IMG/VR virus record: IMGVR_UViG_3300020203_000032
Location: 1 to 42,732 of that record
DNA: 42,732 nt
DNA from: a virus
Direction: 5' to 3' (one strand)
Shown piece after piece: positions 1-42,732 of this stretch (position 1 is the stretch's first letter; each line of letters starts with the position of its first letter). Made by a program: the position numbers and the translations under genes. The notes beneath the pieces are model-generated. The model was not told where the DNA came from. It worked only from the letters and a program-made list of their open reading frames with translations, and ran no database searches.

Positions 1-133
1 CTTTCATGTCATCATTATTTAAATTTAAAACATAATGAATAAGCCTTTCTTCATTATAATCTGCGCCACAATTTAATTGTAAAACAATATTAATAAAATT
101 AATATTGTTTTCTAACCCACTATCATTTATCAT
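1..133 (-). CDS. partial unknown protein running off the left edge
   Basis: An open minus-strand frame runs from an upstream stop near position 210 down to the left edge of the window. The first ATG in it is at 133, which gives at least 44 residues beginning MINDSGLENN and leaving the window at ...NNDDMK. There is no good ribosome binding site in front of that ATG, and the frame is also open for about 20 codons upstream of it, so the true start is unsure. It lies directly downstream of the zinc-ribbon endonuclease gene on the same strand. I see no recognisable domain in the visible part. It may be the N-terminal end of a real gene or only an AT-rich open frame. Confidence 0.35.
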   Translation of the reverse strand, partial: MINDSGLENNINFINIVLQLNCGADYNEERLIHYVLNLNNDDMK

Positions 134-213
134 AGAATTATTTGTTTCATAAATATATTGATTTTTTCTTAAGGTATAAATCTCTTTAATGTTATTTTTG
201 TGTAAATGTATTT

Positions 214-1488
214 TTATTTAATAATATTTAAACTATGTAATTTTCCGGCGCATGTTGGGCAACCTGAATGTTTAGATTTTTTCACAGATCGAAAATGTTG
301 TTGCCATCTGTGGCCAAATTCGCATTCCCAAATCAATTTTTCTTTACAGCAAAATGCAGATAGGCATTTTGTTTTTTTATCTTTTAAAAACTTTTTAAAA
401 GATGGCTTGGCTTTTTTAATAGCAGCTTCAGATCTGCTTTGTCCGCTTTGGATTAGAGCACATTTTGGACACCAAAAACCATTTTTAATTTCACAAAACA
501 TCTTTTCAAATACATGTCCTAAGGAACATTGCCACTTCATTTTATTTATAGTTTGATATTTAGATAAACACTTACCGTTATGTTTATTAATTGTATTTAT
601 TATATCATTGTTAATTTGTTGTTTTTTTAATTTGTGCTTAGCCTCATAGTCATACACCAAAGAATAATCTATTTTTTGATCAAAATCAATACCATCTATA
701 TTTGCACCAAGATTAATTGCTTGTTTTTTTATTAATTCTGGTAATTTTTTTAACGTCGTCATTTTAATTAAATTCGGTATTATAAATAATTTTATTCCTA
801 GTTTTTTACACTGTTTTACTTTAAATTTATCCCTTTCCTGTATTATATTTAACATATTTTGATCATTAAAAACATTGTTTTTATAATGTTGTTCACCCTG
901 GTGTTCAAAAGCTAAACTTAAATCATAACAATATCCATCAAGCTCCAATTTATTACCACTTAACGGGTCTCTGAGCCAATCAGGTTTAAGTGATATAAAA
1001 TCTGCGTTAAATAAAGTTTTAAAATAAACTCTGCAAATACTTTCGCTTAAATTTTTTGGTCTAGGACAGCTTGCGCACCAGGAACCAGCCAAAATTCTAT
1101 AAGCTTTAATGGTAGTTATATGTTTATTTTTACATTGTATTTTTACATCATTATTAGATCCAAAATAATTTATTTGTTCTGTTAATAGCGTTGCTTCAAG
1201 AGCTTCGGTAATTTTTTTAATTTTAAAAAAATTTGTAAAATTTATAGGCCACTGGCTATTTTGTACAAGATTTGTGAAACAATCTAAGTTACCATTATTG
1301 AATTTACAATTTTTACAACCATCAATATCTCCAAGCCTACATTCAAACTTGTGAGAACAAACATTACATTGCCATAAACATTTTGTTTGAACTCCTTCTA
1401 TTTGAATTGGCGCCTCTTTAATACATGTTAAGTTTTGTTGTATTATTTTATCTCTACTATTGATTTGTTTTAAAGTTAACTTGATCAT
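214..1488 (-). CDS. zinc-ribbon PD-(D/E)XK-type (EDxHD/VSR-like) homing endonuclease-like protein
   Basis: A 424-residue protein, probably a free-standing DNA endonuclease of the homing type. The centre (about 179-240) has the pattern ELDGY (182-186) followed by AFEHQGEQHY (193-202) and then a K/R-rich segment ending in LGIKLFIIP. This E/D ... E-x-Q-G-x-Q-H-Y layout is what I know from phage proteins of the EDxHD / VSR-like nuclease group. On both sides are zinc-ribbon modules: cysteines at 38, 41, 44 and 58, 61; 119 with 138 and 141; 321 with 340 and 343; 389 with 410 and 413. Tryptophan and GH signatures (WQC-LGHVF, WEC-FGHRW) precede the last two. The ATG at 1488 has AGG four bases upstream, overlapping the end of the glycosyltransferase gene, so translation is probably coupled. 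The last residues are SLNIIK, close to the C-terminal signature of the small proteins nearby. The family assignment is from motifs only. Confidence 0.75.
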   Translation of the reverse strand: MIKLTLKQINSRDKIIQQNLTCIKEAPIQIEGVQTKCLWQCNVCSHKFECRLGDIDGCKNCKFNNGNLDCFTNLVQNSQWPINFTNFFKIKKITEALEATLLTEQINYFGSNNDVKIQCKNKHITTIKAYRILAGSWCASCPRPKNLSESICRVYFKTLFNADFISLKPDWLRDPLSGNKLELDGYCYDLSLAFEHQGEQHYKNNVFNDQNMLNIIQERDKFKVKQCKKLGIKLFIIPNLIKMTTLKKLPELIKKQAINLGANIDGIDFDQKIDYSLVYDYEAKHKLKKQQINNDIINTINKHNGKCLSKYQTINKMKWQCSLGHVFEKMFCEIKNGFWCPKCALIQSGQSRSEAAIKKAKPSFKKFLKDKKTKCLSAFCCKEKLIWECEFGHRWQQHFRSVKKSKHSGCPTCAGKLHSLNIIK

Positions 1489-1493
1489 TTTAC

Positions 1494-2588
1494 CTAAACA
1501 CCAACTATACTTTTAACAACACTATCCCAAGTATATGTTTTTTTAACAGAATCCATTCCAGGTTTAAATTTTTGTTTTAGTTCGTCGTTTTTATCTACAG
1601 CATACTTCAACTTGCTAACAGCATCATCAATATTTATATCACTATGTATTGCAAAACTGTTGTATATCCAATATTGATCCTTCTTTGGAGCTTTAGTTAA
1701 TTTAACATCTATAAGCAAACTGTTCTGATCGTTGCAAAAATCAAGATGTCCAGAATAATTTGGAACTATATTTACTATTCCAGCGCACATTGCCTCTGCT
1801 GCTGGATAGAAGAAACACTCGCAGTGTGTTGCTGAAAAATGCACATCAACAGCGTTATAAAGATGCGCTATATTTGGAATAAACTCTGTTACAACTTCTA
1901 CTTCGCCATGATTCTTATATTTCTTTTTAAAATCTGAAAGTAGCTTATAAAAATCAACATCAAACTGGTTGTTCTTTTTATTTTTAACAAAAACTTTACA
2001 TACTAAACAAACATCATCTTTATTAGTAAAGGCTCTGCCATATACCTCTAATGCAGCAGGTATGTTTTTTCTTGTGTGAGGCTGCATTATATTTAAAAGT
2101 ATCTTCTTACTCTTTTTAGTTTTTAGGGTCCATTTTTCTTTAGTCTGGAATTTCTCTACATCAACACCATGAGGGATAACTATCAACTTACTCTCTGGCA
2201 CACCCATATCCATGAAGACCTTCTTGCTAAACTGTGATGACGGAAAAATCATATCAACATGAACATGATTTTTCCCAAAGCCTGGAAGCAGCAAGCCCGG
2301 AGATCCTTGAGCTAGCTGATATTCAAAATTCCAGATAGCAAACTTCTTTCCAGAATATTTAAAATACTCTTTCCAGTTACCTGGCTGAGTATAGCTGATC
2401 TGAATGTCATAGTTACCATAAGGTGCCTGTTTTAAATATGGATTTAGGTCTTTAGGAAAATATATATCTTTATCTGTTGGTATAAAATCAACATTATGGC
2501 CTGCTGCAATAAAAGATCTTCCCAAATCAATACCGGTATAACTCCAACTATGAGCTTGTGTTAAAAACTGTTGTATTTTTACTTTCAG
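1494..2588 (-). CDS. GT-B fold glycosyltransferase (GT4-like), probable CTG start
   Basis: A glycosyltransferase likely to move a sugar from a nucleotide-sugar donor to a host or phage glycan or to phage DNA; the acceptor is unknown. The nucleotide-binding half contains IPHGVD (about residues 138-143) and the E-x7-E motif CECFFYPAAEAM (E257, E265), followed by a GHLDF loop, as in GT4 enzymes. The first ATG-like start in this frame is a TTG at 2525, but that would cut off the first beta strand. The frame is open upstream to a stop overlapping the previous gene. From a CTG at 2588 the protein reads LKVKIQQFLTQAHSWSYTG, a typical first Rossmann strand and glycine loop. An AAAGGA box sits five bases before this CTG and overlaps the stop of the preceding gene. 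I therefore choose CTG, giving 364 residues. It ends with TAG and is followed at once by the endonuclease gene. Confidence 0.88.
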   Translation of the reverse strand: MKVKIQQFLTQAHSWSYTGIDLGRSFIAAGHNVDFIPTDKDIYFPKDLNPYLKQAPYGNYDIQISYTQPGNWKEYFKYSGKKFAIWNFEYQLAQGSPGLLLPGFGKNHVHVDMIFPSSQFSKKVFMDMGVPESKLIVIPHGVDVEKFQTKEKWTLKTKKSKKILLNIMQPHTRKNIPAALEVYGRAFTNKDDVCLVCKVFVKNKKNNQFDVDFYKLLSDFKKKYKNHGEVEVVTEFIPNIAHLYNAVDVHFSATHCECFFYPAAEAMCAGIVNIVPNYSGHLDFCNDQNSLLIDVKLTKAPKKDQYWIYNSFAIHSDINIDDAVSKLKYAVDKNDELKQKFKPGMDSVKKTYTWDSVVKSIVGV

Positions 2589-2597
2589 GGTGTTCCT

Positions 2598-2978
2598 TTA
2601 CGTTATAATATTTTTAATCATTCTATATTTTAAAAATTCATCTAATGTCTCAGGAAGATAACTAAAAGAATGATCTTGACCATCCAATGATTTGTTCATA
2701 TCAGTATATATATCTTGGGTTAAATATTTACAAACCAAATCAATACATTCCTCTTCAAGAAATCCCCACTCTGATATATCTTGTAGAGAGTCATAGAACT
2801 CTACGCCTTGACCTGTTAAATTATAATATTCTTCGTATTTAATTTCTTGAAATTTTAATAGTGTATAGCCCTCAAATGTTCTTAAAACATTTGATAACCA
2901 ATCAGAAAAATCATCTATTAATAAGTCACTTAAGAATACAATTTTAGAGCCATTTAATGGCGTAACTTTATAATACAT
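2598..2978 (-). CDS. small protein, left-cluster paralog 1, C-terminal IIxxII signature
   Basis: A 126-residue protein of unknown function. It starts MYYKVTPLNG, which resembles the start of the next protein upstream (MNYYEVTY). In the last third it has TQDIYTDM and then LPETLDEF before the end MIKNIIT. The same succession (x-I-Y-x-E/D, then T-F/L-E/D-E, then the I-I tail) is present in the three genes upstream, so I take these four as a tandem paralog family. No signal peptide, membrane segment or metal motif is seen. It has no clear Shine-Dalgarno sequence; an AT-only stretch precedes the ATG. The gap of 58 bases to the upstream gene is the largest within this cluster. The stop codon overlaps the ribosome binding site of the glycosyltransferase gene. 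Confidence 0.8.
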   Translation of the reverse strand: MYYKVTPLNGSKIVFLSDLLIDDFSDWLSNVLRTFEGYTLLKFQEIKYEEYYNLTGQGVEFYDSLQDISEWGFLEEECIDLVCKYLTQDIYTDMNKSLDGQDHSFSYLPETLDEFLKYRMIKNIIT

Positions 2979-3036
2979 TAATTTATATTTTCTTTATAAT
3001 AATTATTTTACGGTTTATGTAATGTTTATTTTACAT

Positions 3037-3384
3037 TTATTCTATAATATTCTTAATTATAAACTCTTCAAACGTTTTAGGTAAATCATAATGCATAAAA
3101 TTTTGAGGGCAACCTAAAATTTCACGGTATATTTTTTCATTAATATATGGTAAAATTTTTGAAGGTATAGCATTGTATATATCTAAAAACTCTAGTAAAC
3201 TATTGATTATTCTATATTCGGTCTCTTGATGAGAAACTTCTCTAATACAAATCATTTTTAAATCACTTAAACTTAAAAAACAACTCAATAGATTAAATAT
3301 TTCGCTATCATTAAGTGTAGTGTATAGTATATTTTTGTTAGGCCAAAGTTCCTGATCAATATATGTAACTTCATAGTAATTCAT
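3037..3384 (-). CDS. small protein, left-cluster paralog 2, C-terminal IIxxII signature
   Basis: A 115-residue protein without a recognised domain. It begins MNYYEVTYID and ends LPKTFEEFIIKNIIE. Compared with the downstream paralog, the C-terminal region aligns as I-Y-R-E-I-L, then LP-x-T-F-E-E-F, then IIKNII. This is the clearest pair in the family. The ATG overlaps the TGA of the preceding gene (ATGA), so translation is coupled. There is no Shine-Dalgarno box, and TATAAA abuts the start codon. Function is unknown; a small intracellular accessory protein, perhaps for host takeover or counter-defence, is an inference from position only. Confidence 0.8.
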   Translation of the reverse strand: MNYYEVTYIDQELWPNKNILYTTLNDSEIFNLLSCFLSLSDLKMICIREVSHQETEYRIINSLLEFLDIYNAIPSKILPYINEKIYREILGCPQNFMHYDLPKTFEEFIIKNIIE

Positions 3385-3761
3385 TTTATAACATATTCTA
3401 TTAGAGCGTTATTATGAAATGTTTCAAATGTATTTTTAAATTCTTCTGGTTGTAAATATTGCATTTCCAAATAAAGCTCTTTTGATATGTTTTTCTTACA
3501 AAACATATCGCTTGAACTTAAGAGTTGATAAAAACCTTTGGGGGCACAAATATTATTAACATCAAGTATAGAAATGAGTGTTGCTCCATGAAACACTTCA
3601 CGAAACATTTTGGATAAATACGCGTGATCTAGATTTGTTTTGACAAAACTTGAACTTTTTTGTATTAACAAATCTTTTTTTATAAAACTTAAATCCAAGG
3701 TGTTGTGTTTAGAACCTAAAATGTTTGCTTTCCATATAAATTCTTTATATCCAATATTCAT
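3381..3761 (-). CDS. small protein, left-cluster paralog 3, C-terminal IxxVI signature
   Basis: A 126-residue protein of unknown function, starting MNIGYKEFIW and ending NTFETFHNNALIEYVIK. It carries the family pattern SKELYLEM followed by NTFETF and then the tail. It is the one member in which the first isoleucine of the final pair is replaced by valine (YVIK). Three cysteines are scattered and do not form a zinc motif. It overlaps the next gene by four bases (ATGA), and only one base separates it from the stop of the previous gene. A weak AGAG precedes the ATG, inside the end of the upstream gene. Confidence 0.78.
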   Translation of the reverse strand: MNIGYKEFIWKANILGSKHNTLDLSFIKKDLLIQKSSSFVKTNLDHAYLSKMFREVFHGATLISILDVNNICAPKGFYQLLSSSDMFCKKNISKELYLEMQYLQPEEFKNTFETFHNNALIEYVIK

Positions 3762-3762
3762 A

Positions 3763-4182
3763 TTACTCTATAATCTCTCTAATAATAAATTGTTTTTTTG
3801 TTTCTTCAAGAGTGCTGCACAGCAAGGAAAATTCTTTCTTGGAAATAAATTTTTTTTCAAAATATTCTTTCTTTTTAAGATAAAACTCATTATATATTTT
3901 ATTATTAAAAAGTTTTAAAATATCCAATGTTATATTGACGCACGCTAAATAATCTGAAAAACAATTGTAAGTAAAATATAATGATGATACATCATCTGAA
4001 GAATCATTGTAAGGAAAATATGGATCTGAAAGATTTTTGATATTTAAATGCTGAATATCGATTATATCATTGCTAAAAATACTTTCTACAATTAAAATTA
4101 TATTTTTTATATTTTTACTTGCTTTGCAATTATTAATCGTGAAAATTTTTGCATGTTGAGTATGTATTATAATAAATTTCAT
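3763..4182 (-). CDS. small protein, left-cluster paralog 4, C-terminal IIxxII signature
   Basis: A 139-residue protein, starting MKFIIIHTQH and ending KKQFIIREIIE. The C-terminal half shows the family elements NNKIYNEF, then a lysine-rich insertion (about residues 104-118), then STLEET and the tail. The N-terminal half is rich in I, N, D and S and has no match I recognise. It starts five bases after the stop of the small lipoprotein gene, with AAGAG as ribosome binding site overlapping that stop. The four paralog genes therefore follow the lipoprotein in one operon. Confidence 0.78.
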   Translation of the reverse strand: MKFIIIHTQHAKIFTINNCKASKNIKNIILIVESIFSNDIIDIQHLNIKNLSDPYFPYNDSSDDVSSLYFTYNCFSDYLACVNITLDILKLFNNKIYNEFYLKKKEYFEKKFISKKEFSLLCSTLEETKKQFIIREIIE

Positions 4183-4187
4183 AACTC

Positions 4188-4343
4188 TTAAACTATCTTG
4201 TGCCCATATGCTGGAGGGTCAGCTTTTATATCTTTTATATCTTTTATATCTTTTATATTTTGAGTTGAATTTGGCCTTGCCTTAACGCAACTTATACTTA
4301 TTAAGGCTATTAAGATAATATATAAAATATTTCTTTGCAGCAC
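4188..4343 (-). CDS. small lipoprotein-like protein with KDI repeats
   Basis: A 51-residue reading frame from a GTG at 4343. Residues 1-19 are MLQRNILYIILIALISISC, a typical short basic start, hydrophobic core and cysteine, which looks like a lipoprotein signal peptide although the box before the cysteine (SIS) is not ideal. The mature part has three exact repeats of the triplet I-K-D and a proline-containing end ADPPAYGHKIV. If processed it would be a 33-residue outer lipoprotein, a size and build seen in Rz1-like outer spanins; that is an inference, as no inner spanin gene lies next to it. No good Shine-Dalgarno is visible before the GTG. Support comes from its place directly downstream of a strong sigma70-type promoter and from the tight junction with the next gene. 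Confidence 0.5.
   Translation of the reverse strand: MLQRNILYIILIALISISCVKARPNSTQNIKDIKDIKDIKADPPAYGHKIV
4224..4259 (-). repeat. 9-bp tandem repeat, four copies
   Basis: The plus strand reads ttttatatc three times in a row, followed by a fourth copy with one change at its last base. On the minus strand, in the frame of the small lipoprotein-like gene, it encodes the I-K-D repeats, so its length in multiples of three keeps the frame open. Slipped-strand expansion is the likely origin. Confidence 0.85.
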
Positions 4344-4441
4344 ATAAGAATGTTAAATTATTATTATATTATATTTTAATAAAATATGATTTTTAAAACT
4401 ATCCATATCTTAATGAAAATTTAATATACTATTTATCTTCA

Positions 4442-4469
4442 ATAATACTCTGTAACAGGCAAATGTCAA
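4442..4469 (-). promoter_or_regulatory. sigma70-type promoter for the left accessory operon
   Basis: On the minus strand a perfect -35 box TTGACA (4469-4464) is followed after 16 bases by TATTAT (4447-4442). Transcription would begin near 4435 and run into the small lipoprotein and the small paralogs. The -35 box overlaps the TGA stop of the 4466-4930 gene. This is the best housekeeping-type promoter I see in the window and suggests that the left operon can be transcribed by the host polymerase independently of the tail genes. Confidence 0.65.
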
Positions 4470-4930
4470 GCGATAATATCACAAATTTCAAAATTAGATT
4501 GTGTTGTTTTAAGTATTTTTTTCAACACCCTATCAACACTCTTTATTTTTTTAATATCTTCTGGGCTTAAATATTTGCTGTATCGTGAACTGCATAATAA
4601 ATTGAAGAATTCATTTATATTATATTTCAATTCATCTACATTAACACCAACTGTTTCGTGCTTAATAGTTAAACCTGGAATACTTTTCAATACATTAACT
4701 TCATCTAATGACTGTTTCCAACCAGAATTATTTATTCCAATCTGTTTTTCGTATACATCTTCTGGTAAAAACCCCATATAAAAAGGAACACTTACACAAC
4801 GAGCGTTTGCAGTTAAAAATAAACTCTGCATTAGTGACATTTGTTTATCATCAAGATAAATTTCAATATCTTCTGGCTTTAAAGATTTCTTGGTGTCTAG
4901 TTTTATTTTGATTTCTAACTTATGCTCCAT
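4466..4930 (-). CDS. unknown 154-residue protein with the C-terminal signature
   Basis: A 154-residue protein of unknown function. The N-terminal part is a charged beta-like segment (MEHKLEIKIKLDTKKSLKPE), the middle contains aromatic and glycine residues (FYMGFLPEDVY, NNSGW), and the C-terminal part is a lysine-rich helix region. It ends NFEICDIIA, matching the tail of the small paralogs although it shows none of their other family elements. AGGGA precedes the ATG, and the start lies inside the end of the zinc-ribbon gene, so it is translationally coupled to the tail genes upstream. The promoter of the next operon starts inside its stop codon. Confidence 0.8.
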   Translation of the reverse strand: MEHKLEIKIKLDTKKSLKPEDIEIYLDDKQMSLMQSLFLTANARCVSVPFYMGFLPEDVYEKQIGINNSGWKQSLDEVNVLKSIPGLTIKHETVGVNVDELKYNINEFFNLLCSSRYSKYLSPEDIKKIKSVDRVLKKILKTTQSNFEICDIIA

Positions 4931-5037
4931 CTTTCCCTCTGATTTGCTTTGCAGGCCTTACACTTCTGTCCATTTTTTGGAAATAAATTTAATATTTTTT
5001 TTAAACAGCAACCACTACATACTTTGGTTTCTTCCAT
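4915..5037 (-). CDS. 40-residue orphan zinc-ribbon protein
   Basis: A small gene starting at the ATG at 5037 with AGGAT-AGG in front of it, directly after the stop of the 972-residue protein. It encodes 40 residues with cysteines spaced C-x2-C, then C-x2-C (VCSGCC ... KCKACK), surrounded by lysine and arginine, and ends in TAG. The layout resembles the zinc ribbons found in front of phage HNH endonucleases, including those in this window, but without a nuclease domain. It could bind nucleic acid or be a remnant of such a nuclease. It overlaps the start of the next gene by 16 bases. Confidence 0.68.
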   Translation of the reverse strand: MEETKVCSGCCLKKILNLFPKNGQKCKACKANQRERWSIS

Positions 5038-5044
5038 CCTATCC

Positions 5045-7963
5045 TCAACTTAAAAACAACCCCTGAGTTTCATCAGGTGTAATAACCTGAACCTGATTAT
5101 TCCAACCAGCTTTTTTCAAATATGCTATTATCTGAATCTTTGTTACCATCGTCATATATATCTCATCTGCTGCATTGTTACTCAAAGTCATTTTAAGTAT
5201 GCCAGTACCATGATCTAAATAAACGCCAATCGTATCATCTACAACTATTCCATAGCCTTCGATTTCATCATACCCATCTAAGTTTTTATTAAAGGACTGA
5301 ATTGCTACATCAAAACGTATTCTATTTAATGCCAAATCCTCAGCTTGCACAGTAGAACAATCGGCATATCGAGCGCAGGCAAAACCAGCACTGGTTAGTC
5401 CGTTACCCTGGTCACGTAAGAGCTTGTCAAATATATTTAATGACACTTCACTCAATGGTGTCTCAGGCATTTGTAAAATAAATGTAGCTATCTCTAAATC
5501 ATTCTTGTAAAAATCTCCAGTAGGCGTTTTAATCTGTCCACCAGGAGCAATTACGATATCAGATGGAAAGAAAAATATGTTCTGGCCAGGATCACAAGCT
5601 ACAGGATCTCTCTCTAATGAGTCTTCACATGTAAATGGACTTGCCACAGAACAGCTAAGCAAACCAGTCGTATCTTTAACATAAGAAGATGGAACAGTTC
5701 TAGCATTAGAGCTGCCAGATAATAAATACTCCTGCCAGAAATCCTGAGGAACTACTCGATATTCTAACGCGACAAATGGTACGGCTCTATAGTAAGCATC
5801 AGAGTCAATTATTGAAGGTAAATAATTTCCGTAATATAAAGCATCAGTAGGATCTATTTCCTCTGGATTTAAAACATAACCGTCAAGATCAATATATCCA
5901 TCACAACTATAGTAACCGTCATATCGCCCAACCATATTCTGAACAGTTAAATCTATATGAGTAAAACTTGTGCCAACTGGAAATGCATTAATTTCTTTAT
6001 TTAAAAATTGTTGTAGAAGATCGTAATCTTGCGCAGATACATAACCATCACCATTAACATCGGCTCTTAAAAGATTTAACAATGTGAAATACCCATCAAC
6101 CAGCTTTTGTTGTGTGGATGGATAATGAATTGATTCTCCAATTAAATCTGAAAGCAATAGTAAATCTTCATTTGTTATAAGACCATCGCCATTAACATCT
6201 CCGTATCCATCAATGCATACATCAACTTTAGCAACCAAATAACCAACGTTTGAAAAATTATAATCCGGCAACAACTTACTTCCAAGCAATTGTTGTGATA
6301 ATAAGTCAGGGCTAGGATCTATTATAGTAAACTTATCACCTTTAGCTGAGCCAGGGAAATTTTGTGTCGCAATAATTGTGCTATTATCTTTAGGATTATT
6401 ATCTTCTATACAACCAACAATTAAAGGGTCAGATGTTTCTTTCAGAGTTGAAAGATCTGCGGCACCAACAAAGCTGAATTCTGGAACAAATTGTTGACGT
6501 GAATATACTTGGTTGCCAGTTTTCTGATCTTGCTCCTCAATACTTGCAAACTTAACAGCTTTTAAGACGCCTGTATTCAAACTGCTATAGCCCGTTGTAA
6601 CAAATGGAAAATATTTTTCTTGGTTATCAATTTCGGAACCAGTTATAGGATCTGTTTTTGTTTTAGTAAAAGCTATCCCGTTACCGGCATCATAGCCTTG
6701 ACCAGAAGCAATTTGAACGGAATCTGACCAAATTTGGTACCATAGGTCCTCCTCAACTACATCTGCCCATGTCCCACTACTAAATAAAGTTAATCTTGCA
6801 TCCTCAGTTCTGTCCGTTCCAACTTCAGCAAAAATAGTTCCATTACCAGCAGATCCGGATCTGCGAATAGTAAATGCATAATACTGGTCTTTATTAATAC
6901 CTCCTGGCACTGAGACGCTAGATCCGTTGACAACAAAATCAACAGGTTGAGCTACATCGGTTAATAGATAACCAGCTGATAATAATTCAGCTTGGCTGAA
7001 ACTTAACTCAACAAGTGCAATTGGGTTAGGTTCAAATTCAATTGCTAGACCTGGAATGATATCATTCACACAATTGACTGTTGTTTGTAATTTATGAATG
7101 CTAAAAATTATATCACCTGACCAGTTAAAGCGGTCAGTTAAACTTGCACTATCATTAGGTTGTACACCTAAGAGTATAGTTACTTTTTGAATATTATCTG
7201 AGTGTGATAAAAACTTTTCACCTAATCTTGATAAGGTATCGCCTGACTCTAATGTTCTGGATGGTTGACCAGTAATATTAATCTTTAAACTATCAGCATT
7301 ATATTGAGGACCTATACCATCCTGAATCGTAACATATAGTGCTTTAGAAGGGTCTGCCACTTTAAAATCACGAAAGAATATATTTGGTTGTTCATCTTGA
7401 CTGGAAGTTATTGGGCGTTTAGAAAGTTGAAATGGTTTTGCTTCTTGAATAATTATTGTTCCGCCATGATTAGCTGAGCAGTAATTATTACCTTTAAAAT
7501 CATTAAAAAGAATTGTCAGTACTCTTTTATAATGCTGAGATGTAGTTTTGGTTCCATTACGATAAAAATACATTCTATCCATAATGAGATCATCATTAAA
7601 AGACAATCCAATAATACAAACCTTAGTACTTAATCTACCGAACACTTCTGATCCTGTCAATATTACTTCCAGCTGATTACCAAGATTAATATCAGTGGGT
7701 TGTTTAGCTACGGAGAGACCTGTTCCGTCAAAATTATTTGCAGAAACAAGGCCTGCTTGGACAGGTGTAAGCTCATCAGAATTAAAAATTATATTAGGAA
7801 TTAAGCTATCGGCCAATACGCCTGAGCCAAAGAAGTTACCAACAATAGCCGCAGAAGTTTGTATATTATGAGCTTGTTCAAGATCCATATCTGATTTATC
7901 AATATTTTGAGAATCATGAAACAAGTTTTGTAAAGTTGATACAGGTAATTTGGGTGTAGTCAT
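5045..7963 (-). CDS. virion baseplate/fibre-associated protein with dockerin domain
   Basis: A 972-residue protein, the last large gene of the tail operon, so probably an exposed baseplate or fibre component. The N-terminal 500 residues are beta-rich with many N, G, S and T and no domain I can name. Residues about 583-655 form a complete type I dockerin: two calcium loops, DVNGDGLITNED (589-600) and DVNGDGYVSAQD (635-646), each followed by a leucine-rich helix. A further D-x-D-G-Y loop (CDGYIDLDGYVLNPEE) comes soon after. The tripeptide DGY occurs seven times. The C-terminal third begins near a cysteine-containing stretch and ends TQGLFLS. The start at 7963 has a weak AGAGAG box, 11 bases after the fibre-like gene. 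The role in virion assembly or host attachment is inferred. Confidence 0.88.
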   Translation of the reverse strand: MTTPKLPVSTLQNLFHDSQNIDKSDMDLEQAHNIQTSAAIVGNFFGSGVLADSLIPNIIFNSDELTPVQAGLVSANNFDGTGLSVAKQPTDINLGNQLEVILTGSEVFGRLSTKVCIIGLSFNDDLIMDRMYFYRNGTKTTSQHYKRVLTILFNDFKGNNYCSANHGGTIIIQEAKPFQLSKRPITSSQDEQPNIFFRDFKVADPSKALYVTIQDGIGPQYNADSLKINITGQPSRTLESGDTLSRLGEKFLSHSDNIQKVTILLGVQPNDSASLTDRFNWSGDIIFSIHKLQTTVNCVNDIIPGLAIEFEPNPIALVELSFSQAELLSAGYLLTDVAQPVDFVVNGSSVSVPGGINKDQYYAFTIRRSGSAGNGTIFAEVGTDRTEDARLTLFSSGTWADVVEEDLWYQIWSDSVQIASGQGYDAGNGIAFTKTKTDPITGSEIDNQEKYFPFVTTGYSSLNTGVLKAVKFASIEEQDQKTGNQVYSRQQFVPEFSFVGAADLSTLKETSDPLIVGCIEDNNPKDNSTIIATQNFPGSAKGDKFTIIDPSPDLLSQQLLGSKLLPDYNFSNVGYLVAKVDVCIDGYGDVNGDGLITNEDLLLLSDLIGESIHYPSTQQKLVDGYFTLLNLLRADVNGDGYVSAQDYDLLQQFLNKEINAFPVGTSFTHIDLTVQNMVGRYDGYYSCDGYIDLDGYVLNPEEIDPTDALYYGNYLPSIIDSDAYYRAVPFVALEYRVVPQDFWQEYLLSGSSNARTVPSSYVKDTTGLLSCSVASPFTCEDSLERDPVACDPGQNIFFFPSDIVIAPGGQIKTPTGDFYKNDLEIATFILQMPETPLSEVSLNIFDKLLRDQGNGLTSAGFACARYADCSTVQAEDLALNRIRFDVAIQSFNKNLDGYDEIEGYGIVVDDTIGVYLDHGTGILKMTLSNNAADEIYMTMVTKIQIIAYLKKAGWNNQVQVITPDETQGLFLS
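5999..6217 (-). other. type I dockerin domain within the 972-residue protein
   Basis: Two EF-hand-like loops of 12 residues with D at 1, N at 3, D at 5, hydrophobic at 8 and D at 12 are separated by 34 residues, and each is followed by a helix containing LLLL or DYDLLQQFL. This is the duplicated F-hand arrangement of cellulosomal dockerins, which bind calcium and a cohesin partner. No cohesin domain is recognisable in the window. Confidence 0.85.
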
Positions 7964-7974
7964 TATTCTCTCTT

Positions 7975-10900
7975 TTAATAAATATAATTTAATTTAACTC
8001 TACTTTGGGCAGGTTTGAGTGCCTTAATTAATTCTTCTAAAATCTGCTTAGCTTTTGGATCGTTCAATATTATGCGAAAAGAATCAATGATATTTAAAGT
8101 AAAATTAAAAATACCATATTTCTCATCTACTAATATAGCGTACGAATCTGCTTTTTTAACTAAAGTATCAAAATCCATTAAAAAAGTAGTAAATGCATCT
8201 GGGACAGCTGGGCAAACCTGTTCTAGGTTAGCAATATAACTTGGGTCAATATCTTTTCCGCCAATAGTTACGATTGGTTGTATAATATTACTTAACTTTA
8301 AATTATCTATTCTTGCTTGAGCAGATTTTGCACTAAGATAATTAGATCCAACAAAGAATTGATTTATTGGATCTGTAAAATTAATATCAGCTTTTAAATA
8401 ACCAGTGATATTATTTAATGATGTTTGACCAAATGTAAAGCCGGACCCAAACAACAATCCTTGACCAAACAGGATGACAGTGGTTAATTTTCCATCAATA
8501 AATAATTTTAATTCATCATTATTGTTAGTAGAGTTAAATTTATAACAAGCTCTAATTTTGTGCCAAGTATCTCTTTGCCAAAAGATTGGTTGAGCGACCT
8601 CATATTCTTGACCATCATCAGCGGTTACTTTAAATACCAAATATCCTCCTCTACTTTTATAGATAGATATTCTATTACCTGATAGACTAGTTGGTACATA
8701 TGAAACAATAACTTTTGTTTTTTGAGATGGTAATGATGTTCCTAAATTAACTGTTTTAAAATCTGGTGCTATTGACCCGCCGATAAAATAATTGATTCCT
8801 TTTTCATCAGTATCAGATGCTAAACGAATACTATAAATAGTTTTAGTTGATTGGTTTAATTTAATAACACTATTTGTTATACTCGTAATATTTTCTATTA
8901 CATATGATGAGGCATCAAAATAGTATCTTTCATTTGGGTCATTAAAGGTATCAAAACGTGGACTTATCCAGAACTCGATGGTGCCCTGAGCTTTTGTATT
9001 AAATAAACCAGCATTATCAAACGTAAACGGTTTTTTAGTAATGACTGTTGATTGGTTAAACTCACCATTAACACTTTGTGAAGATTGAATAAAATCTTTT
9101 GAGAAAGAAAGATATGTAGAAGCTAAGTTTTTTATTGGTTTTTCAAAATTTAAATATAATAATGTTGATCTTGTTGGAACAAAAGATCTTAATGCAAAAT
9201 ACTCTTTAGTAAACGAAGTTTCTTTCACACTTATCACTTCGCCAACACGGGTATCAGTTTCACCTTGAGAACTAATTCTTAATTCGTCTAAAATAGCATT
9301 AGCCTGATGTGTTCCATTTAAATCTGAACCGATATACAGATTGATATTATCAAGAGGGTCAAATTTAACGACTAAATCGGTAGAGTAGTCAATATCATAA
9401 TAACCTTTATTTAATTCATATGGCACACCTTCTAATCCAACAGTTTCTAGATAAAAGAAACCATTTGAAAATCCTGAACGGCCAATTGGAGTATCATAGA
9501 TACCAAAAATACCGGAAGTGAATGCTGATCCTGGGACAGGTGGGTCGACAATTAACTCTGTACTTGACGCACCAAGAATTGAGTAAACTCCTTTAGATGC
9601 TAACGGAGATGATATAATTAATTTTTTATTAATTAAATCTGTACTATAGGGGAAACCTCCGCCGGCAGAATTAAATATGCTCGTTTGATTATTACCACCT
9701 GTGAGTGTTATGCCTTGTTGCACAGGTATGCTAAATCTTAGTATTGCAAAAATATTATTACCATTTGCTTCAGTAACTGAATAAGCCTCTTTAACCTCAA
9801 AGGCTGTTGCTGGTTGAGCTGTATCATAAGGTTTTACCTCGACCTCAAAATCAGATATTGTTTCCCATTTTTCTGTTGTCAGCATTGTAGTTGCTGATGT
9901 AAAGCTTATAATTTCTGTTGTTGCTCCGGAAAAAGCTGTTCCATTAACAATAACATTAACAGGTGTTGTAAAATTAGTATTATCTCCTGTTATTCGTATT
10001 GATAATGTTCTGCCTTCTGTAGCATTTGATGGTTGGCCTGATGGTAAAATAGGATCGGAATAAAATACACCCAAAGATAATGTAGAATTATCTGGACCAA
10101 TAGAAGTAAGTACAGACATGATTGGCTTTATGCTTACTTCATTTAAGTTAATTGGTGGTGGCATTTGAGTTTTCATCAAACTTGTTGGGCTCCATATATA
10201 AAATGTATCTTTAGCTCTTCTAAAGTTTAAACCAAGTGTTCTTATTAATATTTTATCACCGACATCAGCGTCGCCCAAAATTGTTAATACATTTTGGTTA
10301 AATAAGTTTTTATCTATTTGATAATCAGGAAGCTCTGCTCGTAATCCTGCTAGCTCCGTTTCGGTACCATCAGTATGCAAAACATAAACTGCTATATTGC
10401 TGTATAAATCAATTTGCGTTTCAACGACGGCTGAAAATTTATTAACTGAAAATGTTGCATTTGGATATGTTGCCGACATAGTATCATCTAATGTTAGATA
10501 GCCTCCGCTAACAGATAAGATATTAAAACTACCAAATCCGGTTTCTAAAATATCAATTGTATCACCTGGAACAATACCTTCTGCTTGAAAATCAACATCT
10601 TCAGAATAAACCAAATCAGATCCAATCTGGGTAAACAGTGTTTGACCATTTATAATTTTTTTACTTATAGTTCCTGCAACTAATTCTGGCTTAACTGTTC
10701 TGAACCTATCAGTGTTGGTAGCTATTGGACGACCACCATATTTAAGAATATTTGCCACCTCAAAACCATCAATAAATAAATGCATCTCATCTTTTTGGTC
10801 ATGTGAAGATAATCTCCATGATGCTCCTATAAAATGTTTTTCACCGGATTTCCAAGATGAAATATCAGCGCTTACTTTATAAGTTCCTTTACCAATATTT

Positions 10901-13900
10901 GTACCTTTATCCCAAACCTGAAAGTTTAAATAACCACTCCCATCTTTGTACATAGAAAATCTACTTTTTGATTCATTAACTCCGAAGTCTAAAAAGTAAT
11001 GATTATTATCAGCCATGAATGTTATGCCATCAAAAGAATATCCTGGCACATACCCGTCACTAGAATTATATCCATCAGGTGATGATGAATCATTTGAATC
11101 AATATTAAAAGTAAATTCAATTTCGTTAGTAATTGATCTTAAAACATCAGAAATATCACCAAGGCCAGGAATAAATTTGACATTATAAACCTCACCAGAT
11201 GAAACAATTTTACCTGAATATTTTTTAACAACACTATCAGACACATCTTTTGCTAGAACATTCCATTTCTTTTCAATATCATCGTAATAAATAAATAAAC
11301 CAGTCTGGGTAAAGACAGCTGATGGTAAACCCAATGGGCTATTGGCATCATCTCTGTGAACAGAGAAATTACCATATATATCAAACGTTGGATTATAACT
11401 ACTGGCACCAATGTAAATATTATTTGCAGAAAGAACATAACCATCTTTTATTACAGATGAAAACTCTAAAGTTGCATCATTATCTAAACCATCCCATTCA
11501 GGGATAATCCAGAAAGCTAATGATCCATCTTCCAATCTTAAATTAGATGACACCGGTATGGTAACCACATCATCTGAATTTTTAAACAATATTCCGCTAT
11601 CAAACTTACCAGGTAATTGTTGTAAATCACCATAAACTTTAGGTTGATTTGGATTTAAAATTGAAATACCTAAAGACCAAAATATAAAAACGCCTTCAAT
11701 GAGTTCTGGGTCAATTTTTGTTATAGAGGATACTAATAATTTCATTGCAGGTATAGTTGGGCCTTTTGTAAATGATTGTAATGCCCCTTGTAATGCGTCG
11801 CGGTATATCTCTCTATTTAAAGAAACGTCAAATGTATTCATTATTGGTAAATCAACTAATGTTCCAAAATTACTTAATAGGGAGTCTCTTAAAGCTCCTG
11901 CCTTATAAGTAACATAATATTCTTCACCTTCATTAATAGAATCTGATTCTGTAAAATTAATTACGTTATCACCATACTCATAACTAACAATAATTTCATC
12001 AGCAAGATAGTTATAATCAACTAGTAATTCGCCTAAATTATAATCAACTATAGGTGTCGACCCAACATTTAGTTGTACGTTATAAATAATTAAAACATCT
12101 TCTCCTGCGACTGGAGAACCTATCCCTGGTAAAGTGATTGCGTAATCTAGAAAAACACCTGAGCTATTCCATAGCTCTATACCATCAGCAATTCTGATAA
12201 CTGAACTTACCCTTATAATCTCTGCGCCTGGAGATATAAATGAAGCATTAACTATCAGTCCTGGTTCGATAGTTTTAACTTCTTTTTTCTGTATACCATA
12301 TAAATTAAGCGTAATAATATTGTTTGTAAATGTGCTGCCAAAAGAAAAGTCAGTATTATTAATATTATTGCTTAAATCATAAAGGTCAAAGATATGATTA
12401 ACATTTTTAATATCATTTGTGACCAATATTGTTCCAGACTCTACTAAGTAAGGAAGAGTTTCATCATTACTCAAGAATCTTTCATCGCTTCTTTCAAATG
12501 TTGTTGGATATAAACCAGTATCATCAAAATTTATATAATCAATTCTTTTATTTACACCTTTAATTGGAGATATGCTAAAATAAAGATCTGATACAGATAA
12601 AATATGATCATTTGCTGTTTTAATTTTTGGTCGTTTATAATTAACCGAACCAATATCTAAATCCTGGATCGACGAAACTGCTATATAAACAATTCCGTTA
12701 CTATAATTAACCTGGTACTGTCCAACACTCAACCTGTTATAATTATCAAGATTATCAGGAGTTTGAGTATCAAGATAGACTTCTTTTTGAAAAATATCTG
12801 TCCTACTAAATGTTACAGATGAATTAAAAGACGAACCGATAGAATTATCAGTTGCTGATATAATATTATTATTGTTTAATAATATTTCAAAAATTCTAAC
12901 GGAAGATGTATTATCAAATTCGCTATTTACAATTAATGTTTCAGATAATACATTTTCAAATGTAGCAATTTCTCCGATTACACCAGGTATTCTTGGAGGA
13001 ATTCTAGAAGAAAAAATAACACTATTACTTGTGAAACGATTTATCGTATAAATTTCTCCAGTTGTCTCATTGTACAGTCTAAAAACATTGGTAATTGGTG
13101 TATTCAAAACTTGTAAACTGTTTAAACTTAGTAAACGATTATCAATACGTTCTTCCAAATTTTCAATATGTGTATTTGCTATATAATCCGTATTAGGATT
13201 TAAAACTAGTTCCATAGCGAATTTCAAAACTATACTTTGTCCGATCAACTCTCTTAAAGGGTTAGCAACTAAATCGTTTGTTTCAAAATCATAATTATAA
13301 TCTAACCCTTCAACATATGTTTTTCTGTAATTGTAAGAAGCTGTTGGTGGAAAGTTACCAGTCCCATCAGCTTTTTCTGCGCCATAAACAAAAACTTGCC
13401 CAGTATTATAATTAACAGTATATTCACCAACACCTTTTGGTAAGCTTTCTAAACGATAAGGTATTTCTTTTATAAAAGCACGGTGAGGCGCCGAACATGG
13501 TGGATAAGAATATGGGTCAAGAAAAGTTACTCCATTAGATGTTGGTATATTATCATTTATAGTAACAACTGGGGCATGTTGTAAATTAAATGATGTTAAT
13601 AATGCTGGAACAACTTCACGAGTAATGTTGAGAACTTCAGACAATGTTATAGAGCTTTCAGTTACAAATCTTCCAAGATCTTTGTATTGATAAGAAACAA
13701 CAACTATATCTCCGGATCCTGGAGGCTGAAAACCTATTTCACTTAAAATAATATCATTTAATTTAAATTGATTATCATTTAATAAAACATATGTTGATGC
13801 ATGTGAACGATCATACTTTGGGTCATTTATTTGATATCCAAATCGTGCAATATCATATTCATATGAAGAACCATCCTGATATTGAAAAACAACTGAACTT

Positions 13901-14649
13901 AATAATGTCGCAGGATAATTATTAACAGTTAAAACTAAATTATTAAATGTTCCAGCGCCAGTACCAATAACAAGACTCTCATTAGCAATATTAGTGCTTA
14001 ATACGCTGACCAAATCTGCTGGAAAAGATTCGTAAGAAAATGATAATGATGTTGTTGAGCCTGTTGCTTTTTTTCCAACACGTAAAACTTCAAATGCCCC
14101 CTCTTCATTTAAACGATCAAATGGGCCGCTTCCACGAATTTTTCTTTCATCAGTTACAGTAATTTCTAAATAATTATCATTTTTAGCTTGACCAATATCA
14201 TGTAATCCTTGAGCAATTACATTTGCTTGAACATTTAAAGCATCATCAACTAAACTACCTTCGTTAACATCATAAATATTTTCAGAAATATATTTATATA
14301 ACAATGGTTTAACTTCATTGGTAGCTGATTCTGGACCAAGAGCTAATAAAACATTTGTTTTACCATCTTCAAATAAAAATGCTGTTCCGTTTTTAGATTT
14401 AAATCTAATTGCATTTGTAGATTTAAATGTAACAAGATATGATGCATGGGGAACTAACGGTCTTGTTACAATATATAATAAATTATTTGAAACGGTTACA
14501 TCAAGCACTTTTGCATCAGGAACTCCGTTAATTTGAGATATGACAGTAATATTCTGAGTGCCAATTAGACCGCTTAGAGGCTCAGTAAACTCAGCTCTTA
14601 AATTTCTACTATCTACAACTCTAAAACGTGTAACTCTTAAGTTTGCCAT
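7975..14649 (-). CDS. giant tail-fibre/baseplate-associated protein with two LamG-like domains
   Basis: A 2224-residue protein directly after the gpJ-like gene, the usual place for proteins that reach the host surface. The first 100 residues look like an Ig-like adaptor (MANLRVTRFRVVDSRNLRAE, ... SYLVTF). Two regions have the concanavalin/LamG signature, FWI-P early and a W-x-L/I ... E/D-x-L-x-L-F-I-D-G hairpin late: about residues 1020-1310 (AFWIIPEW ... MHLFIDGFE) and about 1870-2110 (EFWISPRFD ... LKLFIDGKL). Such domains bind glycans. Many short beta repeats lie between them. It has three DGY tripeptides. It starts two bases after the gpJ stop with only a weak purine stretch. No chaperone or pectinase domain is seen. 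Confidence 0.9.
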   Translation of the reverse strand: MANLRVTRFRVVDSRNLRAEFTEPLSGLIGTQNITVISQINGVPDAKVLDVTVSNNLLYIVTRPLVPHASYLVTFKSTNAIRFKSKNGTAFLFEDGKTNVLLALGPESATNEVKPLLYKYISENIYDVNEGSLVDDALNVQANVIAQGLHDIGQAKNDNYLEITVTDERKIRGSGPFDRLNEEGAFEVLRVGKKATGSTTSLSFSYESFPADLVSVLSTNIANESLVIGTGAGTFNNLVLTVNNYPATLLSSVVFQYQDGSSYEYDIARFGYQINDPKYDRSHASTYVLLNDNQFKLNDIILSEIGFQPPGSGDIVVVSYQYKDLGRFVTESSITLSEVLNITREVVPALLTSFNLQHAPVVTINDNIPTSNGVTFLDPYSYPPCSAPHRAFIKEIPYRLESLPKGVGEYTVNYNTGQVFVYGAEKADGTGNFPPTASYNYRKTYVEGLDYNYDFETNDLVANPLRELIGQSIVLKFAMELVLNPNTDYIANTHIENLEERIDNRLLSLNSLQVLNTPITNVFRLYNETTGEIYTINRFTSNSVIFSSRIPPRIPGVIGEIATFENVLSETLIVNSEFDNTSSVRIFEILLNNNNIISATDNSIGSSFNSSVTFSRTDIFQKEVYLDTQTPDNLDNYNRLSVGQYQVNYSNGIVYIAVSSIQDLDIGSVNYKRPKIKTANDHILSVSDLYFSISPIKGVNKRIDYINFDDTGLYPTTFERSDERFLSNDETLPYLVESGTILVTNDIKNVNHIFDLYDLSNNINNTDFSFGSTFTNNIITLNLYGIQKKEVKTIEPGLIVNASFISPGAEIIRVSSVIRIADGIELWNSSGVFLDYAITLPGIGSPVAGEDVLIIYNVQLNVGSTPIVDYNLGELLVDYNYLADEIIVSYEYGDNVINFTESDSINEGEEYYVTYKAGALRDSLLSNFGTLVDLPIMNTFDVSLNREIYRDALQGALQSFTKGPTIPAMKLLVSSITKIDPELIEGVFIFWSLGISILNPNQPKVYGDLQQLPGKFDSGILFKNSDDVVTIPVSSNLRLEDGSLAFWIIPEWDGLDNDATLEFSSVIKDGYVLSANNIYIGASSYNPTFDIYGNFSVHRDDANSPLGLPSAVFTQTGLFIYYDDIEKKWNVLAKDVSDSVVKKYSGKIVSSGEVYNVKFIPGLGDISDVLRSITNEIEFTFNIDSNDSSSPDGYNSSDGYVPGYSFDGITFMADNNHYFLDFGVNESKSRFSMYKDGSGYLNFQVWDKGTNIGKGTYKVSADISSWKSGEKHFIGASWRLSSHDQKDEMHLFIDGFEVANILKYGGRPIATNTDRFRTVKPELVAGTISKKIINGQTLFTQIGSDLVYSEDVDFQAEGIVPGDTIDILETGFGSFNILSVSGGYLTLDDTMSATYPNATFSVNKFSAVVETQIDLYSNIAVYVLHTDGTETELAGLRAELPDYQIDKNLFNQNVLTILGDADVGDKILIRTLGLNFRRAKDTFYIWSPTSLMKTQMPPPINLNEVSIKPIMSVLTSIGPDNSTLSLGVFYSDPILPSGQPSNATEGRTLSIRITGDNTNFTTPVNVIVNGTAFSGATTEIISFTSATTMLTTEKWETISDFEVEVKPYDTAQPATAFEVKEAYSVTEANGNNIFAILRFSIPVQQGITLTGGNNQTSIFNSAGGGFPYSTDLINKKLIISSPLASKGVYSILGASSTELIVDPPVPGSAFTSGIFGIYDTPIGRSGFSNGFFYLETVGLEGVPYELNKGYYDIDYSTDLVVKFDPLDNINLYIGSDLNGTHQANAILDELRISSQGETDTRVGEVISVKETSFTKEYFALRSFVPTRSTLLYLNFEKPIKNLASTYLSFSKDFIQSSQSVNGEFNQSTVITKKPFTFDNAGLFNTKAQGTIEFWISPRFDTFNDPNERYYFDASSYVIENITSITNSVIKLNQSTKTIYSIRLASDTDEKGINYFIGGSIAPDFKTVNLGTSLPSQKTKVIVSYVPTSLSGNRISIYKSRGGYLVFKVTADDGQEYEVAQPIFWQRDTWHKIRACYKFNSTNNNDELKLFIDGKLTTVILFGQGLLFGSGFTFGQTSLNNITGYLKADINFTDPINQFFVGSNYLSAKSAQARIDNLKLSNIIQPIVTIGGKDIDPSYIANLEQVCPAVPDAFTTFLMDFDTLVKKADSYAILVDEKYGIFNFTLNIIDSFRIILNDPKAKQILEELIKALKPAQSRVKLNYIY

Positions 14650-14651
14650 AT

Positions 14652-17600
14652 TTATCTAGTCTCTACGTTAACAAGCACTTCGTTAGCTGAAAGATATTCA
14701 TTTTTTTGAGCTTGAATACTTAAAACTGACCCTTTACCTACATCTTGTTTATTAAAATAAGTTATTCTAATTCTATCCACACCATCAATAGTATAAGCAA
14801 CATCGATTAAGTCTGATTGATCAATAACTGTACCTAATGAATTTGCATTTAAAGCAGATGTAATTACATCTCTCACATTTTGAATTACTGTAGCTGTATT
14901 ATTAATAAAAGCATTAGTTACAACAATATATAGTTGTACATCTACTCCGATTCTTGTTGAATCTTTAATTAAAACATCAGCATTAATTGGTCTAACAGTT
15001 TCAACAGATAATGTTGATGCTGTTATCAATCCGTTTTGATTATATCTTATAGCAATTCTTTCATTTGATTTTGGAGCAGTATAATCATAAATAGTTTTAT
15101 AACGTGAAGCTATTGATGGTTGGTTTTGATTAAAAACTGTTAGCGTCGAGCTAGCTGATGAGCCAGATGTAAAACCACTAGAAATACCAATAGAATCTAT
15201 TAAAGCAAATATTTTATTTGTATATAACGTTCCGCTTTGGCTAAAAGAAACGCTTTCAGTGTCATTCGTTAATGAATAGTGAAAAGAAATTCTTATTCTA
15301 TCACCAACTGCAGGAGCGTTGTTTTCATTATCAGATGTTGCTGGTAATTGAACCTCGGTAACCAATAATTCGGGATTAATTATTGATTCGTTTCTTACAA
15401 AAATATTATTATTTAATTGATAACCACGAATATCGTAAACATGCGTAACGCTTAAAACATCAAGATTAGAACTTGTTTCTACTTTTTCCACCGTATCAAG
15501 ACGTGCTATTTTTAAATTAGCAGGTATTATTCCGGATGAATTTAGTCCCATCGATCTTCTAATTGCCGATGTAAGATTTTGTTTTAAACCGGATGTACCG
15601 ACAGTATAAACAATATTAAAAACACCAACCATAGTTGTTCCAGAAACGTTGATTATACCTGGAGAAATTGCTCCTGATATAGTCAAACCAGCTCTTGTTG
15701 GCGCTTGTCTTAAATTCTGGTCAATAATATTTAATCCAGAAAAAGTAAACGTATTTGGTTGTGTACCAATACCGTTTTGAGTATTTGTGTCAAAACTGTT
15801 AGAAGATCGAACTGCAGGAAGTTCTGGTAACAAAGTAATTGGAAGAATTATGCTAACATTAGCAATATAATTTGCTTCAACAATATCTCCTGCAACGGCT
15901 TGTGAGCTTGGAACAATAGTAATTTTATCCGCATTAAAACTGCCCTGAGCATTAGTTGCGTTATATAAATCAATTGCATTATATGTAACGATTACAGCAT
16001 TACCAAATTCTGCTAATGTATCGCTTGGTAAAAATGCAACCATATTACTAAATGTTCCATCATTTTTAGATGTGTTCCACAACTCAGCGTCATCAGCTGT
16101 TCTAATAACAGATATTATTCCTGTAACCAAAACGGGTAGAACTACAGATAATCTGCCAGATGTTAATGTGACTGATGTTGAATGTGTAGATACTTTGTTT
16201 ACACTAATTACCGTACTAATAGCATGAACAGTTGTTACTGTTAAAGTTGAGCCTGTTGCTATTAAAGTTGCCGGTTCGCGTTTAACTAAATTAGAATATC
16301 CCCAATCAACGCTATCAATAGCTGGCCTTTCATTATCACTATTACTTAAATTATCATAATCAAAATACGGATCATATTTAAACAACCAGGTATAATCAAC
16401 CTGTAAGGTATCAGATTTGGCTGGCAAACTACCTCCGGAAATTTTAATTCTTCCAGTTGTGTTTATTGTGCCACCATCAACATTTTGACTCACAATTACA
16501 TATCTTTCACCAGAAGTAACATTAAACACTTTTGTTACATCAGTTATTGGATAATGAGATAATTGTAGTATAGATCGGTCTAACGAATTTGCTTTACTGT
16601 TTTCATTCGTAACTGAGATTCTTTGTTCAATAGCAGTAATAATTGAAATATCAGTAAAGGATAACGAATCTTGACCATTAAATGTTCCCTTTGTTTTTTC
16701 TTCTTGAAACGCTGATATTTTATTTGATATCCAATGAAGTCTGTCAAATCCCCAAGGTGAACCTGCGTATTCACCTGTATCTTTTAACAATTCATAATTT
16801 CCAGTAATTCTCCCCAAACTATCTGTATTTTTTTGAACAAAATTTGCGCCACTTAATGTTCCTGATACATCAATAATATTATTTATTGGTTGTTGCGGTA
16901 AAGTTGCAGCTGCTAAGTCTTTTAAACGTCTTTGGGCGAATGTTAAAGATTCTTCACCTATAATTTGACCTAAAACGAAATCGTTTTTCGAATTAGTTGG
17001 ATCACCGGTATTGCTTTTATCAATATATATAAAACTATCAATTACTTGCTGTAATCTTGACCCGTAAACATAAATATCAACCTTGCCACCAGTTCCAGGG
17101 GATACTATAGTCTTATCTCCATTTGGAGCTGTATAAACCTGTGTACCATCTCTGGTCATTAAAGTATCACCAGGCTCAACCACCACGGAGTCAATTGATG
17201 CAGGGTCTTCTAACACGGCGTTTCTATAACCAAGCGCTGTTCCGGTGTTGGCTCCGGAAAACACTGCTAAAACCCTGCTTCGAAACGTAGTATCATCTTC
17301 TGGTAACTGACCGCCGCCAAAAGCAACAGCATTTGTTATATTACTAACGCCTGAAATTGAAGTTGAGCTTAATGTATATTTTGAAATATTGCCTTGCAAA
17401 CCCGATGCTGTAGCTTCTGTTTGAACTGTAATTGCATACTGATCTGTAATGCCTACAAAGTCTAAATCGGCACGATATTGTGATGCAATTGCTCTATAAG
17501 CATTTACATAAGTAGCACTTACTATAATACCATTTGTTACAATAAATGTTGCACCATTTTTAGCCGTAACAATATCTCCAGCAGATATAGCTATGTCACC

Positions 17601-17894
17601 AGCAATATTGGTAAAAGTGAGTAGTGCTGGGCCAGATGATTTTGAACCGCGTCTGCGCGTAGCACCAAAGTTAGCACCCAATTTATCTAAATCAGACCCT
17701 ATGGAAAGTCTTAATGACTGTAACGAAGAAATTCTTGCCAATTCCTCATATAATCTTCCCATCTGAGTGGAAGATCCATCTACAAACAAATCACGAGCCA
17801 CTGATCCTGGCTTAGTATCTAGATTAGGTTGAGAAACTCTGAAATAATCTAATAGAGATAATATTATTTCATTTGCTGTGCGAATTCTGGCCAT
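14652..17894 (-). CDS. baseplate wedge protein, gpJ/XkdT-like (Baseplate_J)
   Basis: A 1080-residue baseplate wedge protein. The first 250 residues are a clear Baseplate_J region: helix with PGSVARDLF (26-34), a segment ending SDLDKLGANFG, then AISAGDIVTAKNG, TASGLQGNISKYTLSS and GGQLPEDDTTFRSRVLAVF. The C-terminal 250 residues return to the gpJ pattern (LDTVEKVETSS, VDVQLYIVV, VDRIRITYFN). The middle 550 residues are a large insertion compared with the usual 350-480 residues, made of beta-rich, Ig-like repeats. In contractile tails this protein forms the wedge together with the gp25-like protein, whose gene lies just upstream. A good AAGGG box precedes the ATG. Confidence 0.94.
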   Translation of the reverse strand: MARIRTANEIILSLLDYFRVSQPNLDTKPGSVARDLFVDGSSTQMGRLYEELARISSLQSLRLSIGSDLDKLGANFGATRRRGSKSSGPALLTFTNIAGDIAISAGDIVTAKNGATFIVTNGIIVSATYVNAYRAIASQYRADLDFVGITDQYAITVQTEATASGLQGNISKYTLSSTSISGVSNITNAVAFGGGQLPEDDTTFRSRVLAVFSGANTGTALGYRNAVLEDPASIDSVVVEPGDTLMTRDGTQVYTAPNGDKTIVSPGTGGKVDIYVYGSRLQQVIDSFIYIDKSNTGDPTNSKNDFVLGQIIGEESLTFAQRRLKDLAAATLPQQPINNIIDVSGTLSGANFVQKNTDSLGRITGNYELLKDTGEYAGSPWGFDRLHWISNKISAFQEEKTKGTFNGQDSLSFTDISIITAIEQRISVTNENSKANSLDRSILQLSHYPITDVTKVFNVTSGERYVIVSQNVDGGTINTTGRIKISGGSLPAKSDTLQVDYTWLFKYDPYFDYDNLSNSDNERPAIDSVDWGYSNLVKREPATLIATGSTLTVTTVHAISTVISVNKVSTHSTSVTLTSGRLSVVLPVLVTGIISVIRTADDAELWNTSKNDGTFSNMVAFLPSDTLAEFGNAVIVTYNAIDLYNATNAQGSFNADKITIVPSSQAVAGDIVEANYIANVSIILPITLLPELPAVRSSNSFDTNTQNGIGTQPNTFTFSGLNIIDQNLRQAPTRAGLTISGAISPGIINVSGTTMVGVFNIVYTVGTSGLKQNLTSAIRRSMGLNSSGIIPANLKIARLDTVEKVETSSNLDVLSVTHVYDIRGYQLNNNIFVRNESIINPELLVTEVQLPATSDNENNAPAVGDRIRISFHYSLTNDTESVSFSQSGTLYTNKIFALIDSIGISSGFTSGSSASSTLTVFNQNQPSIASRYKTIYDYTAPKSNERIAIRYNQNGLITASTLSVETVRPINADVLIKDSTRIGVDVQLYIVVTNAFINNTATVIQNVRDVITSALNANSLGTVIDQSDLIDVAYTIDGVDRIRITYFNKQDVGKGSVLSIQAQKNEYLSANEVLVNVETR

Positions 17895-17955
17895 TATTAA
17901 CCCTTATAATTTTAATATCTTTCTTTCCTTAATATATATCTTAAAATTCAGTACT

Positions 17956-18384
17956 TTATAAATCTACACTGAAAGAAGTGTCAATAGTTTTTAATGATTT
18001 AGTTAATATTGATATTTTGACAACGTAACTGGTTGGATCCATCTGATTTCTTACCACTGCTACAGATCTTACAGCAGCTAAAGTCTCTGAAGCAGTTAAA
18101 TCTTGACTTAACGATTGTTCTCTCTGTAAACTTTGCAATGTTTCTAACGCTGAGCGAATTTGACTATCAGATATTGATTGTAAAAACTTTGCATCAGCTG
18201 GGTTACCAATAGATGATGAGGAAAATGGTGAGCCATACCAAGGAAAAAATGTATTAGCACCAATCTTTGTCATTAAAATTTTTAATACATCCTGTACTAG
18301 CTTATCAGTATTTTCCACTATAGCTAAATCACCAGAAGAGCTTAATACTAAGTCTCCATTTTGTATTTTTAAATCAAATGACAT
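17956..18384 (-). CDS. gp25/XkdS-like baseplate wedge protein
   Basis: A 142-residue protein with the compact gp25/lysozyme-like wedge fold pattern: MSFDLKIQNGDLVLSSSGDL, a helix (KLVQDVLKILMTKIGAN), the tell-tale FFPWYGSPF turn, a second helix, and a C-terminal beta strand pair (VVKISILTK). It joins the sheath to the gpJ-like wedge in contractile tails. AAGGAG lies unusually close to the ATG, only two bases away. It sits six bases after the preceding gene. Confidence 0.88.
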   Translation of the reverse strand: MSFDLKIQNGDLVLSSSGDLAIVENTDKLVQDVLKILMTKIGANTFFPWYGSPFSSSSIGNPADAKFLQSISDSQIRSALETLQSLQREQSLSQDLTASETLAAVRSVAVVRNQMDPTSYVVKISILTKSLKTIDTSFSVDL

Positions 18385-18390
18385 AACTCC

Positions 18391-20076
18391 TTATTTGAAA
18401 TTACCGGATTGATTGCTAATTGGAGATTTTCTTAATTCATTTAAATAGTAATCAGCAAATGAAAGTACATTTGATACTTTTAATTCAAATTCTTTTAATG
18501 AATCCAGTGCTCTTGAATCACTTGCTGATCTAAACTGTTTAGCCTCTTCTGATATTTCAGGATTATAATTAATTAATCTATTATATGATTCATCATCCAA
18601 TAAACCAATTAATGCCTCTTTACTTATGCTCCATAATGCCGTGTATATTACTAAAACATCAACTAAACCCAAACCGCTAACCTCACCAACAACCATTTCT
18701 ATAATAGCAAGACTATTTAAAATAGTTTCAGCTATTTCATCTCTTTCTTTTTCAATTTTTGATATCTGTGATTGAAAATTAACCTGTAAATTGGCCATCG
18801 GTGTAGATGCGTATACATCTTTCCCACCTATTCTTTCGGATAAAGCTCTTTCTTGACGTTGAGCGTTTAAGTCTTTTATTTTTAATGCAGCTATTCTTTG
18901 TTCAAAACTTGAGGCAGTTGTATCAGATCCTAGCGTTGTTACCTTGCCACCAAACTCTGGCCCGTCTGCTTCTGGCACTGGTGTAAAATTAACCTCTTTA
19001 ACAATTGCATCATATTGTTGTATCTGCTTGTACATTTCCTCTAGCGCACTCCTTATACTTTTATTTAACATAACTAAAGTGTTGGTTTCCGTCTTACTAA
19101 AATCCTTAATAGAATTAAGAATATCTTTGTTTTTATTAATGGCTGATAAATTACCACTCAATGCTATTAAAACATTTTTCGTCTCATTCAAACTTAATTT
19201 ATTATTTGGCATCTTACCAGTCAACAACCTTGTTGACTCATCTAAAAATACTTTATCCGTATCATTTTGTGCTAATCTTATTCTAATTATAAACTCTATA
19301 CCTGGTCTTTTAATTGAATTATTAACAGATAATAAAGTATCCTCTTTGCTTTTCAAAAAGGGTGCGCAAATCACCCTCTCCTGTGGATTCACAACAGATT
19401 CCATTTTTGGATTTGTAATAAATGGTTTTAAAATGTGACGCGGGGCTTGCAACCTACTTTTATTTCCAGTATATTTTTGCAATATAATATTTCTATCATT
19501 AATTACAGGACTTATTTGAGTGTCTGCATTAAAAGGATCATCACTAGTTAATAAATTAAAGCTCTTAAAAAACCTAATCGCCAATGCATAATATGAAGAG
19601 TTTGAATCTTGATTGGCAAAAATTGATCGTCTATCTTCCACATCTTGATCCCTATTTTTTATTAGGTCAGCTATTTTTTGATCCTCAAATATCTCTTTAA
19701 CAATATTATTCCTTCTATCAACAGATGGGGAATTATATGATGGTGCATTAGGATCGAATCCAGGACTATAAATAGAACCTTTAGGGCTAACTACTGGTAA
19801 ACCAAGCATTCTATAAAAAGCACTAGCTCTGCTCTCTAGTGGACGTGAGGTATTAAACTCAGCATTATTAATATCGTTTACTGAGCTTACTAATACCATA
19901 TTTGCACCACAATTGTCAGTCTGCACTTTTGAAAATTGCTCAATTGATGATGGTTTCATTAAACTTCTAAAACTATCAATAGGATATACGTATTCTCGCA
20001 TCAAATCTCGCACGCTTCTTATAGAACCAATATCTTCGGTTCCTGTTTCTTCTACAAATCTTACCTCTTCACTCAT
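18391..20076 (-). CDS. unknown baseplate-region structural protein
   Basis: A 561-residue protein of unknown function between the membrane-segment-rich protein and the wedge genes, and so probably a baseplate part. The N-terminal half has conserved-looking stretches such as SRASAFYRMLGLPVV and SPGFDPNAP. The second half has heptad-like charged helices (about 330-470: NKSIRSALEEMYKQIQQYDA, QRQERALSERIGG, QSQISKIEKERDEIAE), consistent with a coiled coil. Its ATG overlaps the upstream stop codon by one base (TAATG), so both are translated together. Confidence 0.85.
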   Translation of the reverse strand: MSEEVRFVEETGTEDIGSIRSVRDLMREYVYPIDSFRSLMKPSSIEQFSKVQTDNCGANMVLVSSVNDINNAEFNTSRPLESRASAFYRMLGLPVVSPKGSIYSPGFDPNAPSYNSPSVDRRNNIVKEIFEDQKIADLIKNRDQDVEDRRSIFANQDSNSSYYALAIRFFKSFNLLTSDDPFNADTQISPVINDRNIILQKYTGNKSRLQAPRHILKPFITNPKMESVVNPQERVICAPFLKSKEDTLLSVNNSIKRPGIEFIIRIRLAQNDTDKVFLDESTRLLTGKMPNNKLSLNETKNVLIALSGNLSAINKNKDILNSIKDFSKTETNTLVMLNKSIRSALEEMYKQIQQYDAIVKEVNFTPVPEADGPEFGGKVTTLGSDTTASSFEQRIAALKIKDLNAQRQERALSERIGGKDVYASTPMANLQVNFQSQISKIEKERDEIAETILNSLAIIEMVVGEVSGLGLVDVLVIYTALWSISKEALIGLLDDESYNRLINYNPEISEEAKQFRSASDSRALDSLKEFELKVSNVLSFADYYLNELRKSPISNQSGNFK

Positions 20077-22130
20077 TAATTACCACCATTTCTACTTACG
20101 TCACCAGCATCTCTTCTTGGTAATGTCTCAGAACTAATTGCATCAACAAATGTATATGGTATTTGTCTTATCGCAAATTTAGTCGTTTGACCTTCAGCAA
20201 TTATAATATCTTGAAAATATTGCCCGTTATACTGAACACTTAAATACCCATCTCCAGCTACATCAGAAGTTATATCAGCTAAGAAACTTTCATATCCATC
20301 ATACACAAAACCAGTAATGTTACCTAGCGTTACATTTCCAGATAAATATCCGTCCATCACACCACTGACTTCTTCAGGAATGCTTGTTGATAAGATTGAG
20401 CCTGTTGGGTCTTTTAATATTACAGTTGTTTTTATTGGTCTGGTTATAAACTGAACATCAGGATCAATAGTTACTGTTGATTTAAACACGCTCGCAGCTG
20501 CAACTAACGCATTTAAATAAGACCCTAAAACTTCTTTCTTAAAGTTTAATAAACATAATGTTATCTCATCTTGAAATATTAACGCGGTATCTCCATTTAA
20601 ATCAGAACGTAACCTTTGTAAAGCTTGTATAGAACATTCATATGCCGCTGTTGGGTTTGGTAACGGGCCCATCTTATCAAAAACAGATTGTATACCTTCA
20701 GTATTTAATCTTGCATTTTGTGCCGCTATCTCTGCGCTAATTTCAGGGATACAACCAACAGTTATCAAATTATTTTGTAATAAAACAGGATACGTATATG
20801 ATAAAGTAAATCCAATATTTGGTATAATATAACCATCATCGAAAGCTGGAAAAAATATGCTAGCATCATAATGTATAAAAGTACCTAATGTTGCATTTAC
20901 ACCATTAACTTTATAAGGTGTTATTCCATTTGCTTCATATACTAAACCACCAATTAATGATGCCGTCCCCTGTACATTTAAAGATGGATTTGGCTGATTA
21001 TTAAAGCCTATTGGATATGGTGTTGGCTCCTGACGAATTACAGCTTCTTTAATTATGAATTTTCTAGCCCCACCAAGATCTCCTGAATGAAATGGTTCGG
21101 GATCAAAATTTTCTAATGTCAATTCGACCGTGTAAGGTACCATTTGTGGATTGGAATATCCGTCATAGGTAGCTTCAATTGGCCAAAAGTTTGTTCCTCG
21201 GCTGTTTGGTGCTATAATTTCATCTATGCTTGAAATAGGATTAACAGCCTCATCAAAAATCTGCCATGACTCCACTCTCTGTGCTGGAAGAGAGGCCTCT
21301 GGAAAACCGGAAAAATTTCTTAAATCATAATTAATTTGTTTGTAATAAAGAAGTGTTCCGGAAGTTGTTATTATACCATCTGGAGAAGCAACGACAAATG
21401 GAGGACATGAGTCAGAATCTCCACCACTACAGATTAGTCGACCTGCCAGCTTAGCTAAAGCTTCAATAATTGCTATCACTGATGCAATTGCTACTAAAAT
21501 TCCTAATATGTTTTCAAGATTACATAAAAGAGCTGCAATTTTTGTAATCGTTGCAATAATTGCATCCTCATCTTGCAATTGAAGACCATTAACTAAAGAT
21601 ACTATATTTGCAATAAGATCTTCTATAATTTTAATTATAGCCGTGATAATATAAATAATTAAAGCAATTATTAATAATAAAAATGTTACAATCATAACTA
21701 ATAATGCGATCCATGGGAAAAGATCAAGAAATGGCGGCAGACATTGTGTGAATAATTTTATGACGGCAGGAATAAGATCCCATGGGGAAAAAAGTGCGCA
21801 AATTATGTCAATAATACACATCACTAGATTTAACAATGCCTGAATAAATGAATAAAGAGAAAGGAATGGGCTAAGCTGACTTAGAACACTTGATATAAAA
21901 TTCATGATATCATTCATGAGTTCTGTTGGAACAATTGGATTAAGTTTCATCCCAAATGGAAGTTTTTGAATAAGAGTTTGGATTAAACTTAGTACATCTA
22001 GTGGAATCTCAGGAAAATCAATGTTGAGATTTGGCTGTATAGGTGATAGACTAGGTAGAGAAAATCCTGGTAGAATTATACTAGGTGGTGAAACTATTGT
22101 TATATTAAGTGAGTTTACATTACATGGCAT
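20076..22130 (-). CDS. baseplate-region protein with long hydrophobic segments
   Basis: A 684-residue protein if started at the ATG at 22130, which has AAAGG eight bases before it; an earlier in-frame ATG at 22163 lies inside the HNH gene and lacks such a box. Residues 92-116, 138-167 and 196-227 are long hydrophobic segments (for example IALLVMIVTFLLLIIALIIY) that would pass as membrane helices. The region before them is rich in proline and leucine. The rest is beta-rich with five DGY tripeptides, three of them spaced 17-18 residues apart near the C-terminus. Its gene lies among baseplate genes, so a protein that enters or touches the host membrane during injection is a reasonable inference. 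No family is recognised. Confidence 0.85.
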   Translation of the reverse strand: MPCNVNSLNITIVSPPSIILPGFSLPSLSPIQPNLNIDFPEIPLDVLSLIQTLIQKLPFGMKLNPIVPTELMNDIMNFISSVLSQLSPFLSLYSFIQALLNLVMCIIDIICALFSPWDLIPAVIKLFTQCLPPFLDLFPWIALLVMIVTFLLLIIALIIYIITAIIKIIEDLIANIVSLVNGLQLQDEDAIIATITKIAALLCNLENILGILVAIASVIAIIEALAKLAGRLICSGGDSDSCPPFVVASPDGIITTSGTLLYYKQINYDLRNFSGFPEASLPAQRVESWQIFDEAVNPISSIDEIIAPNSRGTNFWPIEATYDGYSNPQMVPYTVELTLENFDPEPFHSGDLGGARKFIIKEAVIRQEPTPYPIGFNNQPNPSLNVQGTASLIGGLVYEANGITPYKVNGVNATLGTFIHYDASIFFPAFDDGYIIPNIGFTLSYTYPVLLQNNLITVGCIPEISAEIAAQNARLNTEGIQSVFDKMGPLPNPTAAYECSIQALQRLRSDLNGDTALIFQDEITLCLLNFKKEVLGSYLNALVAAASVFKSTVTIDPDVQFITRPIKTTVILKDPTGSILSTSIPEEVSGVMDGYLSGNVTLGNITGFVYDGYESFLADITSDVAGDGYLSVQYNGQYFQDIIIAEGQTTKFAIRQIPYTFVDAISSETLPRRDAGDVSRNGGN

Positions 22131-22956
22131 TTTTATTACCTTTTTTAATATTTTCAAGCGCACATAATGGTCTTAAATTATTTAATGCCCAGCATGCTTC
22201 AATTTCTCTTAAATTCATTGAATTATCATCGTTAATAAAATTAAAAATACTTTGTGGTATAATATGATCTACATGCCACTTACGTATGCCATCGTTTTTA
22301 TAGATGCCCCAATTATCCCATGTCATCCAAGATTCAAATTGATATTCTAAATGATTTTTTAAATCATTAATTGTATAATTTAGAAAATCTAATTTCGATC
22401 CATTACTATTATTAATTAAATAAGATCTCATAGATCTTGAAATATTATTTTTTAACTTATAAGAAAGATCATTGTCTCTTCTGTGTTTTCTACGTTTGTT
22501 TTTTTCTTTTGTTTTTAATTCATCCGTTAATATTAAATCAAGCGGTTTAAAAAACTCTTTATCTTCATCTTTTAATAAAGGTAATCTTATTTGTGAAATA
22601 AAATTTGGATATTTTTTAATATTTCTTAATTTTTCCTGTTCTCTTTTTTTAGAAGTGATAGATTCTCTATTTTTATGATATTTTTTTCTTTCTTCAGCCC
22701 TGACGTTTTGGTTATAACAATTATTTGAACATGTTTTTTGTTTATTGCCATTTATTAAATATTGTTTATTACAAATAATGCAAACTCTTGGTATAGAAAA
22801 ATTATTTAAATTATTTGGTTTTTTATTTTTATAATAATCTTGCAACCATTGTTTTTTACAAAATTCTGAACAGCGTTTACTATTTATAGTTCCATCATAT
22901 AAAGAACCACAAACTTCACAGCATTTTTCTGTTAATTTATTTACATGATTCCACAT
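22120..22956 (-). CDS. HNH homing endonuclease (copy D)
   Basis: A 278-residue HNH nuclease. The N-terminus has two treble-clef-like zinc fingers (CCEVCGSLYDG ... CSEFCKK and CIICNKQYL ... CSNNCYN). A basic linker follows, then HLEYQFESWMTW, a segment shared with the other HNH proteins here, and the catalytic HNH motif WHVDHIIPQS (H228, D230, H231) with ACWALNNLRP and the final N. It is inserted between the spike gene and the membrane-segment gene. It begins three bases after the spike stop (AGGA box), and its last 11 bases overlap the start of the next gene, so the tail operon is not interrupted. Probably a free-standing homing nuclease. Confidence 0.92.
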   Translation of the reverse strand: MWNHVNKLTEKCCEVCGSLYDGTINSKRCSEFCKKQWLQDYYKNKKPNNLNNFSIPRVCIICNKQYLINGNKQKTCSNNCYNQNVRAEERKKYHKNRESITSKKREQEKLRNIKKYPNFISQIRLPLLKDEDKEFFKPLDLILTDELKTKEKNKRRKHRRDNDLSYKLKNNISRSMRSYLINNSNGSKLDFLNYTINDLKNHLEYQFESWMTWDNWGIYKNDGIRKWHVDHIIPQSIFNFINDDNSMNLREIEACWALNNLRPLCALENIKKGNKNAM

Positions 22957-22958
22957 AA

Positions 22959-25055
22959 TTATATTCCTGCTATCCCACTGCGCAGAATCTTACGCAGCTG
23001 TCCATTATCAGGGTAAAAACCAACACTCTTAGCTTCAAAATACACATTTCCATTACTTCTAAATATCATATCTTGCTCAGAACCAAACTCCATCCTACCA
23101 GGTGTGTAAATATAAGCTCCGTTACCATCAAACCTTATAATAGCCAACTGCCCATCATTTCTTAGAACTCTAATATCCAATGTAGCTGTTTGATAACCAG
23201 CTGGTTCATCTTTAAACCTACTATCTGAATTTGCTGGCAGGCCAACATTACCTAGTTGCACCAATAAGTTACCATCTGCTGTAAGAGCTAAGCTGTTCCC
23301 ATTTCTATCCCTACCTAAATTGACAACGTTACCTCCAGCTGTATCAAGCCAGATGCTTTGCCTATCCACAGTATTAGCTCCAACATTCATAACTAAACTT
23401 CCATCAAGACTTATTGTAGCTGATCTTCCACCGGCATTAGATCCTATACCGCTAACTATAATATTGTCACTTACAACTGACTCAATATACTTAACATATG
23501 GTTGATGACCGGTAATGGGATTTCTTCTATTCAACCAGGTTTGATTCTCACCAAAATAATTAATAAGGTTTTTTCTACCCATATCTCTAAATACTGATAG
23601 ACTTCCATTAACGATATCATGATAGGCCGTTCCAAAACCAATAACCTTATTTGTGATATAATCTATTGGGCTAGCATAACCATGTAATCCTTCATATCCA
23701 GCGCTTAATTTAATACCTGGGCTTAAAGCATAGTTAGCAAGTCTAACATCTCGATTTTTCCGTGCCCTTTTAAACAAATTAGGTTCATCAACAATATCTT
23801 GAGCAAACATGATAGAAGATGAGTTTTCATAGCGTGAATTTAGAGCTATATTCCCTGTTTCGCTAGACATTGGGACATTTAATTTAAACTGACCTTCTTT
23901 ATCAATATCCAAAAATAATTTACTTTTACTTCTAGCAAAATCTGTTATATTAAAAGGATCTGGCACTTGACTAGCTGCCTCAATACCTGTTACAGAATCA
24001 AAATTGGCTTTTCTTGCATTAAGTTCCCAGTGATAAGCCAAACCTTTTCTAGACATGGCGCGAATTTTAATAAAAGCTTCTTTAGAATTAGAATTGGTAA
24101 TAAAACTAGTATCTCGTACCTTACCAATAGGTAGAGTGTTTCTATTAAGGTCAAGAACATTACCATAGATATCAACACCTGTTCCGATGATGTTTTCAAT
24201 CAAATGATTTGGGTAATTTAATGATAACCCAAAGGCTTCCGTTCTCATTTCGGTTCGTTGAAGTTCACTTACGGAAAGAATTTCATCTTTGGAACTGTAA
24301 CGATTAGCTTCGTCGTCATCGGTAGTAAAATTTGTTTCTTTATTTAGGTAATCGAATTCATAATAAATTGTTTTCGATTCTACTAGAGGTAAATTTCGAA
24401 TTGTAGTAGATGTTGATTTAATACCGACAGATGTTGACGGATCCATTGCTATTTTTGTAAGAGATTTGTCATAATCAATATCAGTAAGTGTAGAAAATGT
24501 AATTGATCTTAAAGAGTTTTGTTTTAAATCTCTTTGTATTGTTCCGGTAATTTCTCTATGAGCTGACGTAAAATTAAGATTCTGAGAAAATTTAGTAAGA
24601 ACCGTATTGGCTTCCGGATAAAATTTAGAATGTTGAGTTGCAGAACCTACTTTAATACCATCATTTGGATCTATCACTATTCTATTAACATAACCATTTG
24701 CGCTTGGTCTTGTTTGTAAAAGAATGTTTCCATCTTTAAGATCTGCCATAAGAGACCCTAAAAGACCTCCACTACCTAAAATGTTCCCTTGGCGTTTAAA
24801 AACATTGTTAGATGGAAGGTAGGCAGATATAAACCATTCACCTTGACCTTGAGAAACAAGTATAGGAGTGCCTCTTGGTGGTATAGACCCTACGAATCCT
24901 CCACCAGAATCACCATAAGATATTGGTAATGGCGCCGATTTTATATTATTAAACTCTTTACCATCTTCAAGAGAAAACGAAACTGTACCGTCACCATTAT
25001 ACCCTGTGATGGTTCCTCTTAATAATAATCCGGTTACTCCGCCTGTTGAACTCAT
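22959..25055 (-). CDS. baseplate central spike protein with OB fold
   Basis: A 698-residue protein directly after the hub gene. Residues 8-80 (LLLRGTITGYNGDGTVSFSL ... GTPILVSQGQGEWFISAYLP) fit the OB fold of gpV/gp5/XkdR-type spike proteins, which sit on the hub below the tube. The C-terminal part (LDGSLVMNVG, LALTADGNLLVQLG, IIRFDGNGAYIYTP, MIFRSNGNVYFEAKSVG) looks like the repeated strands of a triple beta-helix spike. The middle is extended and lacks a lysozyme domain. Its ATG overlaps the hub stop codon (TAATG). Confidence 0.82.
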   Translation of the reverse strand: MSSTGGVTGLLLRGTITGYNGDGTVSFSLEDGKEFNNIKSAPLPISYGDSGGGFVGSIPPRGTPILVSQGQGEWFISAYLPSNNVFKRQGNILGSGGLLGSLMADLKDGNILLQTRPSANGYVNRIVIDPNDGIKVGSATQHSKFYPEANTVLTKFSQNLNFTSAHREITGTIQRDLKQNSLRSITFSTLTDIDYDKSLTKIAMDPSTSVGIKSTSTTIRNLPLVESKTIYYEFDYLNKETNFTTDDDEANRYSSKDEILSVSELQRTEMRTEAFGLSLNYPNHLIENIIGTGVDIYGNVLDLNRNTLPIGKVRDTSFITNSNSKEAFIKIRAMSRKGLAYHWELNARKANFDSVTGIEAASQVPDPFNITDFARSKSKLFLDIDKEGQFKLNVPMSSETGNIALNSRYENSSSIMFAQDIVDEPNLFKRARKNRDVRLANYALSPGIKLSAGYEGLHGYASPIDYITNKVIGFGTAYHDIVNGSLSVFRDMGRKNLINYFGENQTWLNRRNPITGHQPYVKYIESVVSDNIIVSGIGSNAGGRSATISLDGSLVMNVGANTVDRQSIWLDTAGGNVVNLGRDRNGNSLALTADGNLLVQLGNVGLPANSDSRFKDEPAGYQTATLDIRVLRNDGQLAIIRFDGNGAYIYTPGRMEFGSEQDMIFRSNGNVYFEAKSVGFYPDNGQLRKILRSGIAGI

Positions 25056-28000
25056 TATGCCTTTAATGTTGATGAAAGATTACGAGCATTGTCATAAGCT
25101 TGTTGCGATGTAATTGGGTTATTAGTTGCTGATGTGGATAATTGAGACTCAATATCTTCGTAAGTTACCCAAATATCAATGATATTATTAAATAATTTAA
25201 GCTCTTCATCTAAAACACAATCATTTCCAATACCGCCAGAGTTAATGGAGCCATTTTTAACTAAGCTTCTAGCAATTGACCATGCACCAGAGGAAGGTGA
25301 TTGGGGATCTGAACGATCTACTGCTAATACTTCTATTTGAGATTGCCCAACATTAAAAGTAGGTGGTAATTCTTCTGCAGTAATTAGCTGGTCTCCTTTG
25401 CCTATTGATTTTTGTGGATTAGCCATCCAAGCTTTTACTTCACCTGCAACTGCAAAAAGGTTGGATGAAGGATCAATACCGGCGTTTGAATTATAATAAA
25501 TTCTTAATTGAATTTTTGGTATTTTGTTTGAATTAGGAGAGAATCCTCCAGCGAGAGTCATAATAACTTTAACAAGGTTTTTACGATTTTGTTCACCATA
25601 AGATCCGTTAATTAATTGAGATAAAGACGAACCACTAATTGCTGACATAGTATCTTTTGATACATTATCAGGATTAGAATTATTATCGATAACAAGAACA
25701 GTAATATCTCTATCACCATTTGCAGGGTCAGATCTAACATGCCGCAACAGATTGGCACTATAACTCTTAGAATAAAGAGTTTTACCAATGATATCTAGAT
25801 GAGTTGGTATATATTCTCCAGGATTATGACCATATGTAAGTTTTAGTGTTGTTGTATAATTACCTGAATAAGAAAAACTATGTCGAACTTCTTCAACATA
25901 AAAAAGTAAGTCCTTGCTTTCTATATATATCACCTCTCCGGCTTGCATGAATTCGTTTCCAGTAATTATAACCGATCCTTTAAATATATTTCTCCTAGCT
26001 CTATTTAAAAGATAAACGGCAAACGGAGCCAGTTGTGTTTGTGGATTTGAAAGCGCATTAATAACAACTGGCTGAGATTGTTTAAATCCATACATGCGCC
26101 ACATATCATAATCAACAGCATAAGCCGTATTAATACCGTTACCGCCATCTCTTAACTCCAAACCATTTGCAGCAATGTTGGGAATAAATTCGTTAAATAA
26201 ACCTCTTACTTGAACTGAAGTGAATTCAGGTGGTGTTTCATCAATAGATAAAGATAAAATTTGATTATCTTTAATAATATATCTTCCTCCTGACCCCTGC
26301 CCAAAATCATCAAAGCTTTCATCTTCAATCATATGTGCAATTACTTCTGGTAACTCTTCTGTTGTTAAAAGAGATTTTCGTTTAGTTTTCGGGTCTCCAT
26401 TAATGGCTAAGGCTTCATTTAAATTCTTTAATGAATTAGAAAGAGTTTTAACTAAACCTTGTCGCTCAGACAAAAGACGAGATAGATCATTTAAAACTTT
26501 TAAATACTCTGTTTGTCTTGTTCCAATAGAGCGGTTAGGAAATAGTTGATTTAATTCCGGTTCTTTTGTTCCTTTTCTTCTTTGCAAACGGTTTCTAACC
26601 GTTTGGTAAGATTTGGTAACTGAGCTGCTTGAAGATGTATTTTCTATACCTGCTGGAGATGTATTAAATGAATCAATATCTTGATAGGCTATTGGGTTTT
26701 TTAGAGCTGTAAATTTATTTTTAATTGTAAACAGGCCTGTTAATCTGGTTTGATTATTGACACGATTAGTTAATCGACTTATTGTTGCTGTTGCATTAGG
26801 ATCTCTCGTCTGAATATCATTAGATACTAATGGCTTAAATTCCAAACCTTCGCGAATTTCTGGAAACGCTTGCTCAACAACATTTCTAAAATCTGTTGAT
26901 CCAATTTGACCTGTTTCGCCATCCGATATGAATTTAAAAGTGTAAGTGCCTCCAGAATTCATTCCAGAATCACCTTTAGTTAAAAAATCCTCAATCTCAA
27001 GATCGTCAGTATAGCCAATAGCAATAACTCTTAAACGAATTTGATCTTCTGTTGTTTCTAACTTATCTACTAGGCCATCTGCATTGTTAATAAATAATCT
27101 TTCTAATGCTCTTGGAAAAATACGCTTTCCTGTGCGCTGAGATTCCTTTACAAGGTCTCTAAAGACTGAGCTTGGTACTTTATTATAAGCTGGCGGCCTA
27201 GCTCTGATATGGCCCTGTGAATCGGCAAAGACCTCTAAACCTAATGGCCGAGCAACGGTAATGATCTTATCAAATGGGTCTGTATATTCAGAATTTAATA
27301 AACTCATTGCATCTTTTGAAAAAGAAGATTCGAAATTTTGGATATCATAATTTTTATCATACTGATCATCAACTATAAAAAGATTTTGATCGTCATTTGA
27401 TTTAACTTTCCATAGCCTTCTTTGAGTTAAATAGTTAATTTTAGACCTAAGATTTTTTAAAGCTTCTCTTTGTTCTTGACCTGTAATATCACCTCCAAGA
27501 TTAGATGCAGATGAGTCAAATAATGCATCATCACCAAAAATTCTAAAAGATCCATCAGAAAGATTAGAGTTCTTAACTTTATTAAAAGAATCATTAATTA
27601 ATTGATCTACTTTAACATCAATCTGCCTAATATTTAAAACAGCAGCTGCAATATCAGGAGATAATGGTCCACTTGGTGTTGAACCGTCACCTTGGATATC
27701 AACATTATAAGGATTAGGATTTTTAGCAAACTGGGAGCCTTGAGGAGAAGTGATTATGCTGTCAAAAAAAGCAGCTCTTTCATCTAGCAATTTATTAATT
27801 TCTGAATTTAATTTACTCACATCATATTGGCCCATTAAAGTAAACGCTAGTGCTTTTTCATTTAAAACTTGTTCTTTAAATGGAATAAAGTTTCCCCAGA
27901 CAGCATTGTTTCTATTAAGGTCTGAACTTAACCCTCGAAAATAAGATGTTGAACCAGATTCTCCTAAAATATCATCTCTTGTTAGATTCCCAATATTTAA

Positions 28001-30103
28001 ACCAGCCTTAACAAAATTATTATAGTTATATGGCTGACCAGTAACCAACAAAGAAAGAACATTCATTACATCTTGACCAGCAAAAGGATCTTTAGTAAGA
28101 AGAGGACTTCTGTCAGAATTTAGTACTTTAGCATTATTAGCTTCATCAGAATATGTATATGAACCGATACCTGATTTCCAGCGATAAACAAAACCATCAG
28201 GGTCATTTAATACGTATCTAAAATCAAATGGTGCTTGAGCTGAAACTCTTTCCCCATCTTTGCTTAAATACATGTTTGGATAAGCAGGGAATCCTCTATA
28301 ACGTCCTGACTTAAATTTAATTGCTCCAGATAAAGCTAATTTGTTATTTTCTTCAAGAAAATTTGGTGTTAAATTTTCCCCTGTAAGCAAACCATTAGAT
28401 GGATCGAAATCTAACTCAAATGGAGTAATTGGATTATATAGTTCATTAGTACCAACGGCAAGTGATGGTTTTAAATTTACTTGACCTAAATTAAAATAAT
28501 AAGCATTGTCCTTAGCTTGTACAGATAATGTGTATTTACCAGAACTTGCAGAATAATTACTGCTTACTCCCGTAACCACTCCTTGAAACACTTGTGTGCC
28601 TGCGGCCTGTCGTGTAAAGTCGTTTCTTAATAAAACCCACAACCATGTAGGAAAATCAGATCCAACTATAGATTTTTTTTCATCATCAACAGAGCTATTT
28701 GCTCTTCCGCCAAAAAATGTAGCCGCACTATTAAAAGTGTTAACCATATTTTCTGTTAAATTATTTATTTTATTGAAAAATGTAGAAGCTGTAGCTGATG
28801 ATTGATCAAAACCCACAATTTTATTATCAGGGCTTGTTTTTGTACTTATAAATACGTTTATAACATCCATTGGTTGGATAATTGATTTACCAGAATAATT
28901 TAAAATCATTTTTTCTCTAACATAACGAATATCAGATGTTGTATTATTTCTTAATATATTTTGATTAATATCTTCTGCTTGATTTATTACCTGTAACATA
29001 TTAACAATGATTGTTTTAAATATATCAGTCTCTTCAACATTTAAACCACCAATACCCATAAAAGCGCTAGCATCAATATCTGCCGTTGCACCTATTCCTA
29101 AAATGCCAGGATCGTAAGTAAACAAAATCTCTCGACCAACTTCATCAATAAATGCTCGTATTTTTTGATTGATAATCGATGCTTCATTTAATGAAAACCT
29201 AATACCTGGAGCACCACGACTAAACCTAATAGAATTTAATCTCTGTTTGTCCTGATCTATAATATCTCTTAATTGTCTTTCTGAAACTCTTGAAAAATTT
29301 TGTGAATTAAAAAAACTAGAAGCATCACTTATTGCCTTTTCAATATCATCACGATTAACATACATTAAATTATAAGGATCCTCTATATTTAATGAAGCGC
29401 TTCCTTGACCAAACTCTGTAGAAACTGTTGTATCAATGCTTGCAACCATTGTAAGATCAAAAGTTCCTGTACCCTCTCCTAAATCAGAATAGAATGGTGA
29501 ATTGCTTATTACATTCCATGTTGTTGTGGTTGCTGGATCAGATAAGTTTTGTAATTTTCTTAAAGTAATAAACGTGGCCTTCGTATTAGCGTCAACAATC
29601 TGCTTACCAGAAAAAGCTTCTAACGCTTCAATCCCATCAGTAATTAACGGAACCATATAATCATCTAGCACGCCCTTGTTTTTAACAATTTTTTCTATTT
29701 TAGATAGCTTTTCATATACAGAAATGGCTCGACATTTGTTTTGGAAAAGATTTTTAGTAGCCCTATAAAATAATTTATCTCCAGAATCCATTTTATCTAA
29801 TCTATAATTATCAACCAAAGAAGCAAATGCTCTTTTTTTAACAATAACAGTTAAGTCAGGCTCTTGCATTAAGATTTCCATTGCCCTTGGTCTAACATTT
29901 CTAATAAAACCATTTTCAACATAAGTTCGTTGAGCAGTGTTATCAATTTTTTTAGCAAAGTCTCCTAATTTACCAAAATTAATTACACGATCTGGGTCGT
30001 TAGGATCTATTGTGTCTAAGCTTGTTGGCGTTAAATTGCCTGGAGCATATTGTTCATTAATTGCTGATATACCTGCTTGTGCTAAATCTTCTAAGAATGC
30101 CAT
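25055..30103 (-). CDS. giant baseplate hub protein (gpD/gp27/XkdQ-like)
   Basis: A 1682-residue protein, by position the hub that closes the tube, far larger than the usual 300-450 residues. Hub-like blocks are seen in the middle (IIQPMDVINVFISTK; FPTWLWVLLRNDFT; FQGVVTGVSSNYSASSGKYT) and near residues 1370-1480 (GEVIYIESKDLLFYVEEVRH, TLKLTYGHNPGEY), which are the typical end of a gp27/gpD-like domain. Long helical insertions (for example 180-320 and 1220-1280) separate them, and the last 200 residues contain a separate region with IDIWVTYEDIESQL. The ATG has an AGGA box. I see no LysM or peptidase motif. The hub assignment rests on the order and on the fragments named. Confidence 0.82.
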   Translation of the reverse strand: MAFLEDLAQAGISAINEQYAPGNLTPTSLDTIDPNDPDRVINFGKLGDFAKKIDNTAQRTYVENGFIRNVRPRAMEILMQEPDLTVIVKKRAFASLVDNYRLDKMDSGDKLFYRATKNLFQNKCRAISVYEKLSKIEKIVKNKGVLDDYMVPLITDGIEALEAFSGKQIVDANTKATFITLRKLQNLSDPATTTTWNVISNSPFYSDLGEGTGTFDLTMVASIDTTVSTEFGQGSASLNIEDPYNLMYVNRDDIEKAISDASSFFNSQNFSRVSERQLRDIIDQDKQRLNSIRFSRGAPGIRFSLNEASIINQKIRAFIDEVGREILFTYDPGILGIGATADIDASAFMGIGGLNVEETDIFKTIIVNMLQVINQAEDINQNILRNNTTSDIRYVREKMILNYSGKSIIQPMDVINVFISTKTSPDNKIVGFDQSSATASTFFNKINNLTENMVNTFNSAATFFGGRANSSVDDEKKSIVGSDFPTWLWVLLRNDFTRQAAGTQVFQGVVTGVSSNYSASSGKYTLSVQAKDNAYYFNLGQVNLKPSLAVGTNELYNPITPFELDFDPSNGLLTGENLTPNFLEENNKLALSGAIKFKSGRYRGFPAYPNMYLSKDGERVSAQAPFDFRYVLNDPDGFVYRWKSGIGSYTYSDEANNAKVLNSDRSPLLTKDPFAGQDVMNVLSLLVTGQPYNYNNFVKAGLNIGNLTRDDILGESGSTSYFRGLSSDLNRNNAVWGNFIPFKEQVLNEKALAFTLMGQYDVSKLNSEINKLLDERAAFFDSIITSPQGSQFAKNPNPYNVDIQGDGSTPSGPLSPDIAAAVLNIRQIDVKVDQLINDSFNKVKNSNLSDGSFRIFGDDALFDSSASNLGGDITGQEQREALKNLRSKINYLTQRRLWKVKSNDDQNLFIVDDQYDKNYDIQNFESSFSKDAMSLLNSEYTDPFDKIITVARPLGLEVFADSQGHIRARPPAYNKVPSSVFRDLVKESQRTGKRIFPRALERLFINNADGLVDKLETTEDQIRLRVIAIGYTDDLEIEDFLTKGDSGMNSGGTYTFKFISDGETGQIGSTDFRNVVEQAFPEIREGLEFKPLVSNDIQTRDPNATATISRLTNRVNNQTRLTGLFTIKNKFTALKNPIAYQDIDSFNTSPAGIENTSSSSSVTKSYQTVRNRLQRRKGTKEPELNQLFPNRSIGTRQTEYLKVLNDLSRLLSERQGLVKTLSNSLKNLNEALAINGDPKTKRKSLLTTEELPEVIAHMIEDESFDDFGQGSGGRYIIKDNQILSLSIDETPPEFTSVQVRGLFNEFIPNIAANGLELRDGGNGINTAYAVDYDMWRMYGFKQSQPVVINALSNPQTQLAPFAVYLLNRARRNIFKGSVIITGNEFMQAGEVIYIESKDLLFYVEEVRHSFSYSGNYTTTLKLTYGHNPGEYIPTHLDIIGKTLYSKSYSANLLRHVRSDPANGDRDITVLVIDNNSNPDNVSKDTMSAISGSSLSQLINGSYGEQNRKNLVKVIMTLAGGFSPNSNKIPKIQLRIYYNSNAGIDPSSNLFAVAGEVKAWMANPQKSIGKGDQLITAEELPPTFNVGQSQIEVLAVDRSDPQSPSSGAWSIARSLVKNGSINSGGIGNDCVLDEELKLFNNIIDIWVTYEDIESQLSTSATNNPITSQQAYDNARNLSSTLKA

Positions 30104-30107
30104 ATAC

Positions 30108-31190
30108 TTATCCTACATCAAATGGGTCTAAAATTGAATTCAAAAATTCATTGGTTACACCTGGAATTAAATTTAAGCCGTTTTGACCAGGATCAACAAA
30201 CGGTGAATTTAAATTTGGCTGATCTACTCTGTTTGGTGTTGGTACGATACCACCATCTGTTACAAGACCACCATAACTGTATGCTGTACCATAATTGGGG
30301 TTAGAATTACTTTGGCCAGTACTTGGACTTCTGTGCCAGCCTAGATAATTTTGGCGATAACCTCTTTTTTGAGTGACTACAAAGTTCATTGTGTAAGTAA
30401 ACATACCTAAAACTTCTGAACGTTCATCCACAACAAAGTCAGTAAAATAACCTCTGTAAACTTCCCCACTCCAATACATCTCAACCGTAAAAGCTAGACT
30501 TGCCGGAGTAGGCTTGTTGCGAGTTGCTGTTGGGTTACCGCCGACAACAGAGCTTTCAACCGACCCTAAAGCTCTACCTAACGAGTTACCAACAGAGTTG
30601 GCTACGTTACCTGCTGCGCCTAATAAAACACCACTAATAATTGATGTTCCTAAGTTTGCTGCGTTGCCATTTAAACCACCTAATCCAAATATATCTTCGG
30701 ACAATTCTTGTTGTCGTAAACGATCGCTTTCAGCTGCTAATGCTAAAGCGTAAGGGTCAAACATTAACTGTTCATTACGGTAAATATCATATAAAATATT
30801 TATACCTTCAATACCAGAAGTTCCAGTAGTTCCCGATATTCTAAGCGTAGCCAAATCTTCTCCCCAATATTGTAATGCAAAACCACCCTTCGTTCTCTGT
30901 TTATTGATTTCTTTTTTATAACTATAAGTAATATTTTCAGGATTAACATACATCTCTATCATTGGTTGCTCTGGAACCAACCACTTAACTACACTTCTTT
31001 TTGTAACAGCTGTACGGTAATTTGGAACCCTGCTTTGTCGTGTGCCTAATCCTGATACTGTCGGCTGTCCATTAACGGAATAACCATTTGCTAAACCAGA
31101 ATTAAAGCGATCTCCAATTAATCCGCCATTAGCTGTTAAAATTCTACCAGCTGCTTCAAACGGATCTTGTGGTTGTCTAGGATTTGCCAT
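30108..31190 (-). CDS. tail tube-baseplate junction protein (XkdP position)
   Basis: A 360-residue protein between tape measure and hub, the place of XkdP or of T4 gp48/gp54-type junction proteins. A compact N-terminal domain contains IEMYVNPENITYSYKKEINK and GFALQYWGEDLATLRISGTT, a pattern typical of proteins that nucleate the tube on the hub. An alanine- and glycine-rich stretch (about 165-215) looks flexible. A second beta domain follows (FTVEMYWSGEVYRGYFTDF, YTMNFVVTQKRGY), then a proline-rich tail. No LysM motif is visible. AAGG lies six bases before the ATG. Confidence 0.75.
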   Translation of the reverse strand: MANPRQPQDPFEAAGRILTANGGLIGDRFNSGLANGYSVNGQPTVSGLGTRQSRVPNYRTAVTKRSVVKWLVPEQPMIEMYVNPENITYSYKKEINKQRTKGGFALQYWGEDLATLRISGTTGTSGIEGINILYDIYRNEQLMFDPYALALAAESDRLRQQELSEDIFGLGGLNGNAANLGTSIISGVLLGAAGNVANSVGNSLGRALGSVESSVVGGNPTATRNKPTPASLAFTVEMYWSGEVYRGYFTDFVVDERSEVLGMFTYTMNFVVTQKRGYRQNYLGWHRSPSTGQSNSNPNYGTAYSYGGLVTDGGIVPTPNRVDQPNLNSPFVDPGQNGLNLIPGVTNEFLNSILDPFDVG

Positions 31191-31198
31191 ATTTTACC

Positions 31199-33133
31199 TT
31201 AGAAATTTGCCGAGCCTAATACGGCTTTTGTGTTTACACGATCTTCTGCAGCATCAGATGCTTGAATTAAAATTTTTCTTGTCTCTTCCGAATCAAGACC
31301 ACCATCTTTTCTATACATCTGAACTGTTAAGTTAATTTCTTTTGGACCAGATTGTTCCCTATCTATCGATCTTGATTTATTTTCAACCACTGAATCTATA
31401 AGCATACCTAATTTTCTAACAGATTCTCCTAAACCAGAAAACATTTCGCTGGCTAACGCTGTTTTATCAACAACATTTGGTGTAGCAGTTAAGCCTTTAC
31501 TAGATTCCTTTTTAAGAGTCTCCATCCCTGACATAGCGCTACTTTCATTGCCAGTAAAGCTTCTCATAAAACCACCGGCAATTGTACTTAATAATCCAGT
31601 CTGCTTAACTAGCTCATTATTAGCAATCATCATGCTAGATTCTTGTCTTTCTTGTATAATATTACTTTGATTCATGGTTGCGTCCATTGAATCGGCTGTT
31701 TTCTCCTTAAATACTGCAGCATCTGTTGGTCTAACACCCTTTTGCATCAACTCAATAAACTTATAAGCTTCAGCATCACTCTTAACTACAGAGCCGAAAG
31801 CTCCACCCTTTAATAGAGCTACTTGCTTTTGCATTTGTGCAGCATCGGCTCCTGATGCTGCCGCCTGTTCTAGCCCAACCACCTTTCCGCCGAATTGTTT
31901 AGATAAAACGTCTTGCATCATTCCAACAACTTCGTCTAACTTTCCTTCTTTAAGTTTTAAATCAACTTGAAATGCTCCTTGTAATCCACCTGTCCCACCA
32001 GCCTGTGAAGATAAAAATGATTTTTGAGCAGTATCTAACGAACCAACAGCTCCTGTTAAATTTTGTACCATCTTTGCTATGCCTTCAGGGCCTAAACCAG
32101 ATTCTTTTAATGCCGGAGTAAATGATTCAAGTATGTTTAGTGCCGATGCACTTTGATCTCCCATCATCGCGAAACTATCACGCACACCACCAACTATGCC
32201 TTTTAAAACTGAAAATCTAAAACCTAAATCGTTTGATGCTTGATACATTTCAGAAAATGTATTCAAACTTTCTCCTTGAGTTTGATTAAATTGTAAATAT
32301 TGATCGTCTAAAAATTTAACAACTTCTCCAAAGTTTTGAGTGGTGCCTCTAGAGACTTTAATCGCAGCCTCCAACTGTGTCATCGTCGATCCTCCAATAC
32401 TGGCTATTGAACTATAAGCCCCAGGAATTGTCATTAAACTTTGAGTATATTTTGCAACCTCTTCTGGTAATAAACCTGTTGCTGTAGCCGTTTCTGCCAT
32501 TCTTTTATTATAATCAAACGTTAAAGAATCAAGGTTGTGTAAAATATCAACATTTCTTCCTGTATTGTCTCCCATAATTTTAAAAGCTTCGCTTAAATTA
32601 CCAGCCGCACCAAAAATACTAATTAAACCGCCTTCCAATTTATTATTAGCCTCGGCGTGCGCTAAAACTTTAGCAACTACAGGTGCTACACTTTTTAACT
32701 GATTAGCATATACATCGCTTAATATTTTTCCTCCCATTTGAGATTTATTAGCCATCTCTGTTACAGATGCGCTTATCTCCACCTGACTGCTTGCAACAAC
32801 ACCAGCTACAGTCTTCCAACCATCACCACCATTAGCTGCAAGCTGTTTCATATTCTCTGTAAAACCAGAACCGATTTTAGAAAACATATCTTGATCAATT
32901 GGTTTAATCATTGCGTTAAAATCAATTAATTTGCCAGATGAAAGCTTAGATTTAAAGCTCTCAACCATATTTTCATTTTGATCTTTATATTTTTTTGCCT
33001 GCTCTGTTGCTTTCCGTTGTGCCTCTTCAATTTTACCCATTAACCCAGGCGTTTTTAACAACGCTTCGTTAGTAGCGTTTATCTGGCTTTCAAGACCATC
33101 AACTTTTTCACCAACATCATTCAGATCAGCCAT
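31199..33133 (-). CDS. tail tape measure protein
   Basis: A 644-residue, mostly helical, alanine- and glutamine-rich protein following the tail assembly chaperone genes, the standard position of the tape measure. It starts with a coiled-coil-like stretch (VGEKVDGLESQINATNEALL) and has alanine- and glycine-rich middle segments. At the known rule of about 0.15 nm of tail per residue it would fit a tail of roughly 95-100 nm. I see no peptidase or lysozyme domain. AAAGGA precedes the ATG by a short spacer. Confidence 0.85.
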   Translation of the reverse strand: MADLNDVGEKVDGLESQINATNEALLKTPGLMGKIEEAQRKATEQAKKYKDQNENMVESFKSKLSSGKLIDFNAMIKPIDQDMFSKIGSGFTENMKQLAANGGDGWKTVAGVVASSQVEISASVTEMANKSQMGGKILSDVYANQLKSVAPVVAKVLAHAEANNKLEGGLISIFGAAGNLSEAFKIMGDNTGRNVDILHNLDSLTFDYNKRMAETATATGLLPEEVAKYTQSLMTIPGAYSSIASIGGSTMTQLEAAIKVSRGTTQNFGEVVKFLDDQYLQFNQTQGESLNTFSEMYQASNDLGFRFSVLKGIVGGVRDSFAMMGDQSASALNILESFTPALKESGLGPEGIAKMVQNLTGAVGSLDTAQKSFLSSQAGGTGGLQGAFQVDLKLKEGKLDEVVGMMQDVLSKQFGGKVVGLEQAAASGADAAQMQKQVALLKGGAFGSVVKSDAEAYKFIELMQKGVRPTDAAVFKEKTADSMDATMNQSNIIQERQESSMMIANNELVKQTGLLSTIAGGFMRSFTGNESSAMSGMETLKKESSKGLTATPNVVDKTALASEMFSGLGESVRKLGMLIDSVVENKSRSIDREQSGPKEINLTVQMYRKDGGLDSEETRKILIQASDAAEDRVNTKAVLGSANF

Positions 33134-33140
33134 TTATCCT

Positions 33141-33497
33141 TTAATTAGTAATTAATTTTCTTTTTCTTCTCACTCTTCTATGCAAAGATAAGCTATTATT
33201 CTCGCTTGTGTTTTCTTGTTCAAATAGCTTTTTAGTATTTTCATTAAATTGTTCATCACTAATATCTATACTGTTTGTATTTAACATTTTTTTAGCCGCT
33301 TCAGGGTTAGTAAATGAACCAAGAAAAATACTAAAATCTTTCCATTTATTATAATCATCTTCCTGATCTTTTATCCAACTAGTATACATCCATAACCATG
33401 TTATTGAATCTATATCTTCAAAAAAATTATCATCAGGTAAGATTTGATAAGTTTTGCATAAGAACCAGATGAATCTATGATCTGGTTCAGCTATTAT
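33141..33497 (-). CDS. tail assembly chaperone, frameshift-encoded C-terminal part (gpT-like)
   Basis: This open frame encodes 118 residues starting with the ATA codon at 33497 and ending ...RKRKLITN. It has an internal ATG at 33389, but the coding frame is open and aromatic-rich upstream of it (IIAEPDHRFIWFLCKTYQIL) back to a stop codon just before the A7 run at the end of the preceding gene. The only window in which the two frames can be joined is that run, so this part is made as a fusion to the 223-residue upstream protein by a -1 shift. This is the gpG-gpT arrangement of tail assembly chaperones: same place before the tape measure, same direction of shift. An independent protein from the ATG at 33389 has no Shine-Dalgarno and would lose the first 36 residues. 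Confidence 0.83.
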   Translation of the reverse strand: MIAEPDHRFIWFLCKTYQILPDDNFFEDIDSITWLWMYTSWIKDQEDDYNKWKDFSIFLGSFTNPEAAKKMLNTNSIDISDEQFNENTKKLFEQENTSENNSLSLHRRVRRKRKLITN

Positions 33498-34165
33498 TTT
33501 TTTACGTTATCGGAAATCTCCTTATCATTTTTACCAATTAAACCCAATCGATCCATATTTGATTTAGTAATCTGACTGTATTTATTATATAAATGATCAA
33601 TTACCTCTTCAGCAAATTCAGCCATTAAAGCCATCTTGTCTTCAAATTGATTCGATTGAATTACATCCTCTAAATCTTTTCCATCAATTTTATATAAAGA
33701 CCAAGCTAATGTTGCATACTTTATATAGTAAGATTGCTCTAATGTGTCTTTTATCTTGCTGCCGTTTGTAAATAATTCTTTTTGTTCTCTGGACTTCAAA
33801 GATCTTAATGAAAATACATGACCATCAATCGTTTCTTCTAAATTAGCTCGACCAATACCAGTAAGTATTTCTAAAGATGACCTGGCATATTCTGGAATAT
33901 CATCTTTTTTACGCAACTTTTCTATATCTTTATAACCAAGTATATCAGCATCTTGTTTCGGTCTTTGACTTTTGATAAAACCATTAGTTTGCTCGGCTGC
34001 TTTTTCTGCCTTGTAGGCTTGCTGAAACTCTTCAGGAAAGTCGTCGCTTACATCAGCCGTGGTATCTTCAACCGTAAGTGTGCGTTGATGATTGCCAAAT
34101 GATGTGCGACCCAATGATGATGTCATTGTTCCTTGTTTACTGCCAAATTGAGGGTCTTGAGACAT
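33494..34165 (-). CDS. tail assembly chaperone, short form (gpG-like)
   Basis: A 223-residue protein between tube and tape measure. An AGGAG box lies five bases before the ATG at 34165, so I prefer it to the upstream ATG at 34213. The N-terminus is disordered (SQDPQFGSKQGTMTSSLGR); the middle and end are helical (SREQKELFTNGSKIKDTLEQ, YIKYATLAWSLYKIDGKDLE), as in tail chaperones that coat the tape measure. The last codons are GTA AAA AAA TAA: the A7 run is a -1 slip site directly before the stop. Most ribosomes would stop here to give the short form and a minority would shift into the downstream frame. Confidence 0.85.
   Translation of the reverse strand: MSQDPQFGSKQGTMTSSLGRTSFGNHQRTLTVEDTTADVSDDFPEEFQQAYKAEKAAEQTNGFIKSQRPKQDADILGYKDIEKLRKKDDIPEYARSSLEILTGIGRANLEETIDGHVFSLRSLKSREQKELFTNGSKIKDTLEQSYYIKYATLAWSLYKIDGKDLEDVIQSNQFEDKMALMAEFAEEVIDHLYNKYSQITKSNMDRLGLIGKNDKEISDNVKK
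33497..33503 (-). promoter_or_regulatory. -1 ribosomal frameshift slippery site A AAA AAA
   Basis: Seven consecutive A on the minus strand, in the correct phase for a X-XXY-YYZ site (the shift occurs over AAA AAA), stand immediately before the TAA of the short chaperone. The -1 frame has a TAA eleven bases before this stop, so the shift window is only about four codons wide and contains this heptamer. I did not find a strong downstream stem. Confidence 0.82.
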
Positions 34166-34284
34166 AATGCTCCTGTGAATAGAATAGATTTTAGTTAAAA
34201 GTAATTTAACCAATATAATTGTTCATAATGATATATATCAGCTATTTTTAAAGCTGATTATAATATAAAATCTATTTACAAGGA

Positions 34285-34310
34285 TAGGCGGCACCTATTG
34301 GTACCACCTA
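34285..34310 (-). terminator. hairpin after the tail tube gene (attenuator or mRNA end)
   Basis: In the 167-base gap between the tube and chaperone genes, 22 bases after the tube stop, the RNA can form an 11-bp stem (arms TAGGTGGTACC and GGTGCCGCCTA, two G-U pairs) closed by an AATA tetraloop. No T-run follows, so it is not a classical intrinsic terminator. It may stabilise the tube mRNA 3' end or reduce read-through into the chaperone genes. A second, 7-bp inverted repeat (ATCAGCT/AGCTGAT, 34237-34258) lies further along the same gap. I see no gene in this gap. Confidence 0.6.
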
Positions 34311-34332
34311 CGGTCATTGTTTAATACATTAA

Positions 34333-34989
34333 TTATAATGTATTGCCGTCAAATGCATTTATGAGGCCTGCTGCGTCAAGGGCTCCGCGATAAGTTCCTC
34401 TATCAGCCTGTTGCTCAAAAGGATTGACAGCAATTGGAATACCACGATTATTTGGATTACCTACAACGCTCGATTCACCATCGCCACGATAAGATTCAAT
34501 TGATTCACAAACAAATGACATATTTTCTGAAATTATAAATGACTCAGATTCGTAAGAATAGCTAATTGATTTAATCCAAACATTTCGAAGTGTTGTAATA
34601 ACAATATTACTATCATCTGACCCTTGAAAATTATCCATAATTACTATATCAAACGGAACTCTTTGAGCGCTTACGTGAACATAACCTCTAAGAAACGCTT
34701 CGGCAATTCTTTGTCTATTAAAACGTATTCTGGAACAATCACCACTAATTTCAGTAGATGCTGTTGGTGCTGAGTCAATACTACCATCTGTTCCAACCTC
34801 ATTAACCATCTTAATTGAACGTGATTCATTAATTGAAAGTTTCTGGACAGCTCCAACGGCTACACCCTCAATAAGAATCGCGATATTTGTAGATAGATGT
34901 GTTGCAGTCCCTGACTTACCCTCGCCACCACTGGCATTGGAAAAGTTATTAATGGGTGTATCACCAATGTTATTAAGCCTAACTGGCAT
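34333..34989 (-). CDS. tail tube protein
   Basis: A 218-residue beta-rich protein, probably the subunit of the inner tail tube, with the sheath gene upstream (though separated from it by inserted genes) and the chaperone and tape measure downstream. Strands with alternating hydrophobic residues (NIAILIEGVAVGAVQKLSIN, VWIKSISYSYESESFIISEN, MSFVCESIESY) fit the tube fold. The N-terminus is glycine- and serine-rich. AAAGGA precedes the ATG. The leader carries three 12-bp repeats and an overlapping small frame. The assignment rests on length, strand pattern and order. Confidence 0.82.
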   Translation of the reverse strand: MPVRLNNIGDTPINNFSNASGGEGKSGTATHLSTNIAILIEGVAVGAVQKLSINESRSIKMVNEVGTDGSIDSAPTASTEISGDCSRIRFNRQRIAEAFLRGYVHVSAQRVPFDIVIMDNFQGSDDSNIVITTLRNVWIKSISYSYESESFIISENMSFVCESIESYRGDGESSVVGNPNNRGIPIAVNPFEQQADRGTYRGALDAAGLINAFDGNTL

Positions 34990-35038
34990 ATTTATCCTTT
35001 TTAATCAAAAACATAATCAAAAACATAATCAAAAACAT
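34979..35038 (-). CDS. possible leader peptide (MFLI repeats) upstream of the tail tube
   Basis: The three 12-bp repeats before the tube gene each begin with an in-frame ATG and read M-F-L-I. Together they give a 19-residue frame, MFLI three times followed by KKDKYAS, that ends with TAG eight bases after the tube ATG, in another frame. The Shine-Dalgarno of the tube gene lies inside this frame, so ribosomes translating it would cross the tube start and could reinitiate. There is only a weak AGAAAG in front of the first ATG. It may be chance produced by the repeat. Confidence 0.22.
   Translation of the reverse strand: MFLIMFLIMFLIKKDKYAS
35003..35038 (-). repeat. 12-bp tandem repeat, three perfect copies, before the tail tube gene
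   Basis: The plus strand carries aatcaaaaacat three times without change. A degenerate fourth copy (aattaaaatata) follows. It fills the 68-base gap between the end of the HNH gene and the tube start. Function unknown; it may be slippage or a binding site in the tube leader. Confidence 0.88.
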
Positions 35039-35057
35039 AATTAAAATATAGTTCTTT

Positions 35058-36623
35058 CTAAAGAGATACAATAATATTACCTATTATAACCGGATTTCTA
35101 TTTTCAAAATTGTAATTTATATTTAATTCTTGTTTTAATATTATATTTTTATTTTTACTCCATTCATTAATATATGTATTGAACAAAATATGATTATGCC
35201 TGATTCGACTGTAACCATCGATAACATTTTGTTTCGCAGAATAAGGTCGAAGATTACTAAGAGCCCAACATGCTTTAAAATGTTCATCATTCATAGTTGA
35301 GTATTCGTACATGGAGTGGCAGGTAAAATGATCGGTTTGCCATAACCAGGTTGATTTATCGTTATCATCCCAGGTTGCTTTACTATAAGAACCGTGATTG
35401 TTCCAATTCATCCACGGTTCAAAGAGAGATTCGAAATGATCTCTCAACTCTTTTACTGTAAATGGCAGTTTTTCAAAGCAAGATGACCCTTTGCTTAAAT
35501 TCTTATTAGAAAAATATTGTTCTATTGCACAAGAAACCGATTTTCTAATAATTCTTGATGGTTCTTTAGACAGAGTAATTTCTTTTTTATAACCAGACCT
35601 CCATTCACAATATTTTTTAGCATCATGCCATTTTTTATTATTATAAATATCCAATAATAATTCAGTATTATTTTTACTAAGATCAAGTTTGTTATTTGAA
35701 TAATTTTTTATTTTTGCAAAAATATCTTGACACATAGTACATATTCTATCTGTAGATTTATTAGGCCCTGATATAAAACATATCTTATCTTTAACAAAAT
35801 GACATGTGGCACATTCTCTTTTTTCATTAATAATTGGATAAAATTTTGCACATTTATATTTTAAAGTTGATTCATATAATTGTTTTTCTATTTTCTTTTT
35901 TTCACTAATATCAAGCTCATATTTTTTATAATATTCTATACCGTTTTTCAAATCCTTATTCATAATTAGATCAAAAACTTTAAGATAATTTGTGCTTTTA
36001 TATATATTATATAAACGACCCCAAAGGCTAACGCACTTTAAACACTCTATCTTTCGGCCTGGGAAACAGTTTGTTTTCTTGATGGATGAACAAGTTTTAC
36101 ACTTTCTTAAACCAATATCATATAACAAGTCGTTTTTTTTATTTTTTCTGATACATGTAATTTTTAATCCGGCTTCTTGTAAACATTTTCTTATAGTTTT
36201 CTTATCACGATTAAAGAACTTTGCTATACTGCCAATAGATGGGCGGTCTGAACCTTTATACATTTTTACTACACTTTGAGTTAAATTTTGTGGTCGCGGC
36301 TCAAATTTATTTCTAATTAAACCGTGATGCTTAATATAGTAATCAATTGTATTTCTTACTAATGAAATATTTATATTATTCTCTGTACTTATTCTCCTCT
36401 CAAACTTACCTTTATTATACTCTTTAATAATTAAATTTTTAAATTCCTGATCCGGATATGCTTTTTTTATTCGATTAGGAATTAAATTAAGCTTATTAAT
36501 AAAACCGATCATACTGGTGCAAGTGACGCCTAAACGCTTTCCTATTTCATTAGCTGTTAAATTTTCAGAATGTAATCTTTTAATTTCATCTTTTTGTTCA
36601 TTGTTTAATTCTTTGAACTTCAT
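35058..36623 (-). CDS. HNH homing endonuclease with HTH and zinc ribbons (copy C)
   Basis: A 521-residue free-standing HNH nuclease. The N-terminus has at least two helix-turn-helix units (EIKRLHSENLTANEIGKRLG; SIGSIAKFFNRDKKTIRKCL), which probably recognise DNA. Two zinc ribbons follow (CKTCSSIKKTNCFPGRKIEC-L-KC near 175-195 and CATCHFVKDKICF ... CTMCQD near 275-305). The C-terminal block has HFESLFEPWMNWNNHGSY, then WLWQTDHFTCHS and ACWALSNLRP with the final AKQN. The first block is almost identical to that in the right-edge HNH gene. An AAAGG box lies before the ATG, and the gene ends in TAG. It lies directly upstream of the tail tube, so sheath and tube genes are pushed apart. Confidence 0.92.
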   Translation of the reverse strand: MKFKELNNEQKDEIKRLHSENLTANEIGKRLGVTCTSMIGFINKLNLIPNRIKKAYPDQEFKNLIIKEYNKGKFERRISTENNINISLVRNTIDYYIKHHGLIRNKFEPRPQNLTQSVVKMYKGSDRPSIGSIAKFFNRDKKTIRKCLQEAGLKITCIRKNKKNDLLYDIGLRKCKTCSSIKKTNCFPGRKIECLKCVSLWGRLYNIYKSTNYLKVFDLIMNKDLKNGIEYYKKYELDISEKKKIEKQLYESTLKYKCAKFYPIINEKRECATCHFVKDKICFISGPNKSTDRICTMCQDIFAKIKNYSNNKLDLSKNNTELLLDIYNNKKWHDAKKYCEWRSGYKKEITLSKEPSRIIRKSVSCAIEQYFSNKNLSKGSSCFEKLPFTVKELRDHFESLFEPWMNWNNHGSYSKATWDDNDKSTWLWQTDHFTCHSMYEYSTMNDEHFKACWALSNLRPYSAKQNVIDGYSRIRHNHILFNTYINEWSKNKNIILKQELNINYNFENRNPVIIGNIIVSL

Positions 36624-36647
36624 ACTAAACCTTTCTATTATGAGCCT

Positions 36648-36689
36648 GTTTAAAATTATTTGAAGTTGTAAATTTAAATAATTTTAAAC
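36648..36689. promoter_or_regulatory. 14-bp perfect inverted repeat in the divergent intergenic region
   Basis: Arms gtttaaaattattt and aaataattttaaac (36648-36661 and 36676-36689) are perfect reverse complements with a 14-base spacer. It stands between the minus-strand HNH gene and the plus-strand island, near the start of the HNH mRNA and about 85 bases before the promoter of the island. It could be an operator for a dimeric regulator or a hairpin in the HNH leader. The rest of the 183-base gap holds the promoter and no gene. Confidence 0.6.
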
Positions 36690-36772
36690 ATAATAAATTC
36701 AAACTTTATCGAAATCTGGTTCTGCAAGAATATATAAAATAAAATATTAGTATCATAGTCACGTTTTTACCA

Positions 36773-36800
36773 TTGCAATTACGCCACTATATGTTATAAT
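36773..36800 (+). promoter_or_regulatory. extended -10 promoter placing the transcript start at the ATG
   Basis: TTGCAA (36773-36778) and TATAAT (36795-36800) are 16 bases apart, with a TG in the extended -10 position (36792-36793). The ATG of the first island gene begins seven bases after the last T of the -10 box, where transcription is expected to begin. The mRNA would therefore have no or almost no leader. No Shine-Dalgarno is present, in agreement with that. Confidence 0.68.
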
Positions 36801-36806
36801 GAAAAT

Positions 36807-37112
36807 ATGTTAACTCCTGACCAAGAAGAACAATTAAGAACATGGTATGAACTTTGTACTATAAATGCAGTTGCTGAAACATCTCCTTATCAAAATTATG
36901 ACACTGATTTTAAAACAGTAGAGTATTATAATGATGGCAATTTATTATGTTCTAAGTATACAGATTTAGCTATATTTACAGATTTTGAAAATCTTGGTTT
37001 AATTAAAATATCAAGTATAAAAATGTATGATATATTGTTTGAGTTAACTTTATCTGAAGAATTAAAAAATAAATTTGATTCTGAAATATTAATTATGAAT
37101 ATAATTCAATAA
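36807..37112 (+). CDS. small island protein 1, possible winged-helix fold, C-terminal signature
   Basis: A 101-residue protein of unknown function, first gene of the plus-strand island. It starts MLTPDQEEQLRTWYELC, which resembles the next gene (MFTYNQEHALQAIWYCIN). It has FENLGLIKI in the middle, like the end of a winged-helix domain, and ends EILIMNIIQ. I infer a small wHTH-like fold from helix, helix and a LGLIKI wing-like strand, with low certainty. It appears leaderless, since its ATG is seven bases after a TATAAT box. Its stop overlaps the next ATG by one base (TAATG). Confidence 0.82.
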   Translation: MLTPDQEEQLRTWYELCTINAVAETSPYQNYDTDFKTVEYYNDGNLLCSKYTDLAIFTDFENLGLIKISSIKMYDILFELTLSEELKNKFDSEILIMNIIQ

Positions 37113-37360
37113 TGTTTACTTATAATCAAGAACATGCATTACAAGCTATTTGGTATTGTATAAATAAATGGCTTTATATTGAAAAACACGATAAATATTT
37201 AATAAAAACATATGTCGATCTTGAAAAATTAAAATATGTTAAAATTGATCAAAAAATATATGCAAATAAGTGCTACAAAGTATCTTTAATGAAAAATCCT
37301 CCCGAACTATTAATTGAGAAGTGGAAAAATGAAAAATTAATTAAGGATATTATAGAATGA
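37112..37360 (+). CDS. small island protein 2, paralog of protein 1, C-terminal signature
   Basis: An 82-residue lysine- and tyrosine-rich protein. The start MFTYNQE and the middle DLEKLKYVKIDQKIYANKCY align with protein 1 (DFENLGLIKISSIKMYDILF), so I take it as a diverged duplicate. It ends EKLIKDIIE. It overlaps the previous gene by one base. A TATAAT box also lies six bases before its ATG (37100-37105), the same spacing as for protein 1, but its -35 partner TTGATT is 19 bases away, so a second promoter is uncertain. It overlaps the next gene by four bases. Confidence 0.82.
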   Translation: MFTYNQEHALQAIWYCINKWLYIEKHDKYLIKTYVDLEKLKYVKIDQKIYANKCYKVSLMKNPPELLIEKWKNEKLIKDIIE

Positions 37361-37572
37361 AATATTATATTGGCTTTTACTCCAAGGATATGATAAGATT
37401 TTGGCCTAAAGAACGTCATTTAGCAGATAGTGTAAATATATCAGATGGTATTAGTTTTACATCTAGAAAAAAAGCTGAAGAATATTTATATTTAGAAATT
37501 GGAGATTATGAATATAATGTTTCAAAAGTTTTTAGTCATGATGAAATTTTAATAGCAAACATTATAAAGTAA
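37357..37572 (+). CDS. small island protein 3, C-terminal signature
   Basis: A 71-residue protein starting MKYYIGFYSKDMIRFWP and ending HDEILIANIIK. The pattern of a Y-I-G-F-Y strand, a charged loop, a helix with SRKKAEEYLYLE and a Y-E-Y strand is common among small phage proteins of unknown function. Its ATG overlaps the TGA of the previous gene (ATGA), and AAGGA stands nine bases before it, inside the end of gene 2, so translation is coupled. A 42-base gap follows. Confidence 0.8.
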   Translation: MKYYIGFYSKDMIRFWPKERHLADSVNISDGISFTSRKKAEEYLYLEIGDYEYNVSKVFSHDEILIANIIK

Positions 37573-37614
37573 AAAGTTATATTTAACTTGCATCTACACA
37601 AATGATATGATAGA

Positions 37615-37866
37615 ATGAACTTTACAGAACAAGAACTTTTTATCTTAAATTATCTTTTTGATATTAATAATAAACATAGATGGATAACTTACTATCCTCA
37701 TATTAAAGATCAGCATAGTGTTACTTGTATAAATCTTATATCTAAAGGGTATTTAAAACCTGTTCATAATAAAGAAAATAGAGCTTGCCCCACTACGAAT
37801 TATTTTTCTCTTCCACTCATTCAACAGAAAATCAATAATCACTTAATTAAAAAAATTATAGAATAA
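37615..37866 (+). CDS. small island protein 4, possible winged-helix fold, C-terminal signature
   Basis: An 83-residue protein, MNFTEQELFILNYLFDIN..., with an N-terminal F-T-x-Q-E pattern as in proteins 1 and 2 and a stretch VTCINLISKGYLKP that looks like helix 3 and the wing of a winged-helix domain. It ends NNHLIKKIIE. It has no Shine-Dalgarno. The sequence just before its ATG, GATATGATAGAATGAA, is almost the same as the junction of genes 2 and 3 (GATATTATAGAATGAA), although here it is not the end of a gene. DNA binding is an inference. Confidence 0.8.
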   Translation: MNFTEQELFILNYLFDINNKHRWITYYPHIKDQHSVTCINLISKGYLKPVHNKENRACPTTNYFSLPLIQQKINNHLIKKIIE

Positions 37867-37875
37867 ATTAGTTAT

Positions 37876-38298
37876 ATGAATATTATTAATCTCAAAAAAT
37901 TTTTTCTTTCAAAATTAAATAATTCTTTATTTATTTCAGAAAAAGAAAAACCTATTATTTTATCTATACTTAAAAAACTAGACTCAAAAAGTTATTACTC
38001 TCAAGCTTTACATTTTGGTTATTCCGAAGAACTTGAAAATCAACTGTTAAAATCCAAGAATGTTTGTGACATGTTTCTTTGCTTAAGTTTTTTTAAATCA
38101 GATACCGAAAAAATAATTAAACGCATCTATAAACTAGATAAACAATATTTAATTAATTTCGTGCTAACAAATATGAAAAACCATCAAAGTTTTAGCCTTA
38201 CTCAGGAGAAAAACACAAAAATATTGGAAGTATGTAAATTAATTCCAGGTATGAATAAAGCTTTGATGGATTTAATGATAGAAGATATTATAGATTAA
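37876..38298 (+). CDS. small island protein 5, helical, C-terminal signature
   Basis: A 140-residue, lysine- and leucine-rich, mostly helical protein, starting MNIINLKKFF and ending KALMDLMIEDIID. It is different from the other island proteins except for the tail. The N-terminus is basic, and the middle has LCLSFFKSDTEKIIKRIYKLDKQYL. No Shine-Dalgarno is visible; the gene follows nine bases after gene 4. It faces the minus-strand HNH gene end to end with a 44-base AT-rich gap that holds no strong terminator. Confidence 0.8.
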   Translation: MNIINLKKFFLSKLNNSLFISEKEKPIILSILKKLDSKSYYSQALHFGYSEELENQLLKSKNVCDMFLCLSFFKSDTEKIIKRIYKLDKQYLINFVLTNMKNHQSFSLTQEKNTKILEVCKLIPGMNKALMDLMIEDIID

Positions 38299-38342
38299 AT
38301 AATACTCAGTATCAAATTATATTTTAGTGAAAATAATTAAAG

Positions 38343-39488
38343 TTATTGTGAAGTGATAATATTTTTTAAGTTTTTCGCTTCTTGACCACGAATGATTCTG
38401 TTATTATGCCTTATGCCTCTTGTTCCATCTAGGCAATTTATCTTTGCATTTAATGGGCGTAAATTTTCCAAACTCCAACACTCTTTGTATTGCAGATCCT
38501 CTACAGAATTATATTTATAATTAGCAACAGGGTTAATATGATCTATTTGCCATACCCATGTTGATGAATCATTATCATCCCATGATGATAATCTATATGC
38601 TCCATATCCAGACTTTTCGATTATCATCCAATCTTCTTTTAATGAAAATATATGTTTTTTAAATTCTTTTGAGCTATAACCAAGATGATCCTTTAAAAAA
38701 TTATCAACTTTTTTTCTAGGAGAATCTTTAAATATACATTCTTTTAAATATCTCATTGTTTTTGCTCTAATATAATCTCTATCATTTTCTCCGCGCCTTT
38801 TACGCTGTTGAACATTTGTATTTTTACTTTTAATAACTAATCTAGCAGATGTTTTATAAGGATCGTTAAAATCATTATAAGCTATTTTTATATAATCTAA
38901 AAATAATTTATAATCTTGATAATATAAGTAAGCTCCATATAAATCTTTTTTATAATATATTAATTTTAACGTGGCATTATCATAATAACATGCACGAGAA
39001 AATAACTTACCAAATATTATCAAACACTCCTGACAAGTATTATAGTAAGCTTTAACCTGCCTAGTTTTCCCTTCACGAATACCAGCACAAAAACTTTCAA
39101 TATCTTTTGTAAAAAAACAAATTTTACATTTTTTATTTTTATTTCTTTCTTTTTCCGGATATGTGTAAATTTGTTTAAGCAAACCCATATCTAAATATGC
39201 TTTTTTAATCTGACCATAATTAAATTTTAATTTTTTTGCTATTTTCTTAATGCCTAAACCATCTCTATGCAGTTTTCTTATATCTTCATAATTTTTATCT
39301 GTTAATCTTGGAGCGTTCGGGCCATTTTTTGGTCTAATAGATAATAAATTATTATCTCGTAAAACCCTGGCTAAAGCTGTACTTGATATCTTAAGTTGTT
39401 TGGCTACGTTCTTACAACTAATATTATTTTTATATAATTTAAATGCTTGTTCTAATATTTCTTCAGGTATTATAATTTTAGCAGGCAT
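38343..39488 (-). CDS. HNH homing endonuclease with HTH domains (copy B)
   Basis: A 381-residue HNH nuclease started at the ATG at 39488. A longer frame would begin at a TTG that lies in the arm of the terminator-like hairpin, so I reject it. Two helix-turn-helix units (LYKNNISCKNVAKQLKISST; LHRDGLGIKKIAKKLKFNYG), one zinc ribbon (CKICFFTKDIESF ... CQEC) and a C-terminal HNH region, STWVWQIDHINPVANY, with ECWSLENLRPLNAKIN. The domain order is as in copy C, but identity is lower. It is placed just after the tail sheath gene and the terminator-like hairpin and has no clear Shine-Dalgarno. Confidence 0.9.
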   Translation of the reverse strand: MPAKIIIPEEILEQAFKLYKNNISCKNVAKQLKISSTALARVLRDNNLLSIRPKNGPNAPRLTDKNYEDIRKLHRDGLGIKKIAKKLKFNYGQIKKAYLDMGLLKQIYTYPEKERNKNKKCKICFFTKDIESFCAGIREGKTRQVKAYYNTCQECLIIFGKLFSRACYYDNATLKLIYYKKDLYGAYLYYQDYKLFLDYIKIAYNDFNDPYKTSARLVIKSKNTNVQQRKRRGENDRDYIRAKTMRYLKECIFKDSPRKKVDNFLKDHLGYSSKEFKKHIFSLKEDWMIIEKSGYGAYRLSSWDDNDSSTWVWQIDHINPVANYKYNSVEDLQYKECWSLENLRPLNAKINCLDGTRGIRHNNRIIRGQEAKNLKNIITSQ

Positions 39489-39505
39489 ATATACTATATA
39501 ACACA

Positions 39506-39539
39506 AAACCGATCAAGTTCAAAAGAAAATGATCGGTTT
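39506..39539 (-). terminator. terminator-like hairpin after the tail sheath gene
   Basis: Arms AAACCGATCA and TGATCGGTTT form a perfect 10-bp stem with a 14-base loop; on the minus strand it is followed by TTTTGTGTT counting the last bases of the arm. It is 42 bases after the sheath stop. The T-run is short, so termination may be partial. Confidence 0.6.
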
Positions 39540-39580
39540 AATCTTTACTAATATTTATATAAGTATATCTAAACTAATTA

Positions 39581-42034
39581 TTAAATCAATCCAATTGATA
39601 CTTTAACGAACACATAGTTTATTGGATATATAGGCTGTACACTTACACTGATATTCCATTGCGTTGGATCAACAGTGTCTCTGAAAACTTTCAAACCCTT
39701 ATATGCTGAAATTAAACCTTGACCAATAAAGCCATTTAGTAAGCCAACAGCTCTTGACACCATAGCTCCCTGAACCGTCTTGGCATCAGCTTGACCAATA
39801 AAACCTTGAAATCCTGCCCTCATTGCTTTTGCAACACGATCTCGAATAAATATTATTGAAATCTCTTGTTCCTCAACAAATCCACTGTTGGTTGTAGTCT
39901 GTCCTTTAATAATTCGTCCGCCACCAACAGCTGGCTGTAATACTGTTATTCCTGCACTAACTAGTTGTTCTAGTGTTATTGGACGGTAAAGCTTATCTCG
40001 AAGAATAGCAAAACCAGATAATGTTTTGTTAGTCAAAGGAACGGCAACATTTGGAATCCCAGAAAGAAAACCAGCAGCAGCAGCGGAAATGTAATAACCA
40101 CTTACTAATGTTCTGTCAGCTCCGATATTTACTACAATCTCATCAGGGTAGAAATAAACAACTCTAAATGTGTCACCATAAGAATTTTGAACGCCATAGT
40201 CAGTTAAATCTTCAATTGACCCTGCTAACACTTCGTCAGTATCATCTCCTTGAATGCCTTCTAATACGCCAATATCTTCTACTGCAGCGAGTTGAGTTCC
40301 AATAACATTTGCAGGCGTTAATCCTTGAATTGCACCAATAAATAATACCCTCTCTTTACGGTTCTTAATATTACTCATTGCTAATACATGTTGTTTACCA
40401 TTTGCAAAGACTTGAGACATTAACTGATTAGGCAGCGGAACAACAATGTCAATATTAATTTTTTCAAGTTCTTCATAGGCTGCAATCCAACCTGGGTCAA
40501 AGAAATCAGCATCTTTTACATCAACAAGTGTGCATCGTAATGATTGACCAGCTGCTAGAGCTAAATCATCAGTAAATAACACTATTGAGCTTTCTGTTGA
40601 CGAATCAATATCCTGGAAACTCAAGCTAGTCTCAGCTACGAAACCTCCAGCTCTTGTAATGGTCACGATGCCATCTGCAACTGCTGTGATTAAAAATGTA
40701 CCATTATTTTGAGCGTTGTTGGCATCAAATATTTTAATACTTCTTGTTGCGCTTAAATCAGAAATGTCAAACGTTACAGATGCTGAACTTAATTTAGCAT
40801 GAGTTCCGTTAACAATTGTTAATGCACCATCAGTTCCTTCTTTTTGAATTGAATCAGTTAGAATTACTGTATAGGAATATGTATAACCGGATCCAAATAC
40901 GAATGAGTTTGGATTAGCTGTTATGGTTGGGTCATAAAACGCAACTTTATTTGGTAAAAGTTGTGTTTCAACTCCTGTAATAGGATCTGTTACAAAGAAA
41001 TTAATTTGACTATCAAAATCAGGTGTTACATTTAGAGGCAGTGTAAATTCTAAATCTTCAAGATTAGTTTCACCGGTTGATGATTCATCTAGCACATAGG
41101 AAAGTCTACGTGGTAATGGAGGTGCACATTGCTGAGCATAAATACCAGGAGGTTGATTTGCAAACGCGAGCTGTGCGCCCAATGATAATGTATTTGATAA
41201 GCTTGGTGATCCATGTTTTGATACAAGGTCATTAATATTTGTAAAAAGTGTTGGTGAATTAATATCGGTAACAGCTATATAAGTGGCAACTAATGATTCT
41301 CCTGTTGTTAGTGCACCACCTGCAACCAGCACAGTAAATCTGTCACCCTCAACAAACACCGTTGAGCCATCTTCGATTGAAAATGATAAAATGCCGTTTG
41401 TTCTAACAATTTCATTTGATTGCCAAATAATAACGTTGCCATAACCATCAAGAACATTACCCGAAACGGATCCTTGGGCTGTAAATTTTGAATAACCATC
41501 TATTGCATTACCATAACCATCTCTACGGGCTGAGACACAGCGCAGAGTCCAAGTTTCAGTTGGAGCATTTGCATCGGTTAAAGTAAGATCATTAATAACT
41601 CCGTTACCTGAGTTTAATGCACCGGTAAGGTAGTAAGATCCTCCCTGATCAACGAGAGAAGCTGCCTGAAGTTCAATTGACCCGTTGGAAATTTGTAGAC
41701 GGTAATCAAAGTTGGTAGCGAAAGCTGTGCTATTATTAGTGCCTTGTGTACCAACAAGGGGTATACCATTACGAAATAGAGTTGTTCTATTTGAAATAAT
41801 TGGTGCATTTGAAAGTCTAAAATGGCGACCATCTGCTCCATTATTAGATGTAAATGTGGAATTTAAACCGTCATTACCGAAGCCATTGGCGGAAGCAATA
41901 AGCGTTTCGACTCGGGCTCCTTCGCCGAGCAGAACTGCCAAACGAGTACTACCGGGAAGTGAAACTCCGGAAGTAAGTGTTTGGATTTCACTGTACGTAC
42001 CAGGTAGAATAGGATTACCGGGGATATTAGGCAT
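39581..42034 (-). CDS. contractile tail sheath protein
   Basis: An 817-residue tail sheath protein. The C-terminal third is diagnostic: LAAVEDIGVLEGIQGDD, YYISAAAAGFLSGIPNVAVP, LTNKTLSGF, then LVSAGITVLQPAVGGGRIIK and ISIIFIRDRVAKAMRAGFQG, ending with a strand VFVKVSIGLI that can embrace a neighbour subunit. It is longer than the roughly 660 residues of T4 gp18; the inserted N-terminal beta domains carry three DGY tripeptides (near RRDGYGNAIDGYS and VLDGYGNVI). It starts with an AAAGGAT box. The sheath gene would normally be next to the tube gene, but here two HNH genes and the plus-strand island lie between. Confidence 0.95.
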   Translation of the reverse strand: MPNIPGNPILPGTYSEIQTLTSGVSLPGSTRLAVLLGEGARVETLIASANGFGNDGLNSTFTSNNGADGRHFRLSNAPIISNRTTLFRNGIPLVGTQGTNNSTAFATNFDYRLQISNGSIELQAASLVDQGGSYYLTGALNSGNGVINDLTLTDANAPTETWTLRCVSARRDGYGNAIDGYSKFTAQGSVSGNVLDGYGNVIIWQSNEIVRTNGILSFSIEDGSTVFVEGDRFTVLVAGGALTTGESLVATYIAVTDINSPTLFTNINDLVSKHGSPSLSNTLSLGAQLAFANQPPGIYAQQCAPPLPRRLSYVLDESSTGETNLEDLEFTLPLNVTPDFDSQINFFVTDPITGVETQLLPNKVAFYDPTITANPNSFVFGSGYTYSYTVILTDSIQKEGTDGALTIVNGTHAKLSSASVTFDISDLSATRSIKIFDANNAQNNGTFLITAVADGIVTITRAGGFVAETSLSFQDIDSSTESSIVLFTDDLALAAGQSLRCTLVDVKDADFFDPGWIAAYEELEKINIDIVVPLPNQLMSQVFANGKQHVLAMSNIKNRKERVLFIGAIQGLTPANVIGTQLAAVEDIGVLEGIQGDDTDEVLAGSIEDLTDYGVQNSYGDTFRVVYFYPDEIVVNIGADRTLVSGYYISAAAAGFLSGIPNVAVPLTNKTLSGFAILRDKLYRPITLEQLVSAGITVLQPAVGGGRIIKGQTTTNSGFVEEQEISIIFIRDRVAKAMRAGFQGFIGQADAKTVQGAMVSRAVGLLNGFIGQGLISAYKGLKVFRDTVDPTQWNISVSVQPIYPINYVFVKVSIGLI

Positions 42035-42086
42035 AAAATGATCCTTTTATTGAGCAATTAAAATTAAACTTTGAAGTCATACCATA

Positions 42087-42116
42087 ATATTAAAATATTC
42101 ATGGTTCTCTTATCAA
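42087..42116 (-). promoter_or_regulatory. possible promoter before the tail sheath gene
   Basis: TTGATA (42116-42111) and TAATAT (42092-42087) are 18 bases apart on the minus strand, giving a leader of about 45 bases before the sheath ATG. In DNA this AT-rich such boxes arise by chance, so the call is weak. The remaining intergenic 130 bases show no gene. Confidence 0.35.
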
Positions 42117-42164
42117 TTAATTGCTTAAATATTAGTATTAATATGCTTGCTTTTTACAACAAGA

Positions 42165-42732
42165 TCATTTTTTATTTTTTAATCTCCATTGTTTCATATA
42201 ATTTTCATATTCTTCTTTGTTATGCCTAGCCCTATAAACTCCTTCTTCAACATTTTTCTTTCCACTATATGGCCTTAAGTTTTCCAGGGCCCAACAGGCC
42301 TTAAACTCATCATCTTTAACCGAAGTATAGTTAAACATAGAGTGTGGAATTAAATGATCTACGTGCCATCCCCAAGTAGCTTTATTATGATTATCCCATT
42401 CTTTAGCAATATAAATTTTATTATTTTTCCAATTCATCCACGGTTCAAACAAACTCTCAAAGTGATCAGCAGCTTGCTGTGAAGTATATCCAAGAACGTC
42501 CATTGTTTTACCATTCTTTTTAATATCTTTATTAAGCAAATGATTTCTTATTTGGCTTTTAATCATAGATTTTATTTTATTTTTCTTTTGCCTGAGAATG
42601 CTTAATGTTTCTTTATATTCTAGGAATTTTTGATATTGAATTATAAACTTTTGATTAACTAATAACGGATATTCAGAAAGAAAGAATTTAAATATTTTAG
42701 AATTAGTAATGTTTTTATATAGATTACAGTAT
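42165..42732 (-). CDS. HNH homing endonuclease, 5' end missing at the window edge (copy A)
   Basis: The frame is open from the right edge (first full codon TAC at 42731) to the stop at 42165, 188 residues. It contains HFESLFEPWMNWKNNKIY, then WGWHVDHLIPHSMFNY and ACWALENLRPYSGKKN, i.e. the whole HNH catalytic part. An internal ATG at 42566 would give a short protein, but the frame upstream reads as normal lysine-rich coding sequence (KIFKFFLSEYPLL ... QKKNKIKS), so the start is outside the window. It is most like copy C. The gene sits directly upstream of the sheath. Confidence 0.88.
   Translation of the reverse strand, partial: YCNLYKNITNSKIFKFFLSEYPLLVNQKFIIQYQKFLEYKETLSILRQKKNKIKSMIKSQIRNHLLNKDIKKNGKTMDVLGYTSQQAADHFESLFEPWMNWKNNKIYIAKEWDNHNKATWGWHVDHLIPHSMFNYTSVKDDEFKACWALENLRPYSGKKNVEEGVYRARHNKEEYENYMKQWRLKNKK

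Follow-up and report, generated by a model that had tools for sequence, protein, structure and literature searches.

A common C-terminal tail on unrelated small proteins of a huge-myophage lineage as a candidate docking tag

Ten small proteins encoded in a 42,732-nucleotide stretch of viral DNA (IMG/VR record IMGVR_UViG_3300020203_000032; hereafter the window) share one short ending, Φ-I-x-x-[IV]-I-x, placed exactly at the last codon (Table 1). An earlier reading made from the letters alone (the sequence-only reading) had noticed this common tail on otherwise unrelated bodies. That observation is borne out: the tail is strictly C-terminal, is selected at the protein level, is confined to lineage-specific accessory proteins and varies among related phages. 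With slightly more confidence than doubt, we interpret it as a C-terminal docking tag of about 10–13 residues that attaches its carriers to one common partner.

Table 1 Tailed open reading frames (ORFs) of the window
Position	Strand	Length (aa)	Tail	Tail position	Remark
2598..2978	-	126	..RMIKNIIT	2598-2621 (tail codons and stop)	No Pfam or PHROG family
3037..3384	-	115	..EEFIIKNIIE	3037-3060	Of the ten, nearest to the clade consensus
3381..3761	-	126	..ALIEYVIK		Of the ten, most divergent tail
3763..4182	-	139	..QFIIREIIE		
4466..4930	-	154	..FEICDIIA		
36807..37112	+	101	..SEILIMNIIQ	37089-37112	
37112..37360	+	82	..NEKLIKDIIE		
37357..37572	+	71	..DEILIANIIK		
37615..37866	+	83	..NHLIKKIIE		
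37876..38298	+	140	..LMIEDIID		Convergent gene next

All ten of these small inserted ORFs (10/10) carry I at positions −6 and −2 and [IV] at −3, and their endings read as first reported. The structural and HNH proteins of the window lack the tail, as had been claimed, and no glycosyltransferase has it either. The further claim that the tail marks every small accessory protein holds for the ten ORFs and fails for a 51-codon ORF at 4188-4343, which is tail-less and has a lipoprotein-like N-terminus. An endonuclease at 214 ending SLNIIK had been put forward as a possible eleventh member. We rejected it: position −6 of the protein is not I and, in two tagged relatives, the homologous proteins finish in ..NNTRSQ and ..CPKCNY, so the resemblance is a matter of chance. 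Searches of the ten proteins against Pfam and PHROGs gave no convincing match, and a nucleotide search of phage records gave none.

The window is 32% GC and rich in Ile, which could in principle yield such endings by chance; the sequence-only reading had itself allowed for a background frequency of this kind. A strict form of the pattern matched 8 of the 15 small window ORFs, against a mean of 0.02 when their own last 15 residues were shuffled, and the same 15 ORFs gave 0 matches at any of 23 internal offsets. In four related tagged records the strict pattern matched 77/588, 82/529, 48/163 and 19/39 small ORFs, where the background was near zero (offset means 0.09, shuffle means 0.07–0.53). 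Four relatives without this tag gave 0/326, 0/251, 0/484 and 0/422. In the 435-kb relative G017, the core of the tail is found 92 times at a terminus and twice internally in 133,715 aa. Together with reversed-pattern controls and the zero counts in the four untagged relatives, the offset and shuffle controls refute an origin by chance in an Ile-rich proteome, whose probability we regard as negligible. Scanning whole bacterial and archaeal genomes for the tag gave 63 single matches and no arrays, which we read as chance occurrences. No isolated phage carrying the tag was found, and a scan of viral contigs with baseplate-protein patterns, which were too strict, gave no match.

The window falls within a myovirus clade with genomes of 435–459 kb, with sheath proteins 61–65% identical. 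Two members of this clade carry the tail on 98–109 ORFs, whose bodies comprise zinc ribbons, DUF4116 solenoids and unknown folds; in a third relative, HREDGPA-repeat proteins are also tagged. The clade consensus is [LI]-[ST]-x-[DN]-E-Φ-[IM]-I-[KR]-[DEN]-I-I-E-COOH, and the last residue is chiefly E, followed by K, T, Q and N. Other relatives carry other endings. A different tag, ..LKAFW, is present in G003, a different tag also lies near DUF2201 genes, and a variant ending ..VMES in a phage of 54% GC gave 36 matches, compared with 0 in the control. The ..KRYKLEEV endings of G091 were considered as a further tag and rejected, as they belong to one homologous repeat family. The same ending on dozens of unrelated small proteins, with different endings in related viruses, suggests one shared partner.

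Could the conserved element instead be DNA at the gene end, such as a ribosome binding site, a TATAAT-like promoter or a recombination seam, that encodes the tail incidentally? The ends of many tagged genes do overlap the start that follows (GAATGA), the AAGGAT in some tails is Shine-Dalgarno-like, and several genomes use ATA in excess at −3 and −2. Every synonymous codon is nevertheless present: the tails use all three Ile codons, including ATC, and all three stops, and the Ser of the ..VMES tails is drawn from both AGY and TCN codons. Because all Ile codons and both Ser codon families are used, selection on the tail, judged from codon choice, acts at the protein level. The same tail also persists from about 24% to 54% GC, and it is found ahead of convergent genes and of gaps >100 bp. 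The gene after the last ORF of Table 1 is convergent, so the tail there is not an overlapping start signal. Codon usage and the tails before convergent genes rule out the ribosome-binding-site or operon-junction version, and we consider a DNA element of any of these kinds very improbable.

The bodies to which the tail is joined are diverse. Body clusters sharing one common tail triplet number 39 in G010 and 68 in G017, whereas any triplet at internal offsets is shared by at most 5–7 clusters in these genomes. AlphaFold2 models of tagged proteins gave two unrelated predicted folds, a zinc ribbon and a helical solenoid; a fold search with the zinc-ribbon model found nothing significant (best match a WRKY domain, E 0.71). 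Descent rather than function could be proposed, with one ancestral gene duplicated, its bodies diverged and the C-terminal helix left as a remnant of the fold. Paralogy is indeed clear for many tagged genes, which are arrayed in tandem (zinc ribbons, DUF4116 and HREDGPA repeats). Against this, the two predicted folds are unrelated, a RuvC enzyme is tagged (in G027 only), and HREDGPA-repeat bodies with 47–59% identity terminate in DEEWIIFQIIN in G007 but in IDGKRYKLEEV in untagged G091. Retaining the tail while bodies turn over would still require selection. Descent may thus account for the spread of the tail, not for its upkeep, and as a full explanation it is improbable.

These comparisons also bear on the possibility, raised by the sequence-only reading, that homologues keep the body and lose the tail, which would have counted against a tag. 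Where bodies are shared, the tail goes with the phage, not with the body, so the tag reading stands. Homologues in four relatives lacking this tag (tag A) were found for 0/73 and 0/77 tagged proteins, compared with 128/423 and 120/368 untagged proteins (p 5e-11 and 2e-12). By this measure, the tag is restricted to lineage-specific accessory genes.

AlphaFold2 predicted the C-terminal tail as a helix in both unrelated folds. The helical moment of the tails is 0.41–0.42 (G010, G017), a modest gain over the 0.34–0.36 of shuffled tails. In the zinc ribbon the model includes the tail in the fold at high confidence, and in this family it could therefore also be structural. The sequence-only reading had offered sorting, docking or degradation as the role of the tail; its tag-like behaviour is upheld, and each of the three is a candidate role. 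A sorting or self-association tag, in which the helix routes proteins to a phage compartment, condensate or virion, would fit the raised helical moment and has a precedent in BMC encapsulation peptides, where a short terminal amphipathic helix with one hydrophobic face is common to unrelated cargo. Such helices can self-assemble (PMC12339742). Encapsulation peptides are, however, usually about 18 residues long and come with a disordered linker and a BMC shell, whereas the phage tail is strictly C-terminal with a free acidic or polar last residue. A BMC shell gene (PF00936) was detected in none of ten tagged records, control genomes being positive. The phage-nucleus import of PhiKZ-like phages (PicA pathway) likewise handles many huge-phage proteins selectively, but its cargo has no terminal signal sequence (PMC11087766). 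Moreover, with the exception of one RuvC, the tagged proteins are accessory, whereas a compartment of this kind would need replication or virion proteins. We regard sorting as unlikely, though it deserves some weight.

A degradation tag, through which a protease of host or phage would keep early proteins short-lived, is less likely still. Like ssrA/tmRNA and other C-terminal degradation tags, the tail lies at the extreme C-terminus, independent of the body, and the phage encodes a possible metallopeptidase and AAA+ pair. Unlike ssrA/tmRNA tags, it is encoded in each gene and has no Ala-Ala or similar end; it finishes in a polar or acidic residue (E, K, T, N, Q), where known ClpXP tags have small hydrophobic ones, and its 10–13 conserved residues exceed the need of a degron. 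The tmRNA of G017 itself specifies a tag ending ..LTAAAA, a different signal. Phage tmRNA was also rejected as the source of the tail, since tmRNA tags differ.

The docking reading that we favour would work as follows. The tag would form a capped amphipathic helix, [ST]-x-[DN]-[DE]-Φ-[IM]-I-[KR]-[DEN]-I-I-E-COOH, which one huge-myophage lineage has apparently fused to many fast-evolving small proteins. All tagged proteins would attach to a single receptor. The variable bodies would recognise a range of targets, of which host or defence proteins are the most plausible, and by way of the constant tail these would be brought to a common machine.

As a candidate for that receptor we tentatively name the AAA+ ATPase encoded by the phage itself, together with a DUF2201 protein, which has an HExxH domain and a VWA domain with a DxSxS site. 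All tagged genomes that were examined over their full length (G003, G007, G010 and G017) have both genes, which are absent from G077, G091 and G092; G098, G099 and G113 were not counted, having been found via the candidate receptor gene itself, and short fragments are uninformative. In some genomes the pair adjoins or sits among tagged genes. In G017, 12 of the 19 neighbouring genes are tagged (rotation 0.03), while proximity was not significant in G010 (0.27) or G007 (0.56). Phage G, AR9, Murica and an Acinetobacter phage have the pair and no tag in the parts read (most were partly sampled). The pair is therefore not sufficient, and its presence in untagged phages keeps our confidence in this receptor low. 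MoxR AAA+ proteins with VWA partners (NorQ/NorD, RavA/ViaA) resemble the pair in combining an AAA+ gene with a VWA protein and a MIDAS-type site. A DUF2201_N metallopeptidase domain in the phage protein sets the pair apart from them, and any link of such systems to the tag is a guess.

More speculatively, the tails may constitute a lineage-specific C-terminal address code, in which a helical plug links changing binding modules to a phage machine, possibly AAA+/DUF2201, so that host and defence proteins are specifically remodelled or destroyed, and differing plugs prevent cross-loading in co-infection; we hold this whole scheme to be rather doubtful. Most huge-phage genes encode small proteins without known function, and a shared, phage-specific tail offers a first sequence criterion by which about a hundred such proteins in each genome can be grouped as one functional class. 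A common tail predicts one partner, which a bait of 10 residues could catch. Should the docking reading be right, a bacterial virus would possess a modular adaptor system of variable bodies on a constant plug, and the change of tag between phages would show how the system remains private. Our literature search, of incomplete coverage, returned no account of such a tag.

Large families that join variable binding bodies to one short terminal docking element include the F-box, PRANC and SOCS box adaptors. These belong to eukaryotic ubiquitin systems; the logic in this bacterial virus would be alike, and no sequence relation is claimed. Short C-terminal peptides that dock to one hub protein include the SSB C-terminal tip and the sliding-clamp-binding C-termini of T4. 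These have other sequences and few clients, in contrast to the phage tail, which marks as many as about one ORF in seven, or about 100 in a single genome.

The C-terminal ending Φ-I-x-x-[IV]-I-x (tag A) shared by unrelated small proteins of the window is a real and strong phenomenon. On re-reading, all ten small ORFs carry the endings that the sequence-only reading had given them: each has Ile at both −6 and −2, and position −3 is Ile or Val. A strict pattern matches 8 of the 15 small ORFs in the window; 23 internal offsets gave no match, and shuffled C-termini gave 0.02. The endonuclease at 214, proposed as a possible eleventh member, is not one, because the −6 Ile is missing and the homologous proteins of tagged relatives have other endings. 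The statement that all small accessory proteins are tagged stands for the ten ORFs and fails for ORF 4188-4343, the sole untailed small ORF of that first tagged group.

The window, 42.7 kb long, is a piece of a huge myovirus and has a recognisable sheath, baseplate wedge, gp25-like protein and glycosyltransferase. HNH-type endonucleases lie between the structural genes, one of them overlapping the start of the adjoining structural ORF. Sheath relatives occur on contigs of up to 452 kb, with the two small-gene clusters absent at the corresponding places. Closer virus records are G010 (459 kb), G017 (435 kb) and G020 (85 kb) (sheath 61–65%, other structural proteins ~30–62%). In the sheath tree, the window falls together with G010, G017 and one fragment at support 98/97, a group inside which G020 is not resolved. 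Among isolates, Bacillus phage G comes nearest, with 28.6% identity over 40% of the baseplate protein.

A first IMG/VR search, with L-I-K-[ND]-I-I-E-stop written as a DNA pattern, gave six matches, five of which look like chance; the sixth, in record G007 (131 kb), falls in an array of ~16 small zinc-ribbon-like proteins, nearly all ending ..LTCDExIIKNIIE. A broader pattern recovered the many-copy records G010, G017, G020, G007 and G008, and G027 with fewer copies. Measured against the background rate, the tail stood out in related records too: 77 of 588 small ORFs are tagged in G010, 82 of 529 in G017, 48 of 163 in G007 and 19 of 39 in G020, against internal-offset means of 0.09. A looser pattern finds 109 tagged ORFs in G010 and 98 in G017, and the G017 core occurs 92 times C-terminally and twice internally within 133,715 residues. 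Four relatives (G091, G092, G003 and G077) have no small ORF with tag A, and no isolated phage bearing the tag was found. Identical tail DNA is present at contig ends of G020 and G024, from the same metagenome; these contigs may be one phage, perhaps together with G007.

Bodies were clustered by similarity of the body alone, excluding the tail. One and the same tail triplet recurs across 39 body clusters in G010 and across 68 in G017, with any internal-offset triplet reaching at most 5–7, bearing out the earlier description of a common tail on differing bodies. Tagged bodies include zinc ribbons (A3), DUF4116 repeats (Pfam PF13475) and HREDGPA repeats. Among proteins of 80–259 residues compared with the four relatives lacking tag A, none of the tagged ones had a homologue there (0/73 and 0/77) versus ~30% of the untagged (p 5e-11 and 2e-12), so the tag is a mark of lineage-specific accessory genes. 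Where phages share a body, the tail goes with the phage rather than with the body, and neither of the two refuting outcomes named earlier was seen. HREDGPA-repeat proteins, 47–59% identical, have the ending DEEWIIFQIIN in G007, a tagged phage, and IDGKRYKLEEV in G091, an untagged one; RuvC ends in RREQMIKDIVE in G027 and is untailed in G092, G010, G017 and G008. Descent without function is, in our estimate, an improbable account of the tail. The HREDGPA-repeat (MORN-like) proteins form large families in huge phages.

The tail is selected as protein, not DNA. The invariant Ile in G010 uses all three codons (at −6, ATT 35%, ATC 42%, ATA 23%), all three kinds of stop codon follow G010 tails, and tails also precede convergent genes and long gaps. 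A variant, I-x-[EQ]-[VI]-M-[ED]-S, is found in two further phages, G098 (427 kb, locus GC 44%; 18 matches, control 0) and G099 (436 kb, locus GC 54%; 36 matches, control 0), its Ser codons being both AGY and TCN. With tail and variant seen across these phages, the same hydrophobic pattern is therefore kept from ~24% to 54% GC. That the tail is a DNA element is highly improbable given this free use of synonymous codons and stops, these positions and this range of GC.

AlphaFold2 was run on two folds, and in both the tail is predicted to form a C-terminal helix: residues 60–69 in a zinc-ribbon protein (mean pLDDT 89), residues 245–262 in a DUF4116 solenoid (mean pLDDT 94, dropping to 59 at the last three residues). 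The helical moment of tails modestly exceeds that of shuffled tails, and [ST]-x-[DN]-[DE] ahead of the helix looks like an N-cap, judging from the logo. Of the readings considered, docking to a common partner has the best support, and we lean towards it slightly. A sorting or condensation signal is unlikely, and a degradation signal more doubtful still. Each known family tested fails against the tail in one of its own defining features; the tail is apparently undescribed until now, and the papers searched yielded no phage system with a genome-wide private C-terminal tag. Both G017 and G077 encode a tmRNA of their own; the tag sequences are ANDNADLTAAAA and ANDNAYAAAA.

Features of the window and of the compared virus records
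Feature	Location	Record	Remarks
51-codon ORF	4188-4343 (-)	window	GTG start, lipoprotein-like N-terminus, no tail
HNH-type endonucleases	22120-22956, 35058-36623, 38343-39506, 42165-42731 (-)	window	
AAA+ ATPase and DUF2201 metallopeptidase-VWA pairs	L127:10696-13547, L128:6780-13622	G010	
AAA+ ATPase and DUF2201 metallopeptidase-VWA pairs	L112-L113	G017	
AAA+ ATPase and DUF2201 metallopeptidase-VWA pairs	L336	G003	
RuvC resolvase	L119:4631-5233	G027	with tail
Identical tail DNA	L114:170-193	G020	
Identical tail DNA	28915-28938	G024	
HREDGPA-repeat families	L027, L028	G007	tagged
HREDGPA-repeat families	L287-L291	G091	other common end, KRYKLEEV
Conserved gene immediately following DUF2201	L390, L377, L383, L393, L395		157-188 aa

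The genes that tagged genomes share and that G077, G091 and G092 lack include one for an AAA+ ATPase and one for a DUF2201 protein; the latter combines an HExxH motif with a VWA domain carrying DxSxS. This pair is a weak candidate for the tail partner. In G017, 12 of the 19 neighbours of its genes are tagged (rotation test 0.03); the same test was not significant in G010 (0.27) or G007 (0.56), and the pair is also present in phages without a detectable tag. In VWA proteins of this kind the MIDAS site binds acidic residues of targets (PMC9976466), and we speculate that such binding would fit the acidic tail. AAA+/DUF2201 pairs are frequent in huge phages and are present, too, in isolates, AR9 and Murica among them.

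Different tags were also seen. In G003, ~20 proteins end in R..x.LK[AVCS]F[WL], with R-9, K-4 and F-2 in 14 body clusters. Near DUF2201 genes of other huge phages, 37 of 751 ORFs, in nine body clusters, end in [KR][LI][KR]..L.F[SL] (0.3 at internal offsets), and locus L366 shows the ending ..LLKEII; these loci were retrieved via DUF2201 itself and therefore do not test a link between DUF2201 and the tag. In several phages, the conserved gene immediately following DUF2201 has ..PKLKLYNLFS as its ending.
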